Shown here: positions 1 to 64,000 of the stretch, one piece after another
How the letters are laid out: every line of letters starts with the position of its first letter
Numbering within the stretch: the stretch's first letter is position 1
Source of the DNA: Microlunatus soli
GTDB taxonomy: Bacteria; Actinomycetota; Actinomycetes; Propionibacteriales; Propionibacteriaceae
Direction of reading: 5' to 3'
Assembly (NCBI RefSeq): GCF_900105385.1
Contig: NZ_LT629772.1
Span: 2,232,001-2,296,000, forward strand
DNA: 64,000 nucleotides
Notes under the pieces: generated by a model
What the model was told of the DNA's origin: nothing
The model's database searches: none
What the model saw: the letters and a program-made list of their open reading frames with translations, nothing else
Made by a program: the position numbers and the translations under genes

Positions 1-391
1 ACTCGCCGATCGTCACGCCGCAGACCACTGTGCTGCGGGCTCCGAGCGTGGCACCGCGATGGACCCAGGTGCCGAGCAGTGCCTCACCTTCGCGTTTGAT
101 GAACGCTCGCGGTCGGAGGTCGTTGGTGAAGGTGACACCCGGCCCCAGGAAGACGTCGTCGGCAATGTCGACGCCATCGAAGATCATCACCTGATTCTTG
201 ACGGTGACCCGATCCCCGATCCGCACCTGCCCCTCGACGTAGGCACCATCGCAAATGTTGCAGTCCGCGCCGACGCGCGCCCCGGGCAGCACATGAGCAA
301 ACGCCCAGATACGACTGCCCGAACCGACGGTTTTGCTTTCACACAAGGCATTTTGGTGTATGAAGACACCTGGAGGCCTCATCGTCACCAT
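1..391 (-). CDS. Hexapeptide-repeat sugar N-acetyltransferase (WbpD/WlbB-like), 3' end outside window
   Basis: Reading leftwards, the frame gives a left-handed beta-helix acyltransferase: an early FIHQNALCESKTVG segment, then IWAFAHVLPGARVGADCNICDG, and later GTWVHRGATLGARSTVVCGVTIGE at the window edge (shown here in pieces). These match UDP-amino-sugar N-acetyltransferases of the WbpD/WlbB/FdtC type, which acetylate a 3- or 4-amino sugar nucleotide in the cytoplasm before polymer assembly. I chose ATG 391 because GGGGGAG lies 10 nt upstream; an in-frame ATG at 382 is the alternative. It is divergent from the FabD-like gene. The C-terminus is missing because the window ends. The family assignment is firm; the exact sugar cannot be told. 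Confidence 0.85.
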   Translation of the reverse strand, partial: MVTMRPPGVFIHQNALCESKTVGSGSRIWAFAHVLPGARVGADCNICDGAYVEGQVRIGDRVTVKNQVMIFDGVDIADDVFLGPGVTFTNDLRPRAFIKREGEALLGTWVHRGATLGARSTVVCGVTIGE

Positions 392-501
392 GACATCACA
401 ACTCCCCCGAGGTGCGGTGAGCGACTCGTGCCGGCGCATTGCCGACATCCTTACTTTAGCCATTGCACAGGGCTTCGCGGGCGGAATCGAAGGGACTGAC
501 C

Positions 502-1539
502 ATGACCGTCGGCAACGACTGCTACGACGCGTCGGACCGACATGGACCCATCGCTGTGGTGGCCAACGGGACGGCCGGCTGGGTGCCGCCCAGGTCTCTT
601 GCTCCGTGGCTGGACGACCCTACGGACGTCGCTCGAATCCGCTGGATGTCAGACGTCACCGGAGTCGACCTGATCCACCTGGGAACCGTTGCTGGCCAGC
701 GGGACCTGAGCGATCCCGCGTCCAATCAGCCGTTGGCAACGGCCCTGCAGATCCTTGTCGGCGAACAACTCCTGAGAACCGCCGACCCGGCGGAGATCAT
801 TCTTGCTGGGCATGGCACGGGCGAGATCGCCGTCGCCGTCCTTGCCGGAGCATTGGCCCCGGAGGCTGGGCTCCAACTTGCCGTCCGTGTCGGGCAGGCC
901 CAATCAGCGGCAGCCAGCCGTCGACCAGGCGGCCAGGTCGCCTTGTTGGGCGGCGATCCGGACGACATCACAGAACGTGCGCACGAGCTGGGATTGTCCG
1001 TCGCAGCGTACAACGGCGGTGGTGCCATCGTTGTTTCTGGGCCGTCTGACGCGCTCGACGAACTGCTCACCGCTCCCCCACTCCACGCCCGAGCCGAGCG
1101 GCTGCCCGCCAGCGGCGCCTATACCAGCGAGCTGATGACGGACGTGACATCTCAGGTCCATCGGGCACTGTCCGATCTGAGGATTGGTGCACTACGCCAC
1201 CCTGCTGTCTCGGGCTTCGACGGCCTCCTCGCGGAAAGCGCTGACAGCTACATCAACGGCATCGTCGCCCAGCTGACCGGGCCGGTTCATTGGGACCTGA
1301 TCATGGACAGCCTGGCCAAAGCCGATTCGGTCGCCATCCTGGAACTGCCACCTGCAGGTGCGCTCTCCGCGCTGGTGGTGCGGGGTATGCCCGGAGTGCA
1401 GGTCACGCCGATTCGCACGCCTCTGGACCTTGTCGAAGCCACGGCTCGAACGATGCCCCTCGGAGGACGACATCTAGCCCAGAAGTTAAGCCAGGAAGAG
1501 TTTCCTGGTTCTGCCACGGTCCCGGACAGGCCGCTGTAG
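502..1539 (+). CDS. FabD-fold malonyl-CoA:ACP transacylase paralogue lacking catalytic residues
   Basis: The 345-aa protein follows the FabD (acyltransferase) fold: EIILAGHGTGEIAVAVLAGAL (nucleophile elbow, in two parts around residue 105), then VAAYNGGGAIVVSGP, then the ASGAYTSELM segment. In active FabD the elbow is GHSxGE and the second segment is GAFHxxxM. Here Ser is replaced by Gly105 and the catalytic His by Thr208, and the malonate-binding Arg of the RG motif also appears to be lost. The usual N-terminal GQGAQ motif is absent. ATG 502 has a GAAGGGA ribosome site. It lies between an acetyltransferase and an exported protein, with no other fatty-acid or polyketide gene nearby. Inference: a non-catalytic binding or regulatory protein, not an acyltransferase. 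Confidence 0.8.
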   Translation: MTVGNDCYDASDRHGPIAVVANGTAGWVPPRSLAPWLDDPTDVARIRWMSDVTGVDLIHLGTVAGQRDLSDPASNQPLATALQILVGEQLLRTADPAEIILAGHGTGEIAVAVLAGALAPEAGLQLAVRVGQAQSAAASRRPGGQVALLGGDPDDITERAHELGLSVAAYNGGGAIVVSGPSDALDELLTAPPLHARAERLPASGAYTSELMTDVTSQVHRALSDLRIGALRHPAVSGFDGLLAESADSYINGIVAQLTGPVHWDLIMDSLAKADSVAILELPPAGALSALVVRGMPGVQVTPIRTPLDLVEATARTMPLGGRHLAQKLSQEEFPGSATVPDRPL

Positions 1540-1604
1540 CCTGATCGCGGGTCACCCGAGATCGACGGTTCGCCGGGGGCCTTCGGAGTCGGGGGGCAAC
1601 GATA

Positions 1605-4600
1605 GTGACGAACAGAACCGATGGGCGGTCGCGCCCGGGATCGGACGGGCGACAAGGCACCGACGCGCGGCGATGGACCTTCAGTCGACGCAGGCTTCTC
1701 GGCTCGGCGGGGCTGGCGGCCGCAGCGGGATCGGCATGGCCCGGTCTGCGTCCCAGCACGGCCGCGGCAGCCGGCGAGACCAACTCCATCGAGCAGGAGA
1801 ACGCTCTACCCGGCAACGATCAAGACGAGTGGGGATCCTGGAACCGGGACAGCATCCAGGGTTACACGACCAAATACAGCTATCTGCCCGGCGAGACCGT
1901 CAAGTTCAAGGTCAAGACCGACTCGGCCAACTGGCGGATCCGGATCTACCGGATGGGGTGGTACGGCGGTGCCGGCGCGCGCCGATTCGACGACGTCACG
2001 CCGTCGGTCCCACTGCCGCAGCGTCAACCGGACAATCCGATCCTGCAGGCGGACGTGCTGCTCAAGGACTACGGCAACTGGGCCGTCTCGGCATCCTGGA
2101 CGATCCCGACGAACGCTGTGTCCGGGGTCTACTACGCGTTGCTCGAACGGTTGGACAACGACGATTCCAACCACTGCATCTTCGTGGTGCGTCGCAACGG
2201 CCCGTCCGACATCCTGGTGCAGACCTCGGACATGACCTGGCAGGCCTACAACATGTACGGCGACAACAGCCTCTACTTCAGCGAGCAGGGCGCAACGCTG
2301 GGCCGAGCCTACAAGGTCAGTTACAACCGCCCGATCTTCGGTGGCGGCATCGAAAACATGTTCCTCGGCAGCGAGGTCCCACTGGTCAGATTCCTCGAGC
2401 GCAATGGCTACGACGTCTCCTACTGCGGCGGAGTCGACGTTCACCAGGACGGCACCCTGCTGCTCAACCACAAGATCTTCATCTCCTCCGGCCACGACGA
2501 ATACGTCTCCGGTCCCCAGCGCTCGCATGTCACCTCGGCCCGCGATGCCGGCGTCAACATGATCTTCATGACCGGGAACGAATACTTCTGGCGGGTCCGG
2601 TTCGAGCCGTCCATCGACGGCTCGAACACCGCCGACCGGACATTGGTCTGCTACAAGGAGACGCTCGACGGTGCACGCCTCGACCCGACGTCGGAATGGA
2701 CCGGGACCTGGGCTGACCCACGCTTCACTCCACCAGCGGTCGGCGGGAATCACCCGCAGAACGATCTCACCGGCCAGTTCTTCCGGGTGATCCTGCCGAC
2801 CGGGCAGCCCGATGACACCATCACCGTCCCGGCCGAGTACGCACCGCTGCGGTTCTGGCGGAACACCGCTGTCGCCAACCTGACAACAGGCCAGAGCCGT
2901 TCGCTGGCACCGAGCACCCTGGGCTACGAGTTCGACTGCGACGAGGACAATGGATACCGACCTCCGGGCAGCATCCGGCTCTCCTCCACCACCGTCACCG
3001 TGCCGCAGATCCTGCGTGATTACGGCGGCACCTACTCGGCCGGCTCGACCACCCACAACATGACGCTCTACAGGGCGAGCAGCGGGGCGCTCGTCTGGGG
3101 CACCGGAACGGTCCAATGGGCGTATGGGTTGGACGACTACCACGAAGCCGACCAGGGCACCGCGACCGATGCCGCGATGCAGCAGGCGACGGTGAACGTG
3201 CTGGCCGACATGGGCGTTCAGCCGAGCACCCTGATGAGCAGCCTGACAGCGGCACACAAGTCGACCGACACCACGGGCCCGACCGTGACGATCAGCTCGC
3301 CGGTCGATGGGTCGACCTTCCCAATCGGCACCGCGGTGACGATCACCGGCACCGCTCAGGACGCCGATGGCGTCGTTGCCGCCGTGGAGATCTCGATCGA
3401 CGACGGTGCCAGCTGGCACCCGATCACCGGACGATCCTCGTGGAGCCACGTGTTCACTCTGATGACAACCGGCACCAACTCGATCAAGGTCCGCGGGATC
3501 GACGACAGCTGCAACATCGGCACCCCGACGACGCTCAACCTGGTCGCCGGGCCGAGAGAGTTCCCGTGCTCCATCTGGCCCGACAGCATCCTCCCCGCGG
3601 TCACCTCGTCCGACGACGCCGGCAGCATCGAGGTAGGTGTCAAGTTCCGATCGAACAAGGCCGGCTTCGTCACGGGTCTGAAGTTCTACAAGGGCAGCGG
3701 AAACACCGGAACCCATGTCGGTCACCTCTGGAGCTCCACCGGAACCTCGCTGGCCCAGGCGACCTTCGACAACGAGACGACCGCCGGCTGGCAAACCGTC
3801 ACGATCCCGAGCGTCCCGGTCGGCGCCGACAAGACCTACATCGCCTCGGTGTACATGCCGGTCGGCAACTACGCCGCCGACGCCGGCTACTTCGGTCAGG
3901 CCTTCGCCCTCGACCCACTCCGCGCCCTGGCCGATGGGGACGACGGGCCGAACGGTGTATATCGCTACGGGTCGAGCGGCTTTCCCAGCCAGTCCTTCGG
4001 CGCAACCAACTACTGGGTCGACGTCGTGTTCACCACCCACGACGCCAACCCACCTCGGGTCGTCGACTCGACTCCGGCGCCGGGCGTCAGCGCTGTCAAT
4101 GTCAAGGAACCGATCACTCTCACCTTCGGCGCAGGGGTCACCGCCTCGTCGATCAGCTGTGAGTTGCGCAGCGCCGCCGGCGCGGCGGTCTCCGGTGCGA
4201 CGGCCTACGATCCGGACACGCTGACGATGGCCTTCACGCCGGCGGCTGATCTTGATCCGTTGACCGAGTACACCTTCACGTTGAGCGCCGCGACCAATGC
4301 CGACGGCGTTCCGCTGACCGATCCGGTCAAGATCAACTTCACCACGATCGGAGCGACCGGCAGCTACCCGACGAGCATCTGGGACAGTGCCGCTCGCCCC
4401 GCGGTGATCGCCGACGACGACACCAGCGCCGTTGAGCTCGGTGTCCGCTTCCGCAGTGACATCGACGGCAGCATCACTGCGCTGCGTTATTACAAGGCCC
4501 CCGGATCACCCGGCGGTCACATCGGACACCTGTGGAGTGCCACCGGGGAACTGCTGTCGACGGTCGCCTTCGGTACCGAGACTCTCGGCGGCTGGCAGCA

Positions 4601-6458
4601 GGCAACATTGTCGACGGCGGTGGAGATCACCGCGGACACCGTCTACACGGTGTCGTACTACTGCCCAAATGGTGTCTACGGCGCCACCTCGGGTGCGTTC
4701 CTCGGCGGCGGGATCGACCGGGGCGTGCTGCACGCACTGGCCAACAGCGACGGCGGCAACGGCGTCTTCCAGTATGGCGTCAGCAGCTTCCCCAGCAGCA
4801 CGGCGGGCGGTGCGAACTATCTGGCCGACATCGTGTTCGTCGCCGCGCCCGATCACACCGCGCCGACAGTGAGCAGTGTGTTTCCGGCCAAGGACCTGAT
4901 TGCGGTCGACACGGCCGCAAAACCGACGGCCCAGTTCAGCGAGCCGATTGATCCGAACTCGCTGGCCTTCTCGCTCAGACGAGCAGACGGCGTCGTGATC
5001 AACGGCAGCGCGGCCTACGACGCCGCGTCCCAGGTCGCGACGTTCACCCCGGGCGCACGTCTGGACCAAGGCAAGAAGTACACCGCGACCGTCACGGCCA
5101 CCGATACGGCCGGGAACGCGCTCGCCGACCCCGTTTCGTGGTCGTTCACCACGGTCCAGCCGATGGGCACGACACCTGTCACGCTGTGGGACACCTCGAG
5201 CGTGCCTCAGACCACAGCGGTCGACGACAGCACAGCGATCGAGGTCGGCTGCTGGATCACATCGAGCACCGCCGGCAAGATCAACGGCGTCCGCTTCTAC
5301 AAGGGCATACCGAACACCGGAGACCATGAAGGACACCTGTGGTCGGCGGCCGGGACACTCCTCGGCTCCGCGAAATTCAGTCAGGAAAGCAGTTCCGGAT
5401 GGCAGCAGGCGATGTTCGACAGCCCGATCACGATCGATGCCGACACCCCGTACGTGGTCTCGTACCACGCACCGAAGGGCGGCTACGCCCACACCGGAGG
5501 CGGCCTCAACAACTCCGTCAGTAGTGGCCCGCTGACTGCACCTGCCTCGTCGAGTGACCGCCCCAACGGCGTCTACCGTTACGGGGCGGCCGCGTTCCCG
5601 ACCTCCAGCTACAACGCGGCGAACTACTGGGTCGACGCGATCTTCGCCGACACCGTCGGTGCCCAGGTCACCGACACCACGCCGACGGACGGCAAGACCG
5701 GTGTCGATCGGCTACCGATGATCACGGCGACCTTCAGCGATCCGGTCGTCGCGTCGTCGATCGTGATGCGTCTACGCGATGCCGGCGGCGGACTGATCAG
5801 CGGTGATGTCAGTTACGACGCCAGTACGCAACGGGCCCGCTTCACGCCGGCCTCGGCTCTGACATTGGGCGCGGTCTATACGGCGTCGGTCGAGGAGGCA
5901 ACAGACACAGCAGGCAATCCACTCAGCGCCAAGAAGAGTTGGAGTTTCACTGTCATCGGTCTCGATGCCCAAACACTGTGGCCGACAAGCACGACGCCGG
6001 CTCAACTGCTGGATTCGTCGTCGGATCCGACAGAACTTGGCGTCAAGTTCCGCAGTGCGATCGCCGGTCAGATCAATGGCATCCGCTTCTACAAGGGCGG
6101 CCCGACCGCGCAGGGGCCACACAGTGTCAGCCTCTGGTCCGCTTCCGGCTCACGGCTCGGCACGGTTCCGGTTGCCTCGGAATCCGCACGCGGCTGGCAA
6201 GTGGCGATGTTCGCCGATCCGATCCCGATCGAGGCCGACACGACCTACGTCGCCTCGTACTTCGCGCCGAACGGTCACACCTCCTACGACAGTGGCTACT
6301 TCGCCACCGACTGGACACGCGGCGACCTGACCGCGCCGAAGAACGGTGGTAGCAGCGGACCCAACGGCGTCTACGCGGAATCAACGACCAGTACGTTCCC
6401 CGACCGAAGCGGAGGTGGCACGAACTACTGGGTGGACGTCCTTTTCACGACGGCGTGA
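1605..6458 (+). CDS. Giant TAT-exported protein: dimethylformamidase-beta-like domain plus four DUF4082/Ig-like repeats
   Basis: The 1617-aa protein starts at GTG 1605, behind a GGGGGG ribosome site. Residues 25-50 carry a twin-arginine signal (SRRRLLGSAGLAAAAG). Residues about 60-545 resemble the N,N-dimethylformamidase beta-subunit-like domain found in actinobacterial surface proteins. A bacterial Ig-like domain follows (about 550-650). Then come four DUF4082 modules starting near residues 653, 920, 1188 and 1453, each opening with a TLW/SIW strand and containing an (E)LGVKFRS...G...GxxFYKG core. Three SbsA-type Ig-like domains are interleaved at about 810-915, 1075-1185 and 1340-1450. The architecture suggests a secreted or wall-bound carbohydrate-interacting protein. 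Whether the N-terminal domain hydrolyses amides is unknown. The gene lies upstream of the EPS genes and is transcribed towards them. Confidence 0.85.
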   Translation: MTNRTDGRSRPGSDGRQGTDARRWTFSRRRLLGSAGLAAAAGSAWPGLRPSTAAAAGETNSIEQENALPGNDQDEWGSWNRDSIQGYTTKYSYLPGETVKFKVKTDSANWRIRIYRMGWYGGAGARRFDDVTPSVPLPQRQPDNPILQADVLLKDYGNWAVSASWTIPTNAVSGVYYALLERLDNDDSNHCIFVVRRNGPSDILVQTSDMTWQAYNMYGDNSLYFSEQGATLGRAYKVSYNRPIFGGGIENMFLGSEVPLVRFLERNGYDVSYCGGVDVHQDGTLLLNHKIFISSGHDEYVSGPQRSHVTSARDAGVNMIFMTGNEYFWRVRFEPSIDGSNTADRTLVCYKETLDGARLDPTSEWTGTWADPRFTPPAVGGNHPQNDLTGQFFRVILPTGQPDDTITVPAEYAPLRFWRNTAVANLTTGQSRSLAPSTLGYEFDCDEDNGYRPPGSIRLSSTTVTVPQILRDYGGTYSAGSTTHNMTLYRASSGALVWGTGTVQWAYGLDDYHEADQGTATDAAMQQATVNVLADMGVQPSTLMSSLTAAHKSTDTTGPTVTISSPVDGSTFPIGTAVTITGTAQDADGVVAAVEISIDDGASWHPITGRSSWSHVFTLMTTGTNSIKVRGIDDSCNIGTPTTLNLVAGPREFPCSIWPDSILPAVTSSDDAGSIEVGVKFRSNKAGFVTGLKFYKGSGNTGTHVGHLWSSTGTSLAQATFDNETTAGWQTVTIPSVPVGADKTYIASVYMPVGNYAADAGYFGQAFALDPLRALADGDDGPNGVYRYGSSGFPSQSFGATNYWVDVVFTTHDANPPRVVDSTPAPGVSAVNVKEPITLTFGAGVTASSISCELRSAAGAAVSGATAYDPDTLTMAFTPAADLDPLTEYTFTLSAATNADGVPLTDPVKINFTTIGATGSYPTSIWDSAARPAVIADDDTSAVELGVRFRSDIDGSITALRYYKAPGSPGGHIGHLWSATGELLSTVAFGTETLGGWQQATLSTAVEITADTVYTVSYYCPNGVYGATSGAFLGGGIDRGVLHALANSDGGNGVFQYGVSSFPSSTAGGANYLADIVFVAAPDHTAPTVSSVFPAKDLIAVDTAAKPTAQFSEPIDPNSLAFSLRRADGVVINGSAAYDAASQVATFTPGARLDQGKKYTATVTATDTAGNALADPVSWSFTTVQPMGTTPVTLWDTSSVPQTTAVDDSTAIEVGCWITSSTAGKINGVRFYKGIPNTGDHEGHLWSAAGTLLGSAKFSQESSSGWQQAMFDSPITIDADTPYVVSYHAPKGGYAHTGGGLNNSVSSGPLTAPASSSDRPNGVYRYGAAAFPTSSYNAANYWVDAIFADTVGAQVTDTTPTDGKTGVDRLPMITATFSDPVVASSIVMRLRDAGGGLISGDVSYDASTQRARFTPASALTLGAVYTASVEEATDTAGNPLSAKKSWSFTVIGLDAQTLWPTSTTPAQLLDSSSDPTELGVKFRSAIAGQINGIRFYKGGPTAQGPHSVSLWSASGSRLGTVPVASESARGWQVAMFADPIPIEADTTYVASYFAPNGHTSYDSGYFATDWTRGDLTAPKNGGSSGPNGVYAESTTSTFPDRSGGGTNYWVDVLFTTA

Positions 6459-6547
6459 TCCTCGGAGAATTCACCGGGACAGTGCGATGTTCACCGGGCA
6501 GTCGTGGGAGATTCCTGCAACCGGGCCCCGATCAGCACCCATATCGA

Positions 6548-6710
6548 TAGAGTGGTGTCAGCTCGGGGGAGCAAGCCATAGGGCCGATATGTCGTCCTGA
6601 TTGTCCGGCCGGTTCGGCGGCGATCGAGACCTCAGCCTGCCTCTTATCTCCCGAGAAACAAAGACCCATCACAGTGACGGTGGGTCTTCGAATATCGGGG
6701 GATATTCAAT
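6548..6710 (+). promoter_or_regulatory. Leader of the short sugar transferase with two GGGG-loop hairpins
   Basis: A TANNNT-type -10 (TAGAGT, 6548-6553) is followed 7 nt later by a hairpin GCTC-GGGG-GAGC (6561-6572), so the hairpin would lie at the 5' end of the mRNA. Further down are a 10-bp stem with an 8-nt loop (AAGACCCATC at 6661-6670 pairing with GGTGGGTCTT at 6679-6688) and a perfect GAATATC-GGGG-GATATTC hairpin (6690-6707). The loop of the last one is the ribosome site for ATG 6711. A 3-codon open frame (ATG 6589, stop 6598) sits between. No clear -35 is visible. A role in translational control is inferred. Confidence 0.55.
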
Positions 6711-7421
6711 ATGTCACTCATCGAGCGCCCCGTGACGCGACGCGGCGAACAATCAACATCAGCGGGGCTACGCAGGGAGTCCAGGACCGTCAATCCCAGA
6801 CACGCCGGCTCGACCGTGGGGCGGCGCAGGTCCAAACGGATCGTTGATCTCGGACTGACCGCGATCGGGCTGATGGTCCTCGCACCCTTGCTGATCTTGA
6901 TCGCCGCCACGGTCAAGATCAGCGAGCCGACCGGTCCGGTGATCTTCAGGCAACGCCGGGTCGGCATCGATGGCACAACGTTCACGATGTACAAGTTCCG
7001 ATCGATGTACGCCGACGCCGAGTCCAGACTCGCTCAGCTGACTGCGATCAACGAAGGCGCCGGGCCGCTGTTCAAGCTGGTCCACGATCCTCGGGTGACC
7101 AAAGTCGGGAGGATCCTGCGTCGCTATTCGCTCGACGAATTGCCACAATTGCTCAACGTGCTGTTCGGCACGATGTCCCTGGTCGGTCCGCGGCCGGCTC
7201 TGCAGTCCGAAGTCGACACCTACGATGCTGTCGTCCGTCGCAGACTGACAGTTGTTCCTGGGCTCACCGGACTGTGGCAAGTGAGCGGCCGGTCGCTGTT
7301 GACCTGGGAGGAAAGTGTTCGGCTCGACCTGCGATATGTGGACTCCTGGTCAATCCGACTGGATCTGATCATCATGATCAGGACGGCTCAGGCCGTGATT
7401 TCCGGCCGAGGCGCCTTTTGA
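6711..7421 (+). CDS. Initiating sugar-phosphate (polyprenyl-P glycosyl-1-phosphate) transferase, short form
   Basis: The 236-aa protein is the bacterial sugar transferase domain: one membrane helix (IVDLGLTAIGLMVLAPLLIL), then GPVIFRQRRVGIDG, FTMYKFRSM, LRRYSLDELPQLLNV, SLVGPRP and PGLTGLWQVSGRS. Enzymes of this PglC/WbaP/CpsE family move a hexose-1-phosphate from a UDP-sugar to undecaprenyl phosphate, the first membrane step of EPS assembly. It lacks the four N-terminal membrane helices and the CoA-binding-like domain of the paralogue at 9548, so it is a PglC-like core enzyme. The two catalytic domains are very similar even in DNA, for example around the WEESVRLDLRYV segment, which suggests duplication. 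ATG 6711 follows a hairpin-borne GGGGGA. Confidence 0.92.
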   Translation: MSLIERPVTRRGEQSTSAGLRRESRTVNPRHAGSTVGRRRSKRIVDLGLTAIGLMVLAPLLILIAATVKISEPTGPVIFRQRRVGIDGTTFTMYKFRSMYADAESRLAQLTAINEGAGPLFKLVHDPRVTKVGRILRRYSLDELPQLLNVLFGTMSLVGPRPALQSEVDTYDAVVRRRLTVVPGLTGLWQVSGRSLLTWEESVRLDLRYVDSWSIRLDLIIMIRTAQAVISGRGAF

Positions 7422-7722
7422 CGAATTCGTTTCATCCGAGATCCCGATCGAATGCGACAGCGCAAAATCTAACGACCGAACATGACATTACTGCCACAAA
7501 CTGGCATCACCAGCTCCGTGATCGGCTGCGGCTCACTTGGGCGCCGTTCATCCGGCCAGCATGGCTCACTTGCGATACGTCGAACTAGATCTCGACCGAC
7601 TCAAAGGGCTTGTAACCGATCCCCGGATCCTCGACGGCCGCAACGCACTGGATCCGGCTCCCTGACGTGGGGCCGGATGGGTCTACCGGTTCTTGGACCA
7701 GCCCCGACCCACGGGCCGGTTG
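7422..7722. other. Intergenic stretch between convergent genes
   Basis: About 300 nt between the short sugar transferase and the esterase. I see no convincing coding frame on either strand. The only clear structure is the hairpin near its right end, listed separately. Confidence 0.6.
7652..7678. terminator. Bidirectional terminator-like hairpin
   Basis: A 10-bp stem (ATCCGGCTCC pairing with GGGGCCGGAT, one G-U pair) with a 7-nt loop lies between the convergent genes ending at 7421 (+) and 7723 (-). It has no U-run, as is common for actinobacterial terminators. Confidence 0.5.
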
Positions 7723-8727
7723 TCAGCCGAAGATCCGGCCGATCCACTCCAACTTGGCCTGGGTCTGGTAGTCGCCGCCGCCCTCGTGTCCATTGTGCGA
7801 GTAGACGTTGATCGACTTCTCCGGCTGGCCACCGGCGCGCTCGCCGTAGAAGTTGTAGGCCGCATAGACCGTCGACGGCGGGCAGGTGGCATCCATCAGC
7901 GCGACCGAGAACAGTGTTGGCGCGGTCGCACGTCGGCCCAGGTTGACGCCGTCGAAGTAGGACAGCGTCTGGTAGGCGGTCTCCACCCGGTCCCGCCAAC
8001 CGTGCAGATAGCTGGTGATCTCGGAGTATGGCGCGTTGTCGGTGATCTTGAGCGCCCGCTGGAAGTGGCAAAGGAACGGCACGTCCGGCGCGCAACCGGC
8101 CAACTCGATTCCCGCGTACGACGCCAACCCGGCTGCCGCGATCGACAGGCCACCGCCCTGGCTGCCGCCGGCGACGACGATCTTGGACGCGTCCACCAAC
8201 GGATTGCTGATCGCCGCCTGCAGACAGCGAACAGTGTCGGTGTAGAGCCGCCGGTAGTAGTAGTTCTTCGGATCATCGAGCCCGGACGTCATGAAGCCGG
8301 ACGCGTGGTTGAAGCCGGCTTCGGGCGCATCATCCGGTGTCGCGGACGGGCCGCCGGTGTTCCATCCCTGACCACGTGTGTCCATCACCAAGTGGGCCCA
8401 CCCGGCCGAGGCGAAGACCGTGCGGGAGAACGGGAACCCGCGTCCACCGGAATAGCCGAGGAATTCCACCACCGTGGGCAGCGGTCCGGTCGCGCCGGCC
8501 GGAACATTCACCCAGCCCTTGACTCGGGTGCCTCCGAATCCGGAGAAGGTCAGGTCATAGCTGTCGAAGATCGGTGTCCCGACATCGACGGGCTCGAATG
8601 TCGGATCCAGGTCGAAGTCCTGCGCCGCGGCCAGAGTCTTGGACCAGAATTCGTCGAAGTCGGCCGGTTCGGCCACCGTTGGCCGATACTGCCGGAGTTG
8701 ATCAAGATCGAGATCGAACATCGCCAT
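7723..8727 (-). CDS. Acetyl xylan esterase / cephalosporin-C deacetylase family (CE7) esterase
   Basis: The 334-aa alpha/beta-hydrolase shows the CE7 signature set: RGQ in MDTRGQGWNTGG, the nucleophile elbow GGSQGGG, the acid in ALMDATCPPST, and HE in YSHNGHEGGG. The family removes acetyl groups from xylo-oligosaccharides and related small acetylated substrates. No signal peptide is visible, so it acts in the cytoplasm. The start was set at ATG 8727 (MAMFDLD), because the longer frame runs into the promoter region of the divergent phosphatase. It could deacetylate sugars released from the acetylated polymer, but no direct link to the EPS genes is shown. Confidence 0.9.
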   Translation of the reverse strand: MAMFDLDLDQLRQYRPTVAEPADFDEFWSKTLAAAQDFDLDPTFEPVDVGTPIFDSYDLTFSGFGGTRVKGWVNVPAGATGPLPTVVEFLGYSGGRGFPFSRTVFASAGWAHLVMDTRGQGWNTGGPSATPDDAPEAGFNHASGFMTSGLDDPKNYYYRRLYTDTVRCLQAAISNPLVDASKIVVAGGSQGGGLSIAAAGLASYAGIELAGCAPDVPFLCHFQRALKITDNAPYSEITSYLHGWRDRVETAYQTLSYFDGVNLGRRATAPTLFSVALMDATCPPSTVYAAYNFYGERAGGQPEKSINVYSHNGHEGGGDYQTQAKLEWIGRIFG

Positions 8728-8776
8728 GGTGGCTGATTCTACGGCGACAGGTTGATCATGCTCCCACCAGTAACCG

Positions 8777-8788
8777 TAGAGTGAGCAG
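8777..8788 (+). promoter_or_regulatory. Probable leaderless promoter of the histidine phosphatase gene
   Basis: TTGATC (8752-8757) and TAGAGT (8777-8782) are separated by 19 nt. The ATG at 8789 follows the -10 by 6 nt, and there is no good ribosome site, so a leaderless mRNA is likely. Confidence 0.45.
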
Positions 8789-9286
8789 ATGGCATCGGAG
8801 CACACCCTCTTGCTGCTGCGGCACGCCCAGGCGGTCGACTTCGCCGCGGGCCGCGGAGACCGCGATCGGCAGCTGACCGACTACGGGCTGGAGCAGGCCG
8901 TCGCGGTCGGCAACGCGATCCGGTCGCGCGCTGTCCGTCCCGATCTCGCTGTCTGTTCACCGGCGACGCGAACCCGTCAGACCTGGACTGCTCTCGGGCT
9001 GGACACGCCCTGCGAGTTCGACGAGGACGTCTACAACGCTGGCAGCGACACGCTGCTCGACGTGGTCCGGCTGATCGCCGAACAGGTCGGCACCGCGATG
9101 ATCATCGGCCACGGCCCCGGGTTGCCGAGCTTGGCTGCTCAACTGGCGGGACCAGGATCGGACCAAAGGGCCCTGGACGTGATCAACAGTCGCTACCCGA
9201 CCGCGACCCTGACGGAGTTCGCCGTCGACGCCCCCTGGGCGGATCTGCAGATCGCTCGACTGGACTGGTTGCGCCTGGGACAATGA
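8789..9286 (+). CDS. SixA-type histidine phosphatase family protein
   Basis: The 165-aa protein begins with the phosphohistidine-forming motif (LLLRHAQAVDF; family form RHG/RHA). The conserved second Arg is in VCSPATRTRQTW and the second His in IIGHGPGLPSLA. Small phosphatases of this branch remove phosphate from phosphohistidine proteins or from small phosphoesters. It has no signal or membrane segment. It stands alone, divergent from the esterase and upstream of the second sugar transferase leader. The natural substrate cannot be told from sequence. Confidence 0.88.
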   Translation: MASEHTLLLLRHAQAVDFAAGRGDRDRQLTDYGLEQAVAVGNAIRSRAVRPDLAVCSPATRTRQTWTALGLDTPCEFDEDVYNAGSDTLLDVVRLIAEQVGTAMIIGHGPGLPSLAAQLAGPGSDQRALDVINSRYPTATLTEFAVDAPWADLQIARLDWLRLGQ

Positions 9287-9392
9287 CTCGCTTCGCAGGT
9301 GGCGATCGTCCAACAGTCGGACAAGAACGTGGTTCGGCAAAAGAATACTGCGCAATTCGGACTTTCCCCGTGTGCCCTGGACCTCTTCGCGA

Positions 9393-9547
9393 TAGCATCG
9401 CGATGAGTCTCGGGGGAGATGGCCAACCTTCGGATCCAGCGCATCGGGGCGCAGCGGATCTCGACGGTCGTTATCTGGCTTTGCTTTGTCCTGACCCCTC
9501 GTGACCTGAGTTGCGTTTCATCGGGGGATATCGGGGGATATCAGGCA
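9393..9547 (+). promoter_or_regulatory. Leader of the full-length sugar transferase with paired GGGG-loop hairpins
   Basis: TAGCAT (9393-9398) is a TANNNT -10 inside a perfect 7-bp dyad (TCGCGAT at 9387-9393 and ATCGCGA at 9397-9403). About 8 nt downstream begins the hairpin TCTC-GGGG-GAGA (9407-9418). Directly upstream of ATG 9548 are two tandem copies of TCGGGGGATA (9521-9540), which form GATATC-GGGG-GATATC (9527-9542) with the ribosome site in the loop. The frame is open back to ATG 9419, so a 43-residue longer N-terminus is formally possible. The layout mirrors the leader at 6548. Confidence 0.55.
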
Positions 9548-11101
9548 ATGTCAGCACCTGACACTGCCGTCGCAGTTCTGAGTGCCGAGCCCATCGGCAC
9601 CGACGAACTGGTCGACGGCACACACGTCAACACGTTCTCCACCAGCGGCGTCGTCGACGAGCTGGCCGAGCGACGAGGCCGCCGGTCGGCCCGGACGCCG
9701 GACTTCCGCAGCTTCGTCACGCGATCGGTTCGCGTACTGCTTGCCGGCGATGCGGCGGCCGCCGTGGCCGCGGTTGCCCTGACCGGTGTGGTGGCCGACG
9801 CCCTGAGCGGCATCGGCGCCGTCGCTTGGGTGCTGGCCGGATGTGCCGCGATGATCGTCTGGCCGATCGTGATCCTCGCCTCCCGGGGCTATCGGCGCAG
9901 TCGCCTCGGTTCTCGCAGCTCGCTCCAGGTCGTTCTCCGAGCAGCTGCGATCGTGATCGTGTCCGGGGCTCTCCCTGCCGCGTGGTTCGGCCTCGACTGG
10001 ATGCTCGCAGCCGTTGCCATCGGCGCACCGGCGGCTGCGATCGGCAGCACTGCGGTGCGGGTCGTCGTCGGTGAACGACTCCGTCGCGAGCAGCGTTCCG
10101 GCGGCACCTTGCGCAGCGTGATCATGGTCGGTGGCCCGGAAGCCGTCGACGAACTCTGCCGCGCGGTGGAGCGAGAGCGCGGCATGGGAATGCGGATCGC
10201 CGGCGTCTGCGTTCCGGCCGGCAGTGTTGATCGTGCGAAAGCAATGGGCCTCCCGGTGCTCGGTGACATCGAGCATGTCGCCGAAGCTGCCACCGAGCTG
10301 AACTGTGACGCGGTCGCCGTCACCGGAGCCGATGCCACCCGACAGAGCTTCCTGCGACAGTTGGCATGGTCGCTGGAGGGCGTCGACGTCGATCTGTTCG
10401 TCCATCCCGGACTGATCGATGTCGCACGTCCACGGATGCACATCCAGCCCTACTCGGGGTTGCCGATGCTGCATGTCGAACAACCGCACTTCACGGGTCT
10501 GCCCCGGCATGTCAAGCGGGCGACCGATATTGTGCTGACCAGCCTGGGGCTGTTGTTCATCTCGCCGTTGCTCGCGGCGGTCGCGATCGCGGTGAAGCTC
10601 GAAGATCGCCGGGGTCCGGTGATCTTCAAGCAGTCCCGAGTCGGCATCGACGGCAAGCCGTTCACGATGTACAAGTTCCGCTCGATGGTGGTCGACGCCG
10701 AGAAGCGCCTCGCGGAGCTCAAGGACAGCAATGAGGGCGCCGGACCACTGTTCAAGATCTCCAACGATCCGCGCGTCACCCGGGTGGGACATTTCCTCCG
10801 TCGATATTCGCTGGACGAGCTGCCTCAGCTGTTCAACGTCCTCGGCGGTTCGATGTCCTTGGTCGGTCCACGTCCGCCGCTGCAGTCCGAAGTCGACGCC
10901 TACGCTGAGGACATCCGCCGGCGGCTGAAGGTGATGCCCGGTGTCACCGGGCTGTGGCAGGTCAGTGGGAGATCGATGTTGTCCTGGGAGGAAAGTGTTC
11001 GACTCGACCTTCGCTATGTGGAGAACTGGTCCTTCGGTCTCGACCTGCAGATCCTCGCTCGGACCGCCTATGCCGTGCTGGCGAAGAAGGGCGCCTACTG
11101 A
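9548..11101 (+). CDS. Polyprenyl glycosylphosphotransferase (WbaP/CpsE-type), full length
   Basis: This 517-aa protein starts the lipid-linked repeat unit of the EPS by transferring a sugar-1-phosphate to undecaprenyl phosphate. The N-terminal half (about 60-330) has four hydrophobic helices and a soluble CoA-binding-like segment (IMVGGPEAVDELCRAVERE). The C-terminal half is the catalytic sugar transferase domain with FKQSRVGIDGKPFTMYKFRSM, LRRYSLDELPQLFNVLGGSMSLVGPRPP and PGVTGLWQVSGRS. ATG 9548 was chosen for its GGGGGA ribosome site and the natural MSAPDT start; ATG 9419 is in frame but has GGGGGAG touching it. It is followed by the tyrosine phosphatase gene in the same direction. Confidence 0.93.
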   Translation: MSAPDTAVAVLSAEPIGTDELVDGTHVNTFSTSGVVDELAERRGRRSARTPDFRSFVTRSVRVLLAGDAAAAVAAVALTGVVADALSGIGAVAWVLAGCAAMIVWPIVILASRGYRRSRLGSRSSLQVVLRAAAIVIVSGALPAAWFGLDWMLAAVAIGAPAAAIGSTAVRVVVGERLRREQRSGGTLRSVIMVGGPEAVDELCRAVERERGMGMRIAGVCVPAGSVDRAKAMGLPVLGDIEHVAEAATELNCDAVAVTGADATRQSFLRQLAWSLEGVDVDLFVHPGLIDVARPRMHIQPYSGLPMLHVEQPHFTGLPRHVKRATDIVLTSLGLLFISPLLAAVAIAVKLEDRRGPVIFKQSRVGIDGKPFTMYKFRSMVVDAEKRLAELKDSNEGAGPLFKISNDPRVTRVGHFLRRYSLDELPQLFNVLGGSMSLVGPRPPLQSEVDAYAEDIRRRLKVMPGVTGLWQVSGRSMLSWEESVRLDLRYVENWSFGLDLQILARTAYAVLAKKGAY

Positions 11102-11173
11102 TCGGCGACAATCGGTGCGCGTCACAGCGACCCTGCCGGGTCTCCACGCTGACGGACTGTCGGGAGGCTGCCC

Positions 11174-11785
11174 GTGACCTTGAACAACGCCACCACACCA
11201 CCGTCAGCCGAGCGCGACGGTGCCGGATCCGATGAGCTGCGGGTGCTCGTCGTCTGCACGGCTAACCAATGCCGGTCCCCGATGGCCGAATTCCTGCTGC
11301 GCCACCGCGTCCAACAGCTCGGCCTGGACTGGACAGTCTCGTCAGCCGGCACGTTGGCTCTGCCCGGTCACCAGATGCACCCCAACACTGCGCGACTCCT
11401 CCGCGCCCGGGGCATGGTTGATCCTGACTGGCGAACTCGCCGCGTCGACACACACAGCCTCAGTGGGTCAGACCTGGTGCTGACCGCAACACGCGAGCAT
11501 CGCGCTGCCGTCGTCGACACCGAACCAGGCTTGCGCGACAACGTATACACGATCCTGCAGTTCGCCGACCGCGTCAACGCAGTGCGTCAGGCCGGGATCT
11601 GGGATCCGCTGCGCGACACGTCCGACAAGTTGCTGACAGCGCTGAGGCGATCTGAAATCCCCGGAAACGGACAGGACCTGAGCGACCCGGTCGGGCGACG
11701 TTATCGACCGTTCAAGGCGTGTGCCCGAGTGCTCGATCACGCCAACGACATGATCTTCGGCCAATCGACGCAGCCAACGGAGTAG
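11174..11785 (+). CDS. Low-molecular-weight protein-tyrosine phosphatase (Wzb-like)
   Basis: The 203-aa protein opens with the LMW-PTP P-loop VVCTANQCRSPMAEFLLRHRV (family CxxNxCRSP; the catalytic Cys near residue 28) and ends with a DPVGRRYRPF segment in the place of the catalytic Asp loop. In EPS systems such phosphatases dephosphorylate the tyrosine-rich tail of the Wzc/CapB kinase and reset polymer export. The matching kinase gene faces it, starting 18 nt beyond its stop on the other strand. The GTG start has GGGAGG about 9 nt upstream. The protein is cytoplasmic. Confidence 0.92.
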   Translation: MTLNNATTPPSAERDGAGSDELRVLVVCTANQCRSPMAEFLLRHRVQQLGLDWTVSSAGTLALPGHQMHPNTARLLRARGMVDPDWRTRRVDTHSLSGSDLVLTATREHRAAVVDTEPGLRDNVYTILQFADRVNAVRQAGIWDPLRDTSDKLLTALRRSEIPGNGQDLSDPVGRRYRPFKACARVLDHANDMIFGQSTQPTE

Positions 11786-11803
11786 GCAAACGGCTGCTGC
11801 TCG

Positions 11804-13345
11804 TCAGGACGACCGGATGGGCTGCTCACGAGGTGTGGCCGCGGACGTGCGCATCGACCGCTGCGGATCGACAGCACGGGCCGGGCTCGGCGCAGGTTCG
11901 TCGTCCACTGGGTGTTCGGCTCTCGCCGGATTGTTCGGTGGTTCCGACGCGACCCGACCGTCCGCCGGCACGGGTGCCGCGGCCGGCGCCGTCTCACTGA
12001 CTGCTCCATAGTAGTCGTAGGCAGCGCCGCGCTTCTTGGTCGGCACCCGGTTGATCACCGCCCCGACGATCCGGGCATCGACCGCACGCAACGCATCGGT
12101 GGATCCGGCGAACTCCTGCCGCTTGGTCTTGCCGTATCGGGCAATCACGAGAGCACCGTCGGCCTTCGCCGCGATGATCGCTGCGTCCGTCACCGGCAGC
12201 AACGGCGGGGTGTCGATCACGATCACGTCGTAGCCGGATCGGAAGTCGTCCAGCATCGCCGCCATTCGTTGGCTGCCGAGGATCTCCGACGGATTGGGAG
12301 GTACGGCGCCCGCCGGGAGGACCGACAGCCGGTGCCGATCTCCCCAGCCCTGGATCACGTCGTCGATGTCGACCTGCCCGACCAGGGCGTTGGTCAGCCC
12401 ACGCGAGCCCTCCAGTCCGAAGTAGTCAGCGATCGACGGGCGGCGCAGGTCGGCGTCCATCAAGAGGACACGGTGCCCCGCTTCGGCGAACGCCATCGCC
12501 AGGTTCGCCGAAACGCCGGACTTGCCCTCCCCCGACATGGACGACGTCACCGCGACAATCTTCATCGGGTTGTCGACATCGGCGAACTGGATGGCTGTCC
12601 GCAACTGTCGGAACGCCTCGGCTCGAGCCGAGCCTTCGTCCCAATCCGCGATCAAGGGCGAGTGGCCGCTCTTGTCCGCGCCCTTGTCGAAGGGAATCCT
12701 CGCCAGTGAAGGCAGTTCCTTGATGTCGGACTCACCCCAGATGCGGGTGTCCAGACGGTCCCGGGTCACGGCCGCGAGCACCCCGATGATCAGCCCGCCG
12801 AGCAGCCCGGCGCCAAGATCAACTTTCTTGCGCGGCGAGCTCGGGTACAGCGGTGCGGCCGCCCGGCCGGCGATCGCATAGTCGACCGTAGCCCTACCGG
12901 ACTCGGACTTCGGCGACAGCCGACTGACCGTGCTTCCCAGCTCATCGGAGACGGCATTGGCGATCGCCGCCGCCCGATCGGCGCTCGGATCGGTCGCCGA
13001 GATGGTGATCAGGACGGTGTTGTTCGACGCCACCGCGGTGACAGCGCCGGCCAGCTGGTCCGCGGTCTGATCGAGATCGAGATGCTCGATGACGGGATCG
13101 AGCACGATCGGTTCGGTCGCCAGCTGGGCGTAGGAGGTCAACTGTTGCTGGGCATAGTTGCCGCCTTGGGCCAGGTCATTGGCCGAGCTCGCCGCCGGAA
13201 CAGAGAAGTACACCGTCGCGCTGGCTTCGAACTGCGGTGTCGTGAGGACGATCGCAGCTGCGCCGGCGCCGCCGCCCACGACGATGCCGAGGAGCACGTA
13301 CAGCCAACGCCGCCGCACGCTCCGCAAGAAATCGATAACCGTCAC
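11804..13345 (-). CDS. Wzz/BY-kinase polysaccharide co-polymerase (Wzc-like tyrosine kinase)
   Basis: The 513-aa protein fuses a Wzz chain-length domain (helix near residue 15-35, second helix near 180-200) to a cytoplasmic ATPase. The kinase part has Walker A (SSMSGEGKSGVSANLA, about residue 270), Walker A' (LLMDADLRRPS) and Walker B (DVIVIDTPPL). It is followed by a tyrosine cluster AAYDYYGAV near residue 445 and a proline/alanine-rich tail. Such kinases autophosphorylate their tyrosines and gate polymerisation and export. The GTG start overlaps the stop of the polymerase gene by 4 nt (GTGA). A TGTT-GGGGG-AACA hairpin places the ribosome site in its loop. Confidence 0.93.
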   Translation of the reverse strand: MTVIDFLRSVRRRWLYVLLGIVVGGGAGAAAIVLTTPQFEASATVYFSVPAASSANDLAQGGNYAQQQLTSYAQLATEPIVLDPVIEHLDLDQTADQLAGAVTAVASNNTVLITISATDPSADRAAAIANAVSDELGSTVSRLSPKSESGRATVDYAIAGRAAAPLYPSSPRKKVDLGAGLLGGLIIGVLAAVTRDRLDTRIWGESDIKELPSLARIPFDKGADKSGHSPLIADWDEGSARAEAFRQLRTAIQFADVDNPMKIVAVTSSMSGEGKSGVSANLAMAFAEAGHRVLLMDADLRRPSIADYFGLEGSRGLTNALVGQVDIDDVIQGWGDRHRLSVLPAGAVPPNPSEILGSQRMAAMLDDFRSGYDVIVIDTPPLLPVTDAAIIAAKADGALVIARYGKTKRQEFAGSTDALRAVDARIVGAVINRVPTKKRGAAYDYYGAVSETAPAAAPVPADGRVASEPPNNPARAEHPVDDEPAPSPARAVDPQRSMRTSAATPREQPIRSS

Positions 13346-14748
13346 TGTTCCCCCAACAATCCGCGTCCGGATGAATCACCCGAGCGCGACACGATCGCAG
13401 TCAGGCTACCTGACCGTGGGTCGGGCGAGGCCCGTTCCGACAGCTTCGCCGAAGCATTCGCCAGGTCGCCCGCCGTATCCTCGAGTCCTCGTCGAGCGAG
13501 TGTCTCCGACACCTGACCGCAGACCGCCAGGCCCACTACGAACCAGAAGAAGTCCGCGTACTGAGTGATCAGCGCAACAGTCGCCAGAGCCGGGATCTGC
13601 GCGACGACCGCAATCGTCGCTGCAGTCCCCCGCCGACTGATCACAATCAGTACGGCCGCGAGCAGCCCCAGCAGTCCGAGGATCAGGGCGAACCACCCGT
13701 ACTGCAGGCCGGTCAGAATCAGCTGACTGTCGATCGAGCGGAAGGTGCCGAAGAAGAACTTGCCGTCAGGACTCTTGCGAGCCAGCGGTGACATCCCGAG
13801 AACGGAGATGCCCGGCACCAGATCGAGAAGCGATCCGCGGTAGCCGGCGCTCGCCGTTGCTTCATCCCCTGCGCTGCGCAGCGTTCGCAGGACGAACGGC
13901 AGAGCAGCTGCAGCCAGTACCCCGAACATGAGAATCAGACCGGCCCGGATCCTCGGCGCCAGCTCACGGAGCAGGAACAACACCAACACAACGCCGATCA
14001 CGGCTCCGGCGATGGAGACCCGACTGACGGTCAGGACGACGCCGATCCCCATCACGACGGCCATCGCGCACCGCAGCCACGGCCGAAACCGTGACCCCAA
14101 CGCCATCGGGATCGCCATCGCGGTCGCGCTGCCCGCCGCGATCGAGTGCCCGAATGCTCCTTCGGACCGAGTCACCGCACCACGGGTCTGGAGATCACCC
14201 CAGACGGAAAACAGGTCCGGATTACGATCCGGGAAGGCCAGGAACGGATTCCATCCCGTCACCATCTCCATGATCAATCCGACTGCCACGACGGTGAAGA
14301 CAACAGCAACCGCTCCGTACAGCCATCGCACTCCGACCAGGCCTGCGACCAATCGGCCGATCAGGTAGGGAAACAGCCAGCTGGTGATCACGACGAAAGC
14401 GGTCGACAGCGTCGCACCGCCGGTGACGATCGGCGCCAGGCAGCTGAGCATGAACGCTGCCATCAGATAGTCCGGCAGTCCCAGCCTCAGCTCGCCGAGC
14501 CGATGTTTGACAAAAACCAGCAGAACCATCGCGACCACGGTCGCGGGCATGAAATAGAACTTCAGCGTGACCCCGGTCCAGACCGGTATCAGTGCGACGA
14601 CGAGCAGCCAGACGGCGACGCCGACCCGCGGCCGGTGTCGGAACACCAGACCGAGCGCCAGCGCTCCGGCCGCTCCGAGCAACGCGACGACCAGCGTTGA
14701 GGCACTAATCGACATCGCCGTACAGCGGTGTCGACCGACGGCCGACAC
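13342..14748 (-). CDS. O-antigen ligase/polymerase-like membrane protein (Wzy-like)
   Basis: The 468-aa hydrophobic protein has about 11-12 membrane helices and one longer extracytoplasmic loop (about residues 300-345, DLVPGISVLGMSPLARKSPDG), the layout of the Wzy/WaaL superfamily. These enzymes polymerise or ligate undecaprenyl-linked repeat units on the outer face of the membrane. Sequence identity within the family is low, so the call rests on topology and on neighbours: flippase upstream, co-polymerase kinase downstream with a 4-nt overlap. The start may be GTG 14748 or ATG 14715; neither has a strong ribosome site. Confidence 0.8.
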   Translation of the reverse strand: MSAVGRHRCTAMSISASTLVVALLGAAGALALGLVFRHRPRVGVAVWLLVVALIPVWTGVTLKFYFMPATVVAMVLLVFVKHRLGELRLGLPDYLMAAFMLSCLAPIVTGGATLSTAFVVITSWLFPYLIGRLVAGLVGVRWLYGAVAVVFTVVAVGLIMEMVTGWNPFLAFPDRNPDLFSVWGDLQTRGAVTRSEGAFGHSIAAGSATAMAIPMALGSRFRPWLRCAMAVVMGIGVVLTVSRVSIAGAVIGVVLVLFLLRELAPRIRAGLILMFGVLAAAALPFVLRTLRSAGDEATASAGYRGSLLDLVPGISVLGMSPLARKSPDGKFFFGTFRSIDSQLILTGLQYGWFALILGLLGLLAAVLIVISRRGTAATIAVVAQIPALATVALITQYADFFWFVVGLAVCGQVSETLARRGLEDTAGDLANASAKLSERASPDPRSGSLTAIVSRSGDSSGRGLLGEQ

Positions 14749-14760
14749 CGAGTTCGTAGT

Positions 14761-16278
14761 TCATCGTGCGGCGACCGCCTTCCGAGCCAGCGAAAGCACG
14801 CTGGCGACATCCCGTCGAATCGGACCGACCAAGCATCCCACGAGGTAGACCACTGCAATGCTCGCTGCCGCGATCAGGATCTGCAGCACACTCGGCAGGC
14901 CGGACACGCCGAGGTCGATCACCAGCCGTCCGACGACGGCAGCCGGCACCGCGCAGGCCAGGATGCGGCCGGCCCCGGCCCAGAGCTGATTGCGGGGATA
15001 GGGTGTGATGCGAGCCAGCCACCACAGCGATATCGGCCAGCCGATGCCCGGTGCGACGGCATATCCGATAGCCACTCCGATGATTCCGAAGTTGCTCCCG
15101 ATCAGCACACAGGCGATCTTGATTGCCAGGCTGATCAGCGTGTAGCGCAGCAGTTGTGGCGTCAATCCGCGCGCCTGGTAGACCCAGCTGCCGACGTAGG
15201 CAAGCGTCTCGAACGCACCGGCGACCGCCAGCGCAGCAATGATTGGGGCGACCGTTGACCACCCTGGCCCGAGGAACAGCGCGACGGCGGGTTGGGCGGC
15301 CGCGAAGGCCAGGGCGAGGATCGGCACCAGGGTGTAGCCGAGCACCAGTTGGCCACGGACCACGTAGCCGTTGGAGCGCTGGATGTCATCCTGCACCCGC
15401 GCGAGCACCGGCACCGCAACATTGTTGGTCGGTCCGCGCATCTGATTCAGCGGTCGCATCAGGAGTTGGAAGCCACGGTTGTACAACCCGAGGGAGGCGG
15501 CGTTGAACCGCAGACTGATCACCAGGGTGTCGACATTGGAGTTCAGATACCCGATCAGTTGACTGCCGGCAAGATTCCATCCGTAGTTGATCATCGGTCG
15601 CACGGCGGCCAGCGGTGCCGGTTGGCGCGGCAGCCAGCGGTTCAGCAGGACCAAGATCAACAGACCGATCGCGGCCTGCAGGAGCTGTTGCAGTACCAGA
15701 GCCCAATAGCCGGCACCGAGAGCTGCCGCAACGAACGCTGCCGCGATGCCGACGAACTGAGCGGCGAGGTCGCTGAAGGTGGTTTCCTTGAAACGCAACC
15801 GCCGGACCAGACTCGCCCGGTATTGCGCCATCATGCCGTTGATCAAGAAGGTGAACGACAGGGCGCGAGCTATCCCGATCAACTGGTCATAGCCGAAGAT
15901 CATCGCGATCACCGGCGCACCGAAGAAGACGACCACCGTCAGGACGGCTCCGATGGCCGTGTTCAGCCAGAACAACGTTGCTCGTTGATGACGGCTCAGG
16001 GACGGTGCTTGGATCGCCGCGGTGGAGAGACCGAAGTCGCGGAAGATCTCTCCTACCCCGACAACGGCGATCACGATGGCGATCAGGCCGTAGTCGGAAG
16101 GACTCAGCAACCGGGCCAGCACCGACACCGACACGATCTGCAGGACGATCCGCAGACCCTGGCCGACGTAGACCACCGATGCCCCGCGTGCGGCGGTCCG
16201 GCCGAGCGACCCGTCGTTGCCTGCCGGTCGGTCAGCCTCGTGGTCGGCGTGTGGCGGGATGTCCTGTTGAGCCGTCAC
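14761..16278 (-). CDS. Polysaccharide flippase (Wzx-like, PST family)
   Basis: The 505-aa protein has 12-14 membrane helices and the early RGASVVYVGQGLRIVLQIVSVSVLARLLSPSDYGL pattern (shown in the two usual halves) typical of lipopolysaccharide/teichuronic acid exporters of the MATE-like PST family. It would flip undecaprenyl-linked repeat units across the membrane before polymerisation. The GTG start overlaps the pyruvyl transferase stop by 4 nt (GTGA), indicating translational coupling in the minus-strand EPS operon. Confidence 0.9.
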   Translation of the reverse strand: MTAQQDIPPHADHEADRPAGNDGSLGRTAARGASVVYVGQGLRIVLQIVSVSVLARLLSPSDYGLIAIVIAVVGVGEIFRDFGLSTAAIQAPSLSRHQRATLFWLNTAIGAVLTVVVFFGAPVIAMIFGYDQLIGIARALSFTFLINGMMAQYRASLVRRLRFKETTFSDLAAQFVGIAAAFVAAALGAGYWALVLQQLLQAAIGLLILVLLNRWLPRQPAPLAAVRPMINYGWNLAGSQLIGYLNSNVDTLVISLRFNAASLGLYNRGFQLLMRPLNQMRGPTNNVAVPVLARVQDDIQRSNGYVVRGQLVLGYTLVPILALAFAAAQPAVALFLGPGWSTVAPIIAALAVAGAFETLAYVGSWVYQARGLTPQLLRYTLISLAIKIACVLIGSNFGIIGVAIGYAVAPGIGWPISLWWLARITPYPRNQLWAGAGRILACAVPAAVVGRLVIDLGVSGLPSVLQILIAAASIAVVYLVGCLVGPIRRDVASVLSLARKAVAAR

Positions 16279-17369
16279 GCGACAACTCGCTCCAACAATC
16301 TCGGCACCGGCTCCAGCAATTCCTGGGCACGGTCTCGGACCGCTCCGGCACGATCGGGCGCCTTCGGGTCGTCCATCGTCTCCAGGACGCGATCGATCGC
16401 GGAATCACTCTGCCGCTTCAGATCGATGCTGTCCGGCCCATCGATCGCCTCCAGCAACGGCGCGAACTTCCGCGAGTAGGCCAGCGGGATCGCGGGCACG
16501 CCCAGCGAGAGCGCATTCAGGCAGGCATGCATCCGGGACCCGATCACCAGTTCGGCCGTGGCGATCTTGGCCCGCACGTCATCCAGTGACGTGGGCACCA
16601 GGATCTCCGGACGGTCGTCACCTGCCTCTGCGACCTGGTCGGCAAACTCGCGGCAGGCTGGTTCGTCATTGTCCGGGTCCGGCGAATCAATGACGTGGGC
16701 AAGCAGCGTGACGTGCCGACCGCTTCGCTGAACCTGCTGGAACAGCTGGGACAGGAACCTGCGGTAGCCAAGATGATCGACGTGCGGATTGGGTTGCCAG
16801 AGCAGCCCAGACACGTTGAGCAGGATGTCGTGGGTCTTCAGCGCGACGAGTTGATCAAGGGCGAACACAACATCGGTGGTCAGGAGTTCGACCGGGCGGC
16901 GGAGTTCGGCCGCGACCTCGGCACTGCGCCGATCCCGTGCCATCACTGCGGTCGCCGTGCCGAGAGCCCGCCGGCCGAGGAGTCGGCCACGGCGAGTGCC
17001 GAACGGTCCGATCGTCTGTGGGCTGTAGACGATCGGAACGCGTGCTCGCCCGACGATCTCGGACATCAGGTTCATCGTCCAGAGCCGTTGCAGACCGTAG
17101 ATATCGGCAAAGCTGTCCCCTGCTCGGGTGTCCAGGACAAGATCGAACTGCCTCACCCAGTCGGTCAATCCGTCGGTGTCTCGGATCAGTCTGCGCAGCT
17201 GGGAGCGGTGCGACCCGATCCGCACCGGAGCATCACCAGGCCCGTAGCCCTGGCGGCTGACCTCGACTGCCGGATCGATGCGGCGCAGGATCGCCTCGGT
17301 CCCAGCGCCCAACGCACGCACTCCGAGATTGGCGGAGCGCTCTTCGCCCCAGAGGATCAGAGCTTTCAT
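16275..17369 (-). CDS. Polysaccharide pyruvyl transferase family protein
   Basis: The 364-aa protein begins KALILWGEERSANLGVRAL, with the Rossmann-like start of the CsaB/WcaK/ExoV family. It contains YSPQTIGPFG, VMARDRRS and, near the end, ELVIGSRMHACLNALSLGVPAIPLAYSRKF (in pieces), which is the family's nucleotide/PEP region. Members add pyruvate ketals to sugars, making the polymer acidic, so a pyruvylated EPS is implied. The ATG overlaps the stop of the lipoprotein gene (ATGA), and its own stop overlaps the flippase start. Confidence 0.9.
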   Translation of the reverse strand: MKALILWGEERSANLGVRALGAGTEAILRRIDPAVEVSRQGYGPGDAPVRIGSHRSQLRRLIRDTDGLTDWVRQFDLVLDTRAGDSFADIYGLQRLWTMNLMSEIVGRARVPIVYSPQTIGPFGTRRGRLLGRRALGTATAVMARDRRSAEVAAELRRPVELLTTDVVFALDQLVALKTHDILLNVSGLLWQPNPHVDHLGYRRFLSQLFQQVQRSGRHVTLLAHVIDSPDPDNDEPACREFADQVAEAGDDRPEILVPTSLDDVRAKIATAELVIGSRMHACLNALSLGVPAIPLAYSRKFAPLLEAIDGPDSIDLKRQSDSAIDRVLETMDDPKAPDRAGAVRDRAQELLEPVPRLLERVVA

Positions 17370-18133
17370 CCGACATTGCCCGAGAATTGCAGCACCGTAC
17401 GACCGGAGCCGTACTGCAGGTGAACCGTGACCGGCTTACGCAACGACTCAGCCAGCGTGAAGACGTAGGTCCCCCGGCTCGAGCCGTCGACGTCGAGAGT
17501 GCCGGCCAGCGGAGCCGACTTGCCCCCGGTGGTGACGATGCCGGGCGTACCGTCGGAGCCGCTGAGTGTCACGCTCACCGTGCCGAGATCGATCGGCGCC
17601 GCACTGCCGTTGGTGATCTTGACCGTGGTGGCGACAGCAGCGCCACCCACCTCTCCGGGGCCGACCGGGGCCGCCTTCGCAGCCGTGACCTTGGTGACGG
17701 CGACCGTGACGCCGTCGTCGAAGCGCGCGGTTTGATGCAACGGCTTCTTCGACTCGTAGCTCACCTTGTGGGTGTCCTCGGACCGCTGCTTGATATTTCC
17801 CTTCGGACGCACCGGTTTCGCCGGCTTCGTCGCTGTCGGGTCGGCCTTCGCCGATGCCGTGCTGCTCGCCGACGGCTTCGACTCCTTCGACGGCTTGGCC
17901 TTGTCGGCCTTGTCCGATGGGGTGCTCTTGTCCGAAGGATGTGTCGATGCCGTCGGCTTGACCGACGGTGCCGCAGACCCCGGCCCCGCCGGAACCGCGA
18001 CCTGCGTAGAGGCACAGGACTGGACTCCCAACCCGATGACCAGTGCCGCCAACACGCCGGCCCCTGCCCGACCCCACCTCCGCACTGCCGAAGACGACCG
18101 GCCCCCCGCCGAGCGATCCGCACGATTCGTCAT
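17366..18133 (-). CDS. Secreted or lipid-anchored protein of unknown function in the EPS operon
   Basis: The 255-aa protein has an N-terminal signal with an AGVLAALVIGLGVQSCAS core. The Cys could be a lipobox Cys, although VQSC is a weak match. A linker of about 70 residues rich in Ser/Lys/Pro/Ala follows, and then a C-terminal beta-rich domain with VATTVKITNGSAAPIDL and SRGTYVFTLAE, resembling DUF4352-type immunoglobulin-like folds. ATG 18133 was chosen for GAAGGGG upstream; an in-frame ATG at 18217 would put a long hydrophilic stretch before the signal. It is coupled to the pyruvyl transferase. A periplasmic accessory role in export is inferred. Confidence 0.75.
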   Translation of the reverse strand: MTNRADRSAGGRSSSAVRRWGRAGAGVLAALVIGLGVQSCASTQVAVPAGPGSAAPSVKPTASTHPSDKSTPSDKADKAKPSKESKPSASSTASAKADPTATKPAKPVRPKGNIKQRSEDTHKVSYESKKPLHQTARFDDGVTVAVTKVTAAKAAPVGPGEVGGAAVATTVKITNGSAAPIDLGTVSVTLSGSDGTPGIVTTGGKSAPLAGTLDVDGSSRGTYVFTLAESLRKPVTVHLQYGSGRTVLQFSGNVG

Positions 18134-18225
18134 CGTTTCCCCTTCAAACCCAGCTTCGGGCCGGAGGCCCGGATCACCGGAATCTCTTCCTGGATTGGCG
18201 TTCTCAATCATGATCATCTACCTGC

Positions 18226-21200
18226 TCACGCACCGGCCGCGGCCGACAGCACGCGGAGATTGTCCACCGCAACGGTGACCGGGAAGGTTGTGGTCGTTCC
18301 GGACGCATAGCTCCGGATCGCGACCCCGCCGGCTCCCTGGACACTCGCGGTCGCGTCGTTGGCCGTGACCAGCCAGGTCGACGGCTCGGCAGCCGTGCTG
18401 GCCCAGACCTTGCCGGACAGCGATGTCGTCGTACCGTCGCCGACGGCTTGGAGACGGATCCGCAGCGCGTCCGTCGCCGTCACGTTCGGCACAGTGGCGG
18501 TGGCCAAGATCGTTTCGGTGCCGTTGGCCAGCCTCGACAGTTGGGCGATCACCGATCCGGACGCGGCGAACTGGAGCTTCAACATCTCCTCGGCCGATGC
18601 TGTCTTGCGGGCCGAGAAGTAGACATAGGCACCGTTGCCGTTCGGTGTCCGGTCCAGCTTGACGTCCGAGGTGAGCACCAGGTCACGGGACGACACGGCA
18701 GCGAGTTGGGCGACATTGGACTGTCGGGCCTGGCTGATCGTGATCTTGCCGACCCCGTCGGCGACGGCGTATTGCGACGCCGTCCCGGAGACGGTCCAGG
18801 CCCCACCTGTCGTCGCGCTGCCCCATCCCGACGAGGTCGTCCGGGAGAAGTCATCGGAGGCAAGAGCGTCGTCGGCCGCGGCCACCGTCACCGTGTGGGT
18901 CGTGGAGGCGGTGGCGCCCCCGTTGTCAGTGACGGTGAGCTTGACGACGTAGTCACCGGCGGCGGTATACCGGTGCGACCCGGTTGCGCCCGCCCCGTCG
19001 GGGGTGCCGTCGCCCCAGTCCCACGAATAGCCGGTGATCGTGCCGTCGGGGTCGGCCGACGTCGTCCCGTCGACCGACACCACGAGATGATCGATCGCTG
19101 TGGTGAAGGCCGCGGTCGGGTCCTGGTTCGCCTCGCCGGTCGACGGCGACGTGACGCGCAGGTTGTCGAACGAGGCCGTGACCGGCAGATTCGTCGTCGT
19201 CCCCGACAGATAGGTTCGTACGCCGACACTGCCGGCCAGCTGTGCACTAGCGCTGTTGTCGGTGACCGTTCGCAGCCAGCTGGACGGCTCGGTCCCGGAA
19301 GCCTTCCACACCTTTGCCGACAGCGTCGCTGGTGCGGTGCCGTCGACCTGGAACCGGACGCGCAGCGTGTCGGATGCGGCGACGCCGGGAACGGTTGCCG
19401 AGGTCAAGATCGTTTCCGCACCGGCGCTGAGCCGGGACAGCGACATCACGACCGAGCCGGAGGCGGTGAACTGCAGCTTGAGCAACTCTTCACCGGAAGC
19501 GGTCTTTCGGGCTGTGAGGTAGGCGTACCCGCCGCCGCCGTTGGGTGTCTTGTCCATCGACACGTCGGCCAGCATCGCCACGTCCCGGGTCGAGACTCCG
19601 GACAACTGCGCCACATTGGACTGGCGGATCTGGGTCATGGAGATGTTGCCGGTCCCACCGGACACCGCGTAGGCGCCGGTGCTGCCGGTCAGTGACCAGG
19701 CGCCACCGGTATCGGCCGATCCCCAACCACCGGTCTGGTTCCGGGAGAACTGATCGGCCGCGATGACTCCGGCTTGCGGTTGTTGCACGGTGATCGTCTT
19801 GGTGACGGCGTCGGTGGCTCCGTCGTTGTCGGTGACGGTCAGTTTGACCGTGTAGTCACCGGCGGAGGCGTAGGTGTGGGTTGCGGTCTTGCCCGACCCG
19901 TCGGCACTGGCATCACCCCAGTCCCAGGCATAGCTCGCGACCGTACCGTCCGGATCAGCCGACCCCGCGGCGTCCACGGAAACGGCCAGACCGTCGGTCG
20001 ACGCTGTGAAGGCAGCGGTCGGCTTCTGGTTGGCCGCCACCGTGACCGAGTGACTCACCGTGTCGGTGGCTCCGTCGTTGTCGGTGACGGTCAGTTTGAC
20101 CGTGTAGTCACCGGCCGAGCCGTAGGTGTGGGTTGCGGTCTTGCCCGACCCGTCGGCACTGCCGTCGCCCCAGTCCCAGGCATAGCTCGCCACCGTCCCG
20201 TCGGAGTCGGAGGAGTCGGCTGCGTCCACGGTCAGCTTCAGTTCGTCGGTGTTGCTGGTGAACGCCGCGGTCGGCGACTGATTCGGTTGACCGCCGGTGC
20301 CGAGCGTGTAGAGCGCCCGGGCATCGTCGGCGCTGAGCACACTGTCGAAGACCGCGAACTCATCGATCGATCCGGCAAAGTTGGAGCTGGATGGTCCCGA
20401 CGGCCAGCCGCCGAGGTTGTCGCCACCGATCCGCCAGTATCCGGTGTAAGCCTGGGCTGAAGTGACATCGGTCCGGGCCGCGATCTGCTCGCCGTCGATG
20501 ATCAATCGCATGCCGCCCGATCCCAACGAGGCAACGGCCTGGTGCCAATCGCCATCGTTGTAGGTGTCGGTCGACTGCACCGTCTGGGTCGAGCCTGGAT
20601 AGACACCGAAGATCACGTGACCGGCGTTGTCCATGTAGACGTGACGGTCGTAGTTGCTGGATGAGCCGTCGTTGGAGTTGCCGAAGCCGAAGATCTTTCC
20701 GCCTCGGCCGGTTGTGGTCTTGAACCACGCTGTTGCGGTGAAGGTGTCACGCGCCGAGCCTGCTGAGGTTGCGGCGACGTAGCCGGAGGAAGATCCGTTG
20801 AAGCTTGCCGCGGTGTCGGGATCGTCGGTGATGGCGCCCGGCTGTCCGAAGGACACCCCGGATCGGACGATGCCGTCGTTGGAGCCGGACAGGTCCTGCG
20901 CGCTGCTGCCGGAGTCCTCCCCGAGCCGCCAGTAGAGACTGGCGTCATCGTCCAGCACCTTGGCACCGTAGGGGCTGATCGAGCCCGCCACGACGGACGC
21001 GGTGACCGAACTGCTGGTCACTGTGTTGCCGTCAGGATCGGACACAATCACCTTGTAACTATGGCTTCCCGGTGTTGCCGAGGAGTCGGTGAGGCCGACC
21101 GTCGGTCGATCCCAGAAGGTCGAGGACACCGACTTCTGAGCCACCGGATGGGCGGTGTCGTTGTCTCTGATCAGCTTGTAGGTGAGCTTCATGTTGTCGC

Positions 21201-22686
21201 GGTCCCAGTTGGCACCGAAGGTGACCCGCGCGATGCCCGGGGCCGCGGTGTTGACCGAGATAGGCCAGTTGGACCCGGTCAGTCGAGGGCCCTGCTTCGG
21301 TGTCGTCACGGTCCGCTTGGCGAAGCGGACCAGACCGTACTGAGCACTGCCGTTGACCCCGGGGAACTCGCCGCCGAGCGACAGGTAGTTCCCGTTGCCG
21401 GTGACCGACCAGGCTGCCTGGCCGACGCCGGTGAACTTGCCGGTGTAGAAGTCCGGGAACCAGTTGATCATGGACGGGCCGGGCGTGCCGTACCAGTCCT
21501 TGTAGGTGCCGCCGGCATAGGGATCGTGAGAGAGGGTCCCGGTCGGCTCGGCGGTGAAGGCGATCGCGTGCCGCATGTTGACACCCCAGTCCGGCTCGGA
21601 CTGGGGGAAGCCGCCGACCGTTCCGCAGTAGTGGGCGTGGCTCAGGGTGTAGACGGTCGCACTGTCGGAAAAGACCCCGTAGGTGTCGCCGTGGCACGCC
21701 TCGACCCAGTTGATCTCGCCGCTGTCCGGCTTGGCAGAGAACGCGCCCTCGAGGTTGCCGGTGTTGACATCGGCGAAGCCCCAGCCGGTCCCGAAGACTG
21801 AGGTCCCGTCGGTGCTCAACGAGTAGATCCCGGCCTTGCCCGCGTTGGGTCCGGTCGAACTCCCGTTCTTGATCGTGTCGGGCGCCGCCCACGGAAGAGT
21901 CGTTCCTGTACTGGAATCCAGTGCGGCCAGGCCCCGTTGGTCGGTTCCGTTGACCTTTCCGAACCGGCCGCCGACGATGATTTTTGATCCGCCCGGCGCC
22001 AGCACCATCGCGTCGACCTGGAGGTCCGTGCTGGGTGTCCAGTTCAGCAGCGCACCCGAGGAACTGTAGGCAGCCAGATTGGCCCGGGCGGATCCGTTCG
22101 CCGCGGTGAACAAGCCACCGAGGTAGACAGTCGAGTTGGTCGCGACGATCGACGAGACGAAGGAGCCACCGACAGCCGCGGTGAAGGTCGAGAGCAAGGC
22201 GCCGGTCGACGGGTTGAGAGCCGCGACCAAATACTTGTTCACGCCGTTGACCTTGGTGAAGTCACCGCCGATGTAGAGCCGCGATCCGTCCGGCGACTTG
22301 GTGATCGTCCTGACCTGTCCGTTGACCTGCGGCGCAAAGCCGGGCACCAGGTCACCGGTGGTGATGTCGTAGGCCAACACGTTGCTGCGCGGTGTCAGGT
22401 TCGTGCCCTGAGCCGCCCCTGGTGGGCGGGTGTTGGAGAAGTTGCCGCCGACGTAGACGATATTGCCGATCATCACCTGCGACCAGACGACACCGTTGTC
22501 CAGTTGGACGGTCGGCAGTGCGTCGGCGCTGACGATGTCGGAGGAGGAGTCCTTCAACGGCGGCGGGCTCGGCAACGGATCGGCCTCGGCTGCTGGCACG
22601 GGTGCGCCGAGCAGCAGGCTCGCTGTGAGCAGCCCCAGTGCCGTCAGCACAGCCAAGAACCGACGTTGAATCGACCGTCCGCCCAT
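18226..22686 (-). CDS. Large secreted beta-propeller/LamG/PKD multidomain protein
   Basis: The 1486-aa protein has a Sec signal (RRFLAVLTALGLLTASLLLGAP). It continues with a beta-propeller-like region of VYVGGNF/LYIGGDF repeats (about 40-460), a fibronectin-like stretch (about 465-560) and a LamG/concanavalin-like domain (about 574-795, LYWRLGEDSG). Two adjacent PKD domains follow (about 800-880 and 882-965, DWGD...HTYxSAGDYTVKLTVTDNDGA). Then come a beta-sandwich module starting near 973 (ADQFSR..GGWGSA), a third PKD (about 1185) and a second copy of that module (about 1271). All are extracellular glycan- or protein-binding folds. It is the first gene of the minus-strand EPS operon, so a surface protein that binds or organises the polymer is likely. 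ATG 22686 has a hairpin-borne GGGGGA. Confidence 0.88.
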   Translation of the reverse strand: MGGRSIQRRFLAVLTALGLLTASLLLGAPVPAAEADPLPSPPPLKDSSSDIVSADALPTVQLDNGVVWSQVMIGNIVYVGGNFSNTRPPGAAQGTNLTPRSNVLAYDITTGDLVPGFAPQVNGQVRTITKSPDGSRLYIGGDFTKVNGVNKYLVAALNPSTGALLSTFTAAVGGSFVSSIVATNSTVYLGGLFTAANGSARANLAAYSSSGALLNWTPSTDLQVDAMVLAPGGSKIIVGGRFGKVNGTDQRGLAALDSSTGTTLPWAAPDTIKNGSSTGPNAGKAGIYSLSTDGTSVFGTGWGFADVNTGNLEGAFSAKPDSGEINWVEACHGDTYGVFSDSATVYTLSHAHYCGTVGGFPQSEPDWGVNMRHAIAFTAEPTGTLSHDPYAGGTYKDWYGTPGPSMINWFPDFYTGKFTGVGQAAWSVTGNGNYLSLGGEFPGVNGSAQYGLVRFAKRTVTTPKQGPRLTGSNWPISVNTAAPGIARVTFGANWDRDNMKLTYKLIRDNDTAHPVAQKSVSSTFWDRPTVGLTDSSATPGSHSYKVIVSDPDGNTVTSSSVTASVVAGSISPYGAKVLDDDASLYWRLGEDSGSSAQDLSGSNDGIVRSGVSFGQPGAITDDPDTAASFNGSSSGYVAATSAGSARDTFTATAWFKTTTGRGGKIFGFGNSNDGSSSNYDRHVYMDNAGHVIFGVYPGSTQTVQSTDTYNDGDWHQAVASLGSGGMRLIIDGEQIAARTDVTSAQAYTGYWRIGGDNLGGWPSGPSSSNFAGSIDEFAVFDSVLSADDARALYTLGTGGQPNQSPTAAFTSNTDELKLTVDAADSSDSDGTVASYAWDWGDGSADGSGKTATHTYGSAGDYTVKLTVTDNDGATDTVSHSVTVAANQKPTAAFTASTDGLAVSVDAAGSADPDGTVASYAWDWGDASADGSGKTATHTYASAGDYTVKLTVTDNDGATDAVTKTITVQQPQAGVIAADQFSRNQTGGWGSADTGGAWSLTGSTGAYAVSGGTGNISMTQIRQSNVAQLSGVSTRDVAMLADVSMDKTPNGGGGYAYLTARKTASGEELLKLQFTASGSVVMSLSRLSAGAETILTSATVPGVAASDTLRVRFQVDGTAPATLSAKVWKASGTEPSSWLRTVTDNSASAQLAGSVGVRTYLSGTTTNLPVTASFDNLRVTSPSTGEANQDPTAAFTTAIDHLVVSVDGTTSADPDGTITGYSWDWGDGTPDGAGATGSHRYTAAGDYVVKLTVTDNGGATASTTHTVTVAAADDALASDDFSRTTSSGWGSATTGGAWTVSGTASQYAVADGVGKITISQARQSNVAQLAAVSSRDLVLTSDVKLDRTPNGNGAYVYFSARKTASAEEMLKLQFAASGSVIAQLSRLANGTETILATATVPNVTATDALRIRLQAVGDGTTTSLSGKVWASTAAEPSTWLVTANDATASVQGAGGVAIRSYASGTTTTFPVTVAVDNLRVLSAAAGA
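19786..20275. repeat. Tandem duplication of PKD coding sequence
   Basis: Two adjacent PKD domains are nearly identical in DNA. For example, the stretch at about 19,813-19,862 recurs at about 20,068-20,117, about 250 bp apart. This indicates a recent duplication and a possible site for domain-number variation by recombination. Confidence 0.75.
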
Positions 22687-23012
22687 CTCAATTCCCCCGA
22701 ATTGTCCAGTTCGCTGCGCGGATGCAGGGCCGACCCCGACGCGTCCGGCGCTCCTGCGATCCCCGACGAATCGCCTCGAACGAACTGACACCTGGTTGCG
22801 ACCCCAACGCAACGCCAGGGCAAACGGTAACAGTCGGCGGGGCGGCCGTAGGCACAATCGCGATATTCGTCGAGCACGGTTTCGACGCACAGCCCGTGGC
22901 AATGAGTAACGGGCTTTCGTCCTGAAGGTATCCAGAAGCCCTCCGGAGGGGTAACCTTCTGCACGCGAGCGATCTGTCGGTGCCGCATCATGTACGTCTT
23001 CGGGGGAAGCAC
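22687..23012. promoter_or_regulatory. Divergent control region of the two EPS operons
   Basis: These 326 nt separate the minus-strand operon (ATG 22686) from the plus-strand glycosyltransferase operon (ATG 23013). Each side ends in a GGGG-loop hairpin at the ribosome site: CAATTC-GGGG-GAATTG on the minus strand (22689-22704) and CTTC-GGGG-GAAG on the plus strand (22998-23009). In the middle, GAAGGT (22924-22929) and ACCTTC (22954-22959) flank the perfect palindrome CCCTCCGGAGGG (22939-22950), which looks like an operator. No convincing -10/-35 pair could be fixed. Confidence 0.5.
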
Positions 23013-24185
23013 ATGTCATCCACGTCTTCAGTTGTCTCCATGCCCACGGTGAGGATGCTCGGGACTCGCGGGATTCCGGCAGCGCACGGCGGATTCGAGA
23101 CAGCCGCGGAAAATGTTGCGCGACACCTGGTCGACCAGGGCTGGCGAGTGATCGTCTACTGCCAGGAGGACGGTTCCGGACCGGTCCGAGAGGATTCTTG
23201 GAACGGGATCGAGCGGGTGATCATTCCGGTCACTGCCTCCGGTCCCGCGGGCACCGCTCGGTTCGACTGGATCGCAGCGCGGCATGCAGCCCGCTTCTCC
23301 GATCTGTGCCTGTTGTTCGGCTACAACACCGCGGTCCTCAACGTCCTGCAGCGGCTACGCAAGATCCCGCTGGTGATCAACATGGACGGCATCGAGTGGC
23401 AACGGGAGCGGTGGGGACCGGCCAAACGCGCCTTCCTGTACGCCAACGAGCGGATCGCCGGCCTGCTCGGCCACGACCTGATCGCCGATCATCCGGAGAT
23501 CGAACGCTACCTCCAGGGGCGGGTGCCGCGATCCAAGATAACCATGATCCCGTACGGCGCCGACGCCGTTGGTTCGGCGCCCGAACATCCGGTCCGTGAG
23601 CTCGGGCTCACCCCGGGGCAATACCTCACGCTGATCTGCCGCCCTGTCCAGGAAAACTCGATCCTGGAGTTGGTGCGGGGCTTCTCGGCAGCGCCCCGGG
23701 GAGTCAAACTCGCCATGCTGGGGAATTACGACGGCGCCACCGACGACTACCACCGACGGGTACGGGAGGCGGCCAGCGACGAAGTCGTCTTCCTCGGCTC
23801 GATCTACAAGCCGGAGACGACCCACGCGCTGCGGTTCCATTCGCTGGCCTATCTGCACGGACATACGGTCGGCGGCACCAACCCGTCGCTGGTCGAGGCG
23901 ATGGGCGCCGGCAACGCGATCATCGCCCACGACAACGCGTACAACCGTTGGGTTGCCGGGGCCGGGGCGCTCTACTTCCGGTCTGCCGAGGACGCCGCCG
24001 ACCGGATGGACCAGGTGATCACCGATCAGCAGCTCCGCCGTCGGCTTGGCGCGGCCAGCACCCAGCGCCACGCGGACCAGTTCACCTGGGAACGAGTTGC
24101 CGGTCAGTACCAGGAGCTGCTGGAGGCCAGACTCGTCAAGGCGATGCCGGGTCTCGTCCGAGATCGCGAGCGAGCGCTCCGATGA
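23013..24185 (+). CDS. DUF1972/GT4 glycosyltransferase (rhamnosyltransferase-like)
   Basis: The 390-aa GT-B protein starts VRMLGTRGIPAAHGGFETAAENVARHL, the DUF1972 N-domain found in EPS rhamnosyl-/glycosyltransferases. It continues with a group-1 C-domain including GGTNPSLVEAMGAGNAIIAHDN, where the E of the EX7E-like motif lies. It would add a sugar to the lipid-linked repeat unit on the cytoplasmic face of the membrane. ATG 23013 follows the GGGG-loop hairpin by 7 nt. Its stop overlaps the next start (ATGA), so three genes up to 26853 are translationally coupled. Confidence 0.9.
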   Translation: MSSTSSVVSMPTVRMLGTRGIPAAHGGFETAAENVARHLVDQGWRVIVYCQEDGSGPVREDSWNGIERVIIPVTASGPAGTARFDWIAARHAARFSDLCLLFGYNTAVLNVLQRLRKIPLVINMDGIEWQRERWGPAKRAFLYANERIAGLLGHDLIADHPEIERYLQGRVPRSKITMIPYGADAVGSAPEHPVRELGLTPGQYLTLICRPVQENSILELVRGFSAAPRGVKLAMLGNYDGATDDYHRRVREAASDEVVFLGSIYKPETTHALRFHSLAYLHGHTVGGTNPSLVEAMGAGNAIIAHDNAYNRWVAGAGALYFRSAEDAADRMDQVITDQQLRRRLGAASTQRHADQFTWERVAGQYQELLEARLVKAMPGLVRDRERALR

Positions 24186-25369
24186 GGCGTCGGGCTGCCC
24201 GCTGGACCGGCAGCCGCAGGCCGGTCCTGGTGACCAACCCGGGAGCGGAGTTGTACGGCTCGGACCGGATGATGTTGGAGACCGTCACGGCCCTGGTGGG
24301 GGCCGGTGATCGCGTGTTGGTCGCGGTCCCCGGGGCCGGTCCGTTGTTGGACCAGGTCGAGCAACGCGGCGGCCGGCCGGTGGTCATGTCGACGGCGATT
24401 CTTCGCAAGGATGCCCTGCGACCTGCCGGCATGATCAGGCTGCTGCGGGATGCTGTCGGCGGCCTGCTCCCGGCCATCTCCTTGATCCGTCGTGAGCGGC
24501 CTCGGCTGATCATCGTCAACACCATCATCACCCCGATCTGGCTGGTTGCTGCCCGACTGACCCGGACCCCGGTCATCTGCCATGTCCACGAGGGCGAAAC
24601 CGGTCGTTCACCGCTGCTGCGTCGCGCCCTGGTCCTGCCGCTGCTGCTCGCCGATCGGTTGATCGTCAACAGCCGTTTCAGCCGCGGCGTCCTGCTGGAC
24701 TCGTTGCCGCGGCTGGCTCGGCGATCCGTCGTGGTCTACAACGCGGTCCAGGGACCACCGGCGGTCACCGCCCCACGTTCCGACATCGAGGGCGCGGTTC
24801 GCCTGCTCTACGTCGGCAGGCTGTCACCCCGTAAGGGTCCCGATATCGTCGTCGATGCGGTCGCGGAGCTTGCCGATCGTGGCATCGAAGCCGAGTTGGA
24901 CATCGTCGGCGCCGTGTTCTCTGGCTACGAATGGTTCGAAGAAGGGCTCCGGTCCCGCGTGGCCGACCGGCAGCTCGGAGATCGCGTCCGGTTCCACGGG
25001 TTCTCCGACAACGTCTGGGGTTTCGCGGCGGATGCCGACATCAGCCTCGTACCGTCGACCGCCGACGAACCGTTCGGCAACACGGCCGTCGAAGCGGCGC
25101 TGGCTGGTCGCCCGTTGATCGTCAGCGCCACCAGTGGCCTGCTGGAGGCCAGCGACGGATTGCACGCCTGCATCGGAGTCGCGCCCGGGTCGCCGGTGGA
25201 GATCGCCGACGCGATCGAGAAGATCCTCGCGAACTGGAGCCAGTTCGCCGACGATGCCGTCCGCGATGCTCAGCGGACGGCTGAACGCTACGCGCCGGCT
25301 CGCTACGCGGCTGACGTCCTGCAGTCGGTCGCCGCCGTCGGCCGGCAACCCGCCCCGCGCCGGACGTGA
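24182..25369 (+). CDS. GT4-family glycosyltransferase
   Basis: The 395-aa GT-B enzyme has an N-domain PGAELYGSDRMMLETVTAL and a C-domain LLYVGRLSPRKGPDIVVDAVAEL. The donor-binding helix is SLVPSTADEPFGNTAVEAALAGRPLIVS, with the EPFGNTAVEA form of the EX7E motif. It transfers a nucleotide-activated sugar to the growing repeat unit. Its start overlaps the upstream gene by 4 nt and its stop overlaps the GH6 start by 4 nt. The donor cannot be told. Confidence 0.9.
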   Translation: MRRRAARWTGSRRPVLVTNPGAELYGSDRMMLETVTALVGAGDRVLVAVPGAGPLLDQVEQRGGRPVVMSTAILRKDALRPAGMIRLLRDAVGGLLPAISLIRRERPRLIIVNTIITPIWLVAARLTRTPVICHVHEGETGRSPLLRRALVLPLLLADRLIVNSRFSRGVLLDSLPRLARRSVVVYNAVQGPPAVTAPRSDIEGAVRLLYVGRLSPRKGPDIVVDAVAELADRGIEAELDIVGAVFSGYEWFEEGLRSRVADRQLGDRVRFHGFSDNVWGFAADADISLVPSTADEPFGNTAVEAALAGRPLIVSATSGLLEASDGLHACIGVAPGSPVEIADAIEKILANWSQFADDAVRDAQRTAERYAPARYAADVLQSVAAVGRQPAPRRT

Positions 25370-26853
25370 TCACCAAGCCCTCGCTGCGGAGAGGATTGTG
25401 GTCGACGGCTGCCGTCATCGTCGGTGCGATGATCATCTGCCTGCTGGGACCGTCCACCACCGCCTCGGGGCCTGGGGTGGAGTCCTGCCCAGCGCTGCCA
25501 TCTCCGGTGTATGCCGAACGTTCCTCCGCGGATGCGACGACGCTCGCGTTGGACGGGTCAACGGCGACCTCGAGCGGGGCCGAACGTCCATGGCAGCTCG
25601 GCGCGCTCTTCTCCGCAAGTGCGGCTCCGGGTCGCGGACTGATCGGTGCCCATCTGCTGATCGATCCCACCGGTGGCCGGCTCTACAGCTCCGACGCCCG
25701 ACAGATCGGTGATGCCGTCCGCCGCGGGTATCGCGACGCCGGAGTCCGGTTCTGGGTGCCGGAATCGACCGCCTGCGGTGTCGGTGTCCGACGCTTCGTG
25801 CGAGCGGAAGACAGCCGCTATGCGACCACGTCGACCGCGGCACAGAGCCTTGCGGCCGCCGGTTGGCGGGACCAGGGCATTGCCTTCCGAGCCGAACCGC
25901 TGAGCGAGTTCCGCTGGCCGGCGACCGACGGCAAGGGCCCGTTGGATCTTCCGCCGTACCTTTCCACCGACTCCGCGGGTTGGTCGGCCTTCCGCGACGC
26001 GACCGACCCGGCCGAACGACGTCTGCTCTACCAGATCGCCGCGACCCCGATCGCGATCTGGCTCGGGGGTGCCGCCGACATCACGTCCCACGTTGCTCAG
26101 ATCACCGCCGCCGCTGCTGCCCGTAGGCAGGCGCCGCACTTCGTGCTGTACGCCATCCCTCGTCGTGATTGCGACGGGTACGCCGCCGGCGGGCTCGCCG
26201 ATCCAGATACCTATCGCCGCTGGATCGACGGGATCCGCGCCGGAATCGGCGGCCGGCCGGCCGTTGTGGTCGTGGAGCCGGACGCGATCGGGATGTCGTG
26301 CCTCTCTCCGGCGGAGGCGACCGAACGCCTGGCGTTGTTGCGCTACGCGCTGCGCACCCTGAGCGCCGATCCCGACACCTGGGTCTATCTCCATGCCGGC
26401 AGCGCGGGCCTCGATCCGGCGGTCATCGTTCCGACGTTGATCTCCGCCGGCATCGAGCATGCCCGCGGGTTTGCGGTCAATGTCGCCGGATTCGACACCA
26501 CCAGCAACGAGGTCGACTACGGCAAGCGCCTGCTGCGTGGGCTGGCCGCAGCCGGCATCGCGGACAAGCACTTCGTCGTCGACACCTCCCGCAACGGATC
26601 GGGGCGTCCGGCCGCCGGCTCCACCGGCGACGTGCCCCGGTGGTGCAACCCTCGTGGACGATCTCTCGGTGAGCGGCCGACCCCTCACACCGGCGACGAT
26701 CAGGTCGATGCCCTGTTGTGGATCAAACCGCCGGGCGAGTCCGATGGCCCCTGCTACGAGGGTGACCCGACCGGATGGTTCGGGTCCTACGCCATCGGCC
26801 TGGCATCACGAGCTCTAGCGCGTGGAACGATTGCGGAGCTCCCGCTCCCCTGA
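25366..26853 (+). CDS. Secreted GH6-family glycosidase with an N-terminal DUF5648-like module
   Basis: The 495-aa protein has a signal-anchor (VIVGAMIICLLGPS). A domain of LYSSDARQIGDAVRRGYRDAGVRF / AGWRDQGIAFRA repeats resembles the lectin-like DUF5648 module (about 70-190). The catalytic part is glycoside hydrolase family 6 (about 220-490): YQIAATPIAIWLGG, the acid Asp in IPRRDCDGY, VVEPDAIGMSC (about 301), VDTSRNGSGRP (about 405) and WIKPPGESDG (about 451). GH6 enzymes cut beta-1,4-glucans. Being translationally coupled to two glycosyltransferases, it more likely trims or releases the strain's own polymer than digests plant cellulose; that role is inferred. Confidence 0.9.
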   Translation: MITKPSLRRGLWSTAAVIVGAMIICLLGPSTTASGPGVESCPALPSPVYAERSSADATTLALDGSTATSSGAERPWQLGALFSASAAPGRGLIGAHLLIDPTGGRLYSSDARQIGDAVRRGYRDAGVRFWVPESTACGVGVRRFVRAEDSRYATTSTAAQSLAAAGWRDQGIAFRAEPLSEFRWPATDGKGPLDLPPYLSTDSAGWSAFRDATDPAERRLLYQIAATPIAIWLGGAADITSHVAQITAAAAARRQAPHFVLYAIPRRDCDGYAAGGLADPDTYRRWIDGIRAGIGGRPAVVVVEPDAIGMSCLSPAEATERLALLRYALRTLSADPDTWVYLHAGSAGLDPAVIVPTLISAGIEHARGFAVNVAGFDTTSNEVDYGKRLLRGLAAAGIADKHFVVDTSRNGSGRPAAGSTGDVPRWCNPRGRSLGERPTPHTGDDQVDALLWIKPPGESDGPCYEGDPTGWFGSYAIGLASRALARGTIAELPLP

Positions 26854-26875
26854 GTCGAATCCACCGTTCGCCCGT

Positions 26876-26915
26876 AATGATCATCTTTCTGCATGCTCAT
26901 GATGGCATGATCATT
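26876..26915. terminator. Hairpin between the convergent GH6 genes
   Basis: AATGATCAT (26876-26884) and ATGATCATT (26907-26915) form a perfect 9-bp stem overlapping the stop of the minus-strand gene. It is a plausible bidirectional terminator. Confidence 0.5.
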
Positions 26916-28509
26916 TCGGCATCGACACCGCGCGGACAGTTCCATGATCGAGCGCCCGCTCAGTCAGCCCCACGGCATAGGACTTGAACCAACCGGACGG
27001 GTCCCCTGGGTGGCAGGTGCCATCTGATTCACCCGGTCGCTTGATCCAGAGGTAGGCGTCGACGATCGGATCGGCCGTCGTCGATGTCGGACGGGATCCG
27101 AGCGCCCGGCCGGGCGGATTGCACCAGGCCGGCGCACCCCCGTTGGAACCGGAGTGGCGACCGAGACCGTTGCGCGAAGTATCGATCACGAAATGCTTCT
27201 TCGTACCCAGCGCCTTGTTCACGGCCTTTCCGTAGGCGATCTCGTTGGCGGTGGCGTCGAAGCTGGAGACGTTGACGGCGAAGCCGCGCGCCTCCCCGAC
27301 ACCGGCCTTCTTGATCGCCGCTGCCGCCCACTTCGGGTCCAGATTGTTGCTCCCGGCGTGGATGTAGGCCCAGGTGTTTCCACTGGACAGCGTCTTCATC
27401 GCGTAGCGGAGCATCGCGTTGCGATCAGCTTGTCGAGCGGTCGACAGGCAGGACATCCCAATCGCATCTGGCTCGACGATCACCACCGCCTTGCGGTTGC
27501 CTATGCCCTTGTTCACCGCATCGACCCACTTCTTGTACTGCGCGACGCTGCTCAGACCCCCGGAGGCGTACTGACCACAATCGCGATAGGGGATCGCGTA
27601 GAGGACGAATTGTGGCGTCTGATGTCGTGCTGCCGCCTCGGTCGTGATCTTGTCGACCAACCCGCCGTCACCCGACGTGCCACCGAGCCAGATCGAGGTC
27701 GGTGTGCTGGCGATCTGATACAACAATCGCTTGTCCTTGGGGTTCTTCTCGGCCTGATACGCCTTCCAGGCGTGCGTGCCCTTGTACAGGTACGGGGATT
27801 GCGCCAGCGGTTCGTTGCTCTGTGCGGAGGTCTTGGCGACGGCGGCCTTCGTGGTGGACGGCTTCACGGGCTGTTTCCTGGCGGGGGCGACCTTCTTGGC
27901 CGGGCTCTTCTTGACTGACGCCTTCGTGCTGCTCACGACTGCCGGCTTCTCGGCGGCAAAGAACGCGATGCTCTCATAGCTCCAGCCGGCGCGCGACAGC
28001 GCCGCCCGTTCGCCCGCCCCCACGGCATACCGTCTGACATCGTTCTTGACGTAGCGATACACCGGTGTCAAGCAGGATCCGCCGGAGGTAGCCGCGTAGA
28101 AGTCGACGCCTGCGTCCCGGTAGCCGAAGCTGGATGTCGCCCGGCCGATCTCCCGGGCAGACTTGGTCCACAGGAAGTCTTTTGTTCGCGGGTTGTACAG
28201 GCGATGCACCGGCACCAGATCGGCCCCGGCCTTTCGGCTGACCTGGAACGGATCCCCCTGTGATCTGGAGAATCCGTATTCGCCGGTTGCTCGTTGCTTC
28301 TCGCGTTTCCAGGTGGTCAGCAGCGTCGCGCTTGTCTCGGGGTTCAGGACACGATAGGTCGGCGTCGTCATCGACCGGCACTGCCGTTGCGCACTCGGCG
28401 CCTTCTCGGCGACCGCCGATGTCGGCGACGCAATCGCTAACCCGATCGCCAGCGACGCGGCTGCCGTGACTGCGAGAGCTGGACGCACCGATCCGGGGGA
28501 GATCGTCAT
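26911..28509 (-). CDS. Second secreted GH6-family glycosidase with DUF5648-like repeats
   Basis: The 532-aa paralogue of the facing gene has a Sec signal (ALAVTAAASLAIGLAIASPTSAVA). Two or three LYNPRTKDFLWT / YRYVKNDVRRYAVG lectin-like repeats follow (about 45-180), then a Lys/Pro/Ala linker (about 185-235) and the GH6 domain. Its motifs are YQIASTPTSIWLGG, AIPYRDCGQY, VVIVEPDAIGMSC (about 346), VIDTSRNGLGRH (about 443) and WIKRPGESDG (about 490). All recognisable catalytic Asp positions are kept. ATG 28509 has a strong AAAGGAGC ribosome site. The pair arose by duplication and now lies tail to tail. Confidence 0.92.
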   Translation of the reverse strand: MTISPGSVRPALAVTAAASLAIGLAIASPTSAVAEKAPSAQRQCRSMTTPTYRVLNPETSATLLTTWKREKQRATGEYGFSRSQGDPFQVSRKAGADLVPVHRLYNPRTKDFLWTKSAREIGRATSSFGYRDAGVDFYAATSGGSCLTPVYRYVKNDVRRYAVGAGERAALSRAGWSYESIAFFAAEKPAVVSSTKASVKKSPAKKVAPARKQPVKPSTTKAAVAKTSAQSNEPLAQSPYLYKGTHAWKAYQAEKNPKDKRLLYQIASTPTSIWLGGTSGDGGLVDKITTEAAARHQTPQFVLYAIPYRDCGQYASGGLSSVAQYKKWVDAVNKGIGNRKAVVIVEPDAIGMSCLSTARQADRNAMLRYAMKTLSSGNTWAYIHAGSNNLDPKWAAAAIKKAGVGEARGFAVNVSSFDATANEIAYGKAVNKALGTKKHFVIDTSRNGLGRHSGSNGGAPAWCNPPGRALGSRPTSTTADPIVDAYLWIKRPGESDGTCHPGDPSGWFKSYAVGLTERALDHGTVRAVSMPK

Positions 28510-29016
28510 AGGTTGAGCTCCTTTGGGGATGGTCACGAGGTGGCTCGGAGACCGAAGGGCTTTTCCTTATTCGGATCTAAGCCCAGCAGCGACGAGATGG
28601 CAACCCGTGCTCCAACCTGCTGAAGATCTCCGCTGCAGTCACTTCCGATGGCGCGATGGCCGAACCGCGCTACTCCCACCAGGAGTATCGCGGTCGTCCG
28701 CTCTCGGGCTCGGCCGTCTGGACCTGGGGCTGACCAGGTGATTCACCCGCGATCACCGAGAAGCGCCCCACCGTTGACCGTTCCGAGTCGTCGCACACCG
28801 ATGGCCCCGAATTCAGCTTCAACGACGGCTGAGACTGGTGGAATCCTGCGCTCGTCCGGCGACGAAATTAGCAGTCGGATCGTGGGATTACGGTCCCAGT
28901 TGTCCGGGCCGGCGCTCCGGCCGAACTCCGTGCCACGGATCACCCGAAACCCCGGCGAAATCGATACCGGTCGTCTAGGCTCTTCGCGAGATGAAGTCGA
29001 TCATGATCAATAACCC
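28510..29016. other. Intergenic region upstream of GH6 and GT2 genes
   Basis: About 500 nt with no recognisable gene. A 66-codon frame on the minus strand (28743-28943) has plausible codon use but no family and no ribosome site. Near the right end, TAGGCT (28976-28981) could be a -10 for the GT2 transcript. A 9-codon frame from ATG 28991 ends at TGA 29018-29020, overlapping the GT2 start codon. Confidence 0.45.
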
Positions 29017-30003
29017 ATGACCGCACCAGAACGTCTGGTGATCGGGGTGCTCACCTATCGCCGACCGGACGACCTGACCGCACTGCTGCCGATGCTCCTG
29101 ACGCAAGCTCGCAGCGTCCACGCGGACCAATTCGAGGTCGAGATCCTCGTCGTCGACAATGATCCCGCCGGGAGCGCTCTCCCCGTCGTCGAAGCCATCC
29201 GTTCGGAACATCCCGACGAGATTCCGCTCAGATACGAGCAGGAATCCACCCCCGGCATCTCCGCAGCGCGGAACCGCGCTCTCGCAGCCAGCATCGGTTT
29301 CGACCTGCTGGTATTCATCGACGATGACGAGCGACCTACCGATCGATGGCTGCAGTTGCTGGTGGCGTGTCGGCAGGAATACGGCAGCGACGTCGTCCAG
29401 GGCCCGGTCGTCTCCGAATTCGAAACCGATCCGGATGAGTGGATCACGGCTGGCGGCTTCTTCCGACGGCGACGGATGCCGACCGGCACGGCTCTCGATG
29501 TGGCGGTGACCAACAATCTGCTGCTCGATCTTCGGGTGGTCCGTTCGCTCGGGCTGGAGTTCGATCCGGATCTCGGGACCACCGGCGGCGAGGACACCCT
29601 CTTCACCCGGACACTGCATCGGGCGGGTGTCCCGATGGTCTGGTGCGACGAGGCGATCGTGCTCGATGTCGTTCCGACAAGTCGATCCACGCGCCGGTGG
29701 GTCCGGCAACGTGCGATCAGCACTGGCAACAGCGCTGCGCTCGTGACGTTGAAACTCGCCGCCGGAGCTCCCGACCGCGTTGTGGCTCGTGCGACGCTGG
29801 CAGGGCGGGGCCTCAGCCGCCTTGCTGCCGGCGGGGCGCGGGCCGTTGCCGGAAAGATCGTTCGGTCCGTTGAGCATGAAGCTCGGGGCACCCGTACGTT
29901 GCTCCGGGGCTTCGGAATGTCACTCGGCGCCTGCGGCTTTGCCTATCACGAGTACGGACGATCGGGTGCCGGACGCATCGACCGGATCCCACGCCGATCA
30001 TGA
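29017..30003 (+). CDS. GT2-family glycosyltransferase
   Basis: The 328-aa GT-A enzyme has VIGVLTYRRPDDLTALLPML, VDNDPAG, TPGISAARNRAL, the metal-binding VFIDDDERPTDRW and TTGGEDTLFTRTLHRAG. It adds one sugar from a nucleotide donor in the cytoplasm. No membrane helix is obvious. The ATG overlaps the stop of a possible 9-codon upstream frame. It heads a plus-strand run that includes the sulfotransferase, APH-fold kinase and acetyltransferase. Confidence 0.9.
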   Translation: MTAPERLVIGVLTYRRPDDLTALLPMLLTQARSVHADQFEVEILVVDNDPAGSALPVVEAIRSEHPDEIPLRYEQESTPGISAARNRALAASIGFDLLVFIDDDERPTDRWLQLLVACRQEYGSDVVQGPVVSEFETDPDEWITAGGFFRRRRMPTGTALDVAVTNNLLLDLRVVRSLGLEFDPDLGTTGGEDTLFTRTLHRAGVPMVWCDEAIVLDVVPTSRSTRRWVRQRAISTGNSAALVTLKLAAGAPDRVVARATLAGRGLSRLAAGGARAVAGKIVRSVEHEARGTRTLLRGFGMSLGACGFAYHEYGRSGAGRIDRIPRRS

Positions 30004-30061
30004 ACAGACGGAATTGCGATGGATCGCACGTAAGCCTTCGGTTGGCGATAGCGTTCTCCGA

Positions 30062-30970
30062 GTGACATCTCGCTCTTCCACGGTCGGGTCGGCTCTGCGA
30101 CGCGGAATCGTAGCTGCCGGCCGATCGGGCATTCGGGGCTTCGGGATGGCGACGTCCACCTTGCGACCTGATCCGGATTTCCTGCTGATCGGAGCAAAGC
30201 GGGGCGGCTCGACCTCCTTCTACTACGACCTGATCACCCACCCGCAAGTGGCGCCACTCTTTCCGCGGCCGGATCATCTGCCCAAGGCTGCCGCAACCAA
30301 GGGGATCCACTACTTCGACAGCAACTACTTCCGCGGCCGACGTTGGTACGCCTCCCACCTGCCCTCGGCTCGAGCTCGTCGGGCTCAACAGTCGAGCTCC
30401 GGCGGGCCGGTGATCACCGGCGAGGGCTCGCCCTACTATTTGACTCACCCGGAAGCCCCCGGACGGGTCGCCCGTGATCTCCCGAAGGTCAAGATCCTTG
30501 CTGTGCTTCGTGATCCGGTCATGCGTGCCCATAGCCATTGGAAGGAACGCGTCCGCGAGGGACGGGAGTCGTTGTCGTTCAGCGAGGCGCTGGCCGCGGA
30601 GCAGGATCGAGTCGGAACCGACGCCAGCAAGCTAGCCGATCCGCGTTTCTACAGCTACGCCCACGAGCATCAGACCTACCTGGGACAGAGCCGCTACGGC
30701 GCTGCGTTGGAACGGTGGTGTCAGCATGTTCCCAGGGCTTCGATCTGTCTGGTCAGGAGCGAGGACTACTACGCCGATCCGATCGCCGAGCTCGATCGCG
30801 TGGCGAAGTTCTTGGAGATCAGCCCCGGCCTGTTCTCCACCGGAGAGGCTCGCAATGCCGCACCGGGAGCCGACCTGCCCGAGTCCGACCGGAGCCAGGT
30901 ACGGGAGCTCCTCAGACCGGACGCCGAAGTCCTGCGCCGGCTGACCGGCATCAGCTGGGACTGGGTATGA
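30062..30970 (+). CDS. PAPS-dependent sulfotransferase
   Basis: The 302-aa protein contains the 5'-phosphosulfate loop (FLLIGAKRGGSTSFYYDLITHP, in pieces; family pattern GxxKxGTT/S near the N-terminus) and the 3'-phosphate motif VLRDPVMRAHSHW. These define sulfotransferases that move sulfate from PAPS to a hydroxyl group, here presumably on a glycan. GTG 30062 was chosen because TAGCGT (30049-30054) sits 7 nt upstream, a leaderless-type start; ATG 30146 is the alternative. Its stop overlaps the next start (ATGA). In an EPS locus it suggests a sulfated polymer or glycolipid. Confidence 0.85.
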   Translation: MTSRSSTVGSALRRGIVAAGRSGIRGFGMATSTLRPDPDFLLIGAKRGGSTSFYYDLITHPQVAPLFPRPDHLPKAAATKGIHYFDSNYFRGRRWYASHLPSARARRAQQSSSGGPVITGEGSPYYLTHPEAPGRVARDLPKVKILAVLRDPVMRAHSHWKERVREGRESLSFSEALAAEQDRVGTDASKLADPRFYSYAHEHQTYLGQSRYGAALERWCQHVPRASICLVRSEDYYADPIAELDRVAKFLEISPGLFSTGEARNAAPGADLPESDRSQVRELLRPDAEVLRRLTGISWDWV

Positions 30971-31842
30971 GCGACACAACAGCAGGCGTGTGGTTCCCTC
31001 CCGGAGCGTCGGTTGTCCAGCTACCTCGGAACTCCCGGGCAGCGGCTGTCCGAGGCATCACGATGTACGCCGCTTCCGGACGAGCGATTCTGACCGCGCA
31101 ATGGCTGGCGTGGGCGTGGATCCGTCTGTTCGGCCCGAGATTCTTCCCGGGGCGTAGCGGCCGGCTCGATCTCCCCGAGCTGCGGGAGATCAGCGGCGCG
31201 CTCGGGTTCGGTCGACATGATCTGAATGCGGTCGCGACCTATCGCCGGCGTGACGTGCGCGGCGGGCAAACCTTCCTGGCAACGGGATCCGCGGGCTCTT
31301 TCATGATCAAGATCCGACAGGGCGGCCGGTCACTCGAACTGGAGCAACGCCTGCTGGCTGCTGCCCAGGAGGCCGACATCTCCGCCTTCAGGACCCCGCG
31401 ACCGATCGGTGTCGGGCGACTGGGCGACGGCAGGAGCTGGTCAGCTCAGGAGATGGTCTTCACTGCCCCGCACCGACCATGCTTGCGACTCCCCGACGGA
31501 TTCGAACAAGACCTGATCAAGGTCCTGAGCCGGGTGGACGGCCTTGCGGCGACCCGGGACCGGACGCCGGCACATGGCGACCTGAGCCCCTGGAACCTCC
31601 GCCATGATCATCGCGGACAACTGTGGCTCTTCGATTGGGAGGACGCGGAATTGGCGCCGCACGGCGCCGACCGGGCCTACTTCGAAGCGGCCGTCGGGGT
31701 CATCCGACCCCGACGCGAGATCCGCGGTGTCGAGCGCAGTGGAGCTGCCTACTGGGCCGAGCGGATCACCGAGCGGCTGGAGACCGGGCATCCGCAGGGG
31801 CCGAACACGATCATGTTGCAGCGGCTCAATCGCTGTCTGTGA
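30967..31842 (+). CDS. APH-fold (aminoglycoside phosphotransferase superfamily) kinase
   Basis: The 291-aa protein has the APH catalytic loop PAHGDLSPWNLRHD (HGDxxxxN) followed by LWLFDWEDAELAPHGAD, the metal-binding D(W)E. The N-lobe ATP-binding part is less conserved. Members phosphorylate small molecules, sugars or choline-like alcohols. Coupling to the sulfotransferase by a 4-nt overlap and its place in the EPS locus suggest a sugar- or head-group-modifying kinase, not drug resistance. The substrate is unknown. Confidence 0.78.
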   Translation: MSDTTAGVWFPPGASVVQLPRNSRAAAVRGITMYAASGRAILTAQWLAWAWIRLFGPRFFPGRSGRLDLPELREISGALGFGRHDLNAVATYRRRDVRGGQTFLATGSAGSFMIKIRQGGRSLELEQRLLAAAQEADISAFRTPRPIGVGRLGDGRSWSAQEMVFTAPHRPCLRLPDGFEQDLIKVLSRVDGLAATRDRTPAHGDLSPWNLRHDHRGQLWLFDWEDAELAPHGADRAYFEAAVGVIRPRREIRGVERSGAAYWAERITERLETGHPQGPNTIMLQRLNRCL

Positions 31843-31862
31843 ACCAAGGAATCGGGGATTTC

Positions 31863-32582
31863 ATGAGTCGATCGAGCCGGCTGCTGAGCGTGATCGCGAG
31901 CCGGGCCAAGGGCAGTTCCTATGCACTCGACGATCGGATCGAGCTGCCTGATCTGGCTCGGATCTCCGCCGAGCGTGGACTGATGCGGGCACGAGCGATG
32001 GCCGCCTTCGGCGAACGCGGGCGCACTGCTTTCGTCGGTTCCCGGGCAACGATCAGGTCCCGACGCAACATTCACCTCGGGCGTTCGGTGACCTTCGGGC
32101 CCGGCAGCTTGGTCGATGCCCTGTCGACCGATGGAGTGTGGCTCGGGGACAACGTGTCGATCGGCCGCAACACCCGGATCGAATGCACCGGCAGCCTCAA
32201 GTCGCTGGGACACGGGATCCGGGTTGCCGACAATGTCGGCCTCGGTACGGACTGTTTCTACGGCTGTGCGGGCGGCATCACCATCGGCCGAGACACGATC
32301 ATCGGGAACTTCGTTTCTTTTCATTCCGAGAACCACAACACCCAACGCCTCGACACTCCCATCCGTGAGCAGGGCGTCTCCCATCAGGGCATCACCATCG
32401 GTCGCGACTGCTGGATCGGCGCCAAAGCGACGATCCTCGACGGCGTCGAACTCGGCGACGGTTGCGTTGTCGCGGCCGGATCCGTACTCACCGCGGGACA
32501 CTATCCGTCATTCGGGATCTACGGTGGCGTCCCGGCCAAGCTGCTGAAGCAGCGCCGGCCAGAGGGCGGTCAGGGCGACTGA
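31863..32582 (+). CDS. Hexapeptide-repeat acetyltransferase (WcaF/MaT-like)
   Basis: The 239-aa protein has an N-terminal helical part, then left-handed beta-helix hexapeptides (SRRNIHLGRSVTFGPG, GVWLGDNVSIGRNTRIEC, GITIGRDTIIGNFVSFHSENHN). The C-terminal end is GITIGRDCWIGAKATILDGVELGDGCVVAAGSVLT / YGGVPAKLLKQR. The SENHN His region and GVPAK end are typical of acetyl-CoA-dependent O-acetyltransferases of polysaccharides. ATG 31863 lies 20 nt after the kinase gene and has GGAATCGGGGA upstream. Confidence 0.9.
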   Translation: MSRSSRLLSVIASRAKGSSYALDDRIELPDLARISAERGLMRARAMAAFGERGRTAFVGSRATIRSRRNIHLGRSVTFGPGSLVDALSTDGVWLGDNVSIGRNTRIECTGSLKSLGHGIRVADNVGLGTDCFYGCAGGITIGRDTIIGNFVSFHSENHNTQRLDTPIREQGVSHQGITIGRDCWIGAKATILDGVELGDGCVVAAGSVLTAGHYPSFGIYGGVPAKLLKQRRPEGGQGD

Positions 32583-32605
32583 TCAACGTACTCATATCGT
32601 TGATC
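32581..32605. terminator. Terminator-like hairpin after the acetyltransferase
   Basis: GATCAACG (32581-32588) and CGTTGATC (32598-32605) form a perfect 8-bp stem with a 9-nt loop, starting within the stop codon of the acetyltransferase. No U-run is present. Confidence 0.45.
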
Positions 32606-32620
32606 GCCTGGTAGTCACCG

Positions 32621-33159
32621 CTACAGCGAACGAAGTGCTTCCTCGATCGGCGCACGAGGCGAAGCCGCCACCTCGAACTGCTCAGGAAGGTGTCCGAGCG
32701 CCACCAGCATGATGATCACTTCTTCATCGGGCAGCTCGAACGTCGGTAGCCCAGCGGATCGATTGAATCGGTTGTAGGCCGCGAGAGCGGCAATCGCCGC
32801 GTACGTGACGCGGTCGTCTCCGTAGCGCGATCGATAGATGTCAAGCAGATCGAGCAGATCAGTACCGTCGCGGCCCCGAACGCCGTTCTCGGACTTGGCA
32901 GCACCAGGCCCTTCTCGATGTTGTGGTAGACCGCCGTGATCCGAGCGGCAAAATTTGCCGGCTAGACCGTCGCACCGCGCGACAACCAATACCAAACGTA
33001 GCGGGCTCGGTCGTACTCGTAGGATCGTCGGATGAGCCCGCATTTCTGAATCCTGGCCCGGCCGACGAGCAGTTGCCGGACGACGTCGCGCACCGGCGTC
33101 GGCGCCAGGCGCTTGGTGCGTTCCCGTGCAGCGCGAATCCGTGCCCGGTCCTGGCCCAT
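32621..33159 (-). pseudogene. Remnant of an EPS-locus nitroreductase-like protein
   Basis: Conserved fragments occur in order but in broken frames. First comes RRSYEYDRARYVWYWLSRGATV followed by an in-frame stop, then AARITAVYHNIEKGLVLPSPRT. A frameshift leads to LLDLLDIYRSRYGDDRVTYAAIAALAAYNRFN. The sequence then jumps directly to LPDEEVIIMLVALGHLPEQFEVA at the C-terminus. From memory of the family, YHxIEKGL...PRxxFG and the MLxALG...VAxSxR end belong to nitroreductase-related proteins common in capsule loci, and the central FMN-binding part is missing. So stop, frameshift and internal deletion are all seen. It adjoins the IS110 element, which may have started the decay. Confidence 0.6.
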
Positions 33160-33293
33160 GCAGGATCAAGCACGGCGCTATCAGGCCCAACCATCTGTCG
33201 CCCGTTACCTTTCTGGTGGCCCTTGAGGCAAGGGCTTCGGTCGCCGGGCTTGGTATGACTTACTGCCCCTGTTGTCAATGATCCGGGGGGTGT

Positions 33294-33421
33294 TGTCGCC
33301 GGGCCGGGTGGCATCGGGTGACCGCTGATAGGGACACGGCCCAGTGAGGTCTCGTCGTAACGTGGCTGCCGGGACTTGATGCCTGATCGGTGACCGACTC
33401 GACCGCAGAGGAGAGTCAGCG
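33294..33421 (+). ncRNA. Candidate bridge RNA region in the IS110 left end
   Basis: This GC-rich, non-coding stretch lies between the left inverted repeat and the transposase start. Its position and length are as expected for the left-end non-coding RNA of IS110-group elements. I could not derive the two guide loops by eye, so the call rests on position and family knowledge only. Confidence 0.35.
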
Positions 33422-34624
33422 TTGGATGCAGACGAGCCGATCACGATCTGGTGCGGACTTGACGTCGGCAAGAGTGCCCATCACGCATGCGCGCTGGACA
33501 GGCAGGGCCACCGCGTCTTCGATGCCGAACTGCCGCAGGACCAGGAACGCCTGGAACGACTGTTCACCGAGCTAGCTGCTCGAGGACGAGTCCTCGTCGT
33601 GGTCGATCAACCCAACACGATCGGCGCGCTGCCGGTCGCGGTCGCTCGGGCGATGGACATCGAGGTCGCCTACCTGCCAGGGCTGGCGATGCGGCGGATC
33701 GCCGACTTGCACCCCGGCAGCGCCAAGACCGATGCCCGCGATGCCTATGTGATCGCCGATTCTGCCCGCACCATGCCGCACACCCTGCGCCGGGTCGACG
33801 TGGGCGAGGATGTGTTGGCTGAGTTGAAGGTGCTGATCGGATTCGACGACGACCTCGCTGCCGAAGCGACACGGTTGAGTAATCGGATCCGTGGCCTGTT
33901 GACACAGATCTTTCCTGCCCTGGAAAGGATCCTGGGCCCCCGCCTGCATACCAAGGCTGTGCTCGCGTTGATCATGAAATACGGCGGACCGCGGGGCATG
34001 GCAGCGGCCGGCCGAGCAAGGATGATTACGACCGCTACCGCAGCCAACCGCCGGGGCGCGGCAGAACTCGTCGACCAGATCGTCTCCGCACTGGCCGAGC
34101 AGACCGTCACCGTCCCCGGCGCAGCAGCAGCCGAACGCGTCCTGCCCAGGCTCGCCAAGAGTCTGACCGAGGCCCTGGATCAGCGGGCTCACCTGGCAGC
34201 CGAGGTTGAACAGGTGCTCGATGCTCACCCTCTTGCCGAGGTCCTGACCTCGATGCCCGGCGTTGGGGTCAGGACCGCAGCAAGAATCCTCGTCGAAGTC
34301 GGCGACGCGTCCACCTTCCGCACCAGCGGCCACCTGGCTGCCTACGCCGGCCTCGCCCCGGTCACCCGACGATCCGGCACTTCGATCCGCGGCGAGTTCC
34401 CGGCACGTTCGGGCAACCGCCACCTCAAACGAGCGTTCTTCCTCTCCGCGTTCGCAGCACTACGGGCCGACCCGGCCAGCCGGGCCTACTACGACCGCAA
34501 ACAAGCCGAAGGCAAGAAACACAACGCCGCACTCATCTGCCTGGCGCGACGCCGCTGCGACGTCCTCCACGCCATGATCAGAACCCGAACTGTCTACCGC
34601 CCAAAGCTACCCGCAACCAGTTGA
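33422..34624 (+). CDS. IS110-family transposase (DEDD recombinase)
   Basis: The 400-aa protein has the N-terminal RuvC-like DEDD domain: TIWCGLDVGKSAHHACAL with the first Asp, VVVDQPNTIGALPV, and SAKTDARDAYVIADSAR with the last D pair. A coiled-coil linker follows, then the C-terminal Tnp2 domain with LTSMPGVGVRTAARILVEVGD, YAGLAPVTRRSGTSIRGE and SGNRHLKRAFFLSA, which includes the serine region. The length equals typical IS110 transposases and no frameshift is seen, so the element may be active. The start is TTG 33422. Confidence 0.93.
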   Translation: MDADEPITIWCGLDVGKSAHHACALDRQGHRVFDAELPQDQERLERLFTELAARGRVLVVVDQPNTIGALPVAVARAMDIEVAYLPGLAMRRIADLHPGSAKTDARDAYVIADSARTMPHTLRRVDVGEDVLAELKVLIGFDDDLAAEATRLSNRIRGLLTQIFPALERILGPRLHTKAVLALIMKYGGPRGMAAAGRARMITTATAANRRGAAELVDQIVSALAEQTVTVPGAAAAERVLPRLAKSLTEALDQRAHLAAEVEQVLDAHPLAEVLTSMPGVGVRTAARILVEVGDASTFRTSGHLAAYAGLAPVTRRSGTSIRGEFPARSGNRHLKRAFFLSAFAALRADPASRAYYDRKQAEGKKHNAALICLARRRCDVLHAMIRTRTVYRPKLPATS

Positions 34625-34729
34625 CATCCGACATAGGGACACCCCCCGACGTGTCAGGTCTTGGCTTCATCTGACAGCCGTGAGTGTGTCGATGAGCGGC
34701 ATCTCGCGATGCGAATTGCTCGATTCAGG

Positions 34730-35956
34730 CTAATCGCCTTTCCGTTGCCGGCGTAGATTCGCAGGCGATCTTTCGACAGGATGACGGCGTTCTGGCGCTG
34801 TCCCGACGATCACGGCAAGGGCCAGCAACGCCGACACCGCACCGACGACCGGTAGCCACGCCACCCCTGCCACCTTGATCGTCAACCCGCCGACGGCCCC
34901 ACCCAGCGCGATGCCGACATAGATCGCAGACCCGTTGAGACCGAGCGCGACGGCGGCCAGGTCACCGCTGGCGGAGACCAGCCGATGCTGTTGCGGGACG
35001 ATGTTGGCACCGGCCAGCAGTCCGAGCACCAGCAGCATGATCAACATCGGCACCAGGCTGTGCCGGGCGGGAGCCAGGACGATCGTCGCCACAGCCGTGC
35101 CCGCGGTCGCGACGACCAAGACGCCGAAGGGTCCGCGCCGGTCGATCAGGGTGCCGGCCAGTTGATTGCCGATCACCTGGCCGAGCCCGCGGACGGTCAG
35201 CGCGACAACCAGCAGCGCGCCGGTGGCGACCGGTGCGATCAGCACCGGCAGGTAGGACTGGACGGCGAACCCGGGGATCAAGATCAACATCGTGCAGCCG
35301 AGCATCGCCAGGATCCGACGGTCGCCCAGCACCCGGAGCCGAGCGCCGAGGGAGGTGACCGGCAACCGGACCGCCGGCAGCAGCGGCACCACCACGGCCG
35401 AGACGAGAGATAATCCGGTGATCACCCAGAGCGCGGCTCGCCAGCCCCACCACTGCCCGATCAGCACCCCGAACGGCGTACCGATCACGGTGGAGACCGT
35501 GGTGCCCGCAGCGATCGTCGCCAGTGCCCGCCCGCGGCGTTCCGGACCGGCCAGGATGCCGGCGACGGCGTACGCGTTGGACTGGAAGCCGGCGGCGCCG
35601 ATGGCGGCGACGACCCGGCCGACAGCGACGACCGGGTAGTTCGGGCCGAGCGCCTGGGCGGCCATCCCGATCAGGAAGATGATCATTCCTCCGGCGAGCA
35701 CCAGCCGCCGGTCCAGCGCGCCGGTGACCGTGGCGATCACCGGCGATCCGACCGCGTAGGCGATGGCGAAGATCGTCATCAGCTGACCGGCCGCCGACAC
35801 CGACACCTCCAGGTCGGCCGCGATCTGGGGCAGCAAACCGGACAGCACGAAGCCGTCCATCCCGAGGGTGAAGGTCCCGACCGCGAGCAGCCCGAGTTGC
35901 CAGCTCGCAACGGCGGCCCCGGAAGCGGAATTGTTAGACGCTTGTCGAATCGTCAC
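34730..35956 (-). CDS. MFS transporter (DHA1-type drug/metabolite exporter)
   Basis: The 408-aa protein has 12 predicted membrane helices. The loop between helices 2 and 3 reads VTGALDRRLVLAGG, a degenerate form of the MFS A-motif, and the NAYAVAGILAGPERRGRALA region is typical of AraJ/CmlA-like exporters. It is divergent from the ArsR-type regulator at 36017, with only 60 nt between the starts, so the regulator probably controls it. The GTG start lies at 35956. The substrate is unknown. Confidence 0.9.
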   Translation of the reverse strand: MTIRQASNNSASGAAVASWQLGLLAVGTFTLGMDGFVLSGLLPQIAADLEVSVSAAGQLMTIFAIAYAVGSPVIATVTGALDRRLVLAGGMIIFLIGMAAQALGPNYPVVAVGRVVAAIGAAGFQSNAYAVAGILAGPERRGRALATIAAGTTVSTVIGTPFGVLIGQWWGWRAALWVITGLSLVSAVVVPLLPAVRLPVTSLGARLRVLGDRRILAMLGCTMLILIPGFAVQSYLPVLIAPVATGALLVVALTVRGLGQVIGNQLAGTLIDRRGPFGVLVVATAGTAVATIVLAPARHSLVPMLIMLLVLGLLAGANIVPQQHRLVSASGDLAAVALGLNGSAIYVGIALGGAVGGLTIKVAGVAWLPVVGAVSALLALAVIVGTAPERRHPVERSPANLRRQRKGD

Positions 35957-35985
35957 AGTGTTGGAGCATACGGTATTGTTAGATG
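35930..35985. promoter_or_regulatory. Direct-repeat operator candidate between MFS and ArsR genes
   Basis: ATTGTTAGACG (35930-35940) and ATTGTTAGATG (35975-35985) match in 10 of 11 positions, 45 bp apart, with one copy just inside the exporter gene. They are the only notable repeat in the divergent region and are plausible binding sites for the neighbouring winged-helix regulator. Confidence 0.4.
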
Positions 35986-36016
35986 ATCATCAAAGGATTT
36001 GGAGGAGAGATCCGGG

Positions 36017-36337
36017 ATGTCGCGGATGCTGCCGCAACCGAAGTCCGACTCGATCGAGCTGACCACCGTGCTGGCCGCGCTGGCCGATCCGGTGCGCCTG
36101 GAGATGATGCGGGCGCTGCATCGCCAGGCCGAGCCGGTCAACTGCTCGGTGCTGGTCCGCAACACCGGCATCGAAGTGACGCCGCCGACGATGTCACACC
36201 ACTGGAAGACGCTGCGTGCTGCCGGGCTCACCTCGACCGAGGTGGTCGGTCGCGAGCGGATCATCACCATCCGGGCCGAGGAGCTCGAGCAGCGATTCCC
36301 CGGCCTGTTGCGGTCCGTGCTCGATGCCGACACCTGA
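36017..36337 (+). CDS. ArsR-family winged-helix transcriptional regulator
   Basis: The 106-aa protein is a compact winged helix: LTTVLAALADPVRLEMMRALHR, recognition region PPTMSHHWKTLRAAGLTSTEVVGRERIITIR. It has no CxC metal-binding motif (only one Cys, in VNCSVL), so it is not a classical metal sensor. ATG 36017 has a strong GGAGGAG 9 nt upstream; a longer frame from 35999 would include that site. It probably represses the divergent exporter. Confidence 0.88.
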   Translation: MSRMLPQPKSDSIELTTVLAALADPVRLEMMRALHRQAEPVNCSVLVRNTGIEVTPPTMSHHWKTLRAAGLTSTEVVGRERIITIRAEELEQRFPGLLRSVLDADT

Positions 36338-36370
36338 TCGGCCTCTGCCGCCGAGGCCGGAGACCGGCAC

Positions 36371-37060
36371 TCAGGGTTGCTGATCGATCCAGACGTCCGG
36401 CTTGAGCATCGACCGGGCGATCAGCTCGGCGTTGCGTTGGTCGCTGCCGTCGGCCCGCTGCTCCGCCTCGACCTGACTGCGGCCATAGCGCAGGTGCCGC
36501 TCGATCAGCCGCTGCCGGCGGACCGGCTCGTCCAACTCGACGAACCAGGTCTGGTCCAGAGCGGCATGCACCGCACGCCACGGATCGGCGTCCAGACAGA
36601 GATAGTTGCCCTCGGTGACGACCAGCCGAACCTCGGGACCGATCTCGATCCGATGCGCGATCGAGTCCTCGATCGATCGGTCGAACTCCGGTGCGTACAC
36701 GATCTCGTCGGTGTGCCGGATGCGCTCCAGGAGCCGTAGGTAGCCGATCGCATCGAAGGTCTGCGGCGCGCCCTTCACCTCGACCAGACCATGCCGTTGC
36801 AGGACCGCCTGAGAAAGGTGGAACGCGTCCATCCCGACCGCCGCGACCGCGCCGGGCATCTCGTGACCCAGCCGCTCGGCCAGCTCGACGGCCAGCGTCG
36901 ACTTGCCCGATGCGGGGGCGCCCGCGATGCCGAGGATCCGGCGTCTCCCGCCGGCAGCCCGGACGAGTTGGACCGCTCGGGCGTAGAGCTCGTCGGCCCC
37001 GGGACCGGGCCAGCTGATGCGCTGCACGCGGATAACCGTATCGGCAGGGTCGCCCTTCAC
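36371..37060 (-). CDS. P-loop nucleoside/sugar kinase (Udk/PanK-like, FrcK group)
   Basis: The 229-aa protein has Walker A GIAGAPASGKSTLAVELAERL, VGMDAFHLSQAVLQRHGLVEVKGAPQTFDAIGY (the substrate-binding segment of the uridine-kinase/pantothenate-kinase fold), YAPEFDRSIEDSIA and VTEGNYLCLD. Such kinases phosphorylate nucleosides, pantothenate or fructose; which one cannot be said. The longer frame would start at TTG 37081 inside a dispersed repeat, so GTG 37060 is preferred. Confidence 0.82.
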   Translation of the reverse strand: MKGDPADTVIRVQRISWPGPGADELYARAVQLVRAAGGRRRILGIAGAPASGKSTLAVELAERLGHEMPGAVAAVGMDAFHLSQAVLQRHGLVEVKGAPQTFDAIGYLRLLERIRHTDEIVYAPEFDRSIEDSIAHRIEIGPEVRLVVTEGNYLCLDADPWRAVHAALDQTWFVELDEPVRRQRLIERHLRYGRSQVEAEQRADGSDQRNAELIARSMLKPDVWIDQQP

Positions 37061-37071
37061 GGGCGCTCGGT

Positions 37072-37138
37072 CCTTCGACAAGCTCAGGACCCTTGGCTGG
37101 ATTGGCGGCCCGTCGACGGGCTCAGGACCCTTGGCTGG
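37072..37138. repeat. Dispersed CCTTCGACAAGCTCAGG repeat with partial second copy
   Basis: CCTTCGACAAGCTCAGG at 37072-37088 is followed by GACCCTTGGCTGG. A second related unit, CCCGTCGACGGGCTCAGGACCCTTGGCTGG in part, lies at about 37110-37138. The same core recurs at 44,048-44,133 and 62,957-62,976, so it is a genome-wide repeat family. Confidence 0.75.
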
Positions 37139-37160
37139 GGGTGTTGTCCACGGCGAGTCT

Positions 37161-37204
37161 TACAACGTTGTACAGCGCGCGGAGATTTGTTAGCCTCAAC
37201 GCCC
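37161..37204 (+). promoter_or_regulatory. Promoter and LacI-type operator of the GH2 gene
   Basis: The perfect palindrome TACAACGTTGTA (37161-37172), with the AACGTT core of actinobacterial LacI-family operators, overlaps the -35 TTGTAC (37168-37173). Seventeen nt later comes the -10 TAGCCT (37191-37196), and the ATG follows 8 nt after that with no ribosome site, so transcription should begin at or next to the start codon. Confidence 0.7.
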
Positions 37205-39007
37205 ATGACGACCGTGCCGAAGCCCGAATACCCGCGCCCCCAACTGCAGCGCGCCCAGTGGCTGAATCTGAATGGACCGTGGCAGTTCGAGATCGACTCC
37301 GGGGACAGCGGCATCGACCGCGGCCTGCTCGATCGTGACCTGAATTCCGAGATCATCGTCCCCTTCGCTCCCGAGACCGAGCTGTCCGGGATCGGAAACA
37401 CCGACTACCTCGAAGCGGTCTGGTATCGCCGGACCGTCAGCATCCCGCAGGACTGGGACGGTCAGCGGGTGCTGCTGCATTTCGGTGCCGTCGACCACGA
37501 CGCGACCATCTGGGTCAACGGCAACGAGGTCGGCCGGCATCGCGGTGGCTTCAGCTCCTTCACCGTCGAGATCACGGCCCAGGTGACGGCAGGCAGCGAT
37601 GCCGTTGTCGTCGTCCGTGCTCGCGACCCGCGGGAGGCCGTGCAGGCGCGGGGCAAGCAGTCGCTGAACTTTGCCAACGCCGACTGCCACTACACCCGGA
37701 CCACTGGCATCTGGCAGACCGTCTGGCTGGAAGCCGTCCCGCAGACCTACATCAAGAGCCTGCGGATCACCCCGCAGCTGGCGTCGTCATCGTTTGCCGT
37801 CCAGGCTGCCCTGTCGGCCAACCAGCCGGGCAACTCGATCAAGATCATCTTCTCCGACGCCGGCACCCCGGTCGCCGAGCAGACCGTCCGCGCCGATCTT
37901 GATCTTGGCCCGACCGGCACCGTGATCATCGCCGACGACAAGGTACGCGCCTGGTCGCCGGAGGACCCGCATCTGTACGACCTGACCGTGCAACTGCTCG
38001 ACGAGTCCGGCGCCACGTTGGACGAGGTGACCAGCTACGCCGGGCTGCGATCGGTGTCCCTGGACGGCAAGCAGATCAAGATCAACGGCAAACCGGTCTT
38101 CCAGCGCCTAGTGCTGGATCAGGGCTACTGGCCGGAATCGCTGATGACCTCGCCCAGCGACGAGGCGCTGGTCCGCGACATCGAGCTGTCGCTGGCCGCC
38201 GGCTTCAACGGCGCTCGGCTGCATCAGAAGGTCTTCGAGGAGCGTTTCTATTACCACGCCGACAAGCTCGGCTACCTGGTCTGGGGCGAGTTCGCCGACT
38301 GGGGCGCCGGCGGCTACGGCAAGATCGAAGATCATCAGCAGCCGACCGCGTCGTTCATCACCCAGTGGCTGGAGGTCGTCCAGCGCGACTTCAACCACCC
38401 GTCGTTGATCGGCTGGTGCCCGATGAACGAGACCTGGCAGCCGCTGCACGATCGGATCACCCAGCTGGACGACGTGATGCGCGGGATGTTCCTGGCCACC
38501 AAGGCGATCGACCAGACCCGGCCGGTGCTGGACACCAGTGGCTACTCCCACCGGGTGCCGGAGACCGACGTCTACGACAGCCACGACTACGAGCAGGATC
38601 CGGCGAAGTTCGCCGCCAATCAGGCGGGCCTGGCCAACGACGATCCGTATCTCAATGTGCACGACGGCCGGACGATCTCCCAGCCGTACAACGGGCAGCC
38701 GTACTTCGTCTCCGAGTTCGGCGGCATCTGGTGGAATCCGGAGACCGCTGCCGCGGCCAAGGGCACCGATCGTCGCGAGTCCTGGGGCTACGGCGACCGG
38801 GTAGCCGACGAGGAGGGCTTCCAGGTCCGCTTCGAAGGCCTGATCGGTGCGCTGCTGGACGATCCGAACATGTTCGGCTACTGCTACACCCAGCTGACTG
38901 ACGTCTTCCAGGAGGAGAACGGCATCTACCGGTTCGACCGGTCGGAGAAGCTGGACGTCGGCCGGGTCCGCGCCGCCCAACTGCGGCCCGCCGCCTACGA
39001 GAAGTAG
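37205..39007 (+). CDS. GH2-family glycosidase (beta-galactosidase/glucuronidase-like)
   Basis: The 600-aa protein has the three GH2 parts: a sugar-binding jelly roll (LNLNGPWQFEIDSGDSGIDRG to TTGIWQTVWLEAVP, about 10-190), an Ig-like domain (about 195-290) and a TIM barrel (about 295-600). The acid/base Glu lies in GWCPMNETWQP (about residue 408) and the nucleophile in YFVSEFGGIWW (about 503). There is no signal peptide, so it cleaves imported oligosaccharides in the cytoplasm. The start is leaderless-type. The LacI operator implies sugar induction by a regulator encoded elsewhere. Confidence 0.9.
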   Translation: MTTVPKPEYPRPQLQRAQWLNLNGPWQFEIDSGDSGIDRGLLDRDLNSEIIVPFAPETELSGIGNTDYLEAVWYRRTVSIPQDWDGQRVLLHFGAVDHDATIWVNGNEVGRHRGGFSSFTVEITAQVTAGSDAVVVVRARDPREAVQARGKQSLNFANADCHYTRTTGIWQTVWLEAVPQTYIKSLRITPQLASSSFAVQAALSANQPGNSIKIIFSDAGTPVAEQTVRADLDLGPTGTVIIADDKVRAWSPEDPHLYDLTVQLLDESGATLDEVTSYAGLRSVSLDGKQIKINGKPVFQRLVLDQGYWPESLMTSPSDEALVRDIELSLAAGFNGARLHQKVFEERFYYHADKLGYLVWGEFADWGAGGYGKIEDHQQPTASFITQWLEVVQRDFNHPSLIGWCPMNETWQPLHDRITQLDDVMRGMFLATKAIDQTRPVLDTSGYSHRVPETDVYDSHDYEQDPAKFAANQAGLANDDPYLNVHDGRTISQPYNGQPYFVSEFGGIWWNPETAAAAKGTDRRESWGYGDRVADEEGFQVRFEGLIGALLDDPNMFGYCYTQLTDVFQEENGIYRFDRSEKLDVGRVRAAQLRPAAYEK

Positions 39008-39124
39008 GTCCGTACCAAGATCAACAACGCGTTGCGCCCCGAGCCCGGTTCCGCTGGGTGTCGGGGCGTCGTGCGTTGGTCATTGAACACCCTTCGGACG
39101 CCGCGGGATCGCGCGACGGTCTGA

Positions 39125-39496
39125 TCAGGTGTTCGCGGTTGCCGGTCGGGTGATCGCGAGTGGGATCACCGATGTGATCATCACGCATGCTGCAATCACC
39201 AGCCTCGCCCAGCCCGCCCACCACCGAGACCGTCGGCGACACCACCCCGGCGATGCCAGGTGGACCCACCGCGCCGCATTCACCCGGCCGAGCAGATCTG
39301 AGGGTGTCGCGAGCGGACGCGTCCTGAACTGCCCGACGCCGTACACGGCCGCCGCCGGCCCGCCGACGACCCGAGCCGTCGCGACGTTCCTCGGCGCGAC
39401 GCCCTTGTCGCCGATGATCCCAGCAACGGCCGCAGGTGATGCACCGACATCGCGACACACTCCGGCTCCGGGCGGCCATCGAGGAGTCGCCCTCAT
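39125..39496 (-). CDS. Possible small membrane protein, uncertain
   Basis: A 123-codon frame (MRATPRWPPGAGVCRD...) ends in a hydrophobic segment (LVIAACVMITSVIPLAITRP). The middle (GVAPRNVATARVVGG...YGVGQ) faintly resembles DUF4267-type small membrane proteins, with VHLASPG in place of the family's HxxSM region. There is no strong ribosome site, and overlapping frames are open on both strands. It could be a decayed gene. Confidence 0.3.
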   Translation of the reverse strand: MRATPRWPPGAGVCRDVGASPAAVAGIIGDKGVAPRNVATARVVGGPAAAVYGVGQFRTRPLATPSDLLGRVNAARWVHLASPGWCRRRSRWWAGWARLVIAACVMITSVIPLAITRPATANT

Positions 39497-39724
39497 GATC
39501 AACAGTGTGCTGCAACTGCGATCACGAGGACTTCTCCCAGATACCCGACGTTGCGAGCATTCGTCGCCGGTGAGCCGCTGCCGTAACAACCGGAATGACC
39601 CTTTCGACTCCAGGTCCCTCCGCCTCCTCGACCGACGGAGCAGCATTTCGCTGATCAAGGAACAGGGGTTGCGGGTGACACCGACCGTGCTAACGTCGAC
39701 ATCGGAATCGCGTCCTCCGGGCGC

Positions 39725-39794
39725 GGACCCCCGGGCCGAGGGGCGCTGCGACGGACTTCATCCGCCACGCTCGACCCGAGATCTCACTGCTGAA
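39725..39794 (+). promoter_or_regulatory. S-adenosylhomocysteine (SAH) riboswitch
   Basis: The conserved SAH-aptamer core is visible: CGAG (39737-39740), GGGCGCTGCGACGG, a loop, then CCGCCACG and closing CTCG (39770-39773). This matches the known form GAGGxGCGCUGCxAC...CCxxGCUCG. It lies in the leader of ahcY, the gene this class controls, and is followed at once by a terminator. SAH binding is known to switch expression on in this class. No other function for this stretch is apparent. Confidence 0.88.
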
Positions 39795-39823
39795 GGGCGC
39801 CTCCCGTGAGGAGGTGCCCTTTT
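39795..39823 (+). terminator. Riboswitch-controlled intrinsic terminator
   Basis: GGGCGCCTCC and GGAGGTGCCC form a 10-bp stem (one G-U pair) with loop CGTGA, followed by TTTT (39820-39823). It lies between the SAH aptamer and ahcY and is the likely off-state terminator. Confidence 0.8.
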
Positions 39824-39901
39824 CTTGTCGGCCCCGCCGATGCCTGTCGGCGCCCGGGCCGGAGTCTCGTATTCCTTTGTTGATTTGCGAAAGGACTTGT
39901 C

Positions 39902-41182
39902 ATGTGCGCGATGCACGTCGCCGCCGCAGACATCATGATCAAAGACCCAGCACTCGCCGACCAAGGCCGCAGCAAGATCGACTTCGCCGCTACCCGAATG
40001 CCGGTTCTGGAGACCATCCGTCAGGATTTTGCCGCCCGCCGACCGCTGGACGGACTTCGGATCGCCGGCTGCCTGCACATCACCACCGAGACAGCCAACC
40101 TCTGTCGTACCCTGGTCGCCGGTGGTGCCGAGGTGTCGGTCTGCGCCTCCAATCCGCTGTCCACCAAGGACGATGTGGCCGCCGCCATCCATCGCGACTT
40201 CGGTGCGGCCGTGTACGCGATCCACGGCTGTGACCGGGACACGTTCTACCGTCAGGTCGAGGGCGCCCTGTCGCACGCTCCGCAGGTCATCGTCGACGAC
40301 GGCGCCGACCTGACCGCGACGATCCACCGGGAACGCACCGACCTCCTCGAGGGGATCATCGGCGGTACCGAAGTCACCAGCACCGGGGTCCATCGGATGC
40401 GCAGCATGGAACGTGACGGCACCCTGGGTTACCCGGTCGTCCCACTCAATGACGCGCTCACCAAACACCTCTTCGACAACCGCTACGGCACCGGTCAGAA
40501 CACCGTCGACGGCATCCTCCGGGCAGCCCACGTGCTGTTCGCCGGCTCGGTGCTGGTGGTAGCCGGTTACGGCTGGTGCGGCCGCGGCATCGCAACGCGT
40601 GCCTCCGGCATGGGCGCCCGGGTGATCGTTGTCGAGGTCGACCCGATCAAGGCGTTGGAAGCGGTGCTGGACGGCTACGACGTGATGCCGATGGGTGAGG
40701 CCGCACGACACGGCGACATCTTCGTCACTGCCACCGGCAACCGGGACGTGATCACCATCGATCACCTGATGATCATGAAGACCGGCGCCATCGTCTGCAA
40801 CTCCGGACACTTCGACATCGAGATCGACGTGGCCGGTCTGAAGGCTCAGGCCACCGCAGCCCGCCCGGTCCGGCCGGACGCGGTCGAGTACACCCTGCCC
40901 AGCGGCAGCACCGTCATCCTGCTTGCTGACGGACGCCTCGTCGGGCAGAGCGCAGCCGAGGCATCACCACCCGACGTGATGGATCTCAGCTTCTCCACCC
41001 AGGCACTGCTGATCGAGTATCTTGCGGCCAACGCTGCCCGTCTCACCCCTGCCGTGCATCCGGTGCCGCGATCGATCGAAGATCAGGTCGCCGAGCAGAA
41101 GCTCCGTTCGATGGGACACCTGATCGAAGGACTCAGCGAAGCGCAACACGCCTACCTCAACAGCTGGCAGACCGGCACCTGA
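39902..41182 (+). CDS. ahcY: Adenosylhomocysteinase, short Thermotoga/archaeal-type form
   Basis: This 426-aa enzyme hydrolyses S-adenosylhomocysteine to adenosine and homocysteine, relieving product inhibition of methyltransferases. Catalytic residues are present: Asp in [12 protein letters not shown], Glu in [13 protein letters not shown], Lys/Asp/Asn in [16 protein letters not shown]. The NAD loop is [13 protein letters not shown]. It has FDNRYGTGQ where long bacterial and eukaryotic enzymes have FDNxYGCRES, lacks their internal insertion, and ends SWQTGT without the C-terminal Lys-Tyr tail, so it belongs to the short class. ATG 39902 has GAAAGGA upstream. Expression is controlled by the SAH riboswitch. 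Confidence 0.95.
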
Positions 41183-41210
41183 GTAACGGCCGCCGACTCC
41201 CACCGAACAG

Positions 41211-41585
41211 ATGATCATGGAGACCGACATGCCCAATCGCTGGGCCTCGATAACCGTCGACTGCGCCGATCCGGATCGCCTCGCAGCATTCTGGGGCACC
41301 CTGCTGGATCTGCCGGCCGATCCCGATCCGCTCCCCGGCTGGGCCGGACTGGCCCGGGATCGGCCTCCGCTGCCCCGGATCAATTTCCAGCCGGTGACCG
41401 AGCCCAAACGGGCCAAGGTCCGGATCCACCTGGACGTCGCCGTCGACGACATCGACCGCGGCATCGCCCAGGTGCTGGAACTCGGCGGTGCCGCCACCGG
41501 CGAGCGGCACGACTACGACGAAGGCGTTGTCGTCGTGATGGCAGATCCGGAGGGCAACGAGTTCTGCCTGGTCGAGTACTACTGA
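41211..41585 (+). CDS. VOC-family (glyoxalase-like) protein
   Basis: The 124-aa protein has WASITVDCADPDRLAAFWGTLLDLP at the start and HLDVAVDDIDRGIAQVLELGGAATGE...VVMADPEGNEFCLVEYY at the end, the paired beta-alpha-beta modules of vicinal-oxygen-chelate proteins. Candidate metal ligands are the H of IHLDV and the E of FCLVEYY. Function in this superfamily ranges from dioxygenase to drug binding and cannot be told. It follows ahcY by 28 nt. Confidence 0.85.
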   Translation: MIMETDMPNRWASITVDCADPDRLAAFWGTLLDLPADPDPLPGWAGLARDRPPLPRINFQPVTEPKRAKVRIHLDVAVDDIDRGIAQVLELGGAATGERHDYDEGVVVVMADPEGNEFCLVEYY

Positions 41586-41610
41586 CCATCCACGAAGACA
41601 GAGGGATGAT

Positions 41611-41649
41611 GGGGAAACCCGGACCGGGCCCGCCGCCACGGGTTTCCCC
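41611..41649. terminator. Strong hairpin terminator after the VOC gene
   Basis: GGGGAAACCCG (41611-41621) and CGGGTTTCCCC (41639-41649) form a perfect 11-bp stem with a 17-nt loop, just downstream of the VOC stop and before the rhamnosidase promoter. Confidence 0.65.
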
Positions 41650-41674
41650 AATCCGACAGTTTGCCGGTGGTCTC

Positions 41675-41752
41675 TTGACACCCGTGAGGCAGGCTGGTTC
41701 GCTAGTGGCGTTAGAACGTTTCAAACCCTTCAGACAAAGGACGGAACTTCCA
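41675..41752 (+). promoter_or_regulatory. Promoter and LacI-type operator of the rhamnosidase gene
   Basis: A perfect -35 TTGACA (41675-41680) precedes a weak -10 around 41,698-41,707. Just downstream lies TTAGAACGTTTCAA (41711-41724), an imperfect dyad with the same AACGTT core as the GH2 operator. The ribosome site AAAGGACGG precedes ATG 41753. Confidence 0.6.
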
Positions 41753-44041
41753 ATGGCGGAAGAGGCTGCGCTCTCCGGCGCGACCATGATCGCTGCCGAC
41801 GACGACTTCGCCGGCGCCCCCCGACTGCGTACCGAGTTCACCCTCGACGCCGGCCACGGCGACGTCACCGCGGCCACCCTGACCGTGACCGCTCTCGGCG
41901 TCGTCGAGGTGGAGATCAACGGCAAGCCGATCGCCCCCGACGTCTTGACCCCTGGCTGGAGCAGCTACGAGTGGCGGCTGCGTCACCGCAGCTACGACGT
42001 CGCCGGTTTGCTGCCCGCCGCCGGCGAACCCGCCGTGCTCGGCGCCGCGCTGGGCAACGGCTGGTATCGCGGCCGGCTCGGCTTCACCGGCGGCAACGCC
42101 CTGTACGGCGACGAGCTCGGCCTGCTCGCCCGGCTTGACCTGACCTACGCCGACGGGCACACCCAGACCGTGGTCACCGATGAGAGCTGGCAGGCCGGCC
42201 CGAGCACCACCACCGACAACCAGATCTACGACGGGCAGACGATCGACGCTCGGCGTGCAACGCCCGGCTGGGACTCCCCCGGTTTTGCTGCCGAGGGCTG
42301 GGTCGGCGTGCACGCACTCGATTTCGATCATGGTCTGCTGACCGAACCGATCGGTCCGCCGGTGATCCGGCACGAGTCGATCACGCCGGTGGCGATCAAC
42401 ACCTCCCCGTCCGGCAAGACCTTGATCGACTTCGGGCAGAACCTGGTCGGCTGGCTGCGCTTCACCGTCAGCGGCCCGGAGGGCCAGGAGATCGTGATCC
42501 GGCATGCCGAGGTGCTGGAGCACGACGAGCTCGGATCGCGGCCGTTGCGGACCGCCAAGGCGACCGACCGCTTCATCCTGTCCGGTGGCGAGGACTTCTT
42601 CGAACCCACCAAGACCTTCCACGGTTTCCGGTACGCCGAGGTCGAGGGCTGGCCGGGCGAGCTCACCCTGGAGTCGGCGACCGCCGCCGGGCTCGAAGCC
42701 GTCGTGGTCAGCTCCGAACTGGAACGGATCGGCACCTTCGCCTGCTCCGACGACCTGGTCAATCAGCTGCACCACAACGTGGTCTGGGGTCAGCGCGGCA
42801 ACTTCCTGGACGTCCCGACCGACTGCCCGCAGCGTGACGAGCGGCTCGGCTGGACGGGTGACATCGCCGCCTTCGCTCCGACCGCGGCGTACCTGTTCGA
42901 CGTACACAGCTTCCTCGCCGACTGGCTGCGTGATCTTCGAGCCGAGCAGCTCGACGCCAACGGCCGGGTGCCGTATGTGGCGCCGGACGTGATCAAGTAC
43001 CGCAGCTCCGAACGCCCGGATACCCATCAGTCGGTGACCGCGATCTGGGGCGACGCCGCGGTCTGGGTGCCGTGGACGCTGTACCAGGCCTACGGCGACC
43101 AAGCGGTGCTGGAGAACCAGTACGACTCGATGGTCGCCCACGTCGACGCGACCGAGAAGCTGTTGTCGGCCAACGGGACCTGGGATACCGGCTTCCAGTT
43201 CGCCGACTGGCTCGACCCGGACGCACCGCCGGACGATGCCGCGGCGGCCAAGGCGGACAAGGGTGTGGTGGCGACCGCCTGCGCCTATCGCAGTGCCGAC
43301 CTGCTGGCCCGCATCGCCACGGCGCTGGGCAAGTCCGGTGATCATGATCGTTACGCCGATCTGGCAGGACGCCTGCGAGAGGCGTTCAACAACGCCTACG
43401 TCGATGATCAAGGAATCGTCCTGAGCGATTGTGCAACGGTCTATGCCCTGGCGATCCATTTCGGCCTGCTGGACGAGGACAAGAAGGCCGCTGCCGGCAA
43501 CCGGCTGGCCGAGCTGGCGGAGAAGGCCGGCTATCGGGTGTCCACCGGATTTGCCGGTACGCCGTTCGTCACCTGGGCACTCAGCGAGACCGGGCACACC
43601 GACGTGGCCTACAGGCTGCTGCTGGAGAAGGAATGCCCGTCCTGGCTGTATCCGATCACGATGGGCGCCACCACGATCTGGGAACGTTGGGACTCGATGC
43701 TCCCCGACGGGTCGATCAACCCCGGCGAGATGACCAGCTTCAACCACTACGCGTTGGGTGCGGTCGCGGACTGGATGCACAAGGTGGTGCTCGGGATCGA
43801 CGCTGCCGAGCCCGGCTACAGCAAGATCAGCATCGCCCCGCAGCCTGGTGGCGACCTGACCTGGGCGCGCGGTGCACTGATCACACCGCACGGTGAGGTG
43901 CGCAGCTCGTGGGCGGTTGCCGGCGACCAGTTCACCCTGGACGTCTCGATCCCCGACGGCAGCAGCGCCGAGGTCCGGCTTCCCGGCCAAGACCCGCAGC
44001 CGGTGAGCAGCGGCGACCACCGGTTCACCGCCACGCTCTGA
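41753..44041 (+). CDS. GH78 alpha-L-rhamnosidase
   Basis: The 762-aa protein has the GH78 layout: N-terminal beta-domains with VEVEINGKPIAPDVLTPGWSSYEWR and GNGWYRGRLGF, and LIDFGQNLVGWLRF in the next domain. The alpha/alpha barrel carries VPTDCPQRDERLGWTGDIAAF (about residue 356), where the general acid lies, and GATTIWERWDSM (about 642) with the second catalytic Glu. It removes terminal alpha-L-rhamnose from oligosaccharides or glycosides. No signal is present. It probably works with the GH2 enzyme on imported sugars, since both have AACGTT operators. Confidence 0.93.
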   Translation: MAEEAALSGATMIAADDDFAGAPRLRTEFTLDAGHGDVTAATLTVTALGVVEVEINGKPIAPDVLTPGWSSYEWRLRHRSYDVAGLLPAAGEPAVLGAALGNGWYRGRLGFTGGNALYGDELGLLARLDLTYADGHTQTVVTDESWQAGPSTTTDNQIYDGQTIDARRATPGWDSPGFAAEGWVGVHALDFDHGLLTEPIGPPVIRHESITPVAINTSPSGKTLIDFGQNLVGWLRFTVSGPEGQEIVIRHAEVLEHDELGSRPLRTAKATDRFILSGGEDFFEPTKTFHGFRYAEVEGWPGELTLESATAAGLEAVVVSSELERIGTFACSDDLVNQLHHNVVWGQRGNFLDVPTDCPQRDERLGWTGDIAAFAPTAAYLFDVHSFLADWLRDLRAEQLDANGRVPYVAPDVIKYRSSERPDTHQSVTAIWGDAAVWVPWTLYQAYGDQAVLENQYDSMVAHVDATEKLLSANGTWDTGFQFADWLDPDAPPDDAAAAKADKGVVATACAYRSADLLARIATALGKSGDHDRYADLAGRLREAFNNAYVDDQGIVLSDCATVYALAIHFGLLDEDKKAAAGNRLAELAEKAGYRVSTGFAGTPFVTWALSETGHTDVAYRLLLEKECPSWLYPITMGATTIWERWDSMLPDGSINPGEMTSFNHYALGAVADWMHKVVLGIDAAEPGYSKISIAPQPGGDLTWARGALITPHGEVRSSWAVAGDQFTLDVSIPDGSSAEVRLPGQDPQPVSSGDHRFTATL

Positions 44042-44047
44042 CCCAGC

Positions 44048-44133
44048 GGTCCCTGAGCCTGTCGAAGGGGCTCTGAACCTTTACCGACATGCTCAGGGAC
44101 CTGTTCGGGTGCCCTTCGACAGGCTCAGGGACC
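44048..44133. repeat. Inverted pair of the dispersed REP-like repeat
   Basis: Two perfect 22-nt arms (44048-44069 and 44112-44133), each holding CCTGAGCCTGTCGAAGG or its complement, flank a 42-nt spacer with a third partial copy (GCTCAGGGACC at about 44,091). It resembles REP/BIME elements and would form a long hairpin downstream of the rhamnosidase gene. Confidence 0.8.
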
Positions 44134-44294
44134 TAGTTGGCTCCATAGAGCTCTCGATATCGGCGGCAAGGAAAGAATCTTCGAGAAAAGTTCCACGGAG
44201 GGTGTCGATCTGTGGGGCTCCGGTCCGACGCATAGGCAAAGGGCAACACAGCCCGACACCCGGCCGACAGGCCGACGTCCTCCAGGAGCTAGCA

Positions 44295-44774
44295 ATGTCG
44301 CAGACCACCACCCCGGCCGCCGGAACCGTCCGCGTCGACCAGGTCACCACCTCCGATCAAGACTCCACCTCCAGCCGCTACAGCACCAAGCAGCGCGTCG
44401 CCACCGTCGTCGTCTTCGTCCTCCGACTCGCCCTGGCGCTGATCTTCCTCCAGGCGGCCTTCAGCAAGCTGACCCTCAACGAACAGGCCCGGGCCGGTTT
44501 CGCCACCCTCGGTGGCGACCCGATGTTGATCTTCGTCGGACTGCTCGAACTGGCGGGCGCGATCGGGCTGATGGTCCCGATCCTGTCCGGTTTCGCCTCG
44601 ATCGGCCTGAGCGCCCTGCTGGTGATCATCACCGTCGTCACCGCGGTCATGATGCCGGCCATGCTGGCGATGCCGGTCGGCTGCCTCGTGCTGGCCCTGG
44701 CCCTGGTCTACCTGCGTCGGCGGCAGACCGTTCGGCTGGCCCGCTTCGTCCGCCGGGTCGCCACCCGTTCGTGA
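44295..44774 (+). CDS. DoxX-family membrane protein
   Basis: The 159-aa protein has a soluble N-terminal 30 residues and four membrane helices. Its LRLALALIFLQAAFSKLTLNEQARAGFATLGG and FVGLLELAGAIGLMVPIL segments are typical of DoxX proteins. Members are small membrane proteins linked to redox homeostasis. The start at ATG 44295 has AGGAGCT upstream. The long hairpin at 44817 follows it. Confidence 0.85.
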   Translation: MSQTTTPAAGTVRVDQVTTSDQDSTSSRYSTKQRVATVVVFVLRLALALIFLQAAFSKLTLNEQARAGFATLGGDPMLIFVGLLELAGAIGLMVPILSGFASIGLSALLVIITVVTAVMMPAMLAMPVGCLVLALALVYLRRRQTVRLARFVRRVATRS

Positions 44775-44816
44775 CCGTACGCCACCGGCCGGCACCCCGG
44801 TCACCGAACGTCACCA

Positions 44817-44881
44817 CAGCCGTACCCCTTGGAGTTGCCGCACCGGCCGGTCCGGAACGGCAAAGCCAAGGGGTACGGCTG
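44817..44881. terminator. Very long hairpin between doxX-like and phosphatidyltransferase genes
   Basis: CAGCCGTACCCCTTGG (44817-44832) pairs perfectly over 16 bp with 44866-44881. Inside, TTGCCG (44835-44840) pairs with CGGCAA (44858-44863) around CCGGCCGG. It ends 7 nt before ATG 44889, so it is a terminator for the upstream gene and possibly an attenuator for the next one. Confidence 0.65.
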
Positions 44882-44888
44882 TTCGCCG

Positions 44889-45686
44889 ATGCCGACCAGT
44901 GGCCGGCGCCTCGACCCGGCCGACCTGCTGCTCCGACACCGTAGATTGATCTACGTGAACCTGACGTCGGAGCTTGTCGTCCTGCGGCCCCTGGTGATCG
45001 GCGCTGTCATCACCGCGTTCGGTGCCCTGATGGCGGCCGCACCGGCACCGGCGGGACTGGGGCTGCTGGGCTACCTCGCCGCCGCCCTGCTGGTACACCT
45101 CGGCTGGAAGCGCAGCCGGCTGGGACTACACAGATTCGGCCTGGCGAACATCGTCACGCTGGCCCGGCTGGTCGGCACCGGATGGATCCTCGCGCTGCTC
45201 ATCCAGGCCGTCTGGGTCGAGCCGACCGCGGCCATCGCGATCACCGCTGCGGTGATCGCCACCATCTGCCTGATCCTCGACGGCGTCGACGGCCGGATCG
45301 CCCGACACCGCGGGGAGACCAGCTCCTTCGGCGCCCGCTTCGACATCGAGACCGACTCCGCGACCACGCTGATCCTGACCTTCACGCTGGTGGTCTTCGA
45401 CATCGCCGGTTGGTGGGTGATCATCATCGGCGCCCTGCGGTACGCCTATCTGCTCGCCGCCGCGGCGCTGCCCGCGCTACGTCAACCGCTGCCGTTCAGT
45501 CAGGCGCGACGGGTGATCGGTCTGGGGCAGGCGGTGTTGTTGGTGATCAGTCTGCTGGTCGCCGGCATGGTCCCCGCAGCGGCCGCTTCCGGCTGGCTGG
45601 CGCTCCTCCCCGCAGTCGGTCTGGCCGCCCTGTTGTGGTCCTTCGGGCGCGATGCCTGGGGTCAGCTGCGCCACCGCGACCAGTAG
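44889..45686 (+). CDS. CDP-alcohol phosphatidyltransferase family membrane enzyme
   Basis: The 265-aa protein has about six membrane helices and the full family signature: DGVDGRIARHRGETSSFGARFDIETDS fits DxxDGxxAR(x8)GxxxDxxxD. These enzymes join CDP-activated lipids to an alcohol or inositol phosphate. The position of the motif in the middle and the two N-terminal helices resemble less-studied actinobacterial members. The start is uncertain: ATG 44889 has a poor ribosome site, while GTG 44955 has TAGATT (44942-44947) 7 nt upstream, a leaderless-type arrangement. Confidence 0.88.
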   Translation: MPTSGRRLDPADLLLRHRRLIYVNLTSELVVLRPLVIGAVITAFGALMAAAPAPAGLGLLGYLAAALLVHLGWKRSRLGLHRFGLANIVTLARLVGTGWILALLIQAVWVEPTAAIAITAAVIATICLILDGVDGRIARHRGETSSFGARFDIETDSATTLILTFTLVVFDIAGWWVIIIGALRYAYLLAAAALPALRQPLPFSQARRVIGLGQAVLLVISLLVAGMVPAAAASGWLALLPAVGLAALLWSFGRDAWGQLRHRDQ

Positions 45687-45942
45687 TAACGGCCCGGCGG
45701 CGGTCCGCGCTGGCCCGCGATGCTTTCCAGACTGCGCGCACGACGCCACCGATATCCACGTGTTCCATCCACGCCCACAGCCTGGCAAGCCGCAGTGGAC
45801 GATGCTCCCTCGCGCCGCAGGACCCAAACCGGTCTCCCGCCCCTCGACCTTCACAACTGCAATACGTCACAAGATCAGGTGTTGCGACGACCACTCGAAT
45901 CCGCCATCCCTGAACGGGTGTGGTTCCTGTGGTTCGGCACCG

Positions 45943-45977
45943 TTGACGAACCTAGATAGTCGTGTGAGACTAATTGC
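45943..45977 (+). promoter_or_regulatory. Promoter and dyad operator of the PadR-ABC operon
   Basis: TTGACG (45943-45948) and GAGACT (45966-45971) are 17 nt apart, and the ATG follows the -10 by 6 nt without a ribosome site. The dyad TAGTC-N6-GACTA (45957-45972) overlaps the -10 and is the likely autoregulatory PadR site. Confidence 0.55.
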
Positions 45978-46613
45978 ATGAGAGATGCGAACCCAGTCCG
46001 GCTGTTGATCCTGGGGTTGCTGGCCGGCGGGCCACTGCACGGCCATCAGATCAGGCGAACGGCCGAGATCACCGGCATCGAGCAGTGGGGCGAGGTCAAG
46101 GTCGGAGCCTTGTACGGGATGTTGCACAGGTTGGAGGGCGAGGGCTTGGTCGAGCCGATGCGAACCGAGCAGCAGGGCAACCGGCCACGACGCACGGTGT
46201 ACCGCATTACTGACGCTGGCCGCGCGGAGTTGGCCATCCACCGTGATCGCGCCCTCACTCAGCCGATCGTCAGCTCAACCACCGTTGAGGCCGCGCTGAA
46301 GTGGCCTGCTGGATTGGACGCCGAGGCGTTGACGGATCGTTTGTCGCTTCGCCGAGAAGCGCTCGCCGCAAAGTTGGCCGAACTGTTGGCCGGTCGTGAG
46401 CTTCACCAGCAAGAGGGCCATTTGTCAGCGGCGAGCCTTGCCGGCTACCGACGTGCCGAACTCCACCTGAAAGCTGAGCTCGCCTGGCACGCCGATCTGG
46501 AGGGAATGCTGCCAGAGATCGCCCGCGGAGATGACCGTGACCGGCCGACTCGAGGGACCGAGCACGATTCCAAGGTGACACGGATCAGACAACGCAAGTC
46601 GACCGCGTCATGA
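45978..46613 (+). CDS. PadR-family transcriptional regulator
   Basis: The 211-aa protein has the PadR winged helix (VRLLILGLLAGGPLHGHQIRR, ALYGMLHRLEGEGLVEP, RRTVYRITDAGRAEL) and a C-terminal helical Vir-like dimerisation domain (about 100-185). Such regulators commonly repress an adjacent multidrug ABC exporter. Its stop overlaps the ATPase start (ATGA), so the regulator and exporter form one operon and probably regulate themselves. Confidence 0.92.
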   Translation: MRDANPVRLLILGLLAGGPLHGHQIRRTAEITGIEQWGEVKVGALYGMLHRLEGEGLVEPMRTEQQGNRPRRTVYRITDAGRAELAIHRDRALTQPIVSSTTVEAALKWPAGLDAEALTDRLSLRREALAAKLAELLAGRELHQQEGHLSAASLAGYRRAELHLKAELAWHADLEGMLPEIARGDDRDRPTRGTEHDSKVTRIRQRKSTAS

Positions 46614-47575
46614 CCGATGCGATCATCGCCCGCCACCTGCGCAAACGGTATGGCGCCGTGCAAGCTGTCGCCGATGTCTCGTTCACCGTCACTGAGGGCG
46701 AGGTGGTCTGCCTCCTTGGCCCCAACGGTGCCGGAAAGTCGACCACGACTCGCATCCTCACAACCCTGACCCGAGCCGACGGCGGATCTGCAACCGTGGC
46801 CGGCCATGACGTCACCGCTCAGCCGCAATCCGTCCGAGCAACGGTCGGCTACATCGCACAGCACGCCGGAACCGACGCTTACCTGACCGGTCGGGAGAAC
46901 CTCTTGGTCCAGTCCGCCGCACAAGGACTTCGCCGTGCCGTTGCCAAACGACGTGCAGCCGAACTCCTAGACCGCGTTCACTTGACCTCAGCGGCCGACC
47001 GGCTCGTGGCGACGTATTCCGGTGGCATGCGACGACGGCTGGAGATCGTCATGGGGATGGTTCACAACCCGAGCGTGATCTTCCTTGACGAGCCGACCAC
47101 GGGTCTCGACCCGGAAGCGCGTGCCGATCTGTGGAGCGAACTCAATAACCTTGGCCAGCAGCAATCCCTGACCGTCCTCCTCACAACCCATTACCTCGAG
47201 GAAGCTGACCGGCTCGCCGATAGAGTCGTGATCATTGATCGCGGCCGAGTCATCGCCGAAGGTGCCCCGGAGGTTCTCAAGTCAAGGCTCGCAGGCGACT
47301 CCGTCACGGTTGAAGTCGCCGGGCGACCAGCCACCCAGGACATCCTCGCCGCTATCCGGGAAGTCGATTCCCGAGCGGTCAGTGTTGCCGGCAACCGGGT
47401 GGTCGCACATGTACAGCACGGCAGCCATGCACTGCCGGCGATTGTGACCGGACTGGAAGCCACGGGGCTCCACGTCACCTCGGCCAGTGTCACCCGCCCG
47501 AGCCTCGACGATGTCTATCTGCACTACACCGGCCGCAGACTTACCGACGACAACACCAGACCCGACCGGCCGTGA
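46610..47575 (+). CDS. DrrA-type ABC exporter ATP-binding protein
   Basis: The 321-aa protein has Walker A LLGPNGAGKSTTTRILTTL, signature YSGGMRRRLEIVMGM, Walker B VIFLDEPTTGLDPEARADLW and the H-loop LLTTHYLEEADRLADR. A C-terminal extension of about 80 residues follows, as in DrrA of daunorubicin-type exporters. It energises the permease encoded 4 nt further on. All catalytic residues are intact. Confidence 0.94.
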   Translation: MTDAIIARHLRKRYGAVQAVADVSFTVTEGEVVCLLGPNGAGKSTTTRILTTLTRADGGSATVAGHDVTAQPQSVRATVGYIAQHAGTDAYLTGRENLLVQSAAQGLRRAVAKRRAAELLDRVHLTSAADRLVATYSGGMRRRLEIVMGMVHNPSVIFLDEPTTGLDPEARADLWSELNNLGQQQSLTVLLTTHYLEEADRLADRVVIIDRGRVIAEGAPEVLKSRLAGDSVTVEVAGRPATQDILAAIREVDSRAVSVAGNRVVAHVQHGSHALPAIVTGLEATGLHVTSASVTRPSLDDVYLHYTGRRLTDDNTRPDRP

Positions 47576-47579
47576 TCTC

Positions 47580-48350
47580 ATGAGAAGGCTTCTTGGCCAC
47601 GCCGTACTCCTCGGGCGGGGTGTTCGGATCGTCGGCAGACAACCCGTCGCCATCGCGGTCATGATCATCCAGCCGCTGGTCTGGCTCCTGCTTTACAGCC
47701 AGCTGTTCCAATCGCTTCCTCGGCTCGGAGGGTTCGAGACCGCGAACTATCTCGAATACCTCGCACCGGGCATCGCCATCTTTGCCGCCTTCAACCATGG
47801 CGCCTGGGAAGGCGGCGGGGTCGTCCAAGACATCGAGCGGGGCGCGATCGACAGATTCCTAACGACGTCTCTCCCGGCAGCCGCACTGTTGTCCTCCAGG
47901 ACACTTCAGGCCGCACTCATCGGCGCGGGACAGGCCCTGTTCGTCATGATCACCGCTCTTGTTTTCGGTGCTCGCGTGCGTACCGGCCCGATCGGATTCC
48001 TGATCATCCTGATCGCGGGCGTCCTCGTCTGCACTGCCTTCGCAGCCTTCACCCACACCATCGCGCTTCTGGCCCGTCGGCAAGAAACGATGACTATGGT
48101 CGGACTGTTCATCACCTTCCCGCTGATGTTCTCCTCCACGATGTTCACCTCGGCCGAGCAGATGCCGAGCTGGCTGCAACACCTCGCGAGTCTCAACCCC
48201 GTGAATTGGGCCGTTGAAGCCGCAAGGGCAGCGATGCTCGGCACCAACTGGACCACAGCCGCAGTACATCTGGTCGCACTCGCCGGGTTCGCCACCGCAC
48301 TGAGCGCTCTCTCCCGTCTAGCCCTGCGACGATACCGACTCCAGCTCTAG
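47580..48350 (+). CDS. DrrB-type ABC-2 permease
   Basis: The 256-aa protein has six membrane helices and the ABC-2 features IIQPLVWLLLYSQLF, EYLAPGIAIFAAF and DIERGAIDRFLTTSLPAAALLSSR, with the late FTSAEQMPSWLQHLASLNPVNWAVEAAR segment typical of DrrB proteins. With the ATPase it forms an exporter of a drug or lipid; the substrate is unknown. ATG 47580 follows the ATPase stop by 4 nt. Confidence 0.92.
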   Translation: MRRLLGHAVLLGRGVRIVGRQPVAIAVMIIQPLVWLLLYSQLFQSLPRLGGFETANYLEYLAPGIAIFAAFNHGAWEGGGVVQDIERGAIDRFLTTSLPAAALLSSRTLQAALIGAGQALFVMITALVFGARVRTGPIGFLIILIAGVLVCTAFAAFTHTIALLARRQETMTMVGLFITFPLMFSSTMFTSAEQMPSWLQHLASLNPVNWAVEAARAAMLGTNWTTAAVHLVALAGFATALSALSRLALRRYRLQL

Positions 48351-48538
48351 CGTCCGATCAGGCTCCCAGGGTCACAACGCCGGCCCGATGGGCATTCCCC
48401 AGCCGACGCCGGCGCACTCTCCGCAATCGGCCCTGCCGGGTAGATCCACCAGTCACCATCACCGCGCTCGGCAGAGCGGGAAATCGTTGTGCCACAAGGG
48501 ATCCGTGACCGGCCGCATTCTGGCGACACCCATTCGGA

Positions 48539-49183
48539 TCAGTTTGATCGGCTGCGACACCGCAACACCAGGTATCGCGGCACATCGGCTGGCGGCTCAA
48601 TGACTTCCACGAACTCCAGGCCTGCATGGAGCACCGCGTTCAGGTACGTCGACAACGTCCGATGGTGAGCGCCGACATGTCCCCGGACGCCATCGCTACC
48701 GGTGGTCCACCACCCCTCCCACGAATAGCCGTCGCTGGGCGGCCAACTCGACAACGTTCCGGTGTCCTCTCGTCCCGGAAAGCAAGGGTGCAACAGACTC
48801 AGGAGGACCCACCCGGCAGGCATGGTGACAGAGGCAATCACCGCCAACGCGCCATCCAGGTCTTCGATGTCCATCAGCGCCATGTTGCTGACCACGCCGT
48901 CGAACTGCTCGCCATCCCACCAACCAGTGTTGGTCGCATCGCCCTCCCGGTACTCCACATGATCGGCGGGCGTTGCGTTGCGGAGCATCCCCGCCGACGA
49001 GTCAACGGCAGTGACGGCCGCACCGCGATCGGCGATCAATCGGCTCAGCACACCATTCCCACAAGCAAGGTCCAGCACCCTCTGATCTCGGAGATCCTCA
49101 GGCAGATACGGAACGCAAACCGGCAACCAGTCCGCGGTGAACCGTGCATACCACTGCGCCACGGCGTCGTATCGAGAATGCAT
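48539..49183 (-). CDS. Class I SAM-dependent methyltransferase
   Basis: The 214-aa protein has motif I VLDLACGNGVLSRLIADRGA, motif II AVDSSAGMLRNA and the post-motif FDGVVSNMALMDIEDLDGAL. These define a Rossmann methyltransferase of the UbiE/small-molecule type. ATG 49183 was chosen because TACAAT lies 6 nt upstream (leaderless-type); longer frames would run through this -10. The substrate is unknown. Confidence 0.87.
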   Translation of the reverse strand: MHSRYDAVAQWYARFTADWLPVCVPYLPEDLRDQRVLDLACGNGVLSRLIADRGAAVTAVDSSAGMLRNATPADHVEYREGDATNTGWWDGEQFDGVVSNMALMDIEDLDGALAVIASVTMPAGWVLLSLLHPCFPGREDTGTLSSWPPSDGYSWEGWWTTGSDGVRGHVGAHHRTLSTYLNAVLHAGLEFVEVIEPPADVPRYLVLRCRSRSN

Positions 49184-49376
49184 TCGTGGATTGTAGGCAG
49201 TGCTTCCCTGATCGGCATCGAGCGTCACAGTAGACCGCAAGCCTTTCCACGAAGGCCGCCGGCAAGCGGGATGTGCCGTCCTTCCGCACGACCTCACCCG
49301 GGCACCCAATCCGGCTCGAATCGCCGTGTCAGATGTGATCGATGATCGGGCCGGAGTCGACGGCGCTAAGATGCCC

Positions 49377-49404
49377 TAGGATTACTTAGGTGACCCTAAC
49401 TTCG
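49377..49404 (+). promoter_or_regulatory. Leaderless promoter with DtxR/IdeR iron box over the start codon
   Basis: The -10 TAGGAT (49377-49382) is 7 nt before GTG 49390. The 19-mer TTAGGTGACCCTAACTTCG (49386-49404) matches the iron-box consensus TWAGGTTAGSCTAACCTWA in about 14 of 19 positions and covers the start codon, so iron-loaded IdeR would block transcription start. Confidence 0.7.
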
Positions 49405-50415
49405 AATCGCATGACTCGGCGCGGCGCGCTCGCCCTGATGACGGCTGGACTGGCCGCACCGCTCGTCGCCGGCTGCCAGTCCGACCCGGCTCCGACAGCA
49501 CCTGCGACCTGGGCCGGTTCGGTCACCGACGACGCGGACTTCCCCGTCACGATCGAGCACGCGCTCGGCAGCACGACGATCCGGACCCGACCGAAACGGG
49601 TCGTGACCGTCGGCTACACCGATCACGAGATGTTCCTCGCTCTCGGCGTCAGACCGGTCGGCGTCCGGCCCTGGTTCGGCGAGACCATCGATCACACCTG
49701 GCCCTGGGTCAAACCGGCGTGGGACGGCATGACGCCGAGCTACATCGGTGCCGACCTCAACTATGAGAAGATCGCGTCACTGCGCCCCGATGTGATCGTC
49801 GGCCTGTACGCCGAGATCACCAAGCAGGAGTACGCCAAGCTCAGCGCAATCGCCCCGACGGTGGCGCAGGATGCCGACAGTGCCCCGTACACAACGGATC
49901 GGGCGGTGATGTTCCGCACGGCCGGTCGGATCGTCGGCGCGACGCCGGCAGCCGACCGGATGCTGACCGACCTGGACAGCCGATTCAGCAAGATCAGGAC
50001 CGAGCATCCGGAGTTCGCCGGCAAGACCGCGGCCGTGATCGACCCCAGCGAGCGCGCCTTCTACGCCTTTGCCGCGAATGATCCCCGGGGCCGTTTCCTG
50101 ACCGATCTCGGTTTCGCCGTACCGGAGCAGGTCAACAAGATCATCGGCGACAAGTTCGGCGCCGAGATCTCGCCCGAACGAGCCGACGTCCTGGACCTTG
50201 ATCGACTCCTGCTGCTCGCCGATGCCGACTCGCGCCGCTGGCTGGCCGGGAACAAGATCTACCAGCAGCTCGCCGTCGTCAGAGGCCGCCGATCCTTGGA
50301 GATCCCTTACTACGAACGGCCTTTCGCCGGCGCCGCGATGGCCTACAACACCGTGCTCAGCGTCCCGTACGCGGTGCAGGACCTGGTGCCGAGATTGGCT
50401 GCCATCACCGACTGA
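49390..50415 (+). CDS. Iron-siderophore ABC transporter substrate-binding lipoprotein
   Basis: The 341-aa protein has a TRRGALALMTAGLAAPLVAGC signal (in pieces; lipobox LVAGC, Cys about residue 29). The FepB/FhuD-type fold follows, with RPKRVVTVGYTDHEMFLALGVRPVG, LNYEKIASLRPDVIVG and the long connecting helix near residues 185-215. It captures ferric siderophores outside the membrane for uptake. No permease or ATPase gene is next to it, so partners lie elsewhere. The iron box over its start predicts induction by iron starvation. Confidence 0.92.
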   Translation: MTLTSNRMTRRGALALMTAGLAAPLVAGCQSDPAPTAPATWAGSVTDDADFPVTIEHALGSTTIRTRPKRVVTVGYTDHEMFLALGVRPVGVRPWFGETIDHTWPWVKPAWDGMTPSYIGADLNYEKIASLRPDVIVGLYAEITKQEYAKLSAIAPTVAQDADSAPYTTDRAVMFRTAGRIVGATPAADRMLTDLDSRFSKIRTEHPEFAGKTAAVIDPSERAFYAFAANDPRGRFLTDLGFAVPEQVNKIIGDKFGAEISPERADVLDLDRLLLLADADSRRWLAGNKIYQQLAVVRGRRSLEIPYYERPFAGAAMAYNTVLSVPYAVQDLVPRLAAITD

Positions 50416-50447
50416 CACCAAGATCCGTCACTCCTGGCACCGCGTCG

Positions 50448-52451
50448 CTAGCGGCTTCCGCGCCGAGTCCCCTTGCAGCCAGGATTCCCTGTGGCAGCAG
50501 ACACCCAGGGGGTGAGCTGGAAGGTGTCGTCGCGCGTGAACCCCTGGAATCTGACGCATTCGTTCTCCTTGTGGTCGTAGCCGCATTGCGTCCAGCCGGC
50601 GGTGTCGTCGACGCATCTGCGGACCTTGCCGTACTGGGTGCGGACGAGGACGGCGAACGGCTGATCATCCTTCCGGGCGTCGAGGACCCACTGATCATCA
50701 CCCTTGGCTTCGAAGCAGGTCAGCCCGTAGATCTTGTCCCCCTTGCCGAAGGCGTAGGGTTCACCGTCGGAGGGGTTGCAGATCTTGGGCAGCTCAGGAC
50801 GGCAGCCAGGGTTGCCCGTGGCGGCGGAGACCCAGCGCGTGGTGCCGAAGAACTCACCGGTGCTCGAGCCCTTGTGCCCGCCGCGGAAGACGAGGCACTT
50901 GCTCTCCTTGTGGTTGTACTTGCATTCGGTCCAGCCTGCCGTGTCGTCGACGCAGGTGCGTTCCTTGCCGTATTCGGTGCGGACGTTGACCGCGAACGCC
51001 CGACCGTCCTTGCGGGTGTCCTTGACCCACTGGTCGTCTCCCTTGGCCTCGAAGCAGGTCAGACCGTCCAGCTTGCCGTTCTTGCTGAAGGCGTAGGGTT
51101 CGCCGTCGCTGTGATCACAGATCCGTGGCACCCAGTAATCGTCGTAGGTGTTGCGGGCAAAGATCATCCGTCTGCCGGGGTGCTCCGACACCGAGTAGAC
51201 CAACCGCTTGTCGCCGGCGCCCCGATATCGATAGCTGAGGTCCTCCGGACCAACCGGTCCTTCCTTGATGCCTTCGCTCTGCCAGATGAACGGCAGAGCG
51301 GTCGGCCGGAACCGGTACATCACGCCGTTCTCCTTAGTGCCCTTGCAACTGGCGTTGAAGAACCAGTGCTTCTGATTCCTCAGCCCACCCTGGATGTTGT
51401 TCTGACACTTGCCTCGTTTCAGGTTCGGCATCCGGAACGCCTGGGTCGGCGTGCCACGATTGGCGATCTTGCCGTCCTTCAACGACCAGGCGGCCACCCG
51501 TCCGGGGCCGGAGCTCTCCACGCAGTATTCGCCGGCGATCAGACGGTCCGGGGTGCTGGCGCGATCCAGCGAGAGCCACGAGTGCAGCATCGGTTTGTCT
51601 TTACCTGCGCACTTGTCGCCCGATCCTGGCGCATCGTTCTCCCACCGACCGACCTGCGGGAGGACGTAGCGATAGCCGTACCCGTGGTAGGTCTTGCCGT
51701 CGTTACCCAAACCGACTTTGGTCGGATCATTGACGTCGCCGTTCGGGTCGGCGGACAGGTCGTAGATGTTGTCCAGGTCGAACACCCGAATGCCACGCTT
51801 GGTGTCGGCGACATACAAGTAACGGCCGTACCAGACGATGCCGCCGGCGTGCAGGCTTCCACCCTCGTCCGTCGTCACGGCACGATAGTTCTTCGTGGCC
51901 GGACGATCCGGAGGAGTGGGAACGGGCTCGACCAGCAGCAGGTGCCGGTACTTCCTCGTCTCGGTATTGACGACGGTGACCCGGACGCCCTTCTCGATGC
52001 CGTCATCGTCAGGATCAACCTCGGGATCGCTGGTGTCGTACCAGCTGACCATCAGCCCCTTGTGGCCGTTCCAACTCTCGTCGGAGTGGGCGTCGGCATC
52101 GCTCGTCACACCCTGCGGGTACCAGTCCTTCGTGTCGCGGTCGGCGGGCTTGAAACACCAGCGTACGGACGGCTCCTTGCCCTTGGTCGGCTGCTTGTCG
52201 AAGGTGCACTGCTTGCCGTACGTCGCCGCCCGATTCGCCTGCGCGAAGACGTCGGACAGCGTGGCGCGTTGGATCGGGAGCGAGGCACCGCCCGGGGTCT
52301 CGGCGTAGTCGAGGTCCAACGGCCCGCGCGGTACCGACGTCGCCGTCACCGTTTCGACACGCGGCTCGGCCGCAGCCGGTTCGGTGCCCAGCAGAGCCAG
52401 TCCGGCAACAACGGCAGCGAGGACGAGCGCGGACGTGATCGGCTTGATCAT
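50448..52451 (-). CDS. Secreted protein of unknown function with a duplicated Cys-containing C-terminal module
   Basis: The 667-aa protein has a Sec signal (ALVLAAVVAGLALLGTEPAAAEP). A large N-terminal part (about 35-445) has propeller-like strands (GGIVWYGRYLYVADTKRGIRVFDLD). Two tandem modules of about 110 residues follow, each opening with ICxxSDGEPYAF and containing LTCFEAKGDDQWV, CVDDTAGWT and WVSAATGNPGC. The conserved Cys of the two copies (about four each) suggest disulfides. I do not recognise the module. ATG 52451 has GAAGGGA upstream. It stands alone and converges on the iron-binding lipoprotein gene. Confidence 0.8.
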   Translation of the reverse strand: MIKPITSALVLAAVVAGLALLGTEPAAAEPRVETVTATSVPRGPLDLDYAETPGGASLPIQRATLSDVFAQANRAATYGKQCTFDKQPTKGKEPSVRWCFKPADRDTKDWYPQGVTSDADAHSDESWNGHKGLMVSWYDTSDPEVDPDDDGIEKGVRVTVVNTETRKYRHLLLVEPVPTPPDRPATKNYRAVTTDEGGSLHAGGIVWYGRYLYVADTKRGIRVFDLDNIYDLSADPNGDVNDPTKVGLGNDGKTYHGYGYRYVLPQVGRWENDAPGSGDKCAGKDKPMLHSWLSLDRASTPDRLIAGEYCVESSGPGRVAAWSLKDGKIANRGTPTQAFRMPNLKRGKCQNNIQGGLRNQKHWFFNASCKGTKENGVMYRFRPTALPFIWQSEGIKEGPVGPEDLSYRYRGAGDKRLVYSVSEHPGRRMIFARNTYDDYWVPRICDHSDGEPYAFSKNGKLDGLTCFEAKGDDQWVKDTRKDGRAFAVNVRTEYGKERTCVDDTAGWTECKYNHKESKCLVFRGGHKGSSTGEFFGTTRWVSAATGNPGCRPELPKICNPSDGEPYAFGKGDKIYGLTCFEAKGDDQWVLDARKDDQPFAVLVRTQYGKVRRCVDDTAGWTQCGYDHKENECVRFQGFTRDDTFQLTPWVSAATGNPGCKGTRRGSR

Positions 52452-52696
52452 TCTGCATCCCTTCGGTCGACCCGCACTCGCACCCGAGCACCGTCACGAC
52501 GTGATCAACGGCAGACCAGAGAGCCCGCCCTTATGCGACGCCCGACACTAGGAAACGTGCTGTGCGGTATCGACGACATTCGATGGTGCTCGAAGGTCCG
52601 GTTGCACACCGGATCGGCTGCGCCGGCAGTCCGTCTGGTTCGGTCCCCACGCCTGGCGCGGCTGGTCGATTCGAACGTCGATACACTCCGGATCTT

Positions 52697-53689
52697 GTGA
52701 CTGGTGTGAGCGTCGCTGCGATGACCGAAGCTTTCGGACTTGCCGAACCGATCGGTCCTGCGGATCTGATCCGGCGCCGGGGCCAGGTCGAAGCGTGGCG
52801 CCTCGGGACCGGTGCCGGTGAGGTGTTGATCAAACGCTTCTGGGCCGACGACGAACTGCCCTGGCAGGATGAACTCGAGCTGGCCATGCAGGTCGAGCAG
52901 CAGGCCGTGGACGCAGGGATCGCCACCCCGGCACCGATCCGGCCGGTCCATCCGGTGTTCGGGTCGGTCGCCAAGATCAGCAGGTTCGGCCTGTTCCGAG
53001 CGTTTCCCTACCTCGAACATCGGCCGCTCGCCGACGATGACGACGTCGCCGAATGGGTCGGTACGACGCTGGCTCGCACTCACGATCTGCACAGGCTGGA
53101 CGATCGCCCGGCGCCGAACTGGTGGTATGGCCAGTTTCCGCCCGTCAGACCGCGACAGTGGTCATGCTGGCTGCAGGACGGCGAGACCGCCGGTGCCGCG
53201 TGGGCACCGTCCCTGCGCAGGCACCTCGACCTCGTGGTCGAACAGACCGGACGGGTCGTCAGGACCTTCCACGCCGCACCGCCCTACGCGCTCAGTCATC
53301 GCGATTTCGAGCCCTGGAACGTCCTGATGGCCGGCGACCGGCCGATGTTGATCGATTGGGACACGGCCGGGCCGGAGAGCATCCCGCTGGAGGCTGCCTA
53401 CGTGTTGACCACCTTCGCCCGCCGAGGACGCGACTCGCCCGATCAGCAGCTGTTGCAGCGGTCGTACCGTGCCTACCTTGTCGCCGGCGGACCGCCGCTC
53501 ACCGCAGGACCGGGCTCACTGGACCGGATGATCGGCACTCACCTGGCCAAGATCGCCGACGCTGTCCGACGGTTCTTCGATACCCAGGACGACGGTCACG
53601 GGATCGGTGACCGGATCGACCGTTTTCCTGCCACGGTGGCGAATGCGCGAGCTTGGGAGCAGCTGCTCGGCACGGTCTGCGCTGACTGA
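52697..53689 (+). CDS. APH-fold phosphotransferase
   Basis: The 330-aa protein has an N-lobe (EAWRLGTGAGEVLIKRFW, with the ATP-binding Lys), the catalytic loop LSHRDFEPWNVLMAGD (HxDxxxxN) and the metal-binding MLIDWDTAGPE. This is the aminoglycoside/choline kinase superfamily; small-molecule kinases of many substrates belong here. GTG 52697 was chosen, with TACACT (52682-52687) as a possible -10; ATG 52721 is also possible. It converges with the S12 paralogue across a perfect hairpin. Confidence 0.82.
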   Translation: MTGVSVAAMTEAFGLAEPIGPADLIRRRGQVEAWRLGTGAGEVLIKRFWADDELPWQDELELAMQVEQQAVDAGIATPAPIRPVHPVFGSVAKISRFGLFRAFPYLEHRPLADDDDVAEWVGTTLARTHDLHRLDDRPAPNWWYGQFPPVRPRQWSCWLQDGETAGAAWAPSLRRHLDLVVEQTGRVVRTFHAAPPYALSHRDFEPWNVLMAGDRPMLIDWDTAGPESIPLEAAYVLTTFARRGRDSPDQQLLQRSYRAYLVAGGPPLTAGPGSLDRMIGTHLAKIADAVRRFFDTQDDGHGIGDRIDRFPATVANARAWEQLLGTVCAD

Positions 53690-53730
53690 TCCACGGCGTC
53701 GCCGCCTCGGGATGATCATCGGCCGGAGCG

Positions 53731-53772
53731 GCCCGGCCGGGACGCCGTATTCCTCCAACCTCCCGGCCGGGC
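53731..53772. terminator. Bidirectional terminator hairpin
   Basis: GCCCGGCCGGGA (53731-53742) and TCCCGGCCGGGC (53761-53772) form a perfect 12-bp stem with an 18-nt loop between convergent genes. Confidence 0.7.
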
Positions 53773-53825
53773 CCGGTGCCCGGTGATCAACGCGGCTGCC
53801 GTCGACCACCGGTTCACCGTTTCGA

Positions 53826-54197
53826 TCAGCTCGGTCGCTTCGCCCCGTACTTGCTGCGGGCCTGGCGCCGATTCTTCACGCCCTGGGTGTCCAGCGATCC
53901 ACGAACGACCCGGTAGCGGACGCCCGGAAGATCATGAACACCCCCGCCCTGGACCAGGACCATCGAATGCTCCTGGAGGTTGTGACCGATGCCGGGGATG
54001 TAGGCGGTCACCTCGACACCGCTGCTGAGCCGCACCCGCGCGACCTTCCGCAGCGCGGAGTTCGGTTTGCGCGGTGTCGTGGTGTAGACGCGGACGCACA
54101 CACCTCGACGTTGCGGACTCCCTTTGAGGGCAGCGGTTGCTGCTCGTCGGACCTTCGGCTTCCGCCCCTTGCGGACCAGCTGTTGGATGGTAGGCAC
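53826..54197 (-). CDS. rpsL: Ribosomal protein S12 paralogue (stand-alone)
   Basis: The 123-aa protein is clearly S12: [54 protein letters not shown] and [20 protein letters not shown]. At the decoding-site positions it has Arg43 (TTTPRKP; normally Lys) and His88 (GGGVHDLPG; normally Lys). K43R and changes at K88 are the classic streptomycin-resistance positions. Ile70 replaces the usual Glu (PGEGHN). Asp89 is kept. It is not followed by rpsG, fusA or tuf, so it is not the housekeeping str operon. GTG 54197 has GAGGA upstream. Inference: an alternative, drug-insensitive or condition-specific S12. Confidence 0.9.
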
Positions 54198-54726
54198 AAT
54201 CGTCCTCTTCTGTGATGGTTCGGAGTTGTCTGTGCAGCAGCGCTGTGCGCCGGCGAGGGCCCTGCCGACCGCAGCTCGGCGCGACCGAGCTGCTGGGATC
54301 GGTCGCTGCAGTGCGGCGGCATCGTGTCCTGGTCCACGAATCCCGATCGATCGCTCACCGAGGCAAGGAGATGATCACGGTTTCGGCGACTCTGCGGCTC
54401 GCGTTGGAGGCGGCAGGTCAGTGGTCGAGTGGACAGGCTTATCCGGCGCGGGAACAGCTGGTGGTCCACGCGCTGGGGGCAGACTGCACGTCTACTCCGG
54501 GCACCATCGTCGCCCGAGGTCTCCTCGGGCCCGTCAAATGATCGACATCATCCAGGCCAGTGTGGCAGATGGCTGTTCTGCGGCGATCACGGGCAGTCCA
54601 CGGACCGCCGGACCCGGCCCGCACCAGAGCATTTGTGAATTCGATCACGAATGCTGCCGCCGGTATCCGCGGGCTGCCATGATCAACGACATGGCCAGCG
54701 CCGGTGCACAGCCGCGGAGGTGAGCA
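54198..54726. other. Region upstream of the S12 paralogue and ABC exporter
   Basis: About 530 nt between divergent genes. Apart from a possible small frame at 54371 I see no gene, and I find no TGAAAATCATTTTCA-like Zur box, the usual control of zinc-responsive ribosomal paralogues. Confidence 0.45.
54371..54541 (+). CDS. Possible 56-residue protein, uncertain
   Basis: A short frame [18 protein letters not shown]...GPVK follows AAGGAG directly (no spacer), so translation is doubtful. Its composition is protein-like (helical N-terminus), but I recognise no family. Confidence 0.25.
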
Positions 54727-56487
54727 GTGCTGCCGAATCGCGGGGTGTCGGACCGGGCGGAACAGCGCTGGAGCCCGCCGTCGCCGCGTGATCTGGCCGG
54801 CCCCTTCCGTTTCCTGTTCTGGCTGACCCGATCGCAGCTCCGTCGGGTCGCCGTCGGGGCCGGACTGGGCATCGGCTGGGCTGTCGGGCTGGCCGTTCCG
54901 CCGTGGGCGTTGGCGCACGCGATCGACGACGGGTTCGTCGCCGGTGATCATCGAGCCTTGGTCGGTTGGTCCGTCGTGCTGTTGATCACCGGGATCCTGA
55001 TCGCGGCGTTGTCGATCGCCCGGCATCGCACGATGACCAAGATCAGGATGGACGCCTCGTTCCGGGCGGCCCGGACGACGGTGTGGCACACCTCCCGATT
55101 GGGTGCCTCGCTACGGAGCCGGGTGAATGCGGGAGAGGTCGTGACCGTCGGCATCGCCGACGTCCAGACCGTCGCGATGGCGTTGACCGTCACCGGACCC
55201 GGTGTCGGCGCCGTCGTCGGCTATCTCGTCGTCGCGGTGCTGCTGGTCGCGATCTCGCCGGTGCTGGCGGTGGTGATCCTGCTCGGCGTTCCGCTGTTGG
55301 CCGTTGCGGTCGGCCCGCTGCTGCACCGCATCGAACGCACCGGCGGCGAGTATCGCGTCCAGCAGGGGCGGCTGACGACACGTCTGGTCGACGCGCTCGC
55401 CGGGCTCGGTGTGCTGAACGGTCTGGGCGGCAAGGCGTGGGTTGCCGACCGCTATGCCCAGCAGTCGCGCCGGGTGGTGGCGGCCGGCTACCGGGTCGCC
55501 AAGCCGGCCAGTTGGGTCGGCGCGCTGGCAACCGGTCTGCCGTCTCTGTTCCTCGCTGCCGTGGTGTGGTTGTCGGCCCGATTGGCCGCGTCCGGGGCGA
55601 TCACGATCGGCGATCTGGTCGCCGTCTACGGCTATGTCGCCGTGCTGGTCGTCCCGGTCGCCCAGTTCATCGAGGGCGCGGGCGACATCGCCCGGGCCCG
55701 GGTGGCGGCGCACCGAATCATCGATCTGCTCAACCTGCCGGCCGGGCAGGACACCGACCCGGTCCCGGTGCGGGCCGGGTGCGGTCCGCTGGTCGATCCG
55801 GAGTCCGGCGTCGTCGTACGCCCCGGGTTGCTGACGGCGCTGGTCGCCACCCATCCGGTCGATGCCCGGACCGTCATCGAGCGCCTCGGACGACTCCCCC
55901 ACCCGGCGACGATCACCGAGGCTGCGACCTGGAACGGCGTACCGATCACGGATCTGGACCGCAACGAGTTCAGGACCAGGTTGCTCGTCGCCGACAACGA
56001 TGCCGAGGTGTTCGCCGGCACCGTTCGCGAGATCGTTGCCGGCCGGCTGGAGCCCGACGACGTACGGATCCGGGCCGCGCTGCGGATCGCTGCCGCCGAC
56101 GATGTGGTGCAGGCGCTGCCCGGCGGGCTGGATGCCGCGGTCGCCGCCGGCGGCCGGGATCTTTCCGGAGGGCAGCGACAACGGATCCGGCTCGCCCGGG
56201 CCGTCTATGCCGCTCCCGACGTCCTGATCGCCGTCGACCCGACCTCCGCGGTCGACGCGAACACCGAAGCCGTCATGATCAACAGGCTCGGCGACTCCCG
56301 GCGGGAGGTCAGCACGATGATCAGCACGTCGTCGCCGCTGGTCCTCGACAGGGCCGACGAGGTCATCTTCCTGGCCGACGGTCGGGTTTCGGCGATCGGG
56401 ACGCACGCCGAGCTGACACGCACCGTACCCGGCTACCGGGATCTGGTGTCCCGCGCGCAGAACGACATCGAGGGCGAGGACCGATGA
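54727..56487 (+). CDS. ABC exporter half-transporter with degenerate Walker motifs
   Basis: The 586-aa protein has six N-terminal membrane helices (about 30-330) and a nucleotide-binding domain. The signature is intact (DLSGGQRQRIRLARAVY, about residue 478). Walker A is replaced by LLTALVATHPVDARTV (about 367, no GxGK[ST]), and Walker B ends AVDPTSAVD without the catalytic Glu. This is the non-catalytic partner of a heterodimeric exporter. The GTG start has GGAGGTGA upstream, and its stop overlaps the next gene by 4 nt. Confidence 0.92.
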   Translation: MLPNRGVSDRAEQRWSPPSPRDLAGPFRFLFWLTRSQLRRVAVGAGLGIGWAVGLAVPPWALAHAIDDGFVAGDHRALVGWSVVLLITGILIAALSIARHRTMTKIRMDASFRAARTTVWHTSRLGASLRSRVNAGEVVTVGIADVQTVAMALTVTGPGVGAVVGYLVVAVLLVAISPVLAVVILLGVPLLAVAVGPLLHRIERTGGEYRVQQGRLTTRLVDALAGLGVLNGLGGKAWVADRYAQQSRRVVAAGYRVAKPASWVGALATGLPSLFLAAVVWLSARLAASGAITIGDLVAVYGYVAVLVVPVAQFIEGAGDIARARVAAHRIIDLLNLPAGQDTDPVPVRAGCGPLVDPESGVVVRPGLLTALVATHPVDARTVIERLGRLPHPATITEAATWNGVPITDLDRNEFRTRLLVADNDAEVFAGTVREIVAGRLEPDDVRIRAALRIAAADDVVQALPGGLDAAVAAGGRDLSGGQRQRIRLARAVYAAPDVLIAVDPTSAVDANTEAVMINRLGDSRREVSTMISTSSPLVLDRADEVIFLADGRVSAIGTHAELTRTVPGYRDLVSRAQNDIEGEDR

Positions 56488-58247
56488 CGCGGCAGCTACC
56501 CGTCGCCGGTCCGTCCGAGGTGCGTGCGGCGGCGATCCGCGACCTCGGCGCGGACCGCCGTTCGGTGTTCGGCGTCGTCGGGGTCAACGGGCTCGCGACC
56601 GCGGTCGGTCTGGTCGGCCCGTGGCTGCTCGGCCGCATCATCGACACCATCCAGACCGGCGCCGGCGACGTGGTTGCCGCGGTGGATCGGCTGGCCTTCG
56701 GCGCGGTGCTGTTCACCGTCGCGCAGATCCTGCTCGGCCGGTGGGCGCTCACGATCGGCTACCGGTTCGGCGAACGGACCGCGGCCCGGGTCCGGGAACG
56801 GTTCCTGCGCCGGACCCTCACCCTGCCGCCGCAGGCCGCCGACCGACTGCCGACCGGTGACCTGATCGCCCGGGGCAGCACGGATGCGTCGTTGGTGGCG
56901 GCGACGCTGCGGTCCGCGGTCCCGGAGATCCTGATCGCCGTCATCCACGCGCTGTTCCTGATCATCGCCGTGCTCCTGCTGGATCCGCGGCTCGGCCTGT
57001 TCGGCCTCGGTGGGCTGATCGGTGTCGCCGCCGCTGTGCGCTGGTACTCCCGGCGGGCGCGGCCCGCCTATCTGGCGGTCGCCGCCTCCGGGGCCGAGCT
57101 GGCCGATGTCGTCGCCGGCACCGCCAACGGGGCCCGCACCGTCGAGCTGCTCGGACTTCAAGCACGTCGGGACCAGGCCGCCGAGACCGCCATCGGGCAC
57201 GCGCGATCCGCGCGGCTGTGGGCGTTGCGGCTGCGTACGGTGCTGTTTCCCTGGGCCGATGTCTGCCTGGCGCTGCCGGTGGTCGCGGTGCTGTTGCTCG
57301 GTGGTGTTCTCTACGCCGACGGGCTGGTCAGCCTCGGGGTCGTGGTCACCGCGACCGTCTACCTGCGCCAACTGACCGGACCGCTGGACACCCTGATGCT
57401 CTGGATCGAACAGCTCCAAGGTGCCGGTGCCTCGTACGCTCGCGTCGAGGGTCTGGCCGCGCTGCCGATGACGGAACCATCCACGACGCAGCCGACGCCG
57501 AGCTCCGACGACGCCCGCGGGGACCGGATCCGGGTGGCCGATGTCCACTACGGCTACGCCGCCGACCGCGACGTGTTGCGCGGTATTGACCTGGAGGTGC
57601 ACCCCGGCGAACGGCTTGCCGTCGTCGGCCCGTCGGGAGCCGGGAAGACCACGCTCGCGCGGCTGCTCGCCGGGCTCGACCGGCCGCACACCGGTTCGGT
57701 CACCATCGGCAACACTCCGGTCGCCGACCTGCCGCCCGATCAACTCCGCCGCCACGTGGTGCTGATCACCCAAGATCATCATCTGTTCCACGACACCGTG
57801 CGGGACAACCTGTTGATCGCCGACCCCACGGCGACCGATCCCGAACTGCTCGCCGCGCTGGACGCTGTCGGTGCTGACTGGTTCTCAGATCTTTCGCACG
57901 GTCTGGACACCCATCTCGGCGAGGAAGTCGATCTTGACGATGCCGCAGCCCAGCAACTGTCGTTGGCCCGCGTCGTCCTCGCCGATCCGCACACCGTCGT
58001 CCTCGACGAAGCGACCGCGCTGCTCGATCCCACGGCCGCACGACGGACGGAACGATCACTGGCCGCCGTGCTCCACGGGCGGACCGTGATCGCCATCGCC
58101 CACCGTCTGCAGACCGCCCATGATGCCGACCGGATCGCCGTCATCGACAACGGCGAACTCGTCGAGCTCGGGACCCATGACGAGCTCGTCGGCGCCGCGA
58201 ACAGCTACAGCCGACTCTGGCGGACCTGGCACGGGGAGATCGGTTGA
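56484..58247 (+). CDS. ABC exporter half-transporter with intact Walker motifs but degenerate signature
   Basis: The 587-aa protein has six membrane helices (about 25-310) and a domain with Walker A VVGPSGAGKTTLARLL (about 381), Walker B TVVLDEATALLD (about 505) and H-loop IAIAHRLQTAHD. The signature LSGGQ is replaced by DDAAAQQLSLAR (about 484). It complements the upstream subunit: its ATP-binding residues pair with the partner's LSGGQ to give one working site. The exporter type covers drugs, lipids or peptides. Confidence 0.93.
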   Translation: MTRQLPVAGPSEVRAAAIRDLGADRRSVFGVVGVNGLATAVGLVGPWLLGRIIDTIQTGAGDVVAAVDRLAFGAVLFTVAQILLGRWALTIGYRFGERTAARVRERFLRRTLTLPPQAADRLPTGDLIARGSTDASLVAATLRSAVPEILIAVIHALFLIIAVLLLDPRLGLFGLGGLIGVAAAVRWYSRRARPAYLAVAASGAELADVVAGTANGARTVELLGLQARRDQAAETAIGHARSARLWALRLRTVLFPWADVCLALPVVAVLLLGGVLYADGLVSLGVVVTATVYLRQLTGPLDTLMLWIEQLQGAGASYARVEGLAALPMTEPSTTQPTPSSDDARGDRIRVADVHYGYAADRDVLRGIDLEVHPGERLAVVGPSGAGKTTLARLLAGLDRPHTGSVTIGNTPVADLPPDQLRRHVVLITQDHHLFHDTVRDNLLIADPTATDPELLAALDAVGADWFSDLSHGLDTHLGEEVDLDDAAAQQLSLARVVLADPHTVVLDEATALLDPTAARRTERSLAAVLHGRTVIAIAHRLQTAHDADRIAVIDNGELVELGTHDELVGAANSYSRLWRTWHGEIG

Positions 58248-58429
58248 CGCCTGCGGGCCGATTTCCGGCCCTGCCCACACCGATTGCCGCTGACCGCGGG
58301 GCGGGCGACCGTCCGCTTGTCGTCGTTCCACCGGAGGCTCGGAGCAATGTTGCCCGGATGAGCCGTGGTGGCGCCCCGGCCGCAGCGCACCGTTCGCGCC
58401 GGGTACCTCTCTCCACAGACGACAACGAG

Positions 58430-58573
58430 TATTGGGCGAGTGTCCGATATTCCGACCCCAGAGTCCGATAACGGCCGCCAATACCGGCCGAGTGTCCAAT
58501 CTTCCCGACTTATCCCGACCTCCGTCCGAGGGGCCCCAGTGCCAATATCGGGCGAGTGTCCACGAATCCCGCC
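58430..58573. repeat. Three degenerate direct repeats with GGSCGAGTGTCC core
   Basis: Units start at about 58,430 (TATTGGGCGAGTGTCC), 58,480 (AATACCGGCCGAGTGTCC) and 58,544 (AATATCGGGCGAGTGTCC), each followed by an A/T-rich then TCCCG stretch. They fill most of the 359-nt gap between the ABC exporter and the carboxypeptidase, which otherwise holds no gene. They are too irregular for CRISPR. Confidence 0.6.
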
Positions 58574-58594
58574 GTCGGCGAACACCCCATGACA

Positions 58595-58606
58595 TAGGGT
58601 TCCCTG
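58595..58606 (+). promoter_or_regulatory. Leaderless-type promoter of the carboxypeptidase gene
   Basis: TAGGGT (58595-58600) lies 6 nt before GTG 58607, with no ribosome site. Confidence 0.4.
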
Positions 58607-59926
58607 GTGCCCCCATCGAGCACGTCGTCGCGACAGGAAATGCGCAACCCAGGACGTACGGACAGATCGCGGAGGAAGCGCGTTCGTCGCCGGATCCTGC
58701 TGGTGGTCCTGCTGCTCGTAGTGATCATGATCGGACTCGGCGCCTGGCAGGTCGGGAGGGCGGCTGCCGCAGCACTTCCCGTCGCGACCGTCACCGAGAA
58801 GCCCGTCACGGTCGCCGCTGGCGAAGAGGTGTCGGTCGACCTCCCCGGCTACGGCGCCGGTGCGGTGACGGCGCTCGGCTACGACGCGGAGACCGGGCTG
58901 GCCGATCCCGATGCCGATGCCGAGCCGATGGTCGAGTTCGGCTCGGACAACGCCCGCCCGATCGGCAGTGTGGCCAAGGTGATCACCGCGCTGATGATCG
59001 TCGACGCCCGCCCACTCGACGACGATGACGGCCCGTCCATCACCCTCACCGAACGCGACGTCAGCTACTACCAGGAGACGCTCGCCGAGGGTGGATCGAA
59101 CGCGCCGGCGACCGCCGGGACGACGATCAGCGAGCGCGAAGGCCTGGCTCTGATGCTGATCCCGTCGGCGAACAACTACTCCAAGACGTTGGCGGTCTGG
59201 GCTTACGGCTCCTACGACGCGTTCCTGTCCGCCTCCCGCGAGTGGCTCGACGAGCGCGGCTTGGAGGACACCGTGCTCGCCGACTCCAGCGGGTTGTCCG
59301 AGGAGACGGTCAGCACACCAGCGGACCTCTTGACGGTCGGTCGTCTGCTGAGCGAGGACGACACCCTGTCCAAGATCGTGGCCATGAAGAAGATCACCGT
59401 TCCAGGCGTCGGCACCGTCGAGAACACCAACCAGGCACTGGGCAAGAAGGGCATCGACGGAATCAAGACCGGCACCACCGGGCGGGCCGGCTCCTGCCTG
59501 CTCTTCTCCTGGCACCACACCGTCGCCGGCAAGCAGGTGACCATGGTCGGAGTGTTCCTCGATGCGCCGAGCCACCCGACCCTGGATCGGGACCTGTTGC
59601 GACTCATCCCCACGTTCAACGACGAGTTCTCCACCGTCCGGCCGGTCAAGGAGGGAGCGACGCTCGGCACCGCGAAAGCCGCCTGGGGGCAGCAGGTCGA
59701 TCTGCGAGCCGGCCGCGGCATCACCGTCAGGGCCTGGGGACCGGTCGAGGTGCAATCCGATCTCGAGACGCCCGCTGTCAACGCGATGCGCCGGGGCCAA
59801 CGGGTCGGACACTACGACGTGGTCGTCAACGGAGAGAAGAAGTCTGTGCCCGTGACCTCGGACGGCACCATCAGCGACCCCGGCCTGAAGTGGCGGGTCC
59901 AGCACCGCGACCTGCTGACCTACTGA
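58607..59926 (+). CDS. D-alanyl-D-alanine carboxypeptidase (peptidase S11)
   Basis: The 439-aa protein has a cytoplasmic basic tail, one membrane helix (RILLVVLLLVVIMIGLG, about 27-45) and an S11 penicillin-binding domain. Its motifs are SVAK (SxxK, about residue 120), SANN (SxN, about 187) and KTGTTG (about 286). It trims the terminal D-Ala of peptidoglycan stem peptides outside the membrane. A C-terminal beta-rich domain (about 345-439) follows. GTG 58607 is leaderless-type; ATG 58640 is an alternative. Confidence 0.9.
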   Translation: MPPSSTSSRQEMRNPGRTDRSRRKRVRRRILLVVLLLVVIMIGLGAWQVGRAAAAALPVATVTEKPVTVAAGEEVSVDLPGYGAGAVTALGYDAETGLADPDADAEPMVEFGSDNARPIGSVAKVITALMIVDARPLDDDDGPSITLTERDVSYYQETLAEGGSNAPATAGTTISEREGLALMLIPSANNYSKTLAVWAYGSYDAFLSASREWLDERGLEDTVLADSSGLSEETVSTPADLLTVGRLLSEDDTLSKIVAMKKITVPGVGTVENTNQALGKKGIDGIKTGTTGRAGSCLLFSWHHTVAGKQVTMVGVFLDAPSHPTLDRDLLRLIPTFNDEFSTVRPVKEGATLGTAKAAWGQQVDLRAGRGITVRAWGPVEVQSDLETPAVNAMRRGQRVGHYDVVVNGEKKSVPVTSDGTISDPGLKWRVQHRDLLTY

Positions 59927-59946
59927 GCGGAGCCTGGAGCCGCTCT

Positions 59947-59989
59947 TTGACGCGCCAGGGCCCTCTGTACAGGATGTACATTGAGTACA
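59947..59989 (+). promoter_or_regulatory. Toxin-antitoxin promoter with TGTACA operators
   Basis: TTGACG (59947-59952) and CAGGAT (59970-59975) are 17 nt apart. TGTACA at 59966-59971 and 59975-59980, plus AGTACA at 59984-59989, overlap the -10 and likely start site. TGTACA is the known core of yefM-yoeB-type operators, matching the Phd/YefM-like antitoxin encoded next. Confidence 0.7.
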
Positions 59990-60012
59990 TGGCTAAGGAA
60001 GGGCTCACTGCC

Positions 60013-60438
60013 ATGTCTACTCTCGATCACCGCACCGCGGTCCACTACAACACGGTCAGCGAAGCGCGGGACCACATCTCGAACCTGCTCGACGCGTCCG
60101 AGGCGGGCAAGCCGGCAACCATCCGTCGCGGCAGAGCTCGGGCCGCAGTCGTCGACGCCGGCCGGCTGCGCTACTTCCTGGCCCGCACCCGGCCGGCGCG
60201 CGCCCAGGCCGTGCGGGAGGCTGGCGGCTGGTCCGTCATGCTGCCCGGGCTCCCCCTGGCCGCCGACGGTGAAACCTTCGACGAGGCCCTCGACGAGATG
60301 GTCGAGGTGCTCCGCGAGTACGCCGCCGATTGGACCGACCATCTGCGTCACGCACCCAACCATGCCGACAACTGGGGGCTGGTGCAGATCATCGAGCTGT
60401 CCTCCGACGCCGAGCTGAAGGACTGGCTGCAACAGTGA
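60013..60438 (+). CDS. Antitoxin with Phd/YefM-like N-domain and HicB-like C-domain
   Basis: In the 141-aa protein, residues about 12-55 (NTVSEARDHISNLLDASEAGKPATIRRG, in pieces) match the Phd/YefM DNA-binding fold. Residues about 75-100 (LPLAADGETFDEALDEMVEVLREYAADW) resemble the C-terminal half of HicB-like antitoxins. ATG 60013 has AAGGAAGGG at a spacing of 9; ATG 59989 is in frame but lies in the operator. Its stop overlaps the toxin start (GTGA). It should neutralise the downstream protein and repress the operon. Confidence 0.8.
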   Translation: MSTLDHRTAVHYNTVSEARDHISNLLDASEAGKPATIRRGRARAAVVDAGRLRYFLARTRPARAQAVREAGGWSVMLPGLPLAADGETFDEALDEMVEVLREYAADWTDHLRHAPNHADNWGLVQIIELSSDAELKDWLQQ

Positions 60439-60857
60439 CCGGCTTCCCTGCAGCCACTCGGAAGGATCACCAGAAGTTCTGTGTGACCGAAGGGTGGGTG
60501 CAGGTCCGAAATGCCCGCGGCAACACCGGCGACCATTGGATCTACGAGCTGACGCTGCCCGACGGGCGGACCCTGCGGACGCGGGTCTCGCATCCGGTGA
60601 ACCGCGATACCTATGGCGCGGCGATGTGGGCCCACATCCTCCGCGAGCAGCTCGACGTCGACGAACCCGCCTTCTGGGCCTGTGTCCAGGACAAGGTCAT
60701 GCCAGAGCGAGGATCGCTGGAGCCGCCCGAGGACGCGATCCCGGCCGGCGTCGTAGCGCAGCTCCTGAGCAACGGTGTTCCTGACGTCGAGATCCAGGAC
60801 ATGAGCAGGACCGACGCGATCCGGCGGCTGAATGAGATCTGGTCGCAACCGACCTGA
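60435..60857 (+). CDS. Probable toxin of the TA pair (putative cytotoxic translational repressor)
   Basis: The 140-aa protein has RKDHQKFCVTEGWVQVRNARGNTGDHWIYELTLPDGRTLRTRVSHP (in pieces), a short beta-rich unit like a dsRNA-binding or HicA-type fold. It is followed by MWAHILREQLDVDEPAFWACV, a conserved helix in actinobacterial proteins annotated as cytotoxic translational repressors. It is nearly twice the length of HicA. The catalytic mechanism is not evident. Translational coupling to the antitoxin supports the call. Confidence 0.72.
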   Translation: MTGFPAATRKDHQKFCVTEGWVQVRNARGNTGDHWIYELTLPDGRTLRTRVSHPVNRDTYGAAMWAHILREQLDVDEPAFWACVQDKVMPERGSLEPPEDAIPAGVVAQLLSNGVPDVEIQDMSRTDAIRRLNEIWSQPT

Positions 60858-60930
60858 TCAGGACCTCTCACGGAGGGATCGCTGCTGGATACCGAGCAGT
60901 TGATGTTGCGCGGGCCAGAAGACTCACCGG

Positions 60931-61003
60931 AGCCACCTGTCGGAATCGAACCGACGACCTATTCATTACGAGTGAATCGCTCTACCGACTGAGCTAAGGT
61001 GGC
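60931..61003 (-). tRNA. tRNA-Thr (anticodon CGT)
   Basis: Minus-strand cloverleaf: acceptor GCCACCT pairing with AGGTGGC, D-arm GCTC...GAGC-type, anticodon stem ATTCA/TGAAT with loop CTCGTAA (anticodon CGT), and T-arm GTCGG-TTCGATT-CCGAC. The discriminator base is T and CCA is not encoded. TATAGT (plus-strand complement at 61044-61049) about 40 nt upstream is a possible -10. Confidence 0.95.
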
Positions 61004-61082
61004 CTGCCCGGGTGCGGCGAACCGTACGGACGGGCGGCAGCCAACTATAGCGACGCCCGGCGGGCCGGAGGAAATCGAGGTC

Positions 61083-62729
61083 TCAGCCGTCGGTGCAGGT
61101 GCTGTCCCGCTCGGGGACGGTGCCGTCGATCAGGTAGCTCAGCACCTTGCCCTGGACGCACTTGCTCTGGTCGTAGGCCAGATGCCCGTTCCCCTTCAGA
61201 GTGATCAGCCGGCTGGACTTCAGCGCCTTGTGCATGTGCTCGGCATACTCGTACGGCGTCGCCGGGTCCCCGGTCGTGCCGAGCACCAGGATGTCGGGCC
61301 GGTCCTGGTATTTGATCTTGACGTCCAGATCGTCGGTGGCCTTCACCGGCCAGGTCGGGCAGCCGAGGTCGGGGCCGATGTAGGGGCCCAGGGTCGGAGC
61401 CTTCTTCTCGATCTTGTGCCACGTCTTCAGCGCACCGATCACGCCGTCGTCGCTGGAGTCCAGGCACTTGATCGCCGGGAACGAGTCGTTGAACTGGCCG
61501 AAGTCGCCGTCACTGTCCCGCTGGTTGTACTGATCGGCCCAGTGCATCAGCACCGACCCGTCACCGCTGACGGCCTGCTCCAATCCGGCCAGCAGGTCCG
61601 GCCATTGGCTGGCCGGCGAATACAGCGCATACAGCAGACCGGTGGTCGCCAGCGCCTGGGTCAGATCGCGCCGACCGCCCGGCAGGGTCCGGCTGTCCAA
61701 TCCCTTCAGCAGTTGATCGATCTTCGACAACACCGCCTGTCGACTGGTGCCGAGGCTGCACTTGTTGGCCGCACACCAGGTGGCGAAGTTTCCCAACGTC
61801 CGATCGAACCCGTAGGTCTGGCTGACCTCCGGGGCACCGCCGATGCTGGTTGCGCCGTCGAGCACCATCCGCCCGGTGCTCTGCGGGAACATGGTGGCGT
61901 ACAGCGCCCCGATCGAGGTCCCGTAGGACGAGCCGAAGTAGTCCAGCTGCCGTTGCCCGAACAGCTGCCGCAACAGATCAAGATCACGAACGGTGTCGGC
62001 CGTCGAGATGTGCTTGAGCAGCTCCCCCGATCTCTTCAGGCAGGCCCGCCCGAACTCGGTGTTGATCTTGGTCAGGGCAGTGACCTCTTGATCATCATCG
62101 GGTGAGTAGTCGAAGGCTGTGTAGTCCTCCATCTGTTCGGAGCTCAGACACCGTACGGGGGTCGACTTGCCGACACCACGGGGATCCCAGCCGATGATGT
62201 TGTAGTGCTTGTCCAGCCCGTGCGCGGCGAAGTAGTCGACGTAATCGGTGCCCGACCCGCCCGGACCGCCGGGATTGATGAAGAGGTCACCCTTCGGGCT
62301 GCCGGTGCCGGGACGTCGGGCCAACGCCAGCGTCAGCGCCGGCCCGTTCGGCTTGTCCCAGTCCAACGGCGCCAGCACGGTCGCACACTGCTTGTTCGGG
62401 ACGTCCTTGACCGGGCAGTCCTCCCAGACGATCTTCTGGCTGGTGTAGCGCGACATCCCCTTGCCCTGCGGCGGATCGTCGATGCCCTTCGGCTGGACGT
62501 CGGACGGCACCGGCTCGACCGGGCGCCGGGTCGCCGTCGCCGACGGCACGTCCTCGGACGACGAACCGCTCGCGGTGCTACCAGCGGTCGGGCTCGAGCG
62601 TTGTGTCGAGGTGGCCTGCGGCTGCCCGGGTCCCTCCCCCGACCCGCCCGCACTACACCCGGTCAGCAGGATCGCCAGCACGATCCCCAGCAAACCGACC
62701 ACCTTCGCACCGGTTGCGTACCTTCGCAC
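61083..62729 (-). CDS. Secreted alpha/beta-hydrolase, tripeptidyl aminopeptidase (SlpD/E-like) lipoprotein
   Basis: The 548-aa protein has a lipoprotein signal (VVGLLGIVLAILLTGC, Cys about residue 25) and a Ser/Thr/Pro linker. The catalytic fold has the oxyanion segment LFINPGGPGGSGTDYV, the nucleophile elbow DYFGSSYGTSIGALYA, and the C-terminal TAP-like part with ILVLGTTGDPATPYEYA (Asp) and LKGNGHLAYDQSKCV (His). Such enzymes release tripeptides from secreted proteins. GTG 62729 was chosen because it gives a normal signal-peptide length and lies in an inverted-repeat cluster; in-frame starts at 62801 and 62822 would add a 24-31-residue tail. Confidence 0.88.
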   Translation of the reverse strand: MRRYATGAKVVGLLGIVLAILLTGCSAGGSGEGPGQPQATSTQRSSPTAGSTASGSSSEDVPSATATRRPVEPVPSDVQPKGIDDPPQGKGMSRYTSQKIVWEDCPVKDVPNKQCATVLAPLDWDKPNGPALTLALARRPGTGSPKGDLFINPGGPGGSGTDYVDYFAAHGLDKHYNIIGWDPRGVGKSTPVRCLSSEQMEDYTAFDYSPDDDQEVTALTKINTEFGRACLKRSGELLKHISTADTVRDLDLLRQLFGQRQLDYFGSSYGTSIGALYATMFPQSTGRMVLDGATSIGGAPEVSQTYGFDRTLGNFATWCAANKCSLGTSRQAVLSKIDQLLKGLDSRTLPGGRRDLTQALATTGLLYALYSPASQWPDLLAGLEQAVSGDGSVLMHWADQYNQRDSDGDFGQFNDSFPAIKCLDSSDDGVIGALKTWHKIEKKAPTLGPYIGPDLGCPTWPVKATDDLDVKIKYQDRPDILVLGTTGDPATPYEYAEHMHKALKSSRLITLKGNGHLAYDQSKCVQGKVLSYLIDGTVPERDSTCTDG

Positions 62730-62775
62730 CGGGTGTACGTGGTGCGAAGGTACGGAGGTGGTGCGAACGTACGGG
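62704..62775. repeat. Inverted-repeat cluster with ACCTTCGCACC units
   Basis: A perfect 13-bp inverted repeat, GTACCTTCGCACC (62718-62730) and GGTGCGAAGGTAC (62741-62753), is flanked by one more direct copy (about 62,702-62,712) and one variant inverted copy (GGTGCGAACGTAC, about 62,759-62,771). It overlaps the likely start of the hydrolase gene and may be its operator. Confidence 0.6.
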
Positions 62776-62811
62776 ACCGGCCGGCTGGGTCGAATGATCA
62801 CGTTCGAGGGA

Positions 62812-63906
62812 CTACTGATCATCAGAATCCGGCGCCGATGCTCCGGACTGGTCACCGTCAGCGGCGGCTCGCCGACGACGGCGGCGCCGGGCCTTGGTGC
62901 GTTCCTTCTTCTTCGGCCGCTCGGTCGCGGCCGCCTCGACCTCGGGCCCGGACGGGCCCTTCGACAAGCTCAGGGATCCCTGGTCGGGCTGGTCGGCCGG
63001 CGTTGACCGGTCGGGTTCATCGGCCGGTAGTGCTTGGTCGAGGACTGCGGCAGCGGATGCTTGATCGGCCCGCGGATCGCGGGTTTCGTAGGCGGCGCGG
63101 GAGCCGCAGACCGAGGCTCGCGAACAGCTGGTGATCGCACCGGAATCGCGCATCCGGACGACCACCGCGTCGGCCGGGACCTGATGCCCCACGACGACAC
63201 CGTCGCCGTCAGCGGTGCTGACCTGGCTACCGACCGCCGGCGCATTCCGGGCGAACTCGGCGTACAACGGGTGTTCGTACTTCAGGCAGCACATCAGCCG
63301 TCCGCAGGCGCCGGAGATCCGCATCGGGTTGGACGGCAGGTCTTGGGCCTTGGCCAGTCGCAGGCTGACCGGTTCGAAGTCCTTGAGAAAGGTGGCACAG
63401 CACAGATCGCGGCCACAGCTGCCGATCCCGCCGGTCAGCCGGGCGCCGTCCCGGGATCCGACCTGACGCAGATCGATCCGGGCCTGCAGCGCCCGCGCCA
63501 GCTCGCTGACCAAGGTCCGGAAGTCGACCCGATGCGGAGCGGTGAAGTAGACCACCACCATCTGGTCGAAGTCGGTGCCGCGGTCGAGGTAGTCGACCCC
63601 GACCACCTTCATCGGCAGATCGTTCTTCTTGATCAACTTCTTGGCGACGAGCTTGGCCTCGGCCCGCTTGCGGCGATTGGCCTCGTCACGCTCCAGATCC
63701 TGATCGGCCGCCTTGCCCGCGCACTGCGGCAGTTCGCCGAAGTCCTCGGTCAGCCACTCCGGCGCCCAGACACACTCGGCGACCTCGGGCCCGCCCTCCT
63801 CGGTCGGCACCAGCACCCGATCGCCGATCTGGTAGTCGGCGTCGGCGGCGTCCAGGTAGTACAGCCGCCCGTACCGCTCGAACGAGACGGCCATCACGCG
63901 GGTCAT
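62812..63906 (-). CDS. ricT: PSP1-domain protein RicT (YaaT), iron-sulfur complex subunit
   Basis: The 364-aa protein has the PSP1 core (VMAVSFERYGRLYYLD, QIGDRVLVPTEEG), and the conserved HRVDFRTLVSELARALQARIDLRQVGSRDGARL region. It carries the Cys clusters GSCGRDLCCATFL and GACGRLMCCLKYEHP, which hold Fe-S clusters in the RicAFT complex of Bacillus. Its role in actinobacteria is less known; an RNA-processing or regulatory function is likely. The Ala/Pro/Lys-rich C-terminus is interrupted by a dispersed repeat encoding GSLSLSKGPSG. Confidence 0.93.
   Translation of the reverse strand: MTRVMAVSFERYGRLYYLDAADADYQIGDRVLVPTEEGGPEVAECVWAPEWLTEDFGELPQCAGKAADQDLERDEANRRKRAEAKLVAKKLIKKNDLPMKVVGVDYLDRGTDFDQMVVVYFTAPHRVDFRTLVSELARALQARIDLRQVGSRDGARLTGGIGSCGRDLCCATFLKDFEPVSLRLAKAQDLPSNPMRISGACGRLMCCLKYEHPLYAEFARNAPAVGSQVSTADGDGVVVGHQVPADAVVVRMRDSGAITSCSRASVCGSRAAYETRDPRADQASAAAVLDQALPADEPDRSTPADQPDQGSLSLSKGPSGPEVEAAATERPKKKERTKARRRRRRRAAADGDQSGASAPDSDDQ
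62957..62976. repeat. Dispersed repeat inserted in the ricT reading frame
   Basis: CCCTTCGACAAGCTCAGGGA is the same element as at 37,072 and 44,048. Read on the minus strand it encodes SLSLSKG within the disordered tail of RicT and keeps the frame open. Confidence 0.8.
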
Positions 63907-63915
63907 GGGGCCACC

Positions 63916-64000
63916 TTACGGGCCGACCGGCACACCGGCGGCATGGTGCCGACGATGGGCGATCCGGATGTCGTACGAGTTCTTCAGCTGGCCCCGCTCC
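63916..64000 (-). CDS. C-terminal end of an unidentified gene upstream of ricT
   Basis: An open frame enters from the right edge and stops at 63916. It encodes ERGQLKNSYDIRIAHRRHH...VGP. It is too short to identify. In many actinobacteria a DNA polymerase III delta-prime gene precedes ricT, but this end does not look like it. Confidence 0.3.
   Translation of the reverse strand, partial: ERGQLKNSYDIRIAHRRHHAAGVPVGP

Follow-up and report, generated by a model that had tools for sequence, protein, structure and literature searches.

Results

The window analysed here is a stretch of 64,000 nucleotides from the genus Microlunatus, in which C-GGGG-G hairpins are located at the ribosome sites of exopolysaccharide (EPS) and surface genes (Table 1). 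All sites named in the original prediction exist as described, namely the hairpins at 6690, 9527, 22689 (minus strand) and 22998 as well as the weaker ones at 402, 13346 and 18135 (all minus strand). Two further sites, the hairpins at 6561–6572 and 9408–9419, were not part of that prediction and lie just past promoter-like words, 132 and 121 nt 5' of the loops at 6697 and 9533, respectively. A second hairpin near the presumed mRNA 5' end belongs to several leaders. The proposed placement before EPS genes holds for EPS and glycosyltransferase genes, but the genes involved extend beyond EPS synthesis to those for secreted proteins.

Table 1. G-loop hairpins, associated genes and the candidate C-loop RNA.
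Feature	Position	Strand	Details
5' hairpin GCTC-GGGG-GAGC	6561..6572	+	4 bp, 7 nt past -10-like TAGAGT; presumed mRNA 5' end of the 6711 sugar transferase
Ribosome-site hairpin GAATATC-GGGG-GATATTC	6690..6707	+	7 bp, GGGG loop; loop end to ATG 6711, 10 nt
Bacterial sugar transferase gene	6711..7421	+	Pfam family PF02397
5' hairpin TCTC-GGGG-GAGA	9408..9419	+	4 bp, directly past -10-like TAGCAT
First G5 of tandem pair	9520..9529	+	Overlaps ribosome-site hairpin; alternative pairing with leader C-tract in consensus fold
Ribosome-site hairpin GATATC-GGGG-GATATC	9527..9542	+	6 bp
Start-codon hairpin GGCA-TGTCAG/CTGACA-TGCC	9544..9568	+	Conserved, covers start codon
Sugar transferase gene	9548..11101	+	PF02397, 517 aa
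Ribosome-site hairpin CAATTC-GGGG-GAATTG	22689..22704	-	6 bp; precedes ATG 22686
Large PKD/laminin-G protein gene	18226..22686	-	Presumed secreted
Ribosome-site hairpin CTTC-GGGG-GAAG	22998..23009	+	4 bp; precedes ATG 23013; missing from predicted MFE of 65-nt context
Glycosyltransferase gene	23013..24185	+	DUF1972/GT4
Weaker site CTC-GGGG-GAG	402..411	-	3 bp; precedes hexapeptide acyltransferase gene, ATG 391
Weaker site TGTT-GGGGG-AACA	13346..13358	-	Five Gs; precedes Wzz/BY-kinase gene, GTG 13345
Weakest site GTTT-GAAGGGG-AAAC	18135..18149	-	Precedes ORF 18133, no Pfam family
TCGGGGG at ribosome site	1589..1595	+	No perfect stem; 1617-aa DUF4082/Ig-like protein gene, GTG 1605
Candidate 6C-like C-loop RNA	G000:C1:4245456-4245530		Upstream of methylmalonyl-CoA mutase, outside window

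The hairpin at 9527 is identical in the leaders of three genomes (G012, G007 and G006), which also have a G-loop hairpin at the place of the 9408 hairpin, whereas G010 (GATTTC/GAAATC) and G024 (TGATTC/GAATCA) differ from it in both arms of the stem. Ribosome-site hairpins are present in the predicted MFE of 7 of 10 65-nt contexts and absent from that of the 155-nt leader 9405–9559. Stems of an RNA thermometer would melt in a common temperature range; for 18 chosen hairpins, the predicted stabilities are not uniform, and because they spread from -2.2 to -10.4 kcal/mol, temperature, which had been one suggestion, appears unlikely to be the controlling factor. No Rfam family matched the window leaders, in line with the earlier impression of a form without a described family, nor was a description of the G-loop element found in the limited literature searched. 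The sequence ATCGGGGGAT occurs at 16 places in the genome, among which only the three window copies appeared by eye to lie in leaders.

Covariation was assessed using 73 leaders of sugar transferase homologues (30 loci, 40 further stretches and 3 from longer stretches), a set from which many short C-terminal homologue matches were omitted and which includes seven members of uncertain true leader, since their matches start at query residue 143 or later (L045, L273, L288, L294, L297, L307 and L308). The 39 ribosome-site runs from 37 of these leaders were left uncleaned and likely include false starts, such as the run at -159 in L034, which is the 5' hairpin. Among the 26 distinct C-preceded ribosome sites, chosen without regard to pairing and including related sequences whose kinship the shuffles ignore, 13 have stems of at least 5 pairs with G-U allowed (shuffled mean 1.5, maximum 6), as do 9 of 42 other leader sites (shuffled mean 1.1, maximum 5). 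Paired cells in the 26 sites amount to 65.9% vs. 51.5% after shuffling, and the covariation score is 0.427 (shuffled 0.182), with 0 of 500 shuffles as high and a maximum of 0.237 when the partner was slid. Two coarser measures for the same sites, counting double-change pairs and pair types, are no higher than in the shuffles. At pair 3-16, AU, CG, GC and UA each occur five times, with the remaining 6 sites unpaired. Stem sequence is free, pairing is kept and the G-run loop is constant. The anticipated combination of a constant loop and stems changing on both sides is borne out by the compensatory changes in homologous leaders.

Placement, like covariation, is an observed property of the hairpins. 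CGGGGG with a stem of at least 5 pairs is found in 23 of 73 leaders (the word itself in 43); the antisense strand of these 73 yields a single case (word in 14). Outside of ribosome sites, TANNNT precedes 6 of 17 CGGGGG sites with stems of at least 3 pairs by 4–14 nt (control 3.2%), three of the six being orthologous leaders. U immediately precedes C-G5 in 19 of the 21 hand-picked hairpins and in 16 of the 26 unselected sites.

The loop pattern CNGGGGNG alone is not enriched in the window (61 vs. 99.9 expected), and TCGGGGGA is a regionally strand-biased octamer with 280 genome copies against 31 of the reversed word. Its first 30 copies have stems of at least 5 pairs at chance level (3 of 30, shuffled mean 1.9), and this common octamer was rejected as a specific signal. 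Likewise, random stretches of the same genome (16 of 20 kb each) yielded such stems at chance level, in 3 of 127 distinct C-preceded G5-7 runs with a shuffled mean of 2.8. Neither refuting outcome set out in the original prediction, equally common hairpins away from start codons or leaders without covariation, was thus obtained in the stretches and leaders analysed. The excess over chance consists of the stem plus its position before starts. TCGGGGG lies 4–13 nt before a start with an ORF in 5 of 11 cases in window positions 1–24000 vs. 2 of 72 in 540 kb of other stretches of this genome, in which other NNGGGGG words precede starts in 13 of 188 cases. Over all 624 kb, TCGGGGG (8 of 94) is no more common before starts than GCGGGGG (7 of 74) or ACGGGGG (3 of 24), which indicates that its enrichment is confined to the EPS region.

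A covariance model (R1) was trained on 21 hairpins selected for their pairing, including 7 window sites. Its scan of the 6.73-Mb genome gave 18 matches at E up to 10, none individually significant genome-wide (best E 0.19). Among the best 11 matches, seven are located in the initial 23 kb of the window. Two others, absent from the training set, precede a glycosyltransferase gene and an 82-aa ORF, with 6 and 10 nt to the respective start. Five relatives gave 79 matches, and the 30 inspected comprise 8 sugar transferase leaders (mostly training sites), four clear new leaders (L324, L326, L327 and L338), three possible ones (L312, L321 and L328), and 15 in coding frames or lacking a credible start.

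The original prediction named a small RNA among the conceivable actors, and a concrete candidate can now be proposed from sequence, which is the C-loop RNA upstream of methylmalonyl-CoA mutase. It is a two-hairpin sequence conserved in this genome and three relatives, i.e. four Microlunatus genomes, with a constant HP1 (CACCGGCC(A/T)AACCCCCGA(G/T)GGCCGGT) and an HP2 stem that by eye changes on both sides. Its first loop reads CCCCCGA and is exactly complementary to UCGGGGG; both this conservation and this complementarity are plainly visible. Predicted duplexes of the HP1 loop with the sites at 6697, 9533, 22695, 23002 and 405 range from -15.3 to -20.4 kcal/mol, compared to -13.3 for 13346, -8.7 for 18135 and -6.4 kcal/mol for a generic ribosome site. 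The best Rfam match at the locus is 6C in both of the genomes scored (27.4 bits here, 26.5 bits in G006), a score below the gathering score of 6C RNA (RF01066; 27.4 vs. 47 bits) and near that of chance matches, as a lax 6C search of this genome gave two other places (24.4 and 22.9 bits) and did not list the C-loop locus. A C-run in both loops is a 6C trait; C5 is found in both for G006 and in the first loop only for G000 (the genome of the window), G012 and G007. Upstream of the mutase, the C-loop RNA was not found in G010 and G024, though both have G-loop leaders; G024 has another hairpin with the loop AUCCCCCGA elsewhere. Hairpins with CCCCCGA loops and stems of at least 6 pairs also occur elsewhere in the scanned stretches, and the C-loop RNA may instead act in cis, as a leader of the mutase gene.

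At standard settings, a 6C scan of 57 genomes gave a single, sub-threshold match of 40.7 bits in G049 (family f3). This element precedes a gene resembling a mutase/ArgK-type protein; the gene after the candidate is methylmalonyl-CoA mutase. For the G049 neighbour, no more than partial matches were obtained within the window's family, which precluded the use of synteny with the G049 element. The neighbourhood of the HAD gene is presumably the location of mycobacterial B11, and no 6C-like match was obtained at 13 scanned HAD loci.

Discussion

The G-loop hairpins are best viewed as RNA regulatory hairpins in 5' leaders, most likely the places where a trans-acting, 6C-like small RNA docks by means of a C-rich loop, a reading to which we assign a probability of roughly 0.47. 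A ribosome-site run of at least five Gs would be displayed in a C-GGGG-G tetraloop on a stem, and a divergent 6C-like RNA, putatively the one upstream of methylmalonyl-CoA mutase, would form seven pairs with UCGGGGG through its CCCCCGA loop. Such loop pairing would block the ribosome site, and translation of the whole surface gene set could be lowered at once. We infer that the C-loop RNA is transcribed, that it meets the G-loop hairpins and that the effect is repression. The hairpins together with a small RNA of matching C-run suggest shared control of the cell surface. A more specific version is tentative: a divergent 6C-type CCCCCGA RNA may kiss UCGGGGG hairpins located at the ribosome site as well as the 5' end in mRNAs for EPS, glycosyltransferases and secreted proteins, and a single RNA would then set the entire cell surface in Propionibacteriales. 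Docking is supported by the U before C-G5, the base expected to be favored if it pairs with the A of CCCCCGA. Confidence in both the docking and the loop-loop readings is reduced, since this U is less constant in the unselected sites and the 6C score is near chance.

Like the candidate, 6C RNA and its mycobacterial form, B11, are actinobacterial RNAs with C-rich hairpin loops, and B11 is described as pairing with G-rich ribosome sites, with effects on genes of the cell surface (PMC10470900, PMC12395582). Either of its C-rich loops can bring about repression in M. abscessus, where the leader of the repressed gene contains a G6 tract (PMC10470900); in M. marinum, B11 acts on lipooligosaccharide synthesis (PMC12395582). 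The loop AAACCCCCGA is common to the candidate and the G049 element. Unlike 6C, the second loop of the candidate has no C5 run in three of four genomes, and the targets presumed for it are G-loop hairpins, structured and with covarying stems; targets of this kind are not described for B11 in the consulted parts of these sources.

The constant loop and free stems fit docking of a protein equally as well as docking of an RNA, and a dedicated RNA-binding protein could recognize the GGGG loops of the 5' and the ribosome-site hairpins, bridge them in the manner of a CsrA/RsmA dimer and repress translation. CsrA/RsmA targets, which include biofilm and EPS genes, have G-rich loops in several leader hairpins, one of them over the ribosome site. 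Several of the present leaders similarly have at least two hairpins, of which one covers the ribosome site and another lies close to the presumed 5' end. Even so, we consider this explanation unlikely: with the loop read as a tetraloop, GGA within GGGGGA falls partly into the stem, the constant element is a C-preceded G5 run, often UC, rather than ANGGA, and CsrA is absent from this genome and from 55 of the 57 searched (present in two). A CsrA/RsmA regulon was rejected for lack of a csrA gene, and no alternative protein was found. LoaP/RfaH-type antitermination was also rejected, as the genome has a single NusG-family match and no specialised paralogue. JUMPstart/ops with RfaH and the LoaP targets are 5' leader elements of polysaccharide genes as well; the G-loop elements differ by overlapping the ribosome site, and no JUMPstart match was found in the window. 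The earlier idea of a protein actor is thus left with no known candidate.

It is quite improbable that the leaders are self-contained cis switches, in which two G-loop hairpins and an intervening C-tract would pair alternatively or the hairpins would join in a metabolite-dependent manner. The C-tract does pair with the first tandem G5 in the consensus fold of the four closest leaders, with one or more of these four carrying a double change at 9 of the 44 predicted pairs, and in the MFE of the 6558–6719 leader the 5' G-run pairs with the downstream CUCCCGAG. The guanidine-II (mini-ykkC) riboswitch likewise has two small hairpins of similar sequence per leader (PMC5486947, PMC2864571), which dimerize via their loops (PMC5486947). 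However, a GGGG loop is neither ACGR nor self-complementary and is incapable of Watson-Crick pairing with another, hairpin spacing is widely variable, and some sites stand alone, such as those at 23002 (L086) and 5.241 Mb (L083), neither of which has another G5 run within 150 nt upstream. Marginally less probable still is that the hairpins merely tune basal translation or mRNA stability, by a displayed ribosome site or a protected 5' end, without a trans-acting regulator. The G-run is at ribosome-site distance, the 5' hairpins adjoin presumed promoters, and moderate stabilities would permit ribosome binding, but neither the constant loop with changing stems nor the apparently narrow function of the gene set is explained. 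Hardly credible are a DNA operator, i.e. an inverted repeat to which a transcription factor binds, and palindromes that surround a common octamer by chance. Although TCGGGGGA is common and strand-biased, its first 30 genome copies have only chance-level stems; moreover, the arms differ wholly between sites yet remain complementary, the hairpins are on the coding strand (antisense 1 of 73), and the ribosome-site copies are ~120–130 nt downstream of the presumed promoter. The operator was rejected on the basis of arms, strand and position.

Post-transcriptional control of EPS is little known in actinobacteria, most of which are not known to have CsrA or Hfq. If docking is true, 6C RNA, a known repressor at G-rich ribosome sites, would gain a defined, evolving RNA-RNA contact, and an acceptor hairpin with compensatory evolution would provide a signature for reading the targets of C-loop small RNAs from genomes. 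Leaders examined from other orders do have G5-7 ribosome sites but seldom the strict hairpin (2 of 29), and within the same order, stems of at least 5 pairs are found in 0 of 13 family f3 leaders. Among 18 further loci read by eye, two Kineococcus leaders have two or more G5-7 runs.

Results

The original prediction was of C-GGGG-G hairpins at the ribosome sites of EPS genes, and inspection of the window found every named site in place (6690, 9527, 22998 and, on the minus strand, 22689, with weaker forms on that strand at 402, 13346 and 18135). The window spans G000:C1:2232001-2296000, G000 being its own genome. A scan of the whole window for perfect stems of at least 4 around a GGGG tetraloop returned seven sites, six of them with a C-G closing pair and all six within the EPS region. 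The loop word CNGGGGNG shows no excess in the window, its count being below expectation; what is distinctive is that stem, strand and place come together, not the loop word itself.

Positions of GGGG loops (tetraloop scan of the window) and of neighbouring or related features
Feature	Position	Strand	Remarks
C-G-closed loop	6565	+	absent from the original prediction
C-G-closed loop	6697	+	
C-G-closed loop	9412	+	absent from the original prediction
C-G-closed loop	9533	+	
C-G-closed loop	22695	-	
C-G-closed loop	23002	+	
Loop with different closing pair	23413		intragenic
Strong 10-bp stem	6661-6688		AAGACCCAUC/GGUGGGUCUU; immediately 5' of the 6690 hairpin; no U-tract
Conserved start-codon hairpin	9544-9568		GGCA-TGTCAG/CTGACA-TGCC; same core stem, altered loop in G012
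SAH riboswitch match	39732-39809		33.4 bits, below the gathering score of 37
C-loop RNA	G000:C1:4245456-4245530		candidate partner
12-bp hairpin	L247:1501-1553 (G024:C1:1307785)		loop AUCCCCCGA, exact complement of UCGGGGGAU; directly 3' of TACAAT, which resembles a -10 element
69-nt repeats	L399:13411-13866 (G006)		75-77% identity, spacing ~194 bp (blastn self-comparison); between C-loop RNA and mutase gene

The window genes served encode two sugar transferases, a hexapeptide acyltransferase, a GT4 glycosyltransferase and a PKD/laminin-G protein; a Wzz/BY-kinase gene has a weaker site and a DUF4082 protein gene a G-run without a stem. Among relatives, the element precedes genes for a Wzz/kinase (L120), a PKD/malectin protein (L119), cytidylyltransferase-like proteins (L326 and L327, by Pfam on L327 alone), a DUF4397 protein (L324) and a fibronectin-III protein (L338). 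Within positions 1-24000, 5 of 11 copies of TCGGGGG lie 4-13 nt 5' of a start codon that opens an ORF, as do none of 6 in the remaining window, 1 of 5 in the stretch L096 and 2 of 72 across 540 kb of other stretches. One of the last two belongs to a protein resembling glycoside hydrolases and carrying FG-GAP repeats (L113); the other is internal to a coding frame (L392). For other NNGGGGG words in those 540 kb, the count at the same distance was 13/188.

Homologues of the sugar-transferase gene at 9548 occur in 50 of 57 genomes, its own included. Its full leader layout is repeated in G012, a genome of the same genus, and in G007 and G006: a -10-like GATAGCAT or GCTAACAT, a GGGG hairpin just 3' of it, a diverged middle, the ribosome site with tandem G5 and GATATC hairpin, and the start-codon hairpin. 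Distant leaders carry wholly different stems (GATTTC/GAAATC, TGATTC/GAATCA, CCCGTC/GACGGG, GTGAGTC/GACTCAC, TCACC/GGTGA and CGTTC/GGACG).

Pairing was assessed on every G5-7 run in 73 regions upstream of sugar-transferase homologues, taken irrespective of pairing, with G-U allowed and 2000 shuffles of partners as the null; 39 runs, from 37 leaders, are spaced from an in-frame start as a ribosome site would be. Stems of at least 5 were formed by 13 of the 26 distinct C-preceded ribosome-site runs (shuffled mean 1.5, maximum 6), by 9/42 other leader sites (mean 1.1, maximum 5) and by 3/127 sites in random own-genome stretches (mean 2.8); on the antisense strand, 1/73 leaders had one. Such stems occurred in leaders of the same genus (12/28), other genera of the family (3/9) and groups f2 (5/13) and f4 (3/10), in none of 13 in f3 and in 2/29 from other orders. 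For the 26 sites, the covariation score was 0.427; shuffling gave 0.182, and sliding the partner no more than 0.237. Double changes were present in 44 cells vs 22.4 shuffled. Counting against a covariation reading of these sites, neither pairs with a double change (6 vs 5.8 shuffled) nor pair types (17 vs 18.0) were in excess, and a slide by -1 left 61.0% of cells paired.

A covariance model built from 21 hairpins matched the own genome 18 times with E values of 10 or below (best E 0.19), and the window's sites supplied 7 of the 11 top matches (at least 19.1 bits). Two others, at 5.241 and 5.243 Mb, precede start codons: a glycosyltransferase-2 gene begins 6 nt after the first and an 82-aa ORF 10 nt after the second; this locus is not an EPS cluster, with DnaG, a sigma factor and a permease among its neighbours. 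Another (L084) is followed after ~16-40 nt by possible start codons for a further ORF, one (L085) has no credible start, and the other 7 of the 18 have no credible leader.

Discussion

Comparison among relatives makes the G-loop hairpin a well-established RNA element (probability roughly 0.9), and it probably serves as a translation-control site. TANNNT occurs 4-14 nt upstream of 6/17 non-ribosome-site CGGGGG sites with stems of at least 3 (control 3.2%), a sample drawn from the 73 leaders and the window's 6565 region in which 3 of the 6 positives are orthologues; a hairpin at or near the presumed mRNA 5' end is therefore likely.

As to what might act upon the hairpin, the own genome has no CsrA and just one NusG was found there, and both regulator types were set aside. 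Mycobacterial B11, a 6C RNA, represses its targets through base-pairing of C-rich loops with ribosome sites rich in G (PMC10470900, PMC12395582). This is a working precedent for a C-rich loop acting on a G-rich ribosome site, although here the G-run sits inside a conserved acceptor hairpin. At standard settings the own genome yielded no 6C RNA, and a lax search gave weak matches in 9/10 genomes, mostly of chance quality, with controls matching too. Some of the ten loci inspected had CCCCCGA-loop hairpins, and a gene ~33 kb away from the G006 match has a relative that was mapped in G000, G007 and G012. In all four genomes the two-hairpin C-loop RNA stands upstream of methylmalonyl-CoA mutase, with HP1 nearly invariant and HP2 altered on both sides; this locus was missing from the lax matches in G000. 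There, HP2 has a T-rich tail downstream, and the top Rfam match of the stretch is to 6C (27.4 bits, well under the gathering score). The HP1 loop is complementary to UCGGGGG across seven bases, with predicted duplexes of -15.3 to -20.4 kcal/mol at five window sites and -13.3 and -8.7 kcal/mol at two weaker ones. Because CCCCCGA-loop hairpins with stems of at least 6 occur elsewhere too, the case for the C-loop RNA is one of conservation and position. G010 and G024, both with G-loop leaders, lack it in front of the mutase gene; therefore the gene has moved, another RNA acts there, or the partner idea is wrong. We regard this 6C-like RNA as a good but unproved candidate, somewhat short of an even chance, whose contact with the G-loop hairpin might repress translation, both direction and signal being conjectural. 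If the flanks of C-run and G-run co-vary, f2 leaders with ACCGGGGGG would imply a CCCCCCGGU loop.

The octamer TCGGGGGA occurs 280 times on the 6.73-Mb chromosome (133 plus, 147 minus) vs 31 copies of the reversed word, about nine-fold, and the first 30 genome copies have stems no better than chance. It may be an FtsK-guide-like chromosome-polarity word, separate from the hairpins. Among the matches listed it is mostly on the minus strand below 2.14 Mb and on the plus strand from 2.20 Mb, away from the sign switch of the sampled GC skew near 3.1 Mb.
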